64,000 nucleotides of DNA from Tribonema minus (taxonomy: Eukaryota; Sar; Xanthophyceae; Tribonematales; Tribonemataceae). The notes beneath the pieces are model-generated. The model had not been told where the DNA came from, made no database searches, and saw only the letters and a program-made list of their open reading frames with translations. Within the stretch, counting starts at the first letter, position 1. Each line of letters begins with the position of its first letter. Position numbers and translations under genes: made by a program. The stretch covers positions 372,001 through 436,000 of the forward strand of contig JAFCMP010000018.1 of assembly GCA_017506865.1 (NCBI GenBank), read 5' to 3'. This document shows, in pieces, positions 1 through 64,000 of this stretch.

Positions 1-3000
1 TAGAGCATCATAACGGGCGTGAGCAGGTCCTCCTTGCTGCACGGCGCCGCGCCGATGGCGAGGTCGCAGCGCGCCACCATGATCAGCGTGAACAGCGACA
101 CGAGGGTGAACGTGTGTCTGCGGCGGCGCAGAAAAGGGGGGAGGGGGGGGGGGCGGGGGGGAGGCGGGTTATTGCTAATGAGTGACCCGTTTTGCGACTG
201 CGGCTAGGCGGGTGCGGGGTGCTGGCACGCCAGGGGCTTGTGGAAAATGATGAGCGTGAACAGCGAGACGAGGGTGAACGTGTGCCTGTGGAGACGGCGG
301 CGGGGGGGGGGGGGGGGGGGGGGGGGGGGAGGAGCGAAGTATTGCTGATAAATGACAGCTCTGCTACTGCGGCTAGTTGAACGACGCGATGAGAGTGACC
401 TCTACACAGCCAAATCTCTTAGAGCGCAGTGGCCTTGACCACAGTGCTCTGAAGCAAAGAGTTGGGCCTTTTATGATGTCATCGACGTGCTCGCCGCGTG
501 ATCGCTGCGATTATGCGTGCCCACATGCACAACAGACTAAGTAGGCTGCTGCGTTGAAGCAAACTTTTCAATGGCATAGGCGGCCCGGCCTCCTTTGCGC
601 CTTTATAAATGAATACAAGTCCACAAGTACAGCGACATCCTGCGCCGGGTATCAGCACGTCGCATCGGCGTTGTCCTTTCAATCAACAAAGTTAGCACAC
701 CAATTATTCTTGTCGAGGTGCTGCTGCGTGCAGCTACGTCAGCAGACGTGTTGCGTTGAGTTAGGGTTTGGGTTAGGCTGATGTCCGCCCCTGACAGCGC
801 CAATGTGACGCAACAGAGCTGCCTCGCTTGTGTTTGCGGATGATCCTTGAACGCCTCACTCTCCGGTCAAAATGGCTCTGCAGCAATGGCATTGCCATAA
901 GTTGCAGCAGGCGCACTATGCAGCGCTTGCAACTTTATTACTTCGAAGTATTATTATCGAATGTTGCGCTGGAGTGGATGGCATAGCTGCTACAGCGGGT
1001 GCATCTTTTTTCACGGCCAACGAAGACACTGGCAAGTTGAGTTGGCGCATGGTGCCAATTCGGTGATCAACCCTCTGAGTCAGACACCAATGACAAATCA
1101 GCTGTGTCCATTGTGATGGGCTGCTGTCCCCTTAGTGGCCGCCGATGGTCTCCCCGTGTGTTTCTTTCTGTTGGAGCATATGGCAGTTACATGCTCATCG
1201 CCGTTTGCACACTTGACGGTTATGGCAGCTACACTTGCCGGCAGACAGACTACAATACATTCACTTCTAGCAGCACACGACAGGCGTCGGTCTTCTGTTG
1301 CGTTTGTCCCCTTGATGTCTAGCTCTGCGGGTGTGGTGCAACAGGGTAGCGAGCAACAGCTCTCTACGTTGCAACACTTTTACCTATGCTGCAGAGCCCT
1401 GCCTGCGCGTTATTTGGCGGTTTGTGGGTCACAGCCATTACTGGCAGGTCGCATCTGTCAGCAAGAAGTGGGCCAACACCTACAACCAAGAGCACGAGTC
1501 CACTCGCCTCAGCGGGAAGAGGAGCACGAGTCCACTCACCTCAGCAGAAATAGCAGCATCTGCCTATTCCCGCTGAGATGAGTGGACTCGGACTCCACTC
1601 AGACTTCTCACCTCAGCAGGATAGCAGACTCGTGCTCACCGTTGTAGCATCTGCTATTCCTGCTGAGGTGAGTGGACTCGTGCTCTTCGTTGTAGGTGTT
1701 GGCCCACTTCTTGCTCACAGATGCCACCTGCTAGTAATGGCCGTGACCTATAAACTGCCAAATGCAGCGTACTACGCGTTCAAGTCTGTTGCCCTCGCTT
1801 TGCAGACGCAGCTGCATGGGCCTTGCATGAATTACCATAAGATATACTGCTGCATAGGGATGTCGAGATTCTGTGAGAGAATGTGAGGGGAGGCCGGGGG
1901 GGGGGGGGTCAGCGGTACTCACACGCGCCAGAAGATGAAGATGATGTGTATCCATAACTGGCGTTCCACGGCCGTCTTGGAGAGTGCTCTGTTCGATGTT
2001 TTGAAGCACAACGCTTCACTTCCCTTCTCCTGAAGAAACACTCACCGCAGCGCCGGTGCGTTTCTCTCGTCCATTGCAATACTGATCGCTTTCACCACCC
2101 CCCGCCGCGCCGCCTGAGACGCTTACATAAAACTACGTACGGCAGGAACGAAAATCTGATGGTAGAACTCGCAGCATTCAAGTGCACGATCCTATTGAGG
2201 CTTTTTATCAGCAGGGGGGGAGGGGGGGGGGGGATCAGCGACACTCACACGTGCCAGAACACAATGCTCCACTGCCCCCCCTCCTGAAATTGACCTCAGC
2301 GCAGCGGCGGTGCTTTTTTCCCGTCACAATACCCCCCCCCCCCAATCAATCTCAGCGCAGCAGCAGGAAGGGGGTGATCATTCGCACTCACACGCGCCAG
2401 AAGATGAAGATGACGTGGATCCACGACTGTCGCTCCACGAACGTCTTGGAGAAGAAGGCGTCCTTGTTCTTGGTCACGAACGCCGTCTTCACGTCCAGCG
2501 TGAGGCAGCGCGCCTGCCAAAATGTCTCGTTGAAGTCGTCGTACTGCTTCACGGTCGAGTGGTCCACGACTTCATGGCCTGCATTGGCAAGCTAGGGGGG
2601 GCAGGGGGGGGTAGCGGAAGGGTGCAGGATGCGCTCGTGCTGAGTGTGATGAGCGTACGTGGAAGGCAAGGGAGCGTCACTCAAAGTTGAAGTTGTGCGC
2701 CTGCCAGAACGTCTCATTGAAATCGTCGTACTGCTTCACGGTGGAATGATTGACAACCTCATGGCCCGCGTTCGCGAGCTGGGGGGGGGGCAGCACAACG
2801 GTGCAGGGCCAGGGTTGGGGGTGGTGAGCTCGTGCTAGGTTTCTGTACGTAAGAAACGCGAGGGAGCGTCACTCAAAGTTGAAATAGTGTTCATCACGTC
2901 CAGCGCGAGGCAGCGCGCCTGCCAGAACGTCTCGTTGAAGTCGTCGTACTGCTTCACGGTCGAGTGGTCGACAACCTCGTGACCGGCGTTCGCGAGCTTT

Positions 3001-6000
3001 GGAGGGTAGCGCAAGGATGCAGGGACAGGGTTAGGGGTGGTCAGTGCGCTCGTGCGTAGTGTGATGAGCCCAGCTGCAAAAGGAGCGTCTCATTATTGAA
3101 GTTAACGTCTCGTTGAAGTCGTCGCACTGCTTCATGGTGGAGTGATCCACGACTTCATGGCCCGCATTGGCAAGCTGGGAGGGGAGCGAGGGGGGGGGGG
3201 GAGCGAAGGGCGGAGGGTCCGGGTTAGGGGTGCGCTCGTGCTGAGTGTGATGAGCGTACGTGAGAGGCGAGCGTCACTCAAAGTTGAAGTTGTGCGCCTG
3301 CCAGAACGTCTCGTTGGAGTCGTCGTACTGCTGACGGTCGAGTGATCCACAACTTCATGGCCCGCGTTGGCAAGCTGCGGGGCAAGCTGCGGGGGAGGGA
3401 CAACGTAACGGTGCAGGGTCAGGGGTAGGGGTGATTTGTGGGCTAGTGCTTGGTTTCTGTACGTAAGAAACTCAAGGGGGAGCGTTACATCAAAGTTGAA
3501 GTTGTGCGCCTGCCAGAACGTCTCGTTGAAGTCGTCGTACTGCTTCACGGTCAAGTGATCCACAACTTCATGGCCGGCGTTCGCAAGCTGGGAGGGGAGC
3601 CAGGGGAGGGGGGGGAGGGGGGGGGGGGGGGGGGGGGGCGCTAGGAGGGCATTACGGCGAGGGTTTACTGGTGACTGCATGTGAAGAGTGGGGGGGAGGG
3701 AAGGGGGGGGGGGTGGTCACGGTCAGGGTTTCGTACCTTTAGGGTTTGGCATAGGCCGCTGGTGAGTGCATGTGACGAGCCCAGCGGCGCGCTGCGCATG
3801 CGACACTCGGCGGAGGAGCGTCACATTGAAGTTGAAGTTATGGAGTGGTCAATGACCTCGTGGACCGCGTTCGCGAAGATTGTGTGTGTGAGCGGGGATT
3901 AAGTGAGCGTTCAGGGGAGTTGGCGCCTTAGGCAGACAGAACTTCATTCCCCTTCAACAGCCATGTCAGCTGAAAACTTCAACTTAACTCCATATCGTGC
4001 GCGCGACGTATGACGTCACCGAGGAGCGTGTTGAACACAATGGCCGGCACGTTACTAGCGCATAGATAACAACCAGCTCCAATGATGACACAACTTCGAT
4101 TTTATACATCTTTAACCTTGACATTCCATGAACCTGGTGTGGAGCGCATGACATCCCTCAAGGAACGCCATGGCCCGCACGTTGCCTGTTCGCATGCTGT
4201 CAACCAGCTTCAGCCGTGACACCACCCAACAACTTCAACATATTTTATCTTCGACTGTGACGGTTCACGCACCTGCAGCGCCAGGTCGTACGCGGGGCTT
4301 ACGACGTCCCCGAGGAACGTATTGAACACGATGCCCGTCACGTTGCCCGTGCGCATGATGCCCATCAACTTCAATAGTTTGTCTTCAACTGTGACATCCC
4401 ACGCACCTGCAGTGCCAGCAGGTCGTACGCGGGGCGTATGACGTCGCCGAGGAACGTGTTGAACACGATGCCCGTCACGTTGCCGGTGCGCATGACATCC
4501 ACCATCGCTTCAATTGCGCCACCAGCCAACTTCAACATATCAAATTTTCAACTGTGACATCCCACGCACCTGCAGCGCCAGCAGGTCGTACGCGGGGCGT
4601 ATGACGTCCCCGAGGAACGTGTTGAACACGATGCCCGTCACGTTGCCGGTGCGCATGACATCCACCATCGCTTCAATTGCGCCACCAGCCAACTTCAACA
4701 TATCAAATCTTCAACTGTGACATCCCACGCACCTGCAGCGCCAGCAGGTCGTACGCGGGGCGTATGACGTCCCCCAGGAACGTGTTGAACACGATGCCCG
4801 TGACGTTGCCGGTGCGCATGATGTCGACCAGCTGTTGCGACATCTTGTGGTAGAGCCATGCGAGGAACTCGGGGCAGAAGCGCATGTTGCTCGCCTCGCC
4901 CCAGATCAGCAGGTACAGTGCCACTGCGCCATGTGCGAGAAATTGCAGTGTTAGGATTAGGGCTAGTATTTAAACCATGACGTCATTAGAGAAGGCGCAA
5001 GTGAAATTTGTACTCTTGTTGAGCGCATGTTGCTGGCCTCGCCCGAGATGAGCAGGTACAGCGCCACTGCGGGGGCGCATAAGGAGCGCGCGGTGAATGC
5101 CGTCGTTAGAGCAGGTGCGTCTGACATCACCGCGGTGTCGATGGTGTGAGCGTCGTACACGTTCCGTACGCATCTCGGAAGAAGTGAAGCACAATCAACG
5201 TCAACAGCGCGACGCTGTCGGCGCCAAAAGGGTAGGGTTTGGGTTAGGGTTACAAAGCATGCATACAGGATACACCATAGGAACATGTAAGTGCAGCTAC
5301 ACTGTGCCCATCAAAATGCCACCAGTGGCCCATGCCTTCAAGAGCCACAGCAACCGCGCGCGGTGCTGATCGCACGTTGATGTTACGCACGCTCGCAGTT
5401 GGACTCGACTACATCACGCAATTATCTGACTTTCTTGAAGTTTTGCAATCTTCATCAAGCCGAACCTTCAAGGGCCGTGCCGGTGCCGGTTTCAGCCATA
5501 TCTTTGGTGTTGAGACAAGTCTACCATGCACCCTTCAAGCTGGTCTGGAACCGATGAAACTTTACTGAAGGTGATCTGAGCAGCAGCTGACCATTAAGGG
5601 CCGCGCCGGTGCCTTCTGTATTGTGATTCTGATGCACACTTCATGTCGAACTTTACTGAAGGTGATCTGAGTAACTGCTGACCTTCAAGGGCCGCGCCGG
5701 TGCTTTCTTCGACCCTGTCGATGGTGTTTAGATGAGTCTACGGTGCACCCTTCCAGTTGGTCTGGAGAGCTGACTCTGAATGCACACTTCAAGTTGAACT
5801 TGACTGACATCTGGAAGCAACCTGCGCAAAGGCTCACCTTCAGGGGCCGCGCCGGTTCCATGTTCATCGTGATTCTGATACACACTTCAAGTTAAACTGT
5901 ACTGAAGATCAGCAATGAATCTGAGTAACTGCTGACCTTCAAGGGCCGCGTCGGTGCCGTCTTCAACCCTGTCCATGGTGTAAAGACGAGTCTACGATGC

Positions 6001-9000
6001 ACCCTTCAAGTTAGTCTGGAGAGCTGACTCTGAATGCACATTTCAAGTTGAACTTGACTGATTTCTGGAAGCAACCTGCGCAAAGGCTCACCTCAGGGGC
6101 CGCGCCGGTGCCATCTTCATCGTGATTCTAATACACACTTCAAGTTGAACTGTACTGAAGGTCGGCAACTAATCTGAGCAACTGCTGACCTTCAAGGGCC
6201 GCGCCGGTGCCGTCTTCAACCCTATCCATGGTGTATAGACGAGTCTACGACGCACCCTTCAAGTTAGTCTGGAGAGCTGACTCTGAATGCACACTTCAAG
6301 TTGAACATGACGGATATCTGGAAGCAATCTGAGCAACCTCACCTTCAAGTGCTGCGCCGGTGCCGTCTTAAGTGTGATTCTGATATGAACTACAAGTTGA
6401 ACTGTACTGAGGATCGGAAATGGATCTGAGTAACTGCTGACCTTCAAGGGCCGCGCCTTGAGTTTGTCACACTTCAGGTTAAATTTGACTGCCAAAGCCC
6501 TCTTGAGATATACACTTCAGGTTGAAATTTATTGAAGTTTTGCGACCTTCAACAAGGCTCACCTTCAAGTGCCGCGCCGGTGCCGTCTTCATCATCCCCA
6601 AAGGGGCTCACGTACTGGCTGGCCTTGTCCTTGGAGTCCACCAATGAGTGCGGCGCGACGCCCATGAACTCGCACCACATGCTGCGCAGACCAGAGTGAT
6701 TCATGAATATGAGCAGGGTTAATTCCATGAATGAATGTGAGTCCACGAGCGAGTGCGGCGCGACGCCCATGAACTCGCACTACATGCTGCGCAGATGTAA
6801 GAGTTCATTCATGAACATGATCAGATTTCATTCATGAATGTGATTAGAGTTCACGATGAATGAAATATCCGCTTCGGAAGCGCGTGAGTGCGGCGCGACG
6901 CCCATAAACTCGCACCACATGCTGCGCGCACAGCAGAGTTATTCACGAACGCAATGAGAGTCCATTTATGAATGCGATCAGAGTTCATTCATGAACGTGA
7001 AGTTCACGGAAAGGGCGGTGCGACGCCCATGAATTCGCACCACATGCTGCGCACATCAGAGTTCATTCATGAACATGAGTTCATTCATGACCATGATCAG
7101 AGTTAATTCGCGAATCTAACCAGAATTCACCAAGAATGCGATGATCACCGCTTCGTAAGCGCGTGAGTGCGGCGAGAGGCCCATGAACTGAGCATCATGT
7201 GCTGCGCAGACCAGAATGCGTTCATGCACGTGATCAGAGTTCATTCATGCACATGATTGTCAGTCAAACTTCAATCCCAGCCCATGGGCACGAGTAATTG
7301 ATCCGATGCAGCATGGCGTTTCCCACACCGCTTCCGAAGCTCACGAGTGTGGCAATGCGGCACTGGAACGCACACTGGGGCGGGGGCATGCCGTGGCGTC
7401 TGCAGCACGCTCAGAGCACATGCAATCGCCCACAATGGCTGGCGCCTGGTGCTATTCGACGCTGTCGGAGACCTAACCCTAACCCTAACCCTAACCCTAA
7501 CCCTAAGCGCGCATCGATCAGGCGTACCTCTGCGCGTGCAGGGGGGAGCGCGTCGCCCACGTAATCCTAACCCTAACCCTAGCCCTGACCCCTGACCCCA
7601 GCCTGCCTAATCCCTAACCCCCATGCTATCCCTACTTTAACCCTACCCCTAGCCCTAACCCGAACCCTAACCCAAAGCGCGCACAACGCGCTGAGGCGCA
7701 GCGGACCGCCGCACAGCTACCTAGGGTTCAGGTTAGGGCACCGCGCACTCATCGGTAGGTGGACAGCGGCTCGTCGCGGTAGTTGCACAGCTTGAGCAGC
7801 GCCGCCGCATGCACGGCGCGGCCTAACCCTATTTCTAACCCTCACCCTCACCCCAACACTGACACTAACTTTGAAATCTAAAAAATAGATACCTATAATC
7901 ATGATTTGAAACCTTCACCAAAGAAGCACTCGCTGGTAGTTGGACAGCAGCTCGTCGCCGTAGTCGCGCAGCTTGAGCAGCGCCGCCGCCTGCACAGCGC
8001 CGCCGCCGCCTAACCCTAATCCTTGACCTAACTCTAACACCAACCCTAACCCTAAACCTCAGCGCACTCACTGGTAGTTGGACAGCAGCTCGTCGCGGTA
8101 GTCGCGCAGCTTCAGCAGCGCCGCCGCCTGCACAGCGCCGCCGCCGCCACCGCCCTGAAAGTCCAACACGCCACCGAGCGTGCCAGCGCCCACCATCTCG
8201 AGGCGCGTGAGGCGGCTCGCAAGAATGCCCTTGGCGTTGTCGAGCTGGCAGCGCACGTTGTCGGGCTGGAAGCCGAAGACGAGGGCTAGGAGTTCGAAGG
8301 CGTTCGCCTCGGTGTCGCCGTTCGCGCCCTTGAGCGCCGCGCGCAGCGCCGCGATGTACTCTTTGCCCTTGCTGCGCCGGTGGCAAAAGGGGACACAGAA
8401 GGGCGGGTGAGTACGAATCGCGCACTTGAAAGTTGCAGTGGCGGTCTGTCGCTGGCAAAGAGCGCAAGGCGTTGGCCTCGGTGTCGCCGTTGGCGCCCTT
8501 GAGCGCCGCGCACAGCGCCGAAATGTACTCTTTGCCCTTGCTGCGCGCGCAAAAGGTGATACAGAGGGACGGAAGCGCAGTGTGTCAAAACAAATTGCGC
8601 ACTTCAAAGTTGCAGTAGCGGTCTGTCGCTGGCAAAGAGCTCGAAGGCGTTGGCGTCGGCGTCGCCGTTGGCGCCCTTGCTCGCAGACGAATTTTTGACA
8701 CTTTGCACTGCCTCCGCAGCCATCTGGCGGGCAGTGTGCATAGATTAGATTAGGGTTAGGGTTAGGGTAAGGTAACCTGACCTAGGGGTAGGGGTAGGGT
8801 TAGGGTTAGGTCACCTAACCTAGGTTACCTAACCCTAACCCTACCCCTACCCCTACCCCTAACCCTAACCCTAACCCACTGTCACCGCCATGCCACCGCT
8901 GGCATCACGGCATCGCCTGACAGTCAGACACACAGCTCTGCGCATCTGCCAGAACTGTGCTAGCAGAGAGCTAGTTTTGTGTCACAAAGCACGTGCTGGC

Positions 9001-10680
9001 AGCCCACGACTGACAAGGGCGACACCCAGTTTTAGAAAGGGTCTGGCAGCGCCGCCGCCGCCGCCGCCGCCACCGCGACCGGGGGTGAGCGCCATGCGCA
9101 GCGACGCAGCGACTGCCGCTAATGCCGCGTAGGGTTAGCCCTCACCCAAGCCCGAACCCTAACCTTAAATGTCACCCCAAATCTTACCCTGAACCCTGCC
9201 CTCGACTCTCGCTGCGCATCGCAATCCATCCGCAGTGAACGGCGCCTGCGCGAACGCTTGGTGAGGGTTAGGGTTGGGCCCTAACCCAAACCCTAACCCT
9301 AACCTTAACCCTGACTTGGTGAGGGTGCCTGATCCGCAGCGGGCGGCAGCAGCGTGAGCGCGACGCGATGACTAGGTAAAGGCGGCTGTTGGCTGCACTG
9401 CCTCGGGCGGAAGAAACCGCGCGCGCAGGCCGTCATCATCCATATGGCGGCCGCTGTCAACGCTGCTCGATGCGCGCGCCGCAGTGCTCAGCCAGCTGCT
9501 GATTCAGCGCTAAAAAATGGCCTAGCCCTCGCTTCCTAAACTCTAAGGGAAATACCCAGGAGCCCCCTCAATGTAAGTTCCGCGTCGTCGCGTCAGGGCG
9601 CACGCTGCTGTAACTGCCGCGCCGCCCGTTACATTTGCGATCCATACAAGAACGCCCTACTTACCAGTCCAATGAGCGTTGGCACCCTAAGCCTAGCCCT
9701 AAGCCTAACCCTAACTGCGCCGTGTTGACCGTCCAACGGGCAGTCCTTTTTTTTTTTTGCTGCTCTCGCCACTCTTTGACACCACTTGTTCCGTGCTGCG
9801 CAGCGTTGCGCGGCGGCGGCGGCACGCGACCTGTGCGCGGGAGCGACCGCCGCCAGCAGCAATCACGCGATGCCCCTCCCCCCCCCCCCCCCCCCTTTCC
9901 GACAGCAGCACCAGCGCTCTTCTGCAAGGCACAGTAGAACGGCGGCGCGCAACCTGCGTGCGGAAGCAACCGCCACAACTGCACGCCAGTAATCACGCGA
10001 TGCCCCCTCCCCCCCCCCCCCCCCCCCCCAGCACCAGTTTGACAACATTTAAAACAGTACTTTTCTGAGCGGCGCAGGAGCGGGCACGCCGCGCGAGGGG
10101 GCGACGGCCGGGACTACACGCCAACACACACGTGACGCCACCGCCGCCCCAGCACACGTTTTCGAAGCAGGTGCTTTTCTGCGACGCACAGCAGCTGGCG
10201 GCACACAGCAGCGACCGCTGACATGCCAGCGCTCACTTAGGGTTAGGGTTAGGCACCACACGCAAATCAGCGCACACTCACGTGCCGCCGCCCGCCCCCG
10301 CCCCCGCCCCCAGTGCCGCGCCGCCGCCGCCGCCGCCACTGCCGCTGCTGCCCCTGCTCAGCGCAAACAGCCGCAGCGCCATCGTCTCGGCGCTCGTGAT
10401 GGTCACGCGCGGCCGCAGCGGCGGCGCAGGGCGCGGCTCATCCTCCTCCACCACCGGCGTGCGCCCCGCGGCGAACGACGCCATGACGCTGCTCACGACG
10501 TCCGTCATGCGCCCCCCCCCGCCTCCCCCTGGCGCGCCCGCCGCTGCCGCCGCCGCGGCGCCGCCGTGACGCGATGAGGATGGTGGCGGCGCGCCGCTGC
10601 CGCGGAGGCGGCGCAGCGGCGCGGCGTCGTCGTCGTCGTCCGGCGGCAGCGGCGGCGCGTCGCCGTTGATTTCCGCCGTC
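1..10680 (-). CDS. Callose/1,3-beta-glucan synthase (FKS1/GSL family), N-terminal part, 3' end beyond window
   Basis: Family members polymerise UDP-glucose into 1,3-beta-glucan at the plasma membrane. Six minus-strand exons join in phase with GT-AG introns: 10680-10282, 8371-8072, 6681-6563, 4923-4733, 2591-2392 and 117 to beyond base 1. The first exon is low-complexity (Asp, Pro, Ala and Gly runs). The second carries FGFQPDNVRCQ followed by LLSNYH, and the third continues MWCEFMG; plant callose synthases have FGFQKDNVANQ and NYRSWCKFL here. The fourth carries ALYLLIWGEASNMRF, the family's signature (ALYLLIWGEAAN). The fifth has KQYDDFNETFW and KTFVERQSW. The sixth enters the first membrane helices (FTLVSLFTLIMVA). 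The catalytic domain lies outside the window. The start is unresolved: translation may begin at the ATG at 10508, or an earlier exon may exist, since the frame stays open upstream. All five introns carry arrays of junction copies (separate entries). Confidence 0.9.
240..290 (-). repeat. Junction copy of glucan synthase exon <1-117
   Basis: A diverged copy of the 5' end of the exon at the left edge, encoding HTFTLVSLFTLII with its acceptor. It lies upstream of that exon in the minus-strand gene and breaks off into unrelated sequence. Long G runs at 127-167 and 301-330 are C tracts on the sense strand, next to the acceptors. Confidence 0.75.
545..623 (+). repeat. Dispersed 75-bp repeat, copy 1
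   Basis: The stretch from GCTGCTGCGTTGA through CCCGGCCTCC to CTTTATAAAT and TACAAGTCCA recurs at 58228-58302 in the same orientation with about 85% identity. Flanks are unrelated. The family is unknown; it is short enough to be a SINE or MITE fragment. Confidence 0.7.
1408..1770. repeat. Large foldback (inverted repeat) derived from coding-like sequence
   Basis: The arm at about 1411-1519 is the reverse complement of about 1661-1764 with high identity. The inner part (1520-1660) holds further inverted copies of CACCTCAGCAGGAAT-like sequence, so the whole 360 bp can fold. The left arm translates on the plus strand as WRFVGHSHYWQVASVSKKW. This resembles the VGPGHWLFVAxVSxxW segment that I recall from algal ankyrin-type proteins. 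It lies in the last glucan synthase intron of the window and looks like an inverted duplicate of a captured coding fragment. Confidence 0.75.
1922..1990 (-). repeat. Downstream junction copy of glucan synthase exon 2392-2591
   Basis: A diverged copy of the exon 3' end (the part encoding KTFVERQSW onward) with its GTGAGT donor, located in the following intron. Confidence 0.75.
2690..3880 (-). repeat. Upstream junction-copy array, glucan synthase exon 2392-2591
   Basis: Six copies of the exon 5' half, encoding LANAGHEVVDH and then KQYDDFNETFWQA, lie near 2694-2785, 2888-3000, 3105-3178, 3285-3378, 3495-3595 and 3825-3880. Each has its acceptor after a C run on the sense strand. After the copied exon part most units switch to AAGTTGAA-type sequence and lack a 5' splice site. 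Confidence 0.9.
4008..4700 (-). repeat. Downstream junction-copy array, glucan synthase exon 4733-4923
   Basis: Five copies of the exon 3' part (encoding MRTGNVTGIVFNTFLGDVIR through LLALQ) each keep the GTGCGTGGGATG donor: near 4008-4065, 4150-4205, 4270-4365, 4400-4505 and 4565-4675. The two closest to the exon are almost identical over a 163-bp unit (CAACATATCAAA at 4533 and 4696), which marks a recent duplication. Confidence 0.92.
5020..5070 (-). repeat. Upstream junction copy, glucan synthase exon 4733-4923
   Basis: A copy of the exon 5' end, encoding ALYLLISGEASNMR with its acceptor region. It then breaks into unrelated sequence. Confidence 0.8.
5457..6480 (-). repeat. Downstream junction-copy array, glucan synthase exon 6563-6681
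   Basis: About ten copies of only the last 20-25 nt of the exon (encoding GTGAAL/E) with the GTGAGC/GTCAGC donor lie near 5463, 5590, 5685, 5840, 5938, 6082, 6187, 6343 and 6437. Each is followed by intron-type sequence rich in CACTTCAAGTTGAA. Spacing alternates near 100 and 150 bp. Confidence 0.88.
6743..7210 (-). repeat. Upstream junction-copy array, glucan synthase exon 6563-6681
   Basis: Four copies of the exon 5' end (CATGTGGTGCGAG, encoding MWCEFMGVAPHS) with the TGCGCAG acceptor lie near 6743-6797, 6886-6930, 7012-7052 and 7160-7210. They are separated by TTCATTCATGAA-rich spacers that are themselves repeated. Confidence 0.88.
7470..7680. repeat. Interstitial telomeric repeats (CCCTAA)n
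   Basis: Five perfect CCCTAA units at 7472-7508 and a longer degenerate block at 7565-7680, in the intron between glucan synthase exons. They are flanked by unrelated unique sequence on both sides, so this is not a chromosome end. Confidence 0.9.
7751..8005 (-). repeat. Downstream junction copies, glucan synthase exon 8072-8371
   Basis: Two copies of the exon 3' end (encoding LLKLRDYRDELLSNY) with the donor region, near 7751-7820 and 7926-8005, each accompanied by CCCTAA-type sequence. Confidence 0.88.
8458..8682 (-). repeat. Upstream junction copies, glucan synthase exon 8072-8371
   Basis: Two copies of the exon 5' end (encoding KGKEYIAAL and ANGDTEANAFE), near 8466-8560 and 8645-8682. The first keeps its GCAG acceptor region. 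Confidence 0.85.
8743..8877. repeat. Inverted telomeric array, (TTAGGG)n facing (CCCTAA)n
   Basis: TTAGGG units and GGGGTA variants run on the left. A small palindromic centre (TAACCTAGGTTA at 8815-8826) follows, then CCCTAA units with the mirror-image CCCCTA variants on the right. The mirrored variants make this a true inverted repeat. Confidence 0.9.
9261..9315. repeat. Second, short inverted telomeric tract
   Basis: GTGAGGGTTAGGGTTGGG runs directly into CCCTAACCCAAACCC and further CCCTAA units, the same head-to-head geometry as at 8743-8877 but shorter. Confidence 0.8.
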
Positions 10681-10689
10681 CTACGTAAG

Positions 10690-13600
10690 CGCGCGCGAGG
10701 GTACGTAGGGGGGCATGGCAGGGGGGCAGGGTGTGGGTTAGGGTCAGGGTTGCAGGGGGAGGGGGACGGAGGTTCAGCGCTGTGGCCATGGCAGCAGTGC
10801 GTCGCCGGAGTATCTCAATGTGTACCAATAGTGTTTGCAACCGACGTGCAGGGATGCCAAGTTGACGACGCTGGTGCTAACCCTAACTTCAGCCCTAACC
10901 CTAACCCTAACCCCAAATGGGGCTGGCGCCAAGCACATTGTCGCAGCAGTGCCGCCGTAGTACCAGTGTCAAGCCATTGAGGCGCAGTACAGACTAGGTT
11001 GCTGCATAGAATTCAAACCCTAGGGCCACAGGATGCCTGGTTTCCCTTTGGGGTTAGGGTTAGGGTGAGGGTGCAATACAATTCCATGGGTACCGCCGAG
11101 CACTGAATCTTGTCGCAGCATTGTTTACGCTGATTTGCCAAGGTGCTGTGGAGTACTTGCAGTATGTGAGCAACAGACTTCCGGTACATGAAGTGCTACA
11201 TGGATTTGGGCAGAAGCGATATGATCCACACCCACCGCACACGTACAGTCAACTTTAGCTGTATTCCCCCCCCTGCTAATGTATCGCTTCAGAGCATTAA
11301 AGTAACAGATGTTCACATCTGTGTATGCAGCGGTAAGCCGTTAAACCACTGCCCAATGCACGTCTAGTCGCCATTGTGATGCCCGAACTGCTGCTGCTTT
11401 GCTGCGCATCACCGCCTAGCATCGATAACGTGTCCTACTGCCACTTTGACATGCTTTTGCAGAGCACTACAAAAGTTCAACTTCAACTTCTGCAGCGGTG
11501 CACTTTACGACGTACACTGGGGGACGCTGTCTGTGCGTTGTTTCTGTCGAGTGCACAGCCTCAACTTCATGCCAAACTTCATGCACGATGGTGTTGTTGG
11601 TACAGGTCCAGCCTCTTTTGCGCAAGGTTGTTTATGAGAAAAACAGTGGCGGGTAATCCAATCGCAGACACTGGTAGTTGTGAGCTGTGCTGGAAAAGCT
11701 GGTCCTACAATGAGCCCATGACGCACTTACTGGTCTGATGCATGATAGCTGGGTCGAGATTGGTCAGCCTCTTGCACAAGGACATTGAATGTGCGGACGT
11801 AGGTGCGATGGCATACACTGGTAGTTTTGGACTGTGCTGCTAATCTGGTCCTACAGCAAGCGCCATACATACTGATGTAATACTTCGTAATCACATAGAC
11901 TACCTGCTGGTACTGGTCTACATGGTTGTTTTGATTAATCTGACACAAGCAGAGGCTCAAATGTCGTGCTCTCAATGAACGTCACTGCCCAATAGCCTCA
12001 TGAAAGTCGAGGCGAGAGCAGGTTCAACTCGAGCCTGACGGGGATCTCGCTGCTGGCACTGATGGCACAGCGCGGAGTGTAACAAAGAGGTGCTCGATAG
12101 AAACCGTTTTGGCGAGCTCTCACATATCCTCACAACTAGTCTCAGGTCCAGTCGAGCTGAAAGCAGCTGCCAAAAAAGTAACAGCACAGAAACGGGCGGC
12201 TCTGGCTGCTACAACACAAGGTGTCAGATCCGGCAGCAAAACGAATAAGGCACTCGAATCTCGGTGCTGACGCTATGCATGCAGGCAGCCGGCTTCTTCA
12301 CCTGTGGCGAGGCATGGGGCCTCAGTTGCTGATCCTCTTTGGCGAGTATGGTCCGACCGCAAGATTTTAAGCCTTTGGTGCTGCTCTGTTCCCTAGCCCT
12401 GAAAGGACACTGAGCTTCCTGCCGCGGATATCTCCGGCTCCCCCAGCTGTAGGCGAGCACAGTGTGTCTCGTGTGTCTCTTTTGTCACCAGGGAACGGTC
12501 GCTAAATGGGGGTATTTTTCTGAGTAGTTCCGCGCCCTGCATCGCACCGACCTGTAGTGGCCGCTCCGTCCATGATCTGACGGGATTCAATGTATATGAT
12601 GCTGACTACCAGGAAACGCAGCTCAGCACAGCACTGTGCGCAAGTCTACATGTTCCTTCTGGGTGGCATGCAGGCTTAAATTAAGGCATGTCACACCACG
12701 ACAATGGAGCTGTGTAACGTACGTACTGTGGATGATGCGATTCACATTACACAGGCTTTGATGATTCGAACGATCTGCATATGATCATGAACTTCAAGCT
12801 GATGTGCCAGTACAACAAACGGGCAGCCAGTTGGCAACTTCCATTCGACTGCAGATGCGGTTGTATTTGAGCTATTACCGAGGCTCTTAGAGTTTCCCTC
12901 GACCGCACACCCACTTTGCCAGACCTGTAGATGCATGCTCCGTAAGCTGCTAAAGTGCAATACCCCCCCCCCCCCGCCCCCCCCCAACCCACCCCCACTT
13001 TTTGTGTGTGTTTCTTTTTGTCGACATGTGTCCAGCGCTTCTAGCAAGGCCAGACAGTGGCTCCATAATCGGCCCCAAGGCAGCCCCAAACAGTTTTTGT
13101 AGGGTACTTTCGTCTGCGCGCCACCCGCCACCGCCAACCAAGCCTCTCATTTCTACAAATGTACACGCAATAACCCCACTGAACGTCAACAAACATCGCC
13201 AGAAACTGAGAGACCCCCCCCCCCCCCCCCCCGCGCCCCCCAACCCACCCCCCACATCTGTCCATTTCCGCTGCGTTCACGTCATGTAGATAACATCCAC
13301 CACCACCAAATTTGTCTCAAAACCCCCGCACTGCGCGGTCTGCATAGGGCTGCTGCCCTGCACGAGGACACACAACAACGTCACACAGACAGACGTCACA
13401 GTTGAAGTTAGCATAATGGAACGTTGTATGATCAACCTCAAAGGTGTGACTTATGCATACATACATCAGAGTGTACATAGAAAAGCCCGTTTTGACACGG
13501 ACAGTAACCCAACAGCAGGTGAGTCCAGTGTTTGGCTCGTTAAATGAGGCATGTTACAGCAGTTGGCGAACAAGCAACGAGAGTGGTAGGACTACTCTGG

Positions 13601-15530
13601 TGAAAGGACCAAGAGTGGGACTTACTTGTAAATCAAACCTCAAGTCAAAGTGTACATAGAAAAGCCCGCTTTGACACGGATACTAACCCCACAGCAGCAG
13701 AGCTGCGCGTTTGGCTTGCTGCTTGAGGCATCTTACAGCAGTTGGACAACAAGCGACGACAGGGGCAGAAGTATGCTGGTGATAGGACAAAGCGCCTTCA
13801 CCGCAGCTACGCTGCACCAGGTGCTTGCTGATTCTTAATTTTCGACTGTTTCCCCTGTTGTGCAAATCTGATGAAAAGCAGTCCACTGGGCTCAATATTT
13901 TATTTGGAAACTGTTTTATTACAACAAGTTGTTGTTCACAAAAAAGATTGTATTCTTGAGCAACTCTTATTGTTTATTAACATTTCAGCGAACAAGAGAC
14001 ACTATGAGCTCAAGGTGGTTTGATCCATGATACCGCATTTGGCCATCCCGAAAAAAAAAAAGGGTGACGTGGCTTTCCTTGAGATTAGAGTAAGCAGTGG
14101 ATCCTCAGTTTTGTGCTATTGGCACATGTGGTTGACTGACCATCAGGGCTGACACAGCACAACAGGAGTGCACTTGAAGTACAGCAAAGTACAGCTGAGG
14201 TTCAGTGCACGACCGGTGGACTGCGTAGGTGTTTTCAACATCTGCTGCGTCATCAACAGCCAGCAGTTGACGTTGGCGTCCACTTCAACGCTTCCCCTTG
14301 CTGCAACCACAACATTTATGATTGCATCAAGTGCCACAAAACAGCCAGTTGGTCTGTTGCCAGACTCGTTGCTGCCATCGCGCATTGTGCGGTCAGTGAA
14401 TGCATGATTATTCACCATCTTACGCCTCGTACTATCATTGGCAATGTTATGCAAATACAGCGATCATTAGTCTCCTATGCTTCTGATTGCCCAAAACTAC
14501 CGTGACTGAAAATTTGTTTTTGTCGATTTTGGGAATGAACTCTGATTTTGGCAGATTCAAATGGCAACAAAAAGTGCCAGATATTGTATGGGTATTGTAC
14601 CTGGGTCGCCATAATTGTAACCCTAACCCTTGCACAACGTGCTGATAGGGTGGCCGCCGACCTCAAGTGCATTGGAGCGGAACACTAAAATACTAGAACT
14701 AAAAAATCCACATGATGTTTTCTTCCACTAGGTTTTCGTTTAGGGATTCCCCAAGAGCGTTGGTCTTCTTTTATCTTTAACTTCCAAAATTTTCATAGGG
14801 AAAATTTTATCCACAGTATTTCGCTACAGTGCTGAATCAATCACCGATTTGGGTACAGTAGGAAGTCGCACCTGCGCCCCGCCGTCATGCCTGACTTTAA
14901 TGCTGAGAGCGCAACCCCATGGGAGTGTGCTCTGCTGGGCGCTGCAGTTCATTGGGATTATTCAGACTCTGACCCTGACTCGACATACAGTGCTAATCAA
15001 TCAACGACTTGGAGACAGTCGGGCAGGTGCAGCTACGCCCGGTCGCTCTGCCTGAGTTTCGCGCCAACAACCCATGCCTGCCTCTACGGGTCGTGGCTGT
15101 GCACTGCTGAGCACTGCAGTTCATTGGGATCACTCTGACCCTGATCGCGACTCGACTTCACAGTGACCGCATCTTCCACCGCGCCGCCAGCACCACCGCG
15201 CAGCACACCAACAGCGACTGCAACAGGGAGGTGCACTGAGGTGGTACTTCTATGGAGCAGCCTCAGGTATGATCCTCCACTGTCAGACTGACTGATACGT
15301 ATGGCACATGCTTCGCACAGCAGTCACTGCCCAGCAAATACCATAAGCGTACTTGTTGCACAGGAGGAGTCGGCTCACCTGAATGCCATGTATCGACGCA
15401 CGCGCACCCCGGCGGGAGGGGGCACGGGACTCAGAGGAAAATTCAGCAAGCTCCCGCGCAGCTGCTGCTGTGGCTCAGGCCGCCATTCCCCCTCCCCCTC
15501 CCCTCGCCCCCCCCCCCGCTCCCCGTTCCA
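10690..15530. other. Long gene-poor stretch with tandem duplications
   Basis: No convincing coding exon was seen on either strand. Contents: CCCTAA tracts (10878-10915, 11050), a duplicated segment with a 146-bp period (11665-11720 and 11811-11866), C homopolymers (12961-12987, 13214-13233), a 179-bp tandem pair (13471-13830), an AT-rich region (13.85-14.85 kb) and a 165-bp-type tandem pair (14.83-15.14 kb). The tandem pairs resemble the junction copies elsewhere, so undetected small exons of the upstream minus-strand gene may lie here. Confidence 0.6.
13471..13830. repeat. Two-copy tandem repeat, 179-bp period
   Basis: The segment starting GTGTACATAGAAAAGCCCG at 13471 recurs at 13650 and stays similar for about 150 bp (TTTGACACGGA, TTACAGCAGTTGG, GGTGAAAGGAC-like). 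No exon was identified in either copy. Confidence 0.85.
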
Positions 15531-15539
15531 ATATTTTGT

Positions 15540-16394
15540 TCAGCATATGATACAGTTGTCCTTTTGCGCGCGGTCGCACATCATGTCCGCCGCCTCGGAC
15601 TTGTCCACGAGTTCGAAGCCGTCTACGCAGCACGCGGACGAAGCGTCGCCGCCGCCGCTGCCGCCTCCATTGAGAGAAGCCAGTCTCGACAGACCGACGC
15701 GAGAGACACTGGCGGCGGGGGGGTCCGTGCGGTCATCAATACCCCCCCCCTCTCCAGATGAGGCGTTCGTGCCGCAGAGCAGCGCTTCGCGCATGAGGCG
15801 CCGCACGCGCTTCTGGTTGATGCACCTGCGCGCGGCATGAGCGTATGCGGCAGGGTCAGCAAGCGGACGTGGCCGCGACCGGGGGGGGGGGGGGGGGACA
15901 AGAGTGCATGCATCGTGATCGGCTCAGCAGCGGGTGCAACCGCCGGTGCAAACTGTGAACAGCAGAATACACTGTTTGAGAGGAAGTTTGAGATAGCGAA
16001 TCTCAGCGGTTTGCACGCAAAGGCAGCAGCAGCTAACATGCGCACGTAACTGATGTCGTGACTCGAGAAGTTGGCTGTTCCTCGTGAACTGTGGTGCTGG
16101 CCCTTGTGGGCCCCGTATGAGAAGACTTGGTTTTTGAGATGTTTACAACTCAGCAGTCTGCAGGCCAATGCAACAGGATTGGAGGCATGCCAACATGCGC
16201 AAGTTATCCAAGAAATGACTCACCATGTGGGCTGCAGCTCGTGAAGTTTCTGAGCCACCCTCTGGGCCCCCATGTGAGGAGACTCGGTCTTGATGGTGCG
16301 GATGGCATCAAGCAGGACATCATCGACAGGCTTCAGGTACTGGTTCATGACCTTGCCAGCGGAACGGTGTTTAAACAGTCTGACGAATGTGCCC
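15540..16394 (-). CDS. Integrase/transposase-type winged helix-turn-helix protein, 3' exons only
   Basis: Two exons join in phase: 16394-16224 (acceptor CTGCAG, donor GTGAGT) and 15825-15540 (acceptor GCGCAG, stop TGA). The joined sequence reads DDVLLDAIRTIKTESPHMG, then AQRVAQKLHELQPTW, then CINQKRVRRLMREALL. This fits the HTH_21 pattern of IS3-type transposases and integrases (SPHYGYRRV..L followed by NHKRVYRLMRE), a fold I also recall in standalone algal proteins. A Gly/Ser-rich acidic tail follows and ends in DNCIIC, which resembles a CaaX prenylation box with an unusual final Cys. There is no DDE catalytic domain, so this is probably a domesticated DNA- or protein-binding module. The 5' exons were not found. 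An open minus-strand stretch at 17984-17706 with a donor-like GTGAGG is a weak candidate. The intron holds a G run on the plus strand (15882-15897), that is, a C tract on the sense strand. Confidence 0.6.
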
Positions 16395-16399
16395 CTGCA

Positions 16400-18460
16400 G
16401 AAGTACAGAAAACAACCGGAGACCAGCGTGCCGGTGAAGTGTTGATGACTGGGCGGCCTCTGACAAGGTGCAAACACCACTGTGAGGCTTGACCTCCCGC
16501 ACGATGGTCACCAGAGACGGCACCTTTGGAATAAGACGCAGAATGCATCATCCAACTGTGAAAAAACCCAGGAAAATCTGCCCGTTGACTTCTCAGACTA
16601 ATCATAGTCTTCAAGGCTCGCAAGATGCGGAAACAACACAACAGACATCTGCGCGCACTGAGGCAGCTCGCAGACTCCGCGTCAAGAGCTGCTGACTGCA
16701 GCACGGACGTCAACGGAAACTAAAACAGAAAACGTACCTTGTGACCTGACGCGGTCGCAACTCCCGGAAACGCGTGCTCAACACAGGTTACAGGCCTGTA
16801 CTGGGGTGGCACTCGATTGGATAGCAGTATCGCACCTCGGATCACTCTTGCGTCACTCAAATGTGGTCTCTCTGCCTCAATGTTGAAACTGCTGATCGAT
16901 TAGAAGCCTAGGGATTCGTCCCGGAGCTCGAGAACGCGCTCGGCGGTTTAGAGTCAGCGCTCAGCAAGGCAGCTCAGCAAGGGGTTCACAAAACCATGTG
17001 TCCCCGGGGCAGCATGGTCGGCGGGGGCAGCGAGATCAGCGAGTTCAGTGGGGGGGAGAAGGGACAGCGCAATCAGCGGGGGGGCAGCTGAACCCTGCTG
17101 CACAGCATTCGGTTAAAATTAGAGTTCGGGTTAGTTGGGGTTAGTTGCGGTTAGCGAGGTCAACGAGGTCTGGCAGTGCGTCCATCAGCGACCCGCTTTG
17201 CCGGGAACTCCAAATCACATGGTGGTGCTGCCCCTGCAGCATGCTGCCCCCACTGCCCGCTCTGACCTCGCTGTCCGGCTGCCCCGCTGACCTCGCCGTT
17301 CACTCAAGCGTCCGCCTAATCTCACTCGTCAAGGTCCCCCGCTTACCCCGCTGCCCTGAGCTGTCCCCCCAGCGTCAATAATCACCTTCCATTACCCCCT
17401 GTGTTTGAAGGTAGAGCAGCTGCCGATGATGTTGGTGTCAGCGCAGGCGCCGCTTACGCCACAGGTGCCAATGTAACTGGCGCCGGCACTGGTGCTGCGG
17501 AGGCTGCCGCCTGCTTCGCCGGCAAGTGTCAGCCGCGGCTGTAGCTGCCAATTCCGCTGGTGCCCCAGTAGCCCCTGGCGTTTTCGTGGCGACCGCTGCT
17601 GCCACTACTCCACCTGTTGCGTCTGCTGCTGGTGCTCCAGGTGCCGCCGCTACCTGCCGTGCTACCCCAGCTGCTGCTGTACAGCCCTCCTTCAAGTCAT
17701 CGCCTTCAGCACGCCTGCCAACTCCGACAGCACGGGCTGCAGTGTTCTTGTGTGGATACTGCATGCTCAAGTTGCCTTGTCGTGATGAACACAATCTCTG
17801 GTCTCGTCATGTGTCGTCCCAATATATGTAGCACCTCACCAGTCTCGTGTCGAGTGCCGACGGCGCCGAAGCCTCGTGACTCGGAAGCAGAGGACCCTGC
17901 CATAGCAGCAGATGAGCCTGTCATTGTAGCACTGACAATGGTGCGAACCCATGCTCCTCCAGCTGTAGCAACCATTCTGGACACAGCTGCGTGATCACCT
18001 CAAGTTGGGGGTATGCGTGCCCATAATAGCAGCAGCAGCTTCCTCAGGTGCCCTTTGCCCCCAGCTTGAAATACTCGCACATTACCCGAGAGAGAGAGAC
18101 CCACTGTACTGTATTACGTGAGCAAACTGAAGCGAAAAGAGCGCATCCGCTTCATTGCAGCGTACTGTCGTGCGCCACATGAGGCTCATTTTCTTGGCCA
18201 AACTCACTGTCATCTAGACCCATGTGAAACTTCAACAAGCCTGGCGAAGTTCGGAGTTGATCTTTGTTAGACTGTCAGAAGTGTTGCAGGTGTGCTTGGG
18301 GTGTAGCTGATACAGCTCTACTTCCGTGTGGTGTGTTTTCCGGCAGTTGCCGCTGATACAGCAGGAGGATCCGGGCGCTCGCGAGGATCCTGATTAGGCA
18401 CAACGTTACCGCAGCGAGCACTCAAAGCGCAGCAGGCTCGCGCCAGCGGCTAGCGGCGAG
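16400..18460. other. Intergenic or unresolved region upstream of CUL4
   Basis: It contains a pyrimidine/Ala-Pro-rich stretch (17.44-17.72 kb), open on both strands because of composition, and a minus-strand frame 17984-17706 ending near a GTGAGG donor that could be a 5' exon of the helix-turn-helix gene. The CUL4 promoter should lie just before 18461; I see no TATA box. Confidence 0.4.
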
Positions 18461-21400
18461 ATGATCGGCTCCCGGCCGACCAGCCTCGCGTCATCCAGAA
18501 AATCCAGCGCTGGCGGCAGCGAATCGGCTCTGAGGAATGGCGCCTTCGCAGCCAGCCGAGCGCAGGGCTCGACCTCGGCTGCCGCCCCGGCCAAGAAGAA
18601 AATGGTCATCAAGCCCTTCAAGGTGCAGCCCCAGCTGCCGGAGGGCTTCGAGGACGCCACCTGGGAGAAGCTGCGGACGGCGGTGGAGGCGGTGCAGAGG
18701 AACCAGCCCGTGGCCACCTCCAAGGAGGAGCTCTACCGGGCTGTGGAGGACCTGTGCGCCCACAGGATGGCGGCGCGCCTGTACGAGAGGCTCAGCGCGG
18801 TGTGCGACGCGCACGTAGGCGCGGCGCTGCGCGGCCTCGTGGGCGCGACGCCGGACCACGCGGCGTACCTGTCGCTCGTCGCTGCCACTTGGCGCGATCA
18901 CTGCGCGCACATGCTCACCATCCGGAACATCTTCCTGTACTTGGACAGGTGCGTGGGGCGTTTTGTAGAAGTCTAAAGCAAACTTGTACATGTATACCTA
19001 CATACCCCGACCACGCGGCGTACCTGTCGCTCGTCGCGGCCACGTGGCGCGGCCACTGCGCGCACATGCTCACCATCAGCAACATCTTCCTGTACTTAGA
19101 CAGGTGCGGCACAGGGCCTCTTGTCGCGTCTTTCCTGCTGAATTCGTTCGACATCTCAGCAATGCCTGTGCTTACCTACCTTCACGTGTCGCCGTGACGT
19201 TGCGCGCACATGCTCACCATCCGCAACATCTTCCTCTACCTGGACAGGTGTGTGGGCCTTCTTTTAGAACAGTCAAAGCTAACCTGACAGTTATACATAC
19301 ATACCCCACCTGGCATCGCTCAGCACGCGCCCCCGCTCGTCCTCCATGATCGTCCACTGCTTCAGCAGGTGCGGCAAAGGCGCTTTTTGCTGAACCATTC
19401 AGAGGATCTGTCACTGCTTTAGCAGGTGCGGCCTAGGGCCTTATGTCGCGTCTTTCTTGCTGACTTCGACATCTCAACTCTATAGCAACGCCTGTGTATA
19501 CCTGCCTACCCTATTGGAGAAGGGAGAAGCGCATCGCATCGCTGCCAACGCTCCCAGCTCCCGGCGCCCATAAACCTTCCACTACTTCAACTGTGCGCAG
19601 TCTGCTCTGCATGCTTAACTTCAACTTCACAACTTCAACAGGAGCCACGTGCTACCGACGCCCAAGCTGCACGGCATCTGGGACCTAGGGCTGCACCTCA
19701 CTTCATTTGTGCCCACCTTAACTTCACCTCCACAACGTTCAACAGGAGCCACGTGCTGCCGACGCCCGGGCTGCGTGGCATCTGGGACCTCGGACTGCAC
19801 CTGTTCCGCGTCCACATGGCGCGCGCGCTAGGCGTGGAGACCAAGCTCGTGGCGGGGCTCCTTGCGCTGATTCAGCGCGAGCGCGACGGCGAGGACGTGA
19901 GCCGCGACCTGCTGCAGGTGCGTCACCCCTTCCCCTGCGTGTTGAAGTTTGGTGAAGATTAAGAAGTTAGGTGAAGACTAAGCTCGTGGCAGGCCTCCTC
20001 GCGCTCATCCAGCGCGAGCGCGGCTTGCTGCAGGTGCGTCACCCCTTCCCGTGTGTGGAGACGTTAGGTGAAGTTCAAGTTTGTGGCGGGCCTGCTCATG
20101 CAGTTGCGCGGTGCTGGGTCGTGGCGTGCTGCTGCTGCCACTGCTGCGGCTGCGGCTGCTGGCACTGCCAGAGCTGTGGGTGTCTCTCACGCCGCGCCAG
20201 AGCACGCATCAGGCTGCCCACGCCAGCGCTGAGCTGTGCTGCACGCGTCGGCGTGCATATCACATAGGGTTAGGGTTAGGGTTAGACTAGGATTAGGGTT
20301 GAAAGTATGCCGCGCTGCATGCACCCCCTCCCCTGACATTGCGCGCGTCTGTACCACTCCCGAGCGCTGCCCCTGCGCAGAAACCGCTGCGCACGCTCAG
20401 CGATGTCGCTGCGCATGCTCAGCGCCGTCGGCTACGCCGCGTTTGCCTCGCGCATGCCACGCGTCGCTGCAACCAGCAGCAGCAGAAGGGCCGTCGTGAT
20501 TTTATAAGCAAGGCACGCATTTGCCCGCCCATCTGACATTCGCTGCGTCTGCACCATTGCTGAGCGCTGCCAGGCGCTGCTGCGGATGCTCAGCGCGCTG
20601 GGCGTGTACGGCGAGCTATTTGAGGCGTCGTTCCTGAGCGCTGCAACTTGAATTGTATAGACTAATGTCCAACTCTTCAACTGGTTCCGCCCATTCTTGG
20701 CGACGCCAACTTGACCTAGCGCCCGCCTCGCCGCATTGCACACATTTGCCCGCCCATCTGACATTTGCAGCGTCTGTGCCGTTTCTGAACGCTGCCAGAC
20801 GCTGTTGCGGATGCTCAGCGCCGCCGGCGACGCCACGATCGCCTTCCGCACGCCACGCTGTGCTGCAATCAGCAAAACGCAAGGGTGCCGGTGTGATAGT
20901 TCTTGTTGTGTGTTCTGCATGCATTTGCCTGCCCATCTGACATTCGCTGCGTCTGCACCATTGCTGAACGCTGCCCCCGCGCAGGCGCTGCTGCGGATGC
21001 TCAGCGCGCTCGGTGCGTATGGGGAGCTGTTCGAGGCGTCGTTCCTGGCGGAGACGGGCGCGTACTACGCGGCGGAGGGGACGCGCTACATGGCGCAGGC
21101 GGACGTGCCGCACTTCCTGCAACACGCCGAGGTGAGCGCTGCTGATATGGGCAGCATATGATTTTATGTCATACTTATATATACTTCTACATGTACTTCT
21201 CTATGTAAACGCATGTACCTCGCGGCGGAGGGGACGCGCTACATGGCGCAGGCGGACGTGCCTCATTTTCTACAACATGCAGAGGTGAGCGCTGCCGACA
21301 TGGTCAGCATATGATATTATCATGTTATGTCATACACAAATGTATATGTATACATATATAGAAGTACGCTACATGGCGCAGGCGGACGTCCCTCATTTTC

Positions 21401-24400
21401 CGCAACATGTGGAGTTGAGCACTGCCGACATGGTCATAATGTAGAAGTATACCTTCATGCGCATACATATATACACAGGTATTCATAAACACGTACTATG
21501 CGGCGGAGGGGACGCGCTGCATGGCGCAGGCGGACGTCCCGCACTTTCTGTAACACGCAGAGGTGAGCGCTGACGATATGGTAAAAACAAACACCTTCGT
21601 AATTACGTTCATATATATGCATACATGTATGTACATATGTATGTATACATAGATTTATACGTGCGTACTACGCGGCGGAGGGGACGCGCTACATGGCGCA
21701 GGCGGACGTCCCGCACTTCCTGCAACACGCTGAGGTGAGTGCTGCTGACATGGCATAGTATATTGCTGTATATGTATATATATGATATATGTATACATAT
21801 GTACTACGCCGCGAAGGGGACCTGCTGCATGGCGCAGGCGGACGTGCCGCACTTCTTGCAACTCACCGAGGTGAGCGCTGCCGACACGGTCATGATATGT
21901 TACCCGCCAGCAACACTGACTTGTGCATCACGCGCAGTGCGGCGGCGCCATGTGCATAGAGGGCACAGGGTCCATGGTCTCATGCGCAGCGCATGAGGTG
22001 AAGTGCTATGCACATAGTCACACCGCGCCGCACCCCCCCCCCCCCCACACACACACACCAGCGCAAAAAATCCATTACCAATGGCTCCGAGCGCAGGTGC
22101 CCTTGCTTCGCATCATCACGCTTCATCCTCCCTCCCCCCACCCCCCCCGTTGCAGGCGCGCCTGACGCAGGAGGCGGAGCGCACGGCGCACTACCTGGAA
22201 CCTCGGCATGCTCACAGGCCCCTCATTCTCAACCACTTCGTAACGCAAGCGCCCTCACCATCTCACCATTGCTTTGCGTTATCGCTCCGCATCATGCGTC
22301 ATGCGACTCCCCCCCCTGCCCCACCCCCCCCCCCCCCCACCCCCTCCTCTTGCAGGCGCGCCTGACGCAGGAAGCAGAGCGCGCGGCGCGGTACCTGGAC
22401 CCCGGCACACGCAAGCCGCTGCTGGCAGAGGTGGAGGCGCGGCTGCTGGCGCCGCACGTCGCCGCGCTGCTCGATAGGGGCCTCGATGCGCTTCTGGACG
22501 CGCAGCGCACGGCGGATCTCGCGCGCCTCTACATGTTGCTGCGCCGCGTGCACGCCCTCGATCAGCTCAAGGTAAGTTCCGATGCACCCAAAAATTTAAA
22601 AATGATCATGTAGGGCACTTTAGGGTTAGGCTGCGCATGACAGGGGACTTGACGCGATGCTGGACGCGCAACGCACAGCGGACTTGGCACGCCTGTACAT
22701 GCTGCTGCGGCGCGTGCATGCATTGGATCAGCTCAAGGTCAGCACTGACGTACCTACACGTTGGTCATGTATGCTCAGCTTGTGCAGCGATAATTATGTA
22801 GGCATTTCAGGAGTAAGGTTAGGGTTGTGCTGCTGGACGGGCAGCGCACGCAGGATCTCGCGCGCCTGTACATGTTGCTGCGCCGCGTGCACGCCCTCGA
22901 CCAGCTCAAGGTGATGGTTATATATGTGTATGCTCAGCGCGCGCTGTGCTTCTTTTGGGCTGCGGCAGGCACTTCAACATTAGGGTTAGGATTAGGGGTA
23001 CGCTCGACAGGGGACTCGACGCGCTGCTGGACGCGCAGCGCACGGCGGACCTGGCGCATTTGTACATGTTGCTACGCCGCGTGCACGCGCTGGATCAGCT
23101 CTGACGTTCCTGCAAAGTGCTCATTTTCACCCGGCACGATGCTCCCCAAGGGCTGTGGCAGGCGCTTGAGGGTTAGGGTTAGGCTGCTGGACGCGCAGCG
23201 CACGCAGGACCTCGCGCGCCCGTATGCGCTGATGCGCCGCGTGCACGCGCTGGACCAGCTCAACGCGACCCCTGTGCTGATTGCTGTGTGCACATGCAGT
23301 GCCCCCGCGTTAGCTGCTGGTGCAGCGTGCGTCGCAGCGTTGTTGCGCGTTGTGCGCGCACGCGGGCGCGGCGGCGCTTGCGGCCCGCACACGAGCCAAA
23401 TCATCACTCCCTAGACATCAGCGCGTCAGCCTCCGCAGACCCCCCCCTGACCCTCTGATCCATACCCTGCGTCGTGCGTCGCGCGCAGGCGGGGTTCATG
23501 GGCATTGGCGGAAAGCCCACACGCTTACTACAGCATCATGTCACCGGCTCTCAAACTCTCTAACCCGAGCCCCTGCCCCTCCCCCCACCTCCCTCTGCCC
23601 CATAGCCGCTCAAAACGTGCCATATGCGCACGCCAAGGCACTTGCGGAACGCTCGCAACCTAACTGCAACACCGCGTTAGCCTCCCCGAACCCCTTCCTC
23701 ACTCTTTGATCCACACCCTGCCTCGCACATGCACGCAGGCGGGGCTCGTGGCGCACGTGAAGGCGCGCGGCGCGGCAGCGCTCGCGCTACTGCAACACTG
23801 CGTCAGCGACCCCCGCACCCCCTAAACCACCCCCTGACCCCCCCCCCCCCAAAACCACGCGCGTGCAGGCGGGTCTCGTAATGTACGTCAAGGCGCGCGG
23901 CGCGGCGGCGCTCGCGGACCGCGCGCGCGACGCAGAGCTCGTGGCAGCGCTCCTCGAGCAGCGCGCGCGCCTCGACGCCGCGCTCGCGGACGCGTTTGCG
24001 CGCGACGAGGTGCTCGCGCGCGCGTGCCGCGGCGCGTGGGAGGCCTTTCTGAATGCGGGGGGCGGGTCGCGCCCTGCGGAGCTCATGGCCAAGTATTTGG
24101 ACCTGCGGCTACGTGGCGAGAAGGGCGTGACTGATGAGGTGGGGCATGAAAACTTCAACCTGATTTTCAGTAACTTCAACTTTGCATATCAGTAAAATCT
24201 CCAACTTTTAAGTAACTTCAACTTCAGGGGATAAAAACTTCAAAACCTGTATCAGTAACTTCAACATGAAGTTCATATTGTAAGGCCTTACACCACCCTA
24301 CAGTGCGGGTGGGGGGTGGCGCCCCGCGGAGCTCATGTCCAAGTACCTGGACCTGCGGCTGCGGCGAGAAGGGCGTCACCGACGAGGTGCGGGGCGATGA

Positions 24401-27400
24401 ACTTCAATTTTATTTTGAGTAACTTCAACTTGATGAACATAGACAAAGTTGTCAGCATGCACCGAATTAATGCCACCGCGAGCGAACTGCTGTTGAACAG
24501 TCGTTGTACCGTCGATGAATCCGTGCTGTACCCGCGCCTTGTTGCTCAACGACATGTGGCAGGACGTCGGGCCGTGCTCGACCCCCTCCCATTGCACCTG
24601 GCGATGAACGGTCATTGTATCGCTAATGCACCGTTGCTGTCAGCATATTGTCACATTGTACTGCTGATGAACCGTATGCCATTGTGTGGTCGGCCGCTCA
24701 CGCCCTGCGGAGCTCATGGCCACGGTCCTCTGCCGCTACTTGAGGGCAAGGACGTGTTCGGGGCATTCTACCAGCGCATGGATGAGCTGCCAATGAATTG
24801 TCATTGCACTGGTGATGTACTGTCATTGTACTGCTGATGAACCGCCGCTGTACCACGCGCAACATCGCTCAACTACACGTTGCAGGAAGTGGAGGCAGTG
24901 CTCGACCGCGTCATGGTCCTCTTCCGCTACCTCGAGGGCAAGGACGTGTTTGAGGCATTTTACAAGCATTCAAATGAACTGCTGATGAACTGCTTTTGTA
25001 CTGCCAATGAACCGTCACTGTACCTCTTGCAACATCGCTCAGGAAGTGGAGGGAGTGCTCGACCGCGTAATGGTCCTCTTCCGCTACCTCGAGGGCAAGG
25101 ACGTGTTCGAGGCGTTCTACAAGCGCATCCGAAATGAACTGCTAATGAACTGTTGTTGTACTGCCAATGAACTGTCACTGTACCACTTGCAACATTGCTC
25201 AGGAAGTGGAGGCTGTGCTCAACCGCGTCATGGTCCTCTTCCGCTACCTCGAGGGCAAGGATGTGTTCAAGCCGCTCTACAAGCGCATTCGAAATGAACT
25301 GCTAATGAACTGTTGTTGTACTGTCAATGAACCACGCTGTACCACGCGCAACATTGCTCAGGAAGTGGAGGCAGTGCTCGACCGCGTCATGGTCCTCTTC
25401 CGCTACCTCGAGGGCAAGGACGTGTTTTTGAGGCGTTCTACAAGCGCGCGAATGAACTGCGGATGAACTGTCATTGCACTGGTCATTGTACTGCTGATGA
25501 ACCACCGCTTACCTCACAACGCTCAGGAAGTGGAGGCAGTGCTCGATCGCGTCATGGTCCTCTTCCGCTACCTCGAGGGCAAGGACGTGACTGAGGCGTT
25601 CTACAAGCGCATGAATGAACTGCTGATGAAATGTCATTGTACTGCTTTTGAACCACTGCTGTACATCTCGCATCATCGCTCAACCACACCGCAGGAAGTG
25701 GAGGCAGTGCTCGACCGCGTCATGATCCTCTTCCGCTACCTCGAGGGCAAGGACGTGTTTGAGGCATTCTACAAGCGCGACCTCTCGAAGCGACTGCTGC
25801 TCAGCAAGAGCGCGAGCGCTGACTTGGAGGCGAGCATGGTCGCCAAGCTGAAGGCCGAGTGCGGCGCGGCGTACACCAGCAAGCTTGAGGGCATGTTCCG
25901 CGACATTGAACTCAGCCGCGATCTCATGGCCAAGTGAGTTTGAACTGTGCAAAGGTTTGGTTGATTCGAAGCTTTTTTCAAAGAGTTCATTTGCGTTATT
26001 CCTTGAGGAGAGCATGGTCACGAAGCTGAGGGCAGAGTGTGGCGCGGCGTACACCAGCAAGCTCGAGGGCATGTTCCGCGACATCGAACTCAGCCGCGAC
26101 CTCATGGCCAAGTGAGTTAAACTTTACATACTTCAAGTTGTTTAAGTTTGAAGCGTGCCGCCTCCTATGCAGCACTTTGAGAGTAGTTGCGTTGCGAGCA
26201 AGCTCGAGGGCATGTTCCGCGACATCGAACTCAGCCACGACCTCATGGCCAAGTGAGTTTAAACTGTGAGGGTTGTGCCGCCAGGTACAGATTTCGTTGA
26301 CTTGAAACTTCCAACAGCACAGTCGCGTTATTCATGGTCGCCAAGCTCACGGCCGAGTGCGGCGCGGCGTACACCAGCAAGCTTGAGGGCATATTCCGCG
26401 ACATCGAACTGAGCCGCGACCTCATGGCCAAGTGAGTTTAAAATGCTCACATCTGTAGTTTACACTGCTCAGATCTGAAGCCTGCGGCATGCGTTGAAGA
26501 ACTTTTTTCAACAAAGTAAATCCGGTAATTGCAGTAAAACCATGTCCAAATTTGCTCTGCAAGTACATCGGTCAATGCGCAAGCTAGCTCGAGGGCATGT
26601 TTGCGACATGGACCTAACCCTAACCCTAACCCTAAGGGACTTCATGACTAAGTGAGTCTGAACTGGGCAGATCTGAAGTCTGCTGCGCTACACTTAGAGC
26701 TTTCGATTGATTCACAAGAGTGAAGCCACGTTCTTGGCGGTTAAGTCATTAAATAGGCTCTGCATAATCCCAACTTTTGATACGCTTCAACAAGCGAGCA
26801 ACCTCCAGGGCATGTTCCGCGACATCGAACGGAGCTGTGACCTCGGAGCCAAGTGAGTTCAACTCTACATAGTTGAGCTTAGCACGGCAACTGTACATGT
26901 GTGAAGCTTGTGGCGCGGCGCTTTCTTAGACGGCACACGGAGTGCGCCTGCCGCATATGCCGCACTTCATGGGTTCGTGCGATGTGGGGAAGCTCTAGGG
27001 CATGTTTCGCGGCAACGAACTGAGCACAGATGCCATGGCCAATTGAGTCAGAACTGCGCCGATCTGGGATCACTGGCATGTCGTGAAGTTTAGTCTTGGT
27101 TTGCAAACATACATTGTCTCACAATCGTGGTAGTCAATTGAATTTACAAATTTGCTGCAGCAGTACATGTGTATCGCGCAAGCAAGCGCGGGTGCATGTT
27201 GTGCAGCATCAACGTGGCCTGAGCCGCAACCTCCTGGCCAAGTAAGTTCAACTGCACACAGTTGAAGTACAGCCCAGTTAACCCTAATCCTCCCCCCCCC
27301 GGTCCGCTCCTCATACCTACCCTGTGCAGCTATACTGTACCAACCACCTGCGCGACCACCGCGAGGACCCAGCGTTCTTCGCACCACATGCTTATCCTCA

Positions 27401-30400
27401 TGCCGCTACACCATCCGTCTTCGCACCTCAGGGTCAGGGTTAGAATTAGAGGCTCGGTCACCCGCGGTCACCAAATAGGCCTGTCGCTCTTTGCACGCGC
27501 GTGCGCACGCTCGCCTGAGTATCAGTCAACTTCATTCAGCTCTTCCACCCCCAAATAAGAAATCCTGTCGGCCCTCACATGCACGCGCGCTTGCTGATGC
27601 ATCAAACGCTGACAGCGCTAGCTCCGCACGCCCCATACCTCCCCCCCCCCCCCATTCCTCCCACCTAATGCCTACCCCCTGCGCAGCTATACCAACCACC
27701 TGCGGGACCACCACGAGCACATGGCTCCATATACCCCAAGTTTCACCTGCGACGGTCATGCGCGGCCACTGACAAGGCCTGTCGCTGTTCGCACGCGCAC
27801 ACTTGAAGTACGGTACAGCTAACCCTAGTTTACCCCCCCCCCCTCCCCCCCCTGCACCTAATAAACCTACCCCGCTGCGCAGCTATACCAACCACCTGCG
27901 GGACCACCGCGAGGACCCGTCGTTCTTCACGCACGCGCGCTCGCGCGATATCGACGTCTCCGTGCACGTGCTGACCACGGGGTACTGGCCGGCGTACCCC
28001 CCCGCGGATGTCGCCGTGCCCGCGGAAATTCAGGACCACATGGCGCGCTTTGAGGACTTCTACGCCATCAAGTTCCAGGTGATTTGAAGATGATGAAATG
28101 GCCACATGTTGGTTCATGTGCGTGGTATGCGCGCTGCAGCGCATTTTTTCATCAGCCTTCAGGTGGGCTACTCAACCCTAGCTATCAACCTAACCTAGCC
28201 CTAACCCTAGGGGGAAATTCAGGATCACATGGCGCGCTCTGAGGACTTCTGCGCCATCAACTTCCGGGTGACCAAGGATGAATGCGGCGATGCTGGCACG
28301 TTACATATACGGCACGTATGTGCGTGCACACCAAAAACATCATTTCTTTGTGCCTCATGGATCTTATGCACCGCTGACGTTGCTGCTGCTGCTGCTGCCG
28401 CCGCCGTTGCTGCTGCCGGCGCCGCTGCTGCTGCTGCTGCTGCTGCTGTCCTTGCCGTGCAGGGGCGACGCATTGCATGGCAGCACAATCTGGGACACTG
28501 CATACTCAAGGCGCGATTTCCCAGCGGGCGCAAGGTGACCACACGTCATTGGATGTATTCCGCTTAAGTTCCTGCTTCGACTCTGGTGCGCTTGATTTGA
28601 GTGCCGAAGTGTGCAGATTTGAAGTTTGAGTTGTCAAGTCGAAGTGGATAAAACCATGCTGCGCATGTCAGAATGTTCCGTGCGCTGCTGATGGCGGCCA
28701 TTGCCCGGTGCACGAAGTGTGAATATTTGAAGTTTGAATTGTCAAGTTGAAGTAGACACCCATGCTGCGTGCGTGAGAAAGTTTCGAGCGCTGCGGGCGG
28801 CGGCCACTGCCCGCTACTTGGCCATGCAAGCCTCTGATGCACGCACGCCGCTGCAGCTGGTTGTGTGTTGAACGTGCAAGGCGCGTCACCAGACGGCATC
28901 GACAGTTGAAGATCAAAAGTCGAGGCGCCTGCTCCTGAGTGGTGCCCCCCGCCCCGCCTGCCCGCCTCCAAGTGCTGGCGCTGACCCAGCTGCACGACTT
29001 GACACATCAAGCTGAAGACGCTGCTTCAATCACTCATTGACCTGGAAGTTCATGACGCCATAGCTTCAAATTTGGCTCGGTTCGGCGGTGCGTGTCGCAC
29101 ACCATTCCAATGTTGAAGTCCATGTGAACTTGATGTTAGAGTTCATGATGCCCTTTTGAAACATCAACTGTGACGCCCCCAGGAGCTGGCCGTCAGCCAG
29201 CTGCAGGCGACGGTGCTGATGCTGTGCTTCGGCACCGGCGACGCGCTGGTGCCATTTGCCGAGGTGAAGGCGCGCACGCGCATAGAGGACGGCGAGCTGC
29301 GGCGCACGCTGCAGAGCCTGGCCTGCGGCAAGGTGAGCTTCCGGCAACTTCATGTTCAACCAGGAAAATGTTTACTTGAACTTTCAAAGAAGAAGGTTCA
29401 CTTCAACCTCACAGTCGCCGAGGTGAAAACGCGCACGCGCATAGAGGATGGCGAGCTGCGGCGCACGCTGCAGAGCCTGGCCTGCGGCAAGGTGAGATGT
29501 TATTCCCAAGTTCAACTAGGGAAATGCTTACTTCCACTTTGAAATAACGTTTACTCAGAGGTCATGATCGCTGAGGTCAAGGCTCGCACGCGAACAGAGG
29601 ACGGCAAGCTGCGGCGCACCTGCAGAGCCTGGCCTGCGGCAAGGTGATCATCAAGTATTCCATGCTGTGAACTGCAAGCTAATTTTTCAAGTGCATTCCA
29701 CTGCGGCACCAGGCGTTGTTTCGAGCGCTGCCATCTGCGACGCGTGCAGCAACTGCGCAGCAAACGCTGCCGCGCATGCTGCCATCTCCGCCGCGTGTGA
29801 CGCGTGTGAGAGCGGCGCGGAGAGCCGCGCTACTGGCGAGCGCTGCCGCGTGTGCTTGACGGCGCTGCTGCTGGCGCGTGTGGCGCGTGCGCAAGCTGCG
29901 CAGCGAGCGCTGCCGCAGTATGAAGCGTTGCCTTCTCTGCCGCGTGTGACGCTCTCGCACGCGTGTGACGCATTTGCTGAGCGGCGCTGCTGCTGTTGGC
30001 GGCGGCGCACATGGGCGTCCTGCGGATGGAGCCTCGCGGCGAGCGCTGACTCGGGTGCTGAGCGTTGCTGGTGCTGCTGCTGCTGGCGGCGGCGTAGGTA
30101 CGCGTCCTGCGCAAAGAGCCCAAGGGGTGCGAGACGCCCTCGCCACCAAAGTTGACGTTGTTCAAGGTGAAAGTTTGTCAAAATTGAAGTTCAATCACTG
30201 AGCGACGCTGCTGCTGCTGGCGGTGCAGGTGCGCGTCTTGCGCAAGGAGCCCAAGGGGTGTGAAGTGGAGGACGGCGACGACTTTGCCATTTAAGTTCAA
30301 GTTATTTAAAGTTGAAGTTTTTCAAAGTTGAGGTTCATTCACTGAGCGACGCATTGGCGGTGCAGGTGTGCGTCTTGCGCACGGAGCTCAAGGAGCGCGA

Positions 30401-32118
30401 AGTGGAGGACGGCGACGTGTTTGCCGTCAAAGTTGAAGTTTGCAAAAGTTGCAGATTCAAAGTTGGACTTCAATCACTGAGCGCTGTTGCTGCTGGCGGC
30501 GGTACAGGTGCGCGTCTTACGCAAGGAGCCCAAGGGGCGCGAAGTGGAGGACGGAGACGCGTTCGCTATCAACGCCGACTTTGCGCACAAGCAGCTGCGC
30601 ATCCGCATCAACACGATACAGCTGCGCGAGACGGTGGAGGAGAACGAGAAGACGCACGAGGCCGTGTTCCGGGACCGGCAGTATCAGGTGAGCGCTGCTG
30701 CAAGAGTTGACGTATGTACGTGTGTTTGCATGATACGGCTCCGCAAAATGGCACAGGAGGGTGAGAAGATTCTTCTCAGGCGACGCATGAGGTCATACTT
30801 TGTGTGCATGCTAGTGCACTGCGCGGGGAAGCATAGCAGAATGAGAAGCTGCTGTTTGTGTTCTGGGGTCAGCAGCATCAGGTGAGCGCTGCTGCAGCAC
30901 TCTTGGTATGTATGTATGCCAGCATACTTCAACAAAGTGTACGGCTGCATGGGCAGCATGTGAGAACGAGAAGACGCACGAGGCCGTTGTCTGGGACCGG
31001 CAGTATCAGGTGAGCGCTGTTGCCAAAACCGCAGGTGTTTGTGCACCTCAAGGTAGGTTTTCCATGTTAAAGCTGCACAAGACAACGGAAGCGAGCTTCA
31101 ACACACACACAAGGTTATCGTCAGATGCCTTAGAGCCCTCGCCTACCGCCTGTTGCTTGCTCTCGACGACTCACTTCTCACCCCCCCCCCCCCCCCCCAC
31201 TCCTCTGTCCTCTTCCGCTCGGGTCGACGCCGCCATCGTGCGTATCATGAAGGCGCGCAAGGCGCTCTCGCACCCTATCGTTATGGCTAGACTCATCTTG
31301 CTGACAGCAACATTAGACATTTTTTTTTCGCCTTCAGAGATATTTGACCCCCCCCCCTGCGCCCCCCCCCTCTTCCCCCTTGCGCTCGGGTCGACGCCGC
31401 CATCGTGCGTATCATGAAGGCGCGCAAGACGCTCTCGCGCGCTATCGTTAGGGCTAGGCTCATCTTGCTGACATCAACATTAGACAAAACTTGTCGCCTT
31501 CTGAACTGTGAAAACGAGATATTTGAAACCAAGGACACCCCCCCCCCCCCTTTCTCTTCCCCTCAGGTCGACGCCGCCATCGTGCGCATCATAAAGGCGC
31601 GCAAGACGCTCTCGCACACTAACGATCGTTAGGGCTAGGCTCATCTTGCTGACAGTAACATTAGACAAAAATTTTCGCCTTCAGAGATATTTGACCCCCC
31701 CCGCGCGCCCCCCCCTCTCCCCCCTTGCGCTCAGGTCGACGCCGCCATCGTGCGCATCATGAAGGCGCGCAAGACGCTCTCGCGCGCTATCGTTAGGGCT
31801 AGGCTCATCTTGCTGACATCAACATTAGACAAAACTTGTTGCCTTCTGAAGTCTGAAAACGAGATGTTTGAAACCAAGAACACCCCCCCCCCTTCCCCCC
31901 CCCCTCTTCCCCCTTGCGCGCAGGTCGACGCCGCCATCGTGCGCATCATGAAGGCGCGCAAGACGCTCTCGCACCCCCTCCTCATGAGCGAGCTCATGGC
32001 GCAGCTCAAGTTCCCCGCCAAGCCGCTCGACCTCAAGAAGCGCATCGAGTCGCTCATCGAGCGCGACTACCTCGAACGCGACGAGGACAACCCCACCATG
32101 TACAACTACCTGGCATAG
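18461..32118 (+). CDS. CUL4: Cullin-4, scaffold of CRL4 (DDB1) ubiquitin ligase, complete
   Basis: CUL4 binds DDB1 through its N-terminal cullin repeats and the RING protein RBX1 through its C-terminal half, placing E2 near substrates in the nucleus. Eleven exons: 18461-18948, 19746-19917, 20985-21131, 22356-22571, 23869-24138, 25695-25933, 27883-28078, 28463-28534, 29183-29332, 30508-30687, 31924-32118. They total 2,325 nt (774 residues plus TAG), close to known CUL4 lengths, and every junction is in phase. Diagnostic segments in order: [10 protein letters not shown] (about residue 46), [102 protein letters not shown], and winged-helix B with [13 protein letters not shown] and a terminal YNYLA. 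Lys720 in IVRIMK is the expected NEDD8 site. These match CUL4A/B and plant CUL4 better than CUL1 or CUL3. Introns are expanded by junction copies. Confidence 0.96.
18949..19745 (+). repeat. CUL4 intron 1 junction copies
   Basis: After exon 1 come three copies of its 3' end with donors: 19005-19107 (encoding [11 protein letters not shown] through FLYLD), 19200-19250 and a weaker one near 19345-19375. Before exon 2 comes one copy of its 5' end ([19 protein letters not shown]) with a TTCAACAG acceptor at 19630-19700. Confidence 0.92.
19918..20984 (+). repeat. CUL4 intron 2 junction copies
   Basis: One downstream copy of the exon 2 end ([16 protein letters not shown] and LLQ with GTGCGTCACC) sits at 19975-20050. 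Three degenerate copies of the exon 3 start and its upstream context (CATTTGCCCGCCCATCTGAC to CGCTGCTGCGGATGCTCAG) lie near 20330-20420, 20510-20640 and 20740-20850. A TTAGGG tract lies at 20264-20300. Confidence 0.88.
21132..22355 (+). repeat. CUL4 intron 3 junction copies
   Basis: Five copies of the exon 3 end ([18 protein letters not shown]) each keep a GAGGTGAGC-like donor or its remnant. TACATGGCGC anchors are at 21240, 21370, 21519, 21690 and 21826, against 21087 in the real exon. The spacers are AT-rich TATATATGTATA sequence. One copy of the exon 4 start ([14 protein letters not shown]) with a GTTGCAG acceptor lies at 22150-22200, after a C run. Confidence 0.95.
22572..23868 (+). repeat. 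CUL4 intron 4 junction copies with telomeric repeats
   Basis: Four copies of the exon 4 end ([20 protein letters not shown] and ALDQLK) lie near 22650-22740, 22825-22912, 23000-23103 and 23185-23265. Each is preceded by TTAGGGTTAGG-type sequence (22620, 22818, 22981, 23170). Two copies of the exon 5 start with GCAGGCGGGG acceptors lie at 23485-23510 and 23737-23790. Confidence 0.95.
24139..25694 (+). repeat. CUL4 intron 5 junction copies
   Basis: One copy of the exon 5 end ([13 protein letters not shown] onward) sits at 24300-24395. Five copies of the exon 6 start ([18 protein letters not shown] and KDVFEAFYK) with CAG acceptors begin at 24886, 25043, 25203, 25362 and 25527; the real exon begins at 25695. 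Spacings are 157, 160, 159, 165 and 168 bp. A shorter partial copy lies near 24725-24770. All break off before the exon's 3' half. Confidence 0.96.
25934..27882 (+). repeat. CUL4 intron 6 junction copies
   Basis: Seven copies of the exon 6 end ([19 protein letters not shown] with AAGTGAGTT donor) lie near 26010-26117, 26195-26257, 26335-26438, 26585-26655, 26805-26857, 26990-27050 and 27185-27245. They decay with distance. Two copies of the exon 7 start ([11 protein letters not shown]) with GCAG acceptors lie at 27325-27400 and 27680-27725. Confidence 0.95.
28079..29182 (+). repeat. CUL4 introns 7 and 8: one junction copy, CTG tract and tandem pair
   Basis: Intron 7 has a copy of the exon 7 end ([17 protein letters not shown]) at 28210-28270, and a CTG/CCG repeat (28378-28450) as the pyrimidine tract before exon 8. 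Intron 8 carries a tandem pair (28590-28700 and 28715-28820) not clearly related to the flanking exons. Confidence 0.85.
29333..30507 (+). repeat. CUL4 intron 9 junction copies
   Basis: Two copies of the exon 9 end ([20 protein letters not shown] and ACGK with GTGAGA/GTGATC) lie at 29415-29500 and 29570-29650. Three copies of the exon 10 start ([16 protein letters not shown]) with GCAG acceptors lie near 30095-30145, 30226-30290 and 30364-30430. Confidence 0.94.
30688..31923 (+). repeat. CUL4 intron 10 junction copies
   Basis: Copies of the exon 10 end ([16 protein letters not shown] with GTGAGC) lie at 30962-31020, with a poorer one near 30755-30885. Four copies of the exon 11 start ([13 protein letters not shown]) begin at 31223, 31390, 31567 and 31735; the real exon begins at 31924. 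Spacings are 167, 177, 168 and 189 bp, each after a C run. Confidence 0.95.
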
Positions 32119-32540
32119 CCCCCCCCCCCCCCCCCCCCCCCCCGCAGCGCCCCCGCCCCCCCCGCCCCCCTCGGCCCCCCCCGCCGCCCCCCTTTCCAGC
32201 GGGACCGGACCTGTGAGTCATAGCGACAGCTGCGTCAAAGGTGTCCATGCCAGCTTTGAAGGCAGCGCCGCCCCCCCTCCCCTGTCCCCCTTCAAAGGCA
32301 TTATCGTGGCGACAGTCGCACCCGAGTGGGGTCATGCTCCCTTGAAAGCAGCGTCGCCCCCCCCCCCCCCCGGGTCCCCCCCTTCAAAGGCATTATCGTG
32401 GCAACTGTCGCACCGGAGGAGGTTCAGGCCTCCTTCGAAAGCAGCGCCGCCCCGCCCCCCCCCTCCGAAGGCATCGGCATCACGATAATCGTGCTGGAGG
32501 GAAAGTGTGCCTGCATTGAAGGGAGCGTCCCCTCCCCCCT
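32119..32540. repeat. C-rich tandem repeat downstream of CUL4
   Basis: A C run starts right after the CUL4 stop (32118). Three to four units of about 100 bp (CCTTCAAAGGCATTATCGTGG, TGAAAGCAGCG) follow, separated by C runs. On the minus strand they lie in the frame of the candidate secreted protein. Confidence 0.8.
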
Positions 32541-33111
32541 CAGCCTGAAGGGCACAGGGTGTGCCGCGGGCTGGCTGCCCCCTTGCGCACGAAGGGCAGT
32601 GGTACTCTCGAGGGGCCTTCTCCCCCGCCAGTGCGATGGCGCCATGTGTCCAACTCTCCAGCGCAGCAGCATGCGCGGTCGTCATTTTCTGCGCCTCGCC
32701 AGCAACCGCGCTGTCGCCGGGGTTCGCAAGCGCCGCAGGACGATGGGGCATCACCTCGTGTATAGAGTGCTGCCCCCTTGTTTGGGTGCTTTGCTGGCCA
32801 ACCTGGGGTGCGAGGGGGGGGGGGGCAAAGATGGGGGCTGCACGGACGGGCGCGCGCTGCTGCCGTGTGCTGGCGCACTTGTACATGAACTGATGATAAT
32901 TGTGTCGGAACAAGGTGGTGCAGGCTCGCTTGCACATACCAACTGGGCTGCCGGCATACGCTGAGTGCTGCTCTATCACGCATGCCGCTGCGGTGCGTCG
33001 TTCGTTGAGGGGTGTGTTCCAGTACCAGTACGCGTTGAGATGGTGCTGCGAAGCGCGCAGCTGCGGCAGCAGCAGCAGCAGCGCAGCAGCAAGGCGGTAG
33101 TGAAACAGCAT
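32332..33111 (-). CDS. Possible secreted protein with Gly-rich repeats
   Basis: An uninterrupted 260-codon minus-strand frame starts at ATG 33111. It opens with a signal-peptide-like segment (MLFHYRLAAALLLLLPQLRA), followed by a Trp/Tyr/Cys-containing region (NAYWYWNTP, MCKRACTTLF, YKCAS) with protein-like composition. The C-terminal third is encoded by a tandem repeat giving CDSCHDNAFEGG-like units between Gly runs. It lies tail-to-tail with CUL4 and head-to-head with the secreted Cys-repeat gene at 33664, leaving about 550 bp as a possible shared promoter. Caution: the Leu run comes from a CTG repeat ending in CCGCAG, which elsewhere in this window precedes real 3' splice sites. The opening may therefore be an intron end rather than a signal peptide. 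I recognise no family. Confidence 0.35.
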   Translation of the reverse strand: MLFHYRLAAALLLLLPQLRASQHHLNAYWYWNTPLNERRTAAACVIEQHSAYAGSPVGMCKRACTTLFRHNYHQFMYKCASTRQQRAPVRAAPIFAPPPLAPQVGQQSTQTRGQHSIHEVMPHRPAALANPGDSAVAGEAQKMTTAHAAALESWTHGAIALAGEKAPREYHCPSCARGQPARGTPCALQAEGGGDAPFNAGTLSLQHDYRDADAFGGGGRGGAAFEGGLNLLRCDSCHDNAFEGGDPGGGGGDAAFKGA

Positions 33112-33663
33112 ACATAGAGAATCTGTGTGGAAAAGACAGGTCAATCATGCCTCTGAGCCGCCATGTGCCGCTAGCTGCTGTCCCTGCAATGCCCGTCATT
33201 ACATTGCTGGTTGCACTTGGCTGGCACTGTCAGCAATGTTCTCTGCTGTGTGTTGCAACAGTGTGCATTTTCTTTCTTGACACCTTGGGGGGTTCTTGTC
33301 ACCTTATTTCCAAGTTGTCACACCACGTGATGCTGCTGTAGATTATGATTGACATGATGAGAGCATCGTGGCTTTCCGCCCTACTCCATGGCTCATTCGA
33401 GGACATCTCATGTTGCAAGACTAGCAGGCTATGCGTGAGACAGCGCTAGCATACAGTGGTGCAATGTGATGATAGTGCAATTGGGACGGGGCTTCTATGG
33501 GCGGAGTTGAACTTCGCTTTGAAAGTGTAACCGCGTGACGTTGGGGGTTTCGTTCCTTTTTCTCAGGACGGTGGCGGCAGCAGCACTCTTGTGTCTTGAG
33601 AGCCTAAATCAGCTCGTCAGGTAGCAGCAGACAGCCAGGGCGCTACAGCTTAAGCGCGGCACC
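33112..33663. promoter_or_regulatory. Possible bidirectional promoter
   Basis: About 550 bp lie between the divergent ATGs at 33111 (minus, candidate) and 33664 (plus). No TATA box was recognised. The assignment rests only on gene orientation and falls if the minus-strand gene is not real. Confidence 0.25.
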
Positions 33664-36600
33664 ATGTTCGCTCGCCTTCTCACCTTGGGCTTGTTGGCTG
33701 GTACGGCTGCTGCAAGGAAGCCAAAGTGCAAGACCACAATCTATGCGATGACGGAGGCGAAGCCGGTGTGCGTGGACCCTTGCAAGGTGGAGGACGTGGC
33801 GTGGACCAACAAAGGTGACCATAATCAAACACACACACAATTGGGTGCACTAGCCGAGTAGATGCATATCTGGAGCCTTGTCTAGCTTGGGTCAAGTAGG
33901 CATTTTTTTCTAATGCTCGTGAATTCAATACCCGCTCAAGCACCGGAATTTGCCTTACCTATTGCAAGTAGTAGTATTGTTGAACCAGAACTTCAATCGC
34001 AAATTGCCACCCTCACTAGGCTTGGCCACTTGCCTGGAAATATTGCATACCGGCTTCCTTACTAGACATTGGCTGGCTCTGTGGCGAAAGATTACCTCAA
34101 TGGGAACATCAGGTGCATGAACACTCGCTCATGTGCACTGCTGCGGCGTCCTAGGCTAGCCTGCCTGCTTTTGAGGTCTGTTTAGCAGGTCACGCATGCA
34201 GCGCTTCTGAACTCAACCGAACGAAGACTAGAATGTCCTGCTCACATCAGTAGTAGGTCGTGTGATGATCGGCGGTGCGGGTAGCTTACCCCTGGGCAAT
34301 AAACTTGCTGGCAAGGACAACTGCTTTCAACACTCTCTCACTGAATGCAGTCGGCACCACTGCCGCGGTCGAAGCCTGTGAGACGCAGCACGTGACCAAG
34401 TAATGACTAGCCCGACACAGCTTCAGACTGAAAAAAGATGATAAACTCTGAGAGCACTCTGCTGACATACAATGCAACGAGCGCTGCTCAGACGCGGTCA
34501 GTTTGCCCTCAGTCAGGCCCACATACAAAATGCGGTCGCTATCACTGTCTTGTTTGCTCAATCAGGGGTAGGTAGTTGCAGTGCTCAACACCAATTTACC
34601 ACACCTCGCAAAGCCTCCTCCCCAATTAGGGCCAAGGCCTAGGCTTCTCAAGCTTGCACAGGAAGGTGGTAAGGTGCACATAATAGTCGTAATGAGGGGG
34701 GGCTGCGATCTGGGGTCAGGGCTAGGGCTAAGGTCAGGGTTAGGGTCGCTGCGCATGACAGTCCACCCTGTACCTCCTTGTTGCTGACATCATGGGACAA
34801 GAATCAGCATCGTACATGCTGTATGCAGCTCACGGTCCCTGCGACTGCATTGCAGCGCTTACTATGCACTCTGCTGCTCTGTGCATGTGGCTCACAGTGC
34901 CGACTGCGCTCGCTATCGTTTGTCCAACAGGCGAGCCGGTGTGCCTCCAGACTTAGGGTTGGGGTTAGGGTTAGAGTTAGGGTTAGGTTAGGGTTATCAG
35001 CATCACACACACTGTATGCAAGCCACGGTCCCTTGGACAGTATTGCAGCACATACTATGCACTCTGCTGCTCTATGCATGTGGCTCACAGTGTCGGCTGC
35101 GCTCGCTACTCTCTGTCCGCAGGCGAGCCTGCATGCCTTCTGACGGGATAACCCTAACCGTAACCCCCCAGCTGCTGCTCTGTGCACATCGCTCACGTTG
35201 TTGACTCCGCTCGCTACTGTCTGTCCGGCAGGTAAGCCCGTGTGCCTCCAGACGCAACCCTAACCCTAACCCGAACCCTAACCCTACCCCTAACCCGAAC
35301 CGCAGCTGCTTCATTGTGCATCTAGCTCACGGTGTCGACTGCACTTGCTACTGTCTGTTTGACAGTCGAGCCCGCCTGCCTCCAGACGCAACTCTAATCC
35401 TAACCCCTAACCCCCAACCCTAACCCCAACCCGAACTCTAGCTGGTGCTTAGCGCACGTACATAGCTCACAATACATAGCTCACAGTGTCGACTGCGCTC
35501 GCTATTGTCTGTCTGACAGGCGAACCCGTGTGCCTCCAGACGGGACAGGACAAGATATGGTGAGCCGCGCTGCAGCAAAAGCACTGTGACGACCAGATTC
35601 CCTTGCCGTTCGAAGTGGCATTTTGATAAATGGCGGCGTTAGTAGGGTACTTGCGTCTGTTCGATTGACAAGATAAGACTTGGTAAGCGGCGCAGCAGAT
35701 CATGTATTGCCACCCACGCACTGCTAGAGACAGAGGGGGGACCATGTCAACTAGTTCAGTCAAGCATTGAGCGCCAATGGTTTTGGTTGGCAGTGGTCAT
35801 AGTCCCACGAGTGCACGACCGGGGACACACAGAGTTCTTTCAGGCCAGTGGTGACAATATCGGCAACGCCCTGCACTTCCATCATTGATGGGGACCATTG
35901 CCGCGTCTCGAGGGCCCACGCTGCACGCGCCCCCCCCGATTCCACTTCAAAATCAACTCAAGTAAGTGACTTCTCGCGCACAATGACGAAGAATGGCGCT
36001 CTAAGCGAGACGCGCGCGCAGGTTAGGATTAGGGTCAGGGTTACAGAGAGGGTTAGGGTTACAGAGAGGATTAGGGTTAGCTTTAGGTGGCACGCTCACA
36101 GCGCTGCACATCCGCGCCGGGGCGGCGCACCCCCTCCCCCCATGACACCCCCCCAATCCACAACTACCGGAGGGTGCGCCCCCACTGCCCCCCCCCCCCC
36201 TTTCTCGTCCTTCCTGATCAGCTTTCACGCACGCAACAGCACTACGTGCCCCTCCCTCAAAACATCAGCAAAGCATCAGCAACATCAACTTCAACTCAAG
36301 CAGCGTGTGCGCGCACATGCGGGACGCCACGACCCACAGCGCCGCCTTTGCGATGTGCCGCGCGCCGCCGCCACTGCTGCCGCCGCCGCCTCTCCAAGGC
36401 CTCCCGCGACAAGCACACCCGCGTGTTTGACACTGCCGTGTCAGACCGCTGCCGCTGCGCTGCCATTGCCATCGCACGCACTGCGCATGACAGCGCCTGC
36501 CAAGTCCCTCGCTCACACTTCCGGAACCAGTCTGAGACGACCACTGCTGCGCGCTGCTGCCGCTGTCGCCGCCGCCGCAGTCCCAAGGCCTCCATCGCGT

Positions 36601-37773
36601 ACGACGCGACGGGCACACCTGCGTGCCTGACGCTGCCGGGCGGCGCGGCGTGTCCCTTCGAGGACATATTCTACGATGTACTGGGCACGCCTACGTGTCT
36701 CGACGTCGGCGCCGACGACTGCCTGAGCGTTGCCTTCGTCGCGGGCAACCCGCTGTGCATGGCGTGCGAGCGCGACGACGTGTTCTACGGTGAGTCAGGG
36801 TTAAGTGTTGGGGTCAGGAGCAAGCCAATCGGCCTACCTACGTCGCTGCCGCAGGCGAGGGGGCGGCGCCCGTCGCCGTCGCCCTATCCCTAACACTAAC
36901 CCTAACCCTAACCCTTGCCCAGTTTGAACAGCACAGGCAGGCAAGCTCTCGACGCCACGTCACGGTGCAATTGACCCTAACCCTAGTCCTAACCCTAACC
37001 CTAACGCTAACCCTAACCTTAACTCTAACCCCAACCCAGTTCGAACAGTAAGCCCTCGCTGCCACGTGCGATTGCTCTTCGGCGTGCACGTCAACTGCCA
37101 TTGTGCTTGTCTCCGCTGTACATACCTGCCTGCCTTTGCTGCATGATCACATGTACCCACCGCCGCCGCAGGCGAGGGCGCGGTGCCCGACTGCCTCGCG
37201 TTTGGCGCGGGGCACCGCAGTTGACAGGTACCCCCCGAAAGTCAGTCGCACGTGGCAACAAGAGCGTAACTACCCTTGCTGTCAAACCTCACCATACATA
37301 CCTACCTATTGCTGCCGCTGCAGGCGAGGGCGCGGTGCCCGTCTGCCTGGCGCTCGGCGCCGACGGATGCCTGAGCATCGCGTGGTATCCAAGCTTGCCT
37401 AACCCTAACCCGAACCCTGACCCCAACCCTTGCTGCCGCACCTCACCATACATACCTACCTATTGCTGCCGCTGCAGGCGAGGGCGCGGTGCCCGTCTGC
37501 GCTCGGCGCCGACGGATGCCTGAGCATCGCGTGGTGCCCACGCTTGCCAATCCTAACCCTAACCCTGACCCCAACCCTTGCTGTTGCACCTCACCATACA
37601 TACCTACCTATATCGCTGCCGCTGCAGGCGAGGGCGCAGTGCCCGTTTGCCTCGCGCTCGGCGCCGATGGCTGCCTGAGCATCGCGTGGTACGGCACGCG
37701 CCCCATCTGTCTGCCGTGCATGCCTGAGGACACGCAGTACGGGCCCAGCGGTTTCCCGAGCTGCAAGCAGTGA
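33664..37773 (+). CDS. Secreted cysteine-rich repeat protein, unknown family, complete
   Basis: Four exons join in phase: 33664-33814, 35520-35559, 36581-36789 and 37628-37773, giving 181 residues plus TGA. Residues 1-17 (MFARLLTLGLLAGTAAA) form a typical signal peptide. The mature chain is built from about seven imperfect units of 15-26 residues: a Pro-x-Cys-Leu core, a short spacer often with another Cys, then acidic residues and an aromatic pair. Examples are KPVCVDPCKVEDVAW, GEPVCLQTGQDKI, TPTCLDVGADDCLSVAF, NPLCMACERDDVFYG, VPVCLALGADGCLSIAWYG and RPICLPCMPEDTQYG. The protein ends FPSCKQ. The Cys pairing suggests a disulphide-stabilised extracellular or wall protein, but I recognise no family. 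Exon 2 is the only one of five similar copies (34.93-35.56 kb) that keeps both splice sites and the correct phase. Copies of the exon 4 start precede it, and copies of its end, stop codon included, follow it. Confidence 0.75.
34930..35450 (+). repeat. Upstream junction copies of exon 2, Cys-repeat gene
   Basis: Four copies of the start of exon 35520-35559 (EPVCLQT) with an ACAG-type acceptor lie near 34929, 35121, 35230 and 35362, embedded in a repeated upstream context (CTCACAGTGTCGACTGCGCT). In all four, telomeric sequence begins at or near the exon position CTCCAGAC: TTAGGG orientation in the first, CCCTAA orientation in the others. Confidence 0.9.
35560..36580 (+). repeat. Intron 2 of Cys-repeat gene: TTAGGG tract and junction copy
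   Basis: A TTAGGG tract with ACAGAGAG interruptions lies at 36022-36085. C runs follow at 36120-36210. A diverged copy of the exon 3 start (CTCCAAGGCCTCC...) lies near 36390-36440 after a CCGCCGCTG tract. Confidence 0.75.
36790..37627 (+). repeat. Upstream junction copies of exon 4, Cys-repeat gene
   Basis: Copies of the exon 4 start (GEGAVPVCLALGADGCLSIAW) with GCCGCAG or GCTGCAG acceptors begin near 36855 (poor), 37172, 37325 and 37478. Each is preceded by CATACATACCTACC and separated from the next by CCCTAA-type tracts (36885-36920, 36973-37038, 37400-37430, 37548-37580). Confidence 0.93.
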
Positions 37774-37900
37774 CGTACGTGCCTCAGGACACGCAGTACG
37801 GGCCCAGCAGCAGCAGCGGTTTTCCCAACTGCAAGCAGTGACGTGCCTCAGGACGCGCAGTACGGGCCCAGTGGTTTCCTCAGCTGCAAGCAGTGACGTG
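37774..37900 (+). repeat. 3' UTR copies of the stop-codon end, Cys-repeat gene
   Basis: Two copies of the last 45-60 nt of the CDS (EDTQYGPSG, FPSCKQ then TGACGTGCC), including the TGA, follow the real stop. Beyond them (37900-38095) come G-run units ending GTGACGTGCC/GTGACATGCC. There is no splice site here, so the process also copies a CDS end. Confidence 0.9.
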
Positions 37901-40449
37901 CCAGCTGAGGAGGGATCAGTGCCGCTATGGGGGGGAGGGGAGGGGGAAGCACAAGCTGTGACGTGCCTGCTGTCGGGGGGGGTCAGTGACGCCACGGCGG
38001 GGGGGGGGGGGGGGTACTGCAGGCTGTGACATGCCCGCTGTTGGGGGATCAGTGACGCTACGGCGGGGGGAGGGGGCGGAGGGAGGGGGGGGGATGTGTC
38101 GCATGTGCATGCCCTAGGTGTGTCATCTAGAGGGCAGCTGAAGGGGGGTCAGCGACGGGTTGAAGGGCGCTGCAGGATGCGCCGTTTGTGTCCCTCTTCA
38201 AGCTTTCATTCGGTAGAGCCGCTTGCAGCTGCTGCAGCAGCAGCGGCGGTGGCGACGGCGACGCGGAGAGAGCGCGCGTGCTGCTGTGGCGCTTCGGCTG
38301 CGGCGATGTCTGTGTGTGTGTGCGTTGTTGATGTTGTGTGCATGTGTGCACGGCCCTTAGTGATTGCGGGGGATGCGCTGAGCGTTGCTGCTGCTGCGTC
38401 AGCGCTCAGGCCGAGAGTCTGATGTCGAAGTGGGCTGGTGTGTCAGTGTACGGAGAGGTGCTTTCTGTGCCAATGTGAAAAGTGCCACTGCAGCTCCGTT
38501 TTAAACATTACATACTTTACCAGTCCACTTGCCACCACCCTTATGTGGATTTGTTTTCGGTTCCCCTATTCATCCCTCTGGCTGCATGGGCGAGCAGGGC
38601 TGGGGGTGAAGCCTGCTTAGCAACAGCATGTACCATGCTGGGGCACTGCTAGGTTTCTTAGCTTTTTGCCGAGCTTTGCTGAGGACGTGTCCCCCCCCCC
38701 CCACCCCACGGAGCCACTGTCCATGTTGTACACAGCGATGCAGCTTTGGCATCAGAGTTGGTTGACATGACGTTGGAGCGGTGACCCTAACCCTAACCCC
38801 AACCCTAACCCTAACCCTAACCCTAAACCTAAACCTAACCCTAACCCTAAGACGGCAGGGGCATGGTAACTCTGAAAGAGCAGCAGTGCTCGCTGCAGTG
38901 CGCCAGCGCCGCACGCATCCTCAACTTCAAGTTGCGCTTCCACCCCATCAAATACCTCAAGTTGCTCGCCCACGACCCAGGAGTACTTGCCAGCCAGCGA
39001 TGACGCAATGCTCTATGCGCACAACTTCAACTTGCTCTTCCGCGGTCCGGGAGCACCTTTGGAGCCGTAACGCAATGCACCACGCACGCGATTCCCGACA
39101 GTCTGTTGTGGCTCGTTTTGCGCAAGGTGGGGTTACGGTTGGGGCGTGGAGTGAGCACGGCTCAGCATAGCTGATGCAGCGCTCAGTAGATGCGCAGCAC
39201 TAGTGCCACTGCGGGCCAACCTTCTGTACGCCGCGCATAGCCCTTGGTGAGGAGGTGCACGGCGGCCACAAGACAGCGGCTTGAGGTTCTCAGCAAGACG
39301 CGTGAAGTTCTCAGCAAGATGCGGGTGTGCTGCGGCCATGCATATGCTATGTACATCGCCGGGTGCAGGTGCGGCGTATATGCGCATGATATACTTCGAA
39401 GTATACATCGCCAGGTGCGCGTAGCTGGCACTTCCCAGCCCAATCGCATGAGCTGCGCGAGGGAGGCGTTGCAGGGAGCTGCCTGGAGGCACCGATGGAG
39501 ACATCTGCAGCCGCACCATCATTAGTGGCTTTTTTTGCATACACTACTGCATATAGCCAGCAGAGGCGCGGCGTACCCGCCACTTCCCAGTCACATGAGG
39601 CGTGCGAGGCACCCCTGAAAACACTGATAGAGACATCTGCGGCCACACCGTGACGAGTGACTCTCCACCTAACCGCTCAAGATGGGTGCCATTCCACATC
39701 CTCAGACGTTCTTGTCCCTTTTCTCGTCTCCAAACAAGGACGGGCAGCAGTCATATAGCGCTGTAGTCAACTTCAACAAGTGACAATGTTCGCCTGGATT
39801 GAGCACAGCACTGCAGACCAACAGCAACGTTGAAAGAGTTCAAGGCCTAGTCTGGCCCCTAGCCACGCAAAATCGCAACGCAGACCTACAAAATGCATGC
39901 AGCGCATGCAATCACGTTCGGACCCTGTAGCCACACTTCGGTTCAGTTTCATAGCTTGCGCGCGCTTGGCATCAGCCCTGTCAAAGAGCCCGATAGGTTG
40001 TATTGACGCCCGATGACCATGACATCTACAGGATACCTACCTACTGGTGTGAGTTGTGGCGGCCGTCAACTGCGCCAGTGTGCAGTGACTGTCGTCCTCG
40101 TTCCGGCTTGCGCGTGGGGGCAACGCGCGAAGCGTTTGCGATTGTATAGCATGCACATGCCTGTGATGTTCAATGCTTGGCAGCGATGCCACTGCCATGA
40201 CCACCCTTCTGGCACAGGCCCCGACGCGGTCAGCTAACATCACTGACGAACATGAAACGGCCGCCCCCGTCGTCACAAGCGTGGCGATAAGTCTGATATC
40301 AAGTAGAAGCGATGGTCAAGCATCGAGCATGGGGACACTCAGGCTGTCAAAGGTGTTCACAAGATACATGTAGATTCTGGTAGCAAGCTGGACATCCACC
40401 GCCAGGTCTTAATCGCGCCCCAACTGACAATCGACAAAAAGTACTAGTG

Positions 40450-40900
40450 GGCGGCCGTGGAGCTCCTCAGACAGATGTTGCAGCCGGAGCCGCGCTGGCA
40501 GACAATGCAGAGAGTGAGAGGCACCCCCGTGCCCGCACTGCAGTTCCAAAACATCTCGTTCACATCAATGGAGTGGCACCGGGCCGGACGTGCGCGGACG
40601 CGCGGCGACAGGAGCCGGACGCGCGAAACGCTGCAGGCCTCGCTGTCACCGCTAATAGCACCGTCACCGCTCGTAGTGTGCGCCCGGTGTTGTCGATACA
40701 ACGCAATTCGGTGCCCGCACCTCGGTGCCTGTAAGAGATGCGTTGTATCGACACCTGGGCGTGTACCGAGATGCGTTGTATCGACATCACCTGGGTGCAC
40801 AGTAGCGACGCCGCCGACGCAGACGGCAGCTGTGGCTGGGAGCATCGTCGCGGCAGGGCGCAGCCTCCACGCTCTGCGCCCTCGGCGCCACATTCAGCTG
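40450..40900 (+). pseudogene. Coding-like fragment interrupted by foldback element
   Basis: A 148-codon plus-strand frame starts VELLRQMLQPEPRWQTMQRV and continues PALQFQNISFTSMEWH, with protein-like composition. It runs straight through the palindromic element at 40676-40800, whose translation is meaningless. Probably a fragment or a skipped exon hit by an element; family not recognised. Confidence 0.3.
40676..40800. mobile_element. Foldback (MITE-like) element, copy 1
   Basis: The arm GTGTGCGCCCGGTGTTGTCG continues ATACAACGCA and CGGTGCC. Inverted copies follow at 40735-40763 and 40768-40800 (GAGATGCGTTGTATCGACA..CCTGGGCG). The arms match those of the element at 62324-62436. Confidence 0.8.
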
Positions 40901-41248
40901 TGAAGGTCACCTCAAGTTTGAAATGTCGCTGTCGCCGCCGCCATCACCGCTGGTAGCTGGGCACGTACACAGACATTAATTAGGATAGCGCTTGTGTTCC
41001 GTTGCGGCCACAAAAGCGTGATGATACACAGCTCCTGGAGAAGTTCAATCCACTGTTGAAGTTTGAGATGAAACAAAAGTGGTTGTTGCTGGGTGCACGT
41101 TGCCAGCAAATAAGACAGGCACAGCAAGCTCGCAACCAAACGTCAAGCCAGCGCAATTTGCAGCAAGGCAGCTTTCGCTATTGCAAGGAGCCAACGGAGC
41201 AGACACCCTTGACAGCCAGAACAGAGTTTCACGCCTGCGCGGAGCACC

Positions 41249-42960
41249 ATGTCGCTGCCGACAACTGCCATCGTAAGTCATCATTACAGCATCGCCGCGC
41301 TTTCATCGATCGGCAGCTGATGCGACCAGTGCCCTCAGCGAATTGTTGATTTCCTTCTTGGTCACTGCAGGTGCAACCGCCTCCCGATTTGGCGACATCG
41401 GTGATGGTGATGTCGGCGCCGCCGAATGGAGGGCCCTGGGCGACGTCAGTATGGGGATGCTGCAGTGAGCCAGCGGTGCGTGCATTGAATTGCAGCTGGC
41501 TCCTTCACTTTGATACCCAAACAAGAGACCCCTTCTGACTGAGCTCATTCATGCCTTTTTACTTGTGCAACTGCCAGTGTGTTACAGCGTAGAGAGCGGG
41601 CTGACAACCTGCTATGTATCGCCCTTGTGGTAGCAGCAGAGAAATCGATCGTCGATGACAACTGCATACATCGGGCGCTCGCCCTGAGCGGTGTCATGTC
41701 TCAGCAGGTTCATGGGGAACATGCAGTTGCACGAATGTGCTGCTGCTGATTTGCAGTGCAGCACACATTATTTGCGTATCTCTTGCAGCTCTCCTGTGAG
41801 CGCTGCCGCAGCAAGTGCGGTAGCACAATGCAGAGATTAACAGCCAGCAGTTGTCCGTTTGGTGCGCCTTCAATCTTTGTTGGAAGCTTTTGCTGGCACA
41901 AATGCACAAATGCAGCAAATGATGCTGTAACCCTCATAGCTTTGCAGACCATCCAGTCTGGAAGGGTCTGTACTGTAACCCTCATAGATTTGCAGACCAT
42001 CCAGTCTGGAAGCGCATGCTCTACACCCTGCTCTGTAACTCAACGTGTGAAGCTAGCAGGTTGCAGGTTGTGGACGGGTCCGACAACTGCAACTCACCCA
42101 TAATCGTACAAGGAATTCCTACCGTTGGCATGGGCTGTAGGCCTCCGAGATCTGCTGTGTGCGTAGAAGACCCATGCAGCGCGAGCAGTGCTGTGTACAC
42201 TGGTCAGCAGTGAACGTGTTGTCTCCTTGCAGTCACCAATATGATCCCAGTTATAAAGCCACTCAAGGATGCGGCTCGGGTCCCCTCGCACAGTGCTGGG
42301 GTGTCTGGCCTGATGGCGGCCTTGTAGTTCACTCACTGATAACCACACACCTTTGCAGGAGCCCAACGCTTCTCTACTTCAAGTACTTGCACTTCAACAA
42401 GCACTTCAAATCACAACCTCAATGCCGCGAGCTTACACGCACATCTGGCATGCTTCGTGACCTTCACGCCTTGCTGTCGTGCGACCGCGCCGCGTGACGC
42501 GCGGATGCACTGTGAGGGCTGCTCGTGCCTGCCGTGCCTGTCTACTTGCCTTACGGTGCACCAGCACGCACGCACATGAACGCGCACCTTCGACAACACC
42601 CCCCCCCCCTCACCCCCTCACCCCCCCAAATGCCGCCGAGCACAGGGCTGCATCAAGGGCTGCCTCTGCCTGCCGTGCCTGCTCGGCAGCCTTGCGGCCT
42701 ACGTGAGCGACCCCTGGGCGGTCGGCTGCCTCGTGCCGTGCACATTCCCGCGCACGCGCGCCAAGCTGCGCCGCATGCACCACCTCGCGCCCACGCTGCT
42801 GAGCAACAGCCCCGGCGCAGATGACTGGGCGGCGTGCTGCCTGCCCGTCTGGGGCTGCGCGTCGTGCCTGCAGGCGGGGCGCGAGGTGGAGCTGCAGAAG
42901 CAGCGCGCGGGCGGCGGCGGCGGCGGCGGCGCGCCGGCGCACGACAGCATGACGCGATGA
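41249..42960 (+). CDS. PLAC8/DUF614 Cys-rich protein
   Basis: Proposed exons are 41249-41272 (MSLPTTAI, then GTAAGT), 41371-41464 and 42641-42960, totalling 438 nt (145 residues). The second exon ends GGPWATSVWGCC. The third reads TQGCIKGCLCLPCLLGSL, then VGCLVPCTFPRTRAKLRRM, and finally DDWAACCLPVWGCASC followed by LQAGREVEL. This is the PLAC8 layout: W-x-T-x-x-x-x-CC, a CLCxPC membrane-associated stretch, a basic LR.MH segment, and a final CC..C..C followed by RE.EL. Members act in membrane ion transport or cell-size control in plants and animals; the role here is unknown. The C-terminus is a Gly run. The exon 3 acceptor is the weak part: the in-phase site is GAG at 42638-42640, while the stronger CACAG five bases downstream is out of phase, so a missed small exon is possible. 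One copy of the exon 3 start lies at about 42.49-42.54 kb. Confidence 0.72.
42485..42545 (+). repeat. Upstream junction copy, PLAC8 exon 3
   Basis: GAGGGCTGCTCGTGCCTGCC copies the GCIKGCLCLPC part of exon 3, with the repeat-conserved GAG acceptor-like triplet. It then diverges. Confidence 0.7.
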
Positions 42961-43250
42961 TCGCCGCCGCCGCCGCTGCGGCTGCCGCCGCCGCTGCCGC
43001 TGCTGCCGCCGCCGCTGCCGCCGCCGCTGCCGCTGCTGGTGCTGCCGCCGCCACGGGTGCTAGTGCTGGTGCTGTTGCTGGTGGCGCCGCTGCTGCCACC
43101 GCTGCTGCTGCGGCAGCGTCGGCGGCGTCGGAAGCGACGGGGAGACTGACGCGCACGCATGTGCTCACCCTTGAGAGAGGGCTAGAAACGGAACCCAGCA
43201 CTGGGGCGATGTGCTCCCCCCCCCCCCCCCCCCCCCCCCCCCCGCTGGTA
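42961..43250. repeat. GCC/GCT trinucleotide repeat and C run after PLAC8
   Basis: A long imperfect GCCGCCGCTGCT tract (42961-43130) directly follows the PLAC8 stop. A C run of about 30 lies at 43216-43243. Poly-Ala or poly-Ser frames here are compositional. Confidence 0.85.
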
Positions 43251-43789
43251 GCCGGCAGCAGCCGGCGGACTTGAAGTGCCGCAAGGAGGCGCGGCTACAC
43301 ACACAAAAGAGAAATTGATCAAAGCCATCGACAGCAACAAATGTGATTCCCGTGTGCTCGCCCCTGTGATGATCTGCCGGCGGCTTGGGGGCAGCGCGCA
43401 GGGGGGGGGGAGGGGCGCGGGCGGCGTCGGTTTTACGTTAGATCTCTTTACTTCCTCATTGTCGTGAGCCGTGAAATGAACAGAATGAACCAGAGCCAGG
43501 AATCCGTGTTTGTCCAGTGCGTGCTGCTGTTGATGATGCTTGCCACATTGTTTGTGCGTGAAAGCTTCAAATGATTTAATATATGCTGCTCTGACTCGCA
43601 CCTGTCACGGTGCTGGATGGAACTTCGAAAATTTAATTTTCCGTAGCATGACGATCTGATGCATGTGCTGTCAACTTTGAATGTTCTGGAGCCTTCTCTC
43701 TCATTTGCCACTTCAAGTGCCGCGGTTCAACTGGAGACTCGCCGGCGTTTCATCTCCTGCTTGCAGGTGGCACACTGGGCTTGCTGACC

Positions 43790-46700
43790 ATGGCGGCTCG
43801 CGTGTATGATGTTCTGGTGCTGGGCGCAAGCGGGTTCACTGGCATTCAGGTGTGCCTACACCTGGCCAAGTGCACTCCGCCTCTCAGATGGGCCGCAGCA
43901 GGCAGGAGCAAAGCCAGATTGCAGGTGAGAACGGGCACTGTTTCTCTCGATTGTACAAACTCTCAAGCTTGATTCATGTACTTCTTCACTCAGACTCTTG
44001 AATTGCAGCGCGCTGCACTGCAGTCGTCGCAGTTGCTGGTGGGAGAGCCAAGTCGATCACGTTTGCCTATGATGGTGGTGGAACTGTGATCCTGCATGCT
44101 GCAGTGAGCTTGTGAGCTATGATATGTCAATTCGCATTATGCTGCGCACTCTGGCTGCACGAGTGCCGGTGGGAGCCACTTCAACGACCTAGGTGCCTCG
44201 CGCAGTGCTGCTGCCCATGCCGGCTGCTAGTAGTCTGCATTCATGATTCTGTCCACGTTGATAGCTAAGCTATCACATCAAGAACTTGATTGAAGGCTTT
44301 CTGCAGCTAACGTAACTCATTTATCGCTCGAATACTATTTCAAGAACTACGCTTACAGAAGCACTAATGGCAAGAAGCAGCGGGCGAGCGATACGTGCTC
44401 TGCTCTTGACGGCATTGCAGCAGAAGATGTCTTCCAAACATACCGCATGCGCCATCCAGCGGAAGTTGCAATTGATCACGTCAGCAGTGAGCGGAGGACG
44501 ATGCCCCTCAACTTCAACTTCAATCGTTGTGCGATGAGCTCCGCTCATGCGACGGTTTGACACATGCTGCTCTTGCACTTCAAGCGGTGCATCATGAACT
44601 GCGATTCCATCACACTCATGTGTGGAGTACCGGCTCACCCGTTAACTTCTACTCATACTTCAAGTAAAGTGCCATGAACTCCGATCACGACACAATGGTG
44701 TGTTGAGTACCGGCTCACCAATCTACGCAATGACGTCGATCACGACAGCAGTGAGCCGATCATGATGATCATGATGTACTCGAGGCCCCGTGCGAACATT
44801 TGATTCACTTTCCAAAGTTGAGAGGAGGAAACAGCCTCACTTCGATCTACTGTACACGCCTTCAAGTACACAATTACATGTAAAATTATGCCTCGATGCT
44901 ACAAAGCTTGCACACAGAAGTCTTTTGACTACTGTGGATATGATGGCATTGTTTGACTCGTGGCCGATGCCCGCAGCAGCGGCCACCACGGGTGTTTAGT
45001 GGAAGGCACTTGCGGCTATCCACGCCTCGTCACCTAGAGCTCAACGATTTTTTGACTCGTTTTCATAGTACCAAGTGCTGCAACAGCAGAATGAGAGCGC
45101 TGCAACATTGATGAGAGCGCTGCGGCATCAGTTGATGACGACAACAGTGAGCAGGACGACGATGCCCCTTAACTTCAACTCATGCTGCAAGCGTTGTGTG
45201 CCATGAACTCCGATGACGTCTTCTTGGTTCATTGAGCATCGGCTCAGCCATCTACGCAATGCTCGTCTGGATGAGCTTCAATCGTGTGATGATGAGACAT
45301 GCTGCTCTTACACCTCAAGCGGTGTGTCATGAATTCCTCCCCGTCGCAATCGTGTTTTGAGCACTGGCTCACCAATCTACGCAATGCTCGTCTGCAGGAG
45401 CTTGTGGTGGATAGGCTCGCAGCGGAGGGGGGCGCGAATATGCCGCAGGACGTCATACAGGTGCACCATCAGAGCGCGCTGTAGCATGCCTCAGTAAACA
45501 GTGAACTGCCGGGAGTGCCCAGGTTTGTGGCAGTTCATGACTGCCGGTATAGGTAGTCGTGTCTGACGAGCAAACATGCCGCAGGATGTCATACAGGTTC
45601 GCTTTGAGGCATGCTTTTAGAAGTAGAGTGAACTGCCAGGGGTGCCCAGGTTTGTGGCAGTTCATGACTACTAGTATGTTCCGTGTCTGATGAGCAAACA
45701 TGCCGCAGGACGTCATTCATACAGGTACGCTTGCGGAGCGCTTTGAGCATGTGCTTTGAAACTAAAGTGAACGCTGAACTGCCGAGGGTGCACAGCTCTG
45801 CGGCAATTCGCGGCAGGACGTCATACAGGTGCGCGAGCGGAGCGCGCTGTATGAGTCACAGCATGCCTCAGTAAACAGTGAATTGCCAAGGGTGCCCAGG
45901 TATACAGGTGCGCGAGCGCTGCGCTTTGAGGCATATGCTTTTGAAAAAGTAAACAGTGAACTACCGAGGGCGCCCAGGTTTTTGGCAGTTCACAACTGCC
46001 AGTATGTTCCGTCTTTGATGAGCAGAGGCGATCACGAGAGGTGCGGGAGATGCAGGCACTTAGGGTTAGGGTTGCGGTTAGGGTTAGGGTTAGGGTTACT
46101 CGACAAGGACGCACGGGTTTATGGCAGTTCAGAGCGGCTGTCGCCTGCCTGTTTGCTAAGCAAAAGCAATCGTTACAACAACAAAGAACATATGTCATGA
46201 GAGGTGCGGGAGGCACGCAGGCGCTCGGCGCACTTCTCTCTACAGGCAGGTCACTGGCGAATCAATCACGTATGCTCTGCGGACGCTGGCATTTCTGTCA
46301 CCATTCCTTGTTGCTGCCTGCCACCGTGCTGCTATCTGAGGTGCTTAAGGCCTTGTGCAATGATGGTGGATAACCAGGCCGCGCGCAGGCTAAGGGAGGG
46401 CCTTCGCCTGAATTTTGCAGATCAAAGCTGTCCACAGTATTTCTTACAGTGACCATCCACAACCAGCATGTCGTAGGCACCACATCAGTTATCATGTTAC
46501 GACACCGTGACACATAACATTCCTCGCTTCTTGTATAGTCCAATACAGGTGGACATTCCAGGACGCGGACGGGCGCAGGGGATAGATAGCCTTTACCTGT
46601 TTTCTGCTGGTTGAAGCTGTCCATACCCATACTGCAAACCTGATGCTGCTGCAGGCGCAGTGACCACCAATGACCAGCTGGTCATGGTCCCCACGTCACA

Positions 46701-47741
46701 ATAACAGTGACACATGATACTCCTCGCAACTTATCTACTATTGGCAAAAGGCACTTGCGGCTCACCATCCCTTATCACCTACTTAAGAGCTCTACGATCT
46801 TTTGATTCGTTTTCATCTATACAGGTGGACATTCAGGATGCAGACGGCCTCAGGGAGAGCCTCGCAAAGTCGCGTCTGTGCATGAACTGCACGGGACCGT
46901 ACCGATTTCTGGGCGAGCCTGTGGTGGCGGCGGCGGTAGGTAAGTTGCCTCCATTGTCATGCTTACTTTATTTTTAGTACATAGCCAGGTGAACATATGC
47001 CTACCCTTGATCATGCTTTTGATTTTATTCTTGGGCGAGAGCCTGTCGTGGTAGGTAAGCTGCCTCCATTGTCTTACTCACATACCGGTGAACATGTAAC
47101 TCCCCTCAATCACAATTTAGAATTTGCGTAGGGCCGCCGTACCGATTCATGAGCGAGCCTGTGGTGGTTGGTAAGCTGCCTCCACTGTCTTGCTTACATA
47201 CCGAGGTGCACATATACCTACCCTCAATCAATTTGAACTGCACGGGGTTGTACCGATTTTGGGCGAGCCTGTGGTGGCAGCGGCGGTAGCGGCGGCGGTA
47301 GGTAAGCTGCCTCCTTTGTCTTGCTTACATACCCTAGGTGAACATGTACCTAACCTCAATCATGCCTTTGAATTCATTTTTGGGCGAGCCTTGTGGTGGT
47401 AGGTAAGCTGCCTCGTTTGTCTTGCTTACGTACCCCAGGTGAACATATACCTACTCTGAACTCATGTTGTTGAATTTGTGTAGTGCCGGCGCACCAATCT
47501 GTGTGCGAGCCTGTGGTGCTGAACACGTATACTTACCTACCCTCCAATGATACGTAACTGTTCGGGCTGTACCAATCTCTGGAGGGGCTGTGGCGTCGCC
47601 ATACTATTTGACTCGTGGCCAATTGCTGCAGCATCGGCGACCACAGTTATTGGTGGAAGGCACTTGCGGCTAACCATCCCTTGTCGCCTAGAGCTCTACG
47701 ATCTTTTGATTCGTTTTCATCCATGTAGGCAACTGACGACC

Positions 47742-47785
<44 letters not shown>

Positions 47786-49022
47786 GCCGCTGCTGCTGCT
47801 ACGCCAGATGCGGGCTGCCACTACATTGACCTGTGCGGCGAGCCGGAATTTATCACGCGCATGAAGCTCAAGTTCCACGCCAAAGTACGTATGCATGGAC
47901 GTCACGCGCACTTCAAGTGATGAGTACTTCAAGTGACGCTCATTGCCACTTGGCCTAAGGGTGTAGGGTAAGCATCAGGCCAGATCTGGGGTAAGTCGCG
48001 CGGGGCATTGCACGTGCAACCCTAACCCCAACCCTTATCCTGAGCCAAATCCTAAGGAGCGCACACTGGAGATCCCACAACGCAGGTGAGAACGAGGCTA
48101 AACTTGGCTGTAGCTCTGACCGCCAACCATAATTAATTGCAGCAGCCGTTGCGCACCGCACGGGGAGCATATTCAACGAGTGACCTGTCGTTACAAAAAA
48201 CAACAACAGCGTGGTCTTGCATAGAGTCAGGGATAGGGTTAGGCAAGGGCTATGGTTGAGGTTAGGTGGTGGGGTTTGCTGTCTGCAGCGCCATGTAGGT
48301 ATGTAGGTATGCTTGTGCTGGCATCCCTGCAGGTGGATGGCGAACCAATATGGTGCCTTCCAGGTGCTCGCTTGTTTCTTCCTGATGTGTGTTGTTTGCG
48401 TAAGATCGCCAGGCCGCATTGGAACTCCCCGATAGGCATCAGTTGGGGTTAAAAAGAAGGGTCAGGTCTAGGGTCAGGGATACAATTAGGGTTAGGATAA
48501 GGGCTAGGATTGGGGTTAGGGTGCGTTTGAGCCTCAAAGCTTCACAATGAGACTGCCGAGGGCTTGCGACACGGTGATGAGGGTTAGGGTTAGGGTTAGG
48601 GCGAGCTCGCCTGCAATCATGGTCAATCATGGCGCGGCGGTCGCATAAATGGGTTGGGTTAGGGTTAGGCTTCAGTTTTTGGCGTACACACCATCTGAGA
48701 ATGCTATGCTTTAACTGCTGCTGCTGCTGCTGTCGCTGCGATGGTGATGCTCAGGCGGAGGACAAGCACGTGCATTGCATGCCCATCCATCTTTACCTCT
48801 TCGCGTGCACACTACCTGAGCATGCAAGTCTTCTACTGGTGCTGCTGCTGCTCTGATACTGCTGGCGCTGCTGCCGCCGCCGCTGCTGCTGCCGCCGCTG
48901 CTGCTGCTGCTGCTGCCGCCGCTGCTGTGATGGCAATGCTCAGGTGGAGGAGAAGCGCGTGCATTGCATGCCCATTCATCTTCACCTCTTGCATGCACAC
49001 CACCTGAGTACGCAAGTCTTCC

Positions 49023-49063
<41 letters not shown>

Positions 49064-52000
49064 TGCTCTGCTGCTGCCGCCGCTGCTGCCGCTGCGATGG
49101 CAACGCTCAGGCGGAGGAGAAGCGCGTGCCCTAACCCTGCCCTCGCCTGTAATAATGGTCACGCATTGTGTGGCAGGCGAGGCGGGGCTTGCAATGCATG
49201 CCCATTCACCTTCAGCTCTTGCCGTACGCACCACCCTTGCCCAACTCTGAGCACGCGGGTCTTCCTCTGCTGCTGCTGCTTCTGCTGCCGCCGCTGCTGC
49301 TGCCGACGCTTCAATGGCAACGCTCAGGCGGAGGAAAAGCGCGTGCTGGTCCTGCACTCGTGCGCCTTTGACTCCGTGCCTGCAGACCTGGGCGTACTGT
49401 ACGCCGCGCAGCAGTTCACCGCACGCACGCCCGGTGGCGTGTGCAGTAGCGTCGAGTCATTCCTCACGCTGCACACTGGGCCCGCAGGTGAGGAGTGACG
49501 ACGAGGGGGGGAGGGGGGGATCAGGGTTAGGGTTGGGGTTAGGGTTAGGGTTAGGGTCCGGGTTACCCTGAGTTCAATGCACGCACGCCCAGCGGCGTCT
49601 GCAGCAGCGTTGAGTCCTTCCTCACGCTGCACACGGCGCCCCCAGGTGAGAGCGACGCTGTGGGGGGGGGGGGGGGGCGGGGGGCGATAGGGGGGTTAGG
49701 GTTAGAGTTACTCTGACTTCAACGAGCGCATGCCCGGCGGCGTCTGCAGCAGCGTCGAGTCGTTCCTCACGCTGCACACGGGGCCTGCAGGTCAGAAGTG
49801 ACGACGGGAGGGGCGAGGGCGGGGGGGCGGGGGGGGGGAGGGTGAATTGTCCCGCTAAGCGCTGCTGCTTAAGCGCCGTGCCAGCCGTGGCAGGCCAGCA
49901 GTTCAGTTTGTGCGTTGTCGGTGCTGCGCCTTCGAGCGCCGCTGGCTGAGCAACGCCGCTGGGATCGTACGGCACTACTGCACATGCATGTGGGCCCCTG
50001 CAGCCATGCAATCGTGGCGCGCTAACCAACTCCTAGCCCACAGTCGGCGATGGTCAGCCCGTCGCGCCGGCGCCGCTGAGCACGAGGCGCTCAGCTGATT
50101 GAGCGCTGCTGCGTGCATGGCATTCCGCGCATACGGGCTGCGATTTCTGCATGCCGCGGCGTGCAGTCAGGTAGCAATGACGGCCCGTGCACGCGCCGGT
50201 TCACCCATGGAGGAGCGCGTCGCGACGGTTTCGTCGTGAACTTGAACATGGTGCGCTCTGCGTGCGGCGCTCGCGATCCGCACTTGCGCGCGGGTGCACG
50301 CGCGCGCGTGTGGCTAGCGGAAGTTTAACTTGTGACGCTCCATGCGATGCGCGTGTGCAAGGCCTCGCTCGGCGCACGAGTCCGCCGTGCACATGCATGC
50401 TCATGAAATGGCTATGTGAATCAGACACGCATCATTCACATTGCATCACCGTGCGTGCGCGTGCAGGCCTCGGCGGGCACGCGACGACGTACGAGTCCCG
50501 CCGTGCACATGCATGCTCGCAAGTTCAACCTGTGACACTCCGCATGTGACACTTACATCGTGCACATGCGCGCGTGTGCAGGCATCGGCGGACACGCGAC
50601 GATATCTGAGTCCCTCACGTGCAGGTTCAACCTGTGACGCCCCGCAAGCGACGCCCCCACACATTCTCGCGAGATCGACATGTGCCTCCCGCACACATCT
50701 GCGCATGACTTCAACATGCAACTTCAACACAAAACTTCAACATGTGACACTCACATCATGTGTGTGCGTGCAGGCCTCGGCGGACATGCGACGACGTACG
50801 AGTCCGCAGTGCACGGGTTCGGCGCGGTGGAGGATCTGCGGCGCTTGCGCAAGGAGCTCGCAGCTAAATTCCCGCCCCCGCAAGGTGAGCGCGCACGCAG
50901 TTTCAAGTTGAAGTTGAAGAAAATAAGTCGTACGTACGGTCATATCACCCCAGAGTGGGGTGTAAACTCCCATTTGCGTTTGCAGGGAGGTACCCCGTAC
51001 GCACCATATCCATAGCTTGAGCCATCATATCGTACTCCGCCGGCGGTTGCGCATGTTACTTCAAGTGGTACTTCAAGTAATACAATTCCTTGATTTCAAT
51101 GTAGGCTGCGCAAGGAGCTCACAGCTGAATTCCCACCCCCGCAAGGTGAGCGCGCGCGTAGACGTCGATGCGTCGGTGTCATCGCACGCCGCTGTGACGT
51201 GTGCCGCTGTCAACGCAGTTGATCTGCTGTGCAAAGGGAATCCTTCTGATTCCGTTTCTCGGTGTTTCTGCTAAGCCGCATGCCCTTTTCAGCAAACCTG
51301 TTGTCAGCGTGGGCTGTTGTTTCACATCATGCGAGCTCTGCCGATCTGCTCATTTCAGTGCCCTACATCCACTGCTTTTGGGGGGTCCCTCGCCTCACCC
51401 CGGCTTCCTCGTATGAAGCTTGCACACATAAGCCTTTTTGACTAGTGGATACGGTGGTACTGTTTGACTCGTGGCCAACTGCTGCAGCAGCGGCGACCAC
51501 GGTAATTGGTGGAAGGCTCGTGCGGCTAACCATCCCTTGTCACCTAGAGCTCTACGATCTTTTGGTTTGTTTTCATATTGTACTCGTGCGGCGCTGCGCA
51601 AGGAGCTTGCGGCAAAGTTCCCACCCCCGCAAGGCGAGCGCGCACGCAGCGGTGGATGTGCTGCTGTCAACGCAACGTGCACAGCATCTGTTGTCAGAGC
51701 ATTCCGTTGTTCTACGTCGTGCGAGCTCCGCCAATCTGCAGAATTAGGGTGAGGGGTAGGGTTGGGGTTAGGGTTAGGGCTACGGTTAGGGTTAGGGTTT
51801 CATCGCCCGCATCGACCTCGACATTGTAACCCCTGCATGGCTGGCTTCGGGAACAGTCCCTCGCCCCCTTTCCCTGGGGGTCAATGAACGGGCTTCCTCA
51901 TCTTTTTTTGTACTTGTTGTTGTTGGCTGAGCGCCTGGGCCCACGACTGTGCGCACGCGACGGCCCGCAACTGCATGCTCAACTTCAACTCTGATGCCGG

Positions 52001-55000
52001 TCCCGCTTGTCGTTTGCTGAGCGCTTGGGCTCGCACCGGCACGCCTGCAATGGCCTGTACTTCAACTTCAAGTCTGATGCCCATTAATCCTGCTGTCATT
52101 TGGTGAGCGCTGCTGCTCATGCAGTGCCGCGCGCGTGGGTCCACGCTCGCAGCCGCCCCTGCATGCTCAACTTCAACTCTGATGCCTGTCGCGCTCGCAT
52201 TTGCTGAGCACTTGGGCCCACGCATGCTTGCGCGTGACAGCCCGTACTTCAACTTCAACTCTGTTGCCCGTCGCGTTCTCATCTGCTGAGCGCTGCTGCT
52301 TTTGCAGTGCCACGCGCATGGGCCCACACTTTCGCACGTGCGACGGCCCTAGTTCAACGCGCTCTTGTTTGTAGAGCGCTGCAGCGCCGCGCGTGGGCTC
52401 GCACGACGGCCCGTACTGCATGTTCAACTTCAACTCTGATGCGATGCCCATAAATGCTGCTCTGTTTGCTGAGCGCGTGAGCCCGCGGCTGCATCCTCAC
52501 CTTATGCTCTGATGAGATGCCCATTACCTGTGCTCTCATTTGCTGAGCACTGCAGTGCCGTGCGTGGGTCCGCGGTTGCGCGTGCGCGACGGCCCGTACT
52601 TCAGCTTAAACTCTGATCTTCAACATCAACTATGATGATTCAACTTCAAATCCGATGCTCTCGTTTGCTGAGTGCTGCAGTGCCGTGCGTGGGCCCGCGG
52701 CTGCGCGCGCGCGACGGCCCGTGCTTCAACTTCAACTCTGATGCTTCAACTCTGATGCTTCAACTCTAATGCTCTCATTTGCTGAGCACTGCGGTGCGTG
52801 GGCCTGCGGCTTTGCGCGCACGACGGCCCGTACTTCAACTTCAACTCTATGTGCTTCAACTTCAACTCTGATGCTCTCGTTTGCTGAGCGCTGCAGTGCC
52901 ACGCGTGGGCCCGCGGCTGTGCGCGCGCGACGGCCCGTACTACGAGGGCCATCCCGCAGTTCAGGCGCACGCGTTCAAGTTCCCGGGTGCGGACGCCGCC
53001 GTCGTGCGGGTGAGCACTACCGCAGCGCGATGGCTGGTATTAGTGCAGTTCATGCGGAAAGAAGACACATCCTGCTGCAGCCATGTTTCCCGCCTGTTGG
53101 GGGTAGAGTCAGGGTTGCTCGCCACGCTTCCATCCGAAAGACTGACAAGGGGTGTAGAGAGTCGCCTCATTGGTGTCTGCCGCGCGTGCCTGCTGTTGTT
53201 GGCGCAAGTGCTCAAACACGCTTCGAAGTCGGAGCTCATGTACCGTAGTGCTGTCCCCGTCGTGCATGCCCCATTCTGCTATGTCAGGTTCGGGAACATG
53301 CACGCAGTGACGTCCGAGCTCATGTGGGTACACTGTACCCCTCATGCATGCCGTCTCAGCTGTCTGTGGCATGCCTGCTTCTTTTCTTCTGTTGCGCTGG
53401 AACCCAAAACTGTACTACAGATGTGTGCATAAAGTCACTCTTTCTGAAGTGCGAGCTTACGTATAACTACCCCTCGTGCGTGCGCAATGTGCGATGTCAG
53501 ATGTCGCAAGAGGCCCTCGCGGATCGCGGCCTGGAGCCCGGCATGTTCCCGCACTACGGAGGTACGTGCACCTTTTACTACCTGAAGTAGTTCTCGCTTA
53601 GGGCGCAAAAAAAAAAAAAAGATGGTAGATGTCCAGCGAGTGAGTGTATTTCTTATCAGTTCCTGCTTGGCATGTTTGCAGGTAAGTCTGCGCGTCTCAA
53701 CAACTTGCGTTGCCTTGATCAGGACACGACAATCGCCTTCCGCCACGCTGCTGAACACACACAGCGAGAAATGTACCTCATTGAATTTTCAGAGGTTTGT
53801 CCTAGATTCTGCTGCGGGAAGCACAGCCAACAACGGGCAACAAGCAAAGCAGCCAGTCGTCTCGCAGCACCGCGTTCCGTTCGCTTCCATATGTGTGTGC
53901 CCGCACAAGTGCAGCGGCAACATCGCTTTGTCTCAACTGCGCGCATTGCTCAACCGCTCTCTCGCTGCCGCCTGCGCGCAGCGTACTTCACGGTCCCAAG
54001 CGCCGCTGCGGCGGGGCACTTTGTGCTGTTCACATCATTTTCTTGTGACCCTCGCTTTAGCGCCCTCGAACGTAGGCAGCCAAACTCACTGCTGTAACTG
54101 CTCAACTGCTCTCCCGCTGCCTCTGCCTCTCTCGCGCGCGCAGCGTACTTCACGGTGCCGAGCGCTGCTGCGGCGGGGCTGTTTGTGCTGTTTGGGGGAA
54201 CGTTCTCGCTGCTGAGCGGTTCCGCGTGGGGCCGCAGCCTCCTGTTGAAGTACCCCGCCCTCTTCACCAAGGTGCTTGAAGTTGATGGAAACGAATCAAA
54301 AGATTGTAGAGCTCTAGATGACAAGGTGTGGTCAGTCGCCAGCGCCTTCCTGCCACCGATAATCGTGGTCGCCGCTGCTGCTGCAGTTGGCCTCCAGTAC
54401 GCCTCCTCACCAAGGTACTCGAGTTTACGATTTATTGCGTTCGTTCCGCATAGGAGGGCATCTTTCAACTGTGCCTACCAGCTGTCGCCTCTGCTGCAGC
54501 TGTGCCTGATGCGCGTTGGCTGCCTGTCAGCACGAGGTGTGATTTGGCGCACTCCCGGCTTCCCCCAAGGGCTCGCAAAAAGGACCCATCGTACGCCTGG
54601 TCCCCTTTCAAAGTTCGGTACAGTACGATAGTACAACGTACAGTTGACCGCTCGTACAGCGTCCCCAATGGCGTCAAGCTTCTGTGGCTATCATATGCAG
54701 ACTTAGGCTGATGATGCATCTGTCCGCGTGGCGTGCTGAGATCGCATCATACGGCAACTTCACTTTCAGATTGACACTCCACGGTGCCCGTCGCAGCGGA
54801 CCTCCAGTTTGACACTACGCGCGGAGCGCTGCGTTCGCATTGAGGTGCATGCAGCACAGCAACGCGACTTACTTCACCCCCCCCCCCCCCCCCCCCCAAA
54901 AAAAACGTTTGCCGCAGGGCGTCTTCACGCACGAGGGCCCGTCGCCGCAGCAGCTGGCGGAGACCTCGTTCACCATGAAGCTCATCGCACGCGGCTACAG

Positions 55001-55487
55001 CGCCGCCGCCGCCGCCGCCGCTGCCGCCGCCGCCGCCCCCGCTGCCGCCGCCGCCGCTGCCCCCGCTGCCGCCGCCGCTGCCGCCCCTACCCCAGCCTCA
55101 GCCAGCGACCCCGAAGCAGGCAGCGGCGCTGCCGCTGCCGCTGCAGACATGCCGAGCGCTGGTGCAGCAACACAGCTGATCAGTGCTGCGGCGCCGCCGC
55201 CCGACGCCGCCGTCGTGTGCGCCGTCTCAGGGCCGGAGCCGGGCTACGTCGCGACGCCGCTGATCTTTATTGCGGTCGCGCGCACGCTGCTGGAGGAGCG
55301 CGGAGCGCTGCCGCGCGCGGGGGGGGTGTTCACGCCCGCGGGGGCTCTTTGGGGGTCGGGGATCATAGGGCGGTTGGGGGATGCGGGGGTTAAGTTTGAG
55401 GTGGTGGAGGAGGGCGGCGGCGAAGGGGAAGCGGGGGGTGGGGGGGAAGCGGGGGGGGCGGCGGGGGAGGGGGGCAGTGCCGCATAG
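43790..55487 (+). CDS. SCCPDH: Saccharopine-dehydrogenase-like oxidoreductase (SCCPDH family), complete
   Basis: This is a Rossmann-fold, NAD(P)-binding protein of the lipid-droplet and trans-acting-enoyl-reductase-like group; substrates of the eukaryotic members are not settled. Ten exons: 43790-43924, 45398-45460, 46825-46939, 47808-47884, 49328-49487, 50774-50884, 52897-53009, 53501-53561, 54144-54271 and 54918-55487. They total 1,533 nt (510 residues), all junctions in phase. Motifs: GASGFTG at residues 12-18 (dinucleotide loop), WAAAGRS, NCTGPYRFLGEPV near 87-99, YIDLCGEPEF, CAFDSVPADLGV near 142-153, SVESFLTLHTGP, AVHGFG, VPRVGPRL, a hydrophobic stretch near 285-305, GYVATPL and AGGVFTPAGALWG. 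This order matches human SCCPDH (429 residues). The extra length comes mainly from an Ala/Pro run in the last exon (about 55.00-55.20 kb) and a Gly/Glu-rich C-terminus. A TGTAA sequence lies about 20 bp after the stop. Introns consist largely of junction copies. Confidence 0.93.
43925..45397 (+). repeat. SCCPDH intron 1: upstream copies and introner-like element
   Basis: Repeated versions of the context preceding exon 2 (CTACGCAATGCTCGTCTG, CTCACCAATCTACGCAATG, CAAGCGGTGTGTCATGAA) lie near 44570-44650, 44700-44740, 45150-45260 and 45290-45390. The introner-like element lies at 44905-45066. Confidence 0.8.
44905..45066 (+). mobile_element. Introner-like dispersed element, full-length copy
   Basis: Consensus features in order: AGCTTGCACACA, CTTTTGACTA.TGGATA, TTTGACTCGTGGCC, CTGCAGCAGCGGCGACCACGG, GGTGGAAGGCACTTGCGGCT, CACCTAGAGCTCTACGATC, TTTTGATTCGTTTTCAT. 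Other copies: 46740-46816, 47594-47720 and 51417-51576 (plus), 54283-54398 and 62476-62592 (minus). All six lie inside introns. Confidence 0.85.
45461..46824 (+). repeat. SCCPDH intron 2: downstream copies of exon 2
   Basis: Four copies of the exon 2 end (ATGCCGCAGGACGTCATACAG) with a GT donor lie near 45575, 45700, 45808 and 45897 (the last two partial). They are interleaved with repeated CCAGGTTTGTGGCAGTTCA sequence. A TTAGGG tract lies at 46058-46098. A truncated introner-like element (46740-46816) ends 8 bp before the exon 3 acceptor junction. Confidence 0.88.
46940..47807 (+). repeat. SCCPDH intron 3: downstream copies of exon 3
   Basis: Five copies of the exon 3 end (GGGCGAGCCTGTGGTGG followed by GTAGGTAAGCTGCC) lie near 47030-47060, 47150-47180, 47255-47312, 47383-47410 and 47500-47515. 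An introner-like element sits at 47594-47720, and a CTG repeat (47739-47800) serves as the pyrimidine tract before exon 4. Confidence 0.9.
47885..49327 (+). repeat. SCCPDH intron 4: upstream copies of exon 5 and CTG tracts
   Basis: Three copies of the exon 5 start (GCTCAGGCGGAGGAGAAGCG, encoding AEEKRV) lie near 48748, 48949 and 49108. Each follows a CTG/CCG tract, as in the real exon (tracts 48714-48735, 48838-48930, 49027-49098, 49266-49310). TTAGGG tracts lie at 48475-48610 and 48655. Confidence 0.9.
49488..50773 (+). repeat. SCCPDH intron 5 junction copies
   Basis: Two copies of the exon 5 end (ARTPSGVCSSVESFLTLHT with GCAG/GTGAG) lie at 49573-49648 and 49718-49793, each beside G runs and TTAGGG tracts. 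Three copies of the exon 6 start (GLGGHATTYES) with GTGCAG-type acceptors lie at 50350-50402, 50460-50518 and 50575-50625. Confidence 0.92.
50885..52896 (+). repeat. SCCPDH intron 6 junction copies
   Basis: Two copies of the exon 6 end (RKELTAEFPPPQ with GTGAGC or GCGAGC) lie at 51103-51150 and 51592-51640; an introner-like element (51417-51576) precedes the second, and a TTAGGG tract follows at 51745-51805. About nine copies of the exon 7 start (CTGCAGTGCCGCGCGTGGGC to GACGGCCCGTAC) lie between 51920 and 52860. Each switches after CGTAC to ACTTCAACTTCAACTCTGATG. Confidence 0.93.
51417..51576 (+). mobile_element. Introner-like dispersed element, full-length copy
   Basis: It shares both ends with the copy at 44905-45066 (about 85% identity by eye) and directly precedes a junction copy of SCCPDH exon 6. 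Confidence 0.85.
53010..54917 (+). repeat. SCCPDH introns 7-9: sparse junction copies
   Basis: A copy of the exon 9 start (YFTVPSAAAAG with GCGCAG acceptor) lies at 53965-54045. A short copy of its end (CTCACCAAGGTACT) lies near 54408. A reverse-orientation introner-like element (54283-54398) starts about 11 bp after the exon 9 donor. C run and A run at 54880-54906 precede exon 10. Confidence 0.82.
54283..54398 (-). mobile_element. Introner-like dispersed element, reverse copy
   Basis: The reverse complement of the element's 3' two-thirds (ATGGAAACGAATCAAAAGAT onward). It starts just inside SCCPDH intron 9. Confidence 0.8.
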
Positions 55488-56706
55488 CATTTGTTTGGCC
55501 TTCTTATTGTAATGGCTTTGGTTTCATTCAATGGAGTTCGGAAGAAGAGGAGCTGAGCATTATGGCAGCTTTTGAGGTACTTTGTTCCGGTCGCATTTAC
55601 GTGCCAAACAGCTGCCCTCTTGTCAGGGCTCTGTGTGTCACGAAATTGTAATTACACATGCCAAGAATCACCCTGCTCTGCCAGCAAAAGGGCAGGTTTG
55701 TGCTGCAAGAATCGTCTGGAAGCAGCAGCGTTCGATTGCATCAACCACCTGGTGTGGCGACAGCATCCATGCATGATTGAAGTGATCCACGGGCAGAATA
55801 AAGGGGCATCAAGCACACAGTATCAGTCACTGCAGGGGCAGCAGACTTCACAAGCAAGGCACGCAGGCTGCGTACGCCAACAGCTAACGCGCAATCTCCT
55901 ACAAACAGCAGCATCAAAAGGTGTCGCAGCATTCAGAAAAGCGTCACGTTACTTATCGACTGTTCTTTGCATGGCACTTCTAAAAGCCGTTTTCAGATGC
56001 GAGCAGCAGCTCGGGTGTTGGCGGCTTGAGCGCAACCTACATGCTGACTGTGGTGTTCATGGTACACGCCTGATGAGGCTCAGCGCCGTAGTCCAACTAT
56101 ATACTTCAACAGGTTTATAACTCACTTGTGAAAATGGATGTACCCATTGAGTTGAACATCAAATGCGCCTTTTCTTTTAAAAAAGCCACCCTTGCTCTAC
56201 CCGGCGCAGCCTCTGCGCAACTCTGTAAAAAGCAACCAGTCCCGTCCTCCTCCCCTCTGCGCACACTGCTGCAGTTCTGCTCTACGCTCCGCCTTGCCAC
56301 GTAGAGAAATGAAACAAATCAATCTTTCGACACCCCTTCTCTGCCCCCCTCTGCGCAGACTGCTGCAACTCTGCTCTATGCTCTGCCTTGCAGAGAAGAG
56401 AAATGAAAGAAACCCTTCGACACCCTGCCTGCCCCCCTCTGCGCAGCTCCGCTCTACGCTCCGCCTTGCCGCGATGAGACATGAAACAAGACAACCCTGC
56501 CTTACACCCTGTTCAGCTGTGTGCAGACTCAGCCAGCTTCACCCAAAACCGTTTCAAACCTGCAAGCTGCGGCGTTGCGCCCGTCAGTAGCGCTCGAAAC
56601 AGTACAACCCTCTGTCACCGCTGCCCTGAATGCGTGCCGACTCAGCCGCCCGAAATACAATCCAGGCCTGCAGCCCCCGCCGCGTCGTTGCGCCCGTCAG
56701 CAGCGC
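55488..56706. other. Intergenic region with tandem units
   Basis: Between the convergent SCCPDH and paralogue B genes. A long plus-strand frame here (55572-56120) lacks an ATG. Three units of about 105 bp (CCCCTCTGCGCAGACTGCTG, CTCTGCTCTACGCTCCGCCTTG) lie at 56230-56490. A 124-bp tandem pair (56535-56720, GTTGCGCCCGTCAG) overlaps the end of paralogue B. Confidence 0.6.
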
Positions 56707-59055
56707 TCAACAACCACTTCTCACAGCGACAAACAGCAGAATTTGCCGACGGCGGGGGCACTGGCAGCGTGGCGACCTGCGTGACCGTTTCCGGCGCGCT
56801 GTACGCCTCCGGCGGCAGCTGCGGCACGCCGTCGCAAAGTCGTAGTCTGCAAACCCGATGATCAGCTGGATGGCGCCGTCGCTGCCGTACGCGAAGCGGC
56901 CGCGCGCGCACACCGCCTTGTTCTCGTAGTTGACGGTCCCGTCAGGGTTCTTGGAGGAGTCTATGAAGGCTCCGTAGAAGCCACCCGCCACGTAGGGGTC
57001 GCAGCTGTGGCAGCGGCGGCGGCGGCAGTGGCGGCGGCGGCAGCAGCAGCGGCGGCAGTGGCGGCGGCGGCGGTGGCAGTGGCGGCGGCGGCAGAGGCGG
57101 CGGCGGCAGAGGTGGCCGCAGCGGCAGCAGCAGCAGCAGCAGCAACGTCGGCGGCGGCGGGGCGGTGACAGCAGCAAGCGGTTGGTTGCCGATCTGGGTA
57201 GGTTCGGATTCGACATAATCATCACACGGTCGTTCGCTGAGGAGGAGTTCACTCGTACGTGCAGCGGCAGCAGCGCAGTAGTGACAGCAGCATCAACAGC
57301 AGCAGTGGCGGCGGACAAGCACCACAAGAAGCTTTCTTTGCCGCAGCGCTATGTTGAAGTTGCAGCACAATGTTGAAGTTGAAGGTACAGGGGTGCTCAG
57401 CTCACAGTGCTGTGCACAGATGCCAGCACGGTGCTTTACGGTGTTACAACGGCTGCCGGTGCCTGGTGGCGAAGCGCGCAAGTCGCAGCAACTGAACCTG
57501 CTGCAATGCGTAGGTGAAAAATGCACACGTGAACAAGTTGTGTAAAAAAGTGCATCAACGCTACGAGAATGTCGTCACGAAGCGATGTGATCATGTACAT
57601 GGCTGGCTGAGTGATGAGGTGACGCTCGCACGTGTTGAAGTAATTACTTCAAGTAAACAGTTATGTCAATTGATGATCTGCGTTGTGCAGTCCATTGTGC
57701 TGCCAGGCCGCACAGCATACAAGCAGCGAGTGTGCATACAATGCTTTCTCTATCAGACCAGCTATCTGGTACTCTGCTCCAGCTGTGTGCCTAGTCTTGC
57801 TGGGTGGTGCCAAGCAAGGAGAGCTACACATGCTGCCGCCTCTCCCAGACTCTTTGCAACACACTCCACACTCTTTGAGGCCTGTTCCCCGTACATGTGC
57901 TGCACAAATTGACGTTGGTGCGCATGTTTTAGAGATGCCAGCGCCACTGACAATTACGGTCTCCCTGACAGGGTCACGTGAGCAGCTCGCACTGCACAGC
58001 TCTTGTGCATGTAGGCCCGCTAATCTCGCCACCTTATCAATGACAATCCCAAGAGGCTGAGCAACTGATGCAGCTCAGCAGTGATCAGTGAATCAATATG
58101 ACACATGCCCTAGGGTTAGGGTTGGACTACTGATCACGTTTATGAATAAACTCTGGTCTGAAGCACTGATCATCACCACTCACAGGCTGTAGAGGTAGTA
58201 CCATGTATGTAGTACCCTGTATACTATGCTGCTGCGTTGACGCAAGCTTTTCGATTGCATAGGCAACCCGGCCTCCCTTGGGCCTTTATAAATACAAGTC
58301 CATGCGTACCCTGTATTGCACAGGCCCGACCCGACTCACTCACTCACTCACTCACTCACTCACGTGTTGTACAGGTAGTAACCCGTGGAAGGCAGAGGCC
58401 CGAGCTGAACCGTAAACTGTCCAGCTGTGTTGATAAAGATGACGTCGAAAATGCCGACGGCAGGAGCGGGCGCGCCGGGCTATGACAAGACAGGGGCATG
58501 CCAACAGAGGTGGCGGCTCGGGTCAGCACATATGCTCGGACCATTGGCACAAGCTTGATGCAATGGCGGCTGACGTCAGCAGCAAAAACATAGACGCTCA
58601 ATGGTGTGTCGCATGCTGATGCCAGTTGCAAGCAGGCAGGGACTGAACGAACTAAAATGATGCTGACTTTGCCAACCAAATACCCGCTGGTACACAGCGA
58701 GTTCCGCGAGTGCACCGGTGCCCAGCCAAGCGTGTACGCACTCATGTCTCGGTTTTGCCAAGTTGCTTGAGCTCTTTTAGCGTGAGGTTCAGCTGCATGA
58801 AAGTGCCAGATTAGAGCGTGGGTGACCAGAAGCCCAGAGCGCAGCAGTCTGTAGAAAAAACACACTCATTTACACCATCAGCGTAGAACGGCTGCTGCCC
58901 GCCGCTCTGCTCTGCCTGCTCTCTTTGAAGTAGAGTGTTGATTGAATTTTGCCAGCAAAGCCAGGCTTCCTTACCACAATGGTGGGATCTCCCAGGGAAG
59001 ACCCCGTTGCGGCAGTCACCATGCAGGCGATCGCAGATGCGCTTGCCAATTTCAT
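56707..59055 (-). CDS. Small secreted protein, paralogue B
   Basis: Three exons: 59055-58975 (MKLASASAIACMVTAATG signal peptide, donor GTAAGG), 58479-58364 (acceptor TCATAG, donor GTGAGT) and 57004-56707. They total 495 nt (164 residues), in phase. The core reads GIFDVIFINTAGQFTVQLGP, STGYYLYNT, CDPYVAGGFYGAFID, NPDGTVNYENKAVCARG, YGSDGAI and FADYDF. I recognise no family; it looks like a small beta-rich extracellular domain with two Cys. The middle exon has exactly the same length (116 nt) and phase as that of paralogue A at 62.07-63.45 kb. After FADYDF the two diverge: relative to A, this copy lacks one base, so it ends in an Arg/Cys-rich tail instead of CAQLPSEA. That may mean a decayed C-terminus. 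The exon 3 acceptor is preceded by a long CTG/CCG repeat on the sense strand. Whether exon 1 joins directly to exon 2 is inferred from phase only. Confidence 0.65.
57001..57175 (-). repeat. CTG/CCG trinucleotide tract before paralogue B exon 3
   Basis: A long imperfect CTG/CCG repeat on the sense (minus) strand ends at the exon 3 acceptor CCACAG. It serves as the pyrimidine tract, as in CUL4 intron 7 and SCCPDH introns 3 and 4. Confidence 0.8.
58228..58302 (+). repeat. Dispersed 75-bp repeat, copy 2
   Basis: Matches 545-623. It is followed by a CTCA microsatellite (58334-58362) that ends at the donor of paralogue B exon 2. Confidence 0.7.
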
Positions 59056-60230
59056 GATGCCTGCCGGCACACAGAAAACGAGCAAAAATCACTGCAAGAG
59101 CGAGCACGCGCACAATATTGGGAAGCTCTCTCTGGCTGCTCGGTGTACACACTGCTGCATTCGCGCATGTTGTACATGTACGTGAACCACCCCCTATCGC
59201 GCTCACCTCGCACGTGCACGCACGCCTGTGGACGAATTGTGTGCGAGCTCTAACACAGGTTGTACATAGCGCGCATGACGGCAAATTGGACAGGGCAACT
59301 GACTGGCTGCTGGAACAGCCTGCCGGCTGCAAGGCGGCAGAACCTCGGTCGGAGATGATGGTGCGAGAACTGAGGGCCGGTGATGATGATATGCCGTTGC
59401 AATTGCCAGGGCAACGTGCACTCGCACCCACTGCTCGCAACCCAGAAGCTTCTGTCATGATTTGCTTAGAGCCGCGGCCCGTGAGCGCGGCCCGTGACTG
59501 TGTTCGGTTTTGTCACCACTAGCATGGTCACCATGGTCAGAGCACACACTCGACCTGCGCAATTCCTCCTCAGTTGAGCTTTTGCCGATGCAATGTGAGG
59601 CACATTGTCAAGTCAGAAAGCTGAGAGTTATACAGCGAGCGCTTTGTGTCATCTGTCGCAGTGCCAGCAGATGGAATACTACACATCACACTGCATTGCA
59701 CTGTGCTGCGCGCGTTGAGACGCACCCACCGCGCCGGGTTCGGAAAGCACATTGAAACAACAAAAACCGAGACCAAAAAATCTGTGATGCATCGCTAATT
59801 TGGTGTAAACAAATCAAACAGTAGCTGCTCAGCATCCCCCAAGCAGCCCGTTGCACTGCTATGGCGGTCATGGCCAAACGTACATACCCCCAGAAAGATC
59901 CCCCCCCCCCCCCCCCCCCCCTGCCCCCCACTCTGCTCTGTCTGAAGTGCAGCTGCGCACTCCGCCCGCCATGAGACAGGAAACTAGATTTCTGCAACGC
60001 CCATGGGCACCTGCTGCCTCGCCTGTCTGCTCCAAACGTCAAAGACGCGCACGACGTGAATAAGGGCTTGAACTTCAAGAAGTTCTGTCACACTTGACTA
60101 CATATTCGCTACAGACCGCAGAACTGCTCAGTGGGGGCGCCGACCAGTGTAGCGATCCTGATACCAGCTCTGCAGACCGCAGAACTGGTCAAATGGGGCA
60201 TCGACCAGTGTAACAATCCTGGTACTATAT
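59056..60230. other. Region upstream of paralogue B
   Basis: Mostly unassigned. It holds the putative promoter of paralogue B just above 59055 and a C run at 59900-59922. Two diverged tandem copies (60112-60166, 60170-60230) match the region after the stop of paralogue A (61989-62050) on the minus strand. Confidence 0.5.
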
Positions 60231-61988
60231 GTAGGGGAGGATCATCCCGAGATGCCATTTGGCGGCGGCGGCGTTTGAGTGGTTGTCGTTGAGCCGCTTT
60301 CAGACTGTCACACGACATGTAGATTCCGTACAGCAAGCTTCAAGTTGGATGCCATTCATCTGGGCTTTTTCGTGCCCTGAGCGAGAGTTAATGAAAGTAC
60401 ATGTCAGCTGCCCTAGGCCCTACTAGCCTAAGGGCTGCTGCAGCACCTGCAACAGGAGCACCGTCGGCAGGCGGCGCCGCAACCGTGCCGGCTGCGACAG
60501 CGGCAATGGCGGTGGCAGCGGCCAATGCGGCAGGTCCTGCACCAAACACCTGCGGCAGCAGCAACACCACTGGCAGCAGCAGCAACGGCAGGCGGCGCAG
60601 CTGCAGCACCAGCGCACGCAGCAGCGGCAGCCGTCAATGCAGGCGCTGCGCGTTCCACACCAGCAATGCTACAAGGCGCAGCAGCAGCAGAGGTGGCGCG
60701 CCTGCCCCTCATGCGGACGATCGCCACAGCTGCCGCATCCCTACGTGCAGCAACAGGTGACAAGCTGGAACATATACTGCCACCAGCGCTAACGCCACTG
60801 CAGCAGCAACCACCTACGCAGCAGCCGCCGCTACGGCCGACAGCAGGTGGTGGCACTGGTGCGGATGCTGCTTGCGTACTTGACGCCAGTGCTCTGCAGT
60901 TGCAGTGTAGCCTGAAGCGCCCCAATCAGAGTGCGCTTGCAGATGCCGTCGCTACCGAGCTTGCAGATAAGGTGGAGGCGGACCTGCAACAGCTGCCGCA
61001 GGGCACGCAACGCACGCAAGCACTTGCTCGATTCCGGTCGCAGCGCCACATGCACTCGATCGGCATGGCATTCCTCAACGAGCCCATGTACTCCACAACG
61101 GCTTCATTCGATGGCCTATCCTGGCAGCTGGCCGTCAAACGCGCCACCGGAGTAGAGGAGCAGATGGCAGGCTGCAAGCTGTGCGGGAAGTCGCCGGGCG
61201 GCACCCTGCATGCACGGCTGTGTCAAGCGCCACGCGTCAAGGCGCACGACACCATCGTCCACAATAGCGTCAAGAGGGCCACGCAGCGCATCCTGCGGCA
61301 ATACCTCAAAACGGGACTGGTAGACGAGGACTACACGCCGTTTCTGGGGTCCGCCGGGCCGCCGGGGAGTCGCAGGATGGACATCGTGCTGCCTGCTGAC
61401 GCCTTCCCGGTGACCGGCTGCGACGACCCGACACGCCACCTACCGCTCATGGTGGACGTTACCTGCTTCGAGGCACAGGTGGCGTCGCGGGCGGCGAAGA
61501 CTGCAGCAGACCCCGAGCGATGCTGCCGCGACCAAGAGGCCGCCAAGACTACCCACTATTCTGGTCATTATGATCAGAATTGCTACAAACTTGCCACTTT
61601 GGCAATAGGGTCATTTGGCAGCATCGGGGAGCAGGGGCGGAAGCTGCTGGAGGCTGTGGCGACGGAGTATGCCAGCAGGATGTCAGTGCCCGGAGGAGCG
61701 CGCCCTAAAGCTCTCAAGGGCATCGCTTACGCTCGGCACTGTCGGCAGCGCTCCACATGGCGTACTCTGGCCGTGTCATGACACACATGGCAGAATCCAG
61801 GGGGGGGGGCACATGGAGGAGGACGTAGGGGAGGACCCCGAGATGCCATTTGGCGGCGGCGGCGTTTGAGTGGTTGTCGTTGCGACACTTTCAGACTGTC
61901 ATACGACATGTAGATTCCTTACAGCTAGATGCCAATCATCTGGGCTTTTTCGCGCCCTGAGCGAGAATTAATAAAAAGTACATGTCAG
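60231..61988 (+). mobile_element. 5'-truncated non-LTR retrotransposon copy with direct repeat ends
   Basis: The element body (about 60408-61988) ends in a 3' untranslated tail at 61825-61988 that finishes AAAAAGTACATGTCAG. The same tail, about 170 bp and slightly diverged, lies immediately upstream at 60231-60407, also ending AAAGTACATGTCAG. Either two truncated copies are joined head to tail, or the element has terminal direct repeats. It sits on the plus strand between the two minus-strand paralogous genes. The sequences flanking it on both sides (60112-60230 and 61989-62050) are diverged copies of each other and of the region after the stop codon of paralogue A. The insertion therefore landed inside an existing tandem array. 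Confidence 0.7.
60525..61781 (+). CDS. C-terminal region of a non-LTR retrotransposon ORF (zinc finger plus restriction-like endonuclease)
   Basis: A 418-residue open frame. The first 115 residues are Ala/Gln/Pro-rich. Then come a CKLCGKSPGGTLHARLC knuckle (Cys217, Cys220, His229, Cys233), a basic helix with His/Ile, and an RRMDIVLP...LMVDVT...KTTHY series. The last fits the D...D...K layout of the restriction-like endonuclease that follows reverse transcriptase in R2/CRE-type elements (Asp286, Asp311, Lys341). The closing IGSFGSIGEQGRKLLEAV matches the helix typical of that region. The reverse transcriptase itself is absent, so the copy is 5'-truncated, although this part is intact. A second frame (60401-60760) begins with an ATG inside the flanking repeat and covers the same Ala-rich region in another phase. 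It may be the real upstream continuation, joined by a frameshift. Confidence 0.65.
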   Translation: MRQVLHQTPAAAATPLAAAATAGGAAAAPAHAAAAAVNAGAARSTPAMLQGAAAAEVARLPLMRTIATAAASLRAATGDKLEHILPPALTPLQQQPPTQQPPLRPTAGGGTGADAACVLDASALQLQCSLKRPNQSALADAVATELADKVEADLQQLPQGTQRTQALARFRSQRHMHSIGMAFLNEPMYSTTASFDGLSWQLAVKRATGVEEQMAGCKLCGKSPGGTLHARLCQAPRVKAHDTIVHNSVKRATQRILRQYLKTGLVDEDYTPFLGSAGPPGSRRMDIVLPADAFPVTGCDDPTRHLPLMVDVTCFEAQVASRAAKTAADPERCCRDQEAAKTTHYSGHYDQNCYKLATLAIGSFGSIGEQGRKLLEAVATEYASRMSVPGGARPKALKGIAYARHCRQRSTWRTLAVS

Positions 61989-62065
61989 TTCTACAGGCCG
62001 TAGAACAGGTCAGCAGGGGCGTCCGCCAGCGCAGCGATCCTCGTGTCCGTGACTGGCGCGCTGTA

Positions 62066-63454
62066 CTACGCCTCGGACGGCAGCTGCGCGCACGTCATAG
62101 AGAAGTCGTAGTCGGCGAACCCGACACTGCGCGCGAGCGCGCCGTCGCTGCCGTAGGAGAAGTAGCCGCGCGCGCACACCGCCTTGTTCTCGTAGTTGAC
62201 GCTGCCGTCGGGGTTCTTGGAGGTGTCGATGAAGGCTGCGTAGAAGCCGCCGGTGACGTACGGGTCGCACCTGCGACGGCGGCAGAGATGGCATTGGTCA
62301 TCGTTTTCTGAGTGCGGCCAAGAGTCGTACGGGTACCGAGACGCATTGTATCGACAACACCTGGGCGCACACCTAATATGGCTGGTTGTGTGCGCCCATG
62401 TGTTGTCGATACAATGCATATCGGTACCTGTACGACAGCACTGTACTGAGAGCTTGGGGGCTAGTATGTATCATTACAATGAGTCAAAAGATCGTAGAGC
62501 TCTTGGTGACAAGGGGGTGGTAAGCCGCAAGTGCCTTCCACCAATAACCGTGGTCGCCGCTGCTGCAGCCATTGGCCACAAGTCAGTCATATGATCAGGT
62601 GGCTCGTGATGCACACGGGCTTGTGAAACCTTTGGGTCAGGGTTAGGGTTAGCTCTGGTGCTGTGGTGTGTGCCCCAATAGGGAATGGGGGGGGGTCGCA
62701 TCAACTGTATTTGCTGCAAGCCAGACGATGAGTGTTGAAATGCTCAAACTGCTGCATGTAGTTGCTTCATAAGAATGCAGTACAAGCGGCTGAAAGGAGC
62801 GTTTACAGACGTGAATTTAACTACCAAAGCGCTCACAACATTTGGTGACCCTCAATAAATGCACGCTCGCCTACTCACCGTGTATCATCAGTGCTGCCAG
62901 GCTGCGCAATGCAACATACACGTAGTGAGGCTTCGAATGCGCATAGCAAGTGACTGTGGTGCCGCAAGTTGACATGCTGCATTCATGCACAACAGCACAG
63001 CGCGTTTCGCAAACATGGCCCCTGTTGCTGCTGCTTGCAGTCTGAATTAGGTATGGCCAATGATACTTGCCTGACTCAGCACCACTTGTGACAGTGAACT
63101 TTGTCAACCCGTGCACACATGTCACTGCTGCTCGCATTCTGAACTCTCATATGCCCAATCACATTCGCCTGTGATCGGCAAAGCTTATTATCGGCAAAGC
63201 GTGACCAAGGATTGCTCGCATTTTGAACTCCTAGACTTCAAAGTATGCACAATCACACTCACTTATGATTGGCAATGCGCGACCAATCGCTTATGATAGG
63301 CAAAGCGCGACCATCATCTGCCGAGCAGCGCCACTCACGTGTGGTACAGGTAGAACCCGTTGGAAGTGGAGGGGCCGAACTGAAACACAAAGTCGCCAGC
63401 CGTGTTTATCACCCCAACATCAAAGATGCCAACACCGAGGGTAGGCGCACCAAG
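62066..63454 (-). CDS. Small secreted protein, paralogue A, 5' exon not found
   Basis: Two exons join in phase: 63454-63339 (acceptor TTGCAG, donor GTGAGT) and 62270-62066 (acceptor CGCAG, stop TAG). The product reads LGAPTLGVGIFDVGVINTAG, FVFQFGPSTSNGFYLYHT, CDPYVTGGFYAAFIDTSKN, NYENKAVCARGYFSYGSDGA, GFADYDFSMTCAQLPSEA. It is about 75% similar by eye to paralogue B, with identical exon phases. The signal-peptide exon should lie above 63454 or beyond the window; short ATG frames near 63.9 kb are unconvincing. The TAG stop coincides with an extra GTA triplet absent from paralogue B; without it the frame would stay open for about 24 more codons. The intron contains a foldback element (62324-62436) and a reverse copy of the introner-like repeat (62476-62592). 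Confidence 0.65.
62324..62436. mobile_element. Foldback (MITE-like) element, copy 2
   Basis: The arm at 62324-62372 (GTCGTACGGGTACCGAGACG, then TTGTATCGACAACACC, then GGGCGCACAC) is the near-perfect reverse complement of 62388-62436, with a 15-bp loop. It sits in the intron of paralogue A. No coding capacity. Confidence 0.88.
62476..62592 (-). mobile_element. Introner-like dispersed element, reverse copy in paralogue A intron
   Basis: GAGTCAAAAGATCGTAGAGC through GTGGTCGCCGCTGCTGCAGC to GGCCACAAGTCA. The host gene is on the minus strand, so here the element is in sense orientation with the gene. Confidence 0.8.
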
Positions 63455-64000
63455 CTGCAAGCACGCGTGGAGAAGGAATGGCTCGGTCACATCGATGGTG
63501 GCATTGATTAAGAAAAAGTTACACTCAACGCCGATGCTTTCTCTCAACGCTGACACGCGTGCGCGGTGATTGGGAGCTGAGCCGTGCAATGATGCAGCGC
63601 ACATGCACAACTTCGTGAACTCAAGTGCCGCAGCAGTCTGTTGTGAGGCCGAGCCACTTGCATATGCAGCGCGCTCTGACCTGCAACAGCTCCTGTGCAT
63701 CTGACCACCTGCCACAAAGCTGGAAGCGAGGTTCTGAATGGGCACTGAAAAGTGTTCAAATCTGTGGGTGATTGCGGCCGCAACAGCGCCACATGCAAGG
63801 CGGCACTAAGCGTTATAGATCGACTCTGCTTTGGACGCTTCCAGGATAGTCAGCAAGGACATAGTAAGTACCCAGGAAGAAGACAGTTTCACCTCACGTG
63901 CGGCAGAGGTGGCTTCGTGGCCCGCCTTCATCACCTTGCAGCAAGCACCAGGGCAGGAAACCATGACAGCAACACACGATCAACGCACACATGTATCTAT
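63455..64000. other. Upstream of paralogue A, right edge
   Basis: The missing signal-peptide exon is expected here or beyond the edge. Minus-strand ATGs near 63.9 kb lead to short frames with GTGATG or GTGAGG donors, but none resembles the first exon of paralogue B. Confidence 0.4.

Follow-up and report, generated by a model that had tools for sequence, protein, structure and literature searches.

Introns of four Tribonema minus genes contain tandem copies of their adjoining exon edges and splice sites

Introduction

Tandemly duplicated mutually exclusive exons are whole exons that carry both splice sites and are under coding constraint. The AGGT model describes intron gain by head-to-tail genomic duplication, in which a duplicated exonic AGGT segment provides the new intron with both of its splice sites. 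In potato, a single tandem duplication over an intron-exon boundary created a new intron together with extra exon sequence and changed the mRNA, the splice signals being inherited from the parent junction (PMC4974935). Introners are a process that adds intron sequence genome-wide in algae, and they form dispersed families (PMC9860276). Fill-in by CST-Pol alpha at breaks gives rise to tandem duplications that are short (<100 bp) in the cases described (PMC8355091).

The introns described in this report share features with these systems. As in genes with mutually exclusive exons, exon-derived tandem copies lie within introns, but here the copies are half-exons and the changes private to single copies are frame-blind. 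Tandem duplication and inherited splice signals are shared with the potato event; here, however, introns lengthen, the form of the mRNA is kept and many copies are present at most junctions. Head-to-tail genomic duplication is found as in the AGGT model. Intron gain by that model is nevertheless rejected, because the copies span an existing junction and carry one exon edge and one splice site, and it is existing introns that lengthen. In contrast to introners, the copies have the neighbouring exon as their source and remain confined to one locus. CST-Pol alpha fill-in could supply founding duplications, although here most units lie 134-189 nt from each other and have been amplified repeatedly. 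In the openly licensed papers searched no description of such a junction-copy pattern was found, and the nearest case is the single potato event (PMC4974935).

Results

Gene models in the window

The window analyzed is C18:372001-436000, a stretch of 64,000 nucleotides, and the genome searched is the 158.2-Mb assembly of 554 contigs. Four genes with 26 introns in total were modelled with GT-AG, phase-consistent introns. The CUL4 gene (18461..32118, plus strand) has 11 exons and 10 introns and matches the Pfam families Cullin and Cullin_Nedd8. The FKS1-type glucan synthase gene (1..8371, minus strand; FKS1_dom1) is modelled with five exons and its left end lies beyond the window. The SCCPDH-like gene (43790..55487, plus strand; Sacchrp_dh_NADP) has 10 exons and 9 introns, and the Cys-rich gene (33664..37773, plus strand) has 4 exons and 3 introns. 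The Cys-rich protein has no Pfam match, whereas the other three modelled genes are supported by Pfam. Scans with Rfam (gathering threshold) and ARAGORN gave no matches, nor did a plasmid search with one 6-kb piece.

When CUL4 is spliced via the outermost copies, the C-terminal 433 residues are 99% identical to the transcript-derived EukProt protein P0001 (98% query coverage), which comes from another strain or a near species. The next-best CUL4 identities are 63-66%, in brown algae and Heterosigma. A plain tblastn search with CUL4 also matches short inner copies, some of which match as well as the true exon over 24-33 residues; the support thus rests on the whole spliced protein. Transcript-derived support of this kind is confined to CUL4. 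The nearest homologues of SCCPDH are from brown algae (≤55%), with Phaeothamnion at 48-51%, and in an alignment with four homologues the model shows no long private insertions where exons join. No near-identical SCCPDH transcript protein is among the matches listed, for which the best ~8000 word-sharing candidates were scored.

Introns contain copies of their own exon edges

From each exon the terminal 45 nt at the end or the start served as query against the exon's own intron, and a match was accepted if its score exceeded the 99th percentile obtained with 250 shuffled comparisons. Copies of exon edges are present in 21 of the 26 introns of the four modelled genes, 16 being positive on the donor side and 19 on the acceptor side, with 101 copies altogether (47 donor-side, 54 acceptor-side). 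Positive are CUL4 introns 1-7, 9 and 10, SCCPDH introns 2-6 and 8, glucan synthase introns 1-4 and introns 1 and 3 of the Cys-rich gene. No exon-edge copies were detected in SCCPDH introns 1, 7 and 9, CUL4 intron 8 and intron 2 of the Cys-rich gene. Also searched, one intron per gene, were X1 (57005-58363) and X2 (62271-63338), two similar minus-strand genes with a single long intron apiece, and an HTH_21-domain gene (intron at 15826-16223, minus strand); none of these introns shows an exon-edge copy.

The presence of direct tandem copies of exon edges, together with their splice sites, is confirmed for introns of all four modelled genes. Exon edges compared with other introns are positive in 10 of 1300 cases and antisense comparisons in 0 of 52. 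Exon starts searched in the downstream intron and exon ends in the upstream intron gave no copy (0/17 each, 0/34 in total), against 15/17 and 13/17, respectively, on the proper sides. Queries from the middle of exons are positive in 1/17 cases upstream and 5/17 downstream. In all 14 introns that contain both kinds, donor-side copies precede acceptor-side copies.

A sequence-only reading of the window had described this order, and had placed the pattern in every well-resolved gene. The order is borne out, while the generality is reduced by the five negative introns and by X1, X2 and the HTH_21 gene. Its assignments to CUL4 introns 1-6, 9 and 10 and to all glucan synthase introns are correct, intron 7 of CUL4 being a further case. 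Of SCCPDH introns 1-6, which it had also named, intron 1 lacks detectable copies, as does intron 2 of the Cys-rich gene, which it had included without distinction.

Anatomy of the arrays

Each copy consists of an exon part with a median length of 57 nt on the donor side and 46 nt on the acceptor side, to which intron sequence is added. On the intron side, likeness remains higher than random over 60 nt or more. The spacing of copies has a median of 158 nt with quartiles of 134 and 189 nt (100 spacings). Exon parts differ from the exon by about 10%. None of the 101 copies exceeds 80% of its own exon and none combines a near-complete exon with both splice sites; the copies are half-exons with one splice site. 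The splice dinucleotide is retained in 38 of 47 donor-side and 44 of 54 acceptor-side copies.

In CUL4 (plus strand), the end of exon 3 and its 5' splice site recur in intron 3 as five donor-side copies (21240..21870), intron 4 contains four donor-side copies (22693..23263), and the start of exon 6 with its 3' splice site recurs in intron 5 as five acceptor-side copies (24886..25571). Intron 6 has five donor-side copies, which repeat the end of exon 6 (26067..27042). The four acceptor-side copies of intron 10 (31223..31779) show a higher-order period of two units and 345 bp. In the glucan synthase gene (minus strand), two donor-side and four acceptor-side copies are found in intron 1 (6742..7978), eight donor-side copies with a two-unit higher-order period of 253 bp in intron 2 (5466..6369), and four donor-side and five acceptor-side copies in intron 3 (2734..4614). 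On the plus strand, SCCPDH intron 3 has four donor-side copies (47137..47518), SCCPDH intron 6 has two donor-side and eight acceptor-side copies (51107..52840, right end approximate) and intron 3 of the Cys-rich gene has three acceptor-side copies (37172..37515). The two-unit periods run against a simple placement of one copy at a time.

Behind the stop codon of the Cys-rich gene, where there is no splice junction, the end of the coding sequence is present in two further copies (37774-37841 and 37844-37896, plus strand). A splice site is therefore not required for duplication.

Array spans cover 19,038 of the 32,506 intron bases of the four genes, and intron length correlates with copy number (rho 0.62, 26 introns). 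Among 60-nt tiles, 81% of those in array spans have a relative within 600 bp, compared with 16% in the remainder of the same introns, 23.5% in the five echo-less introns (those without exon-edge copies) and 10% outside the four modelled genes. Echo-less introns and the DNA that surrounds the modelled genes contain local repeats as well (8 and 15 clusters, respectively). Together with the copies behind the stop codon, the repeats in echo-less introns indicate that duplication is not strictly bound to splice junctions.

The exon-side breakpoint is common to the copies of an array (ICC 0.77, permutation maximum 0.38; 25 arrays, 91 copies). The window also contains 53 TTAGGG/CCCTAA-type runs of at least 10 nt, where 0.45 are expected from shuffles; 37 are intronic, 16 lie outside modelled genes and none is exonic. 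They perhaps result from telomerase acting at breaks. Telomeric tracts are not put forward as marks of the breakpoints; they occur at 14 of 69 exon-side flanks versus 12.4% in the control and at 1 of 69 on the splice-site side.

The sequence-only reading had stated that copies decay with distance from the exon. As a rule this does not hold: the rank correlation within arrays is negative in 9 of 18 cases (mean -0.05). Pooled over arrays, distance and similarity are correlated on the donor side (rho -0.31, p 0.03) and not on the acceptor side (0.04, p 0.77). When copies are compared with each other, exon parts show more likeness than intron parts in 23 of 24 arrays, which speaks against a simple unit model. 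The size of this gap is uncertain, because copies were picked by their likeness to the exon and intron parts are rich in indels. These two effects explain part of it, and exon-restricted conversion may account for the remainder.

The coding exon is the recurrent template

In 100 copies, mismatches to the exon number 114, 96 and 332 at codon positions 1, 2 and 3 (1816, 1815 and 1809 sites, respectively). The third position is the most mismatched one in 33 of 35 arrays. Gap-free copies with at least 40 nt of exon have mismatch values of 0.056, 0.051 and 0.177, and the intron parts, put in the same register, of 0.149, 0.160 and 0.153.

Changes were sorted at 845 sites covered by at least three copies. 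Those private to a single copy are distributed over the codon positions as 50:47:60, those common to some copies as 12:6:40, and sites at which the exon is unlike all copies as 1:0:10. Private changes are thus frame-blind, whereas changes between groups of copies are mostly synonymous, from which it follows that the latter occurred in the coding exon itself, after one copy had been made and before the next. A net frameshift is present in 24 of 100 copies, and 3 of 68 gap-free copies contain in-frame stops.

At codon positions 1 and 2, 19 of 116 changed sites are shared (0.164). Simulations give 0.10 (0.047-0.173) for a star-like genealogy and 0.55 (0.379-0.697) if copies are made from copies. 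The observed fraction fits the star and not the copy-of-copy genealogy, so the copies mainly derive from the exon-bearing unit. This star-like genealogy and the shared changes at third positions show that the coding exon itself is the recurrent template and that the copies are unselected snapshots of it. As in concerted evolution with the exon as donor, the copies resemble the exon-bearing unit instead of falling into copy-of-copy lineages.

Divergence is 0.173 in intron parts, 0.183 at third positions and 0.058 at positions 1 and 2. Relative to the latter, the ratio is 2.99 (2.38-3.61) for intron parts and 3.16 (2.43-4.05) for third positions. A copy that became non-coding on splitting from the resident exon is expected to give a ratio of ~2, or up to ~2.5 for third positions, since the private rate there is 1.24 times higher. 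The excess hints at copies derived in part from other alleles, although the lower limits are near the bound and intron parts may mutate faster.

Copies beyond the window

Outside the window, exons of two protein families, cullin and MCM, were located by profile match. Copies accompany 22 of 33 of them, with 29 copies on the acceptor side and 29 on the donor side. Controls are positive in 3/56 cases on the wrong side and in 13/274 on other contigs, a number to which MCM paralogues may contribute. Mismatches by codon position are 0.063, 0.044 and 0.147. Four MCM matches (L049, L052, L053 and L055) were taken to be copies themselves, because their profile ranges overlap those of neighbours, and were dropped, which leaves 18 of 29 exons positive. 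With additional cullin exons, the final set has 27 of 42 positive exons in nine cullin and MCM genes. All exons are positive in the genes on contigs C77 (8/8), C357 (5/5) and C445 (4/4), and most are on C1 (4/5) and C156 (3/4). Few are in the two MCM genes on C146 (1/3 each) and the cullin gene on C528 (1/6), and none in the MCM gene on C334 (0/4). Genes on other contigs hence carry the copies too, and the proposal that introns grow by repeated junction duplication is not limited to one gene; its genome-wide form fails at genes with few or no copies, such as that on C334.

The tile measure is 0.56 in the C77 cullin piece, 0.38 in the C357 cullin piece and 0.51 in the piece left of the window. 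It is 0.09 for the C528 cullin and 0.02-0.22 in twelve further pieces of 10 kb, of which C18 contributes two. The presence of copies is not clearly predicted by GC3 (rho 0.20, p 0.08, 74 exons).

Paralogues of the glucan synthase on C18, C98, C334 and C533 are of very different sizes at a near-equal profile range. By the positions of profile matches, the paralogue on C18 extends over ~28.0 kb, the one on C98 over ~13.7 kb and the one on C334 over ~8.0 kb; growth of the introns in the window gene would produce such a difference.

Splice sites within the copies

Of the copied sites, 35 of 45 donors and 46 of 53 acceptors reach at least the 10th percentile of the scores of real sites; among intronic dinucleotides as a whole, 5.3% of GTs and 34% of AGs do so. 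In CUL4, the model built from the outermost sites matches P0001 although comparable inner sites lie alongside. Exon definition, which would favour the first donor and the last acceptor of an intron, would explain this choice.

Other repeats in the window

A dispersed element of ~120 bp is present in both orientations at 44944-45067, 46748-46816, 47607-47720, 51455-51577 and 62478-62585 (minus strand), with a shorter match at 54296-54314 (minus strand). Its copies lie in SCCPDH introns and outside genes. In the genome, 40 scored matches from 2133 candidates are 95-100% identical. A 19-base piece of it has exact matches in one IMG/VR contig and two Rhizobiales contigs, which is taken as chance. 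A short repeat in both orientations (40760-40801, 62330-62371 and 62389-62427; 87-88% identical) is perhaps a small inverted-repeat element. An open frame of 449 codons (60432-61781), of which the piece tested has no Pfam match, lies within 60231-61988 between two direct repeats of ~170 bp that are 85% identical. This region is perhaps a mobile element.

Discussion

The arrays are probably the product of tandem duplications that span exon-intron junctions, are amplified with the exon as master unit and are tolerated because splicing uses the exon-adjacent sites. A tandem duplication of ~100-230 bp would first span the junction, and the unit, consisting of exon edge, splice site and some intron, would then multiply head to tail. 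The unit joined to the exon body would stay coding, while the remaining units would be intronic and decay without selection. New copies would arise mainly from the exon-bearing unit rather than from older copies, so that the exon is the conserved master and the intron holds snapshots of its past states. The founding duplication would set the unit and amplification would retain its breakpoints. A duplication inside an exon harms the protein and one that is spliced out is spared, which is why introns would grow from their junctions.

The founding duplications may stem from the repair of staggered breaks. For amplification, unequal exchange or exon-to-copy gene conversion, perhaps between homologous chromosomes, is favoured by the star-like copies, the common breakpoints and the lack of distance order. 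The sequence-only reading had proposed a distinct mutational process or repair pathway; ordinary break repair could found the arrays, and unequal exchange or gene conversion could amplify them. The genes with few or no copies and the lack of distance order, which simple repeated duplication next to the exon would create, count against the master-unit account. So do the greater likeness of exon parts in comparisons between copies, the copies behind the stop codon and the repeats in echo-less introns.

A stronger version is more tentative. It holds that a standing process bound to junctions, with the coding exon edge as master template, writes copies of this edge into the adjoining intron, that intron length is the balance between this process and decay, and that copies stem in part from other alleles through unequal exchange with the homologue. 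The copies from other alleles would then be the reason why unconstrained sites diverge about three times as much as constrained ones. The introns of such genes would be archives of their own exons.

Random tandem duplication everywhere, with removal of hits in exons and survival of those at junctions, would need neither a tie to junctions nor a template. The duplicated coding end behind the stop codon and the local repeats in echo-less introns and outside genes speak for it, and short ancestral introns would make most tolerated duplications reach a junction. However, tiles with relatives are concentrated in the junction arrays (81%, against 16% in intron interiors and 10% elsewhere) and are scarce in other pieces of the genome. 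Growth from copies of copies would also be expected, and the shared fraction lies far below the simulated range for it. We therefore consider this explanation unlikely.

Less likely still is a fresh duplication of the junction for each copy, laid down beside the exon so that distance equals age. It would account for the star-like genealogy, the shared third-position changes and the donor-side correlation. It conflicts with the even split of array correlations, the missing order on the acceptor side, the common breakpoints and the two-unit periods.

It is very improbable that the copies are alternative or regulated exons, whether of the cassette or the mutually exclusive type. Many copies have intact splice sites and in-frame stops are rare, but a complete exon with both sites was not found among the copies, and frame-blind private changes and frequent frameshifts show that coding constraint is lacking. 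An assembly artefact is equally improbable: copy numbers may be wrong in places, but the divergence of the exon parts, the frame-structured differences and the recurrence on several contigs argue against it. Least probable of all are introners or another mobile element. The dispersed ~120-bp element, partly located in SCCPDH introns, speaks for them; against them stand exon edges that rarely match other introns and a CUL4 unit (intron 5 array) whose genome-wide matches all lie in its own array (6/6).

The arrays constitute a natural splicing experiment, with several near-perfect decoys per junction and use of the exon-adjacent site where this can be tested. Over half of the intron sequence of the four genes lies in arrays seeded by exons, which is a route to long introns. 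Because the copies are snapshots of coding sequence within one genome, synonymous change and the birth of copies can be read from a single assembly.
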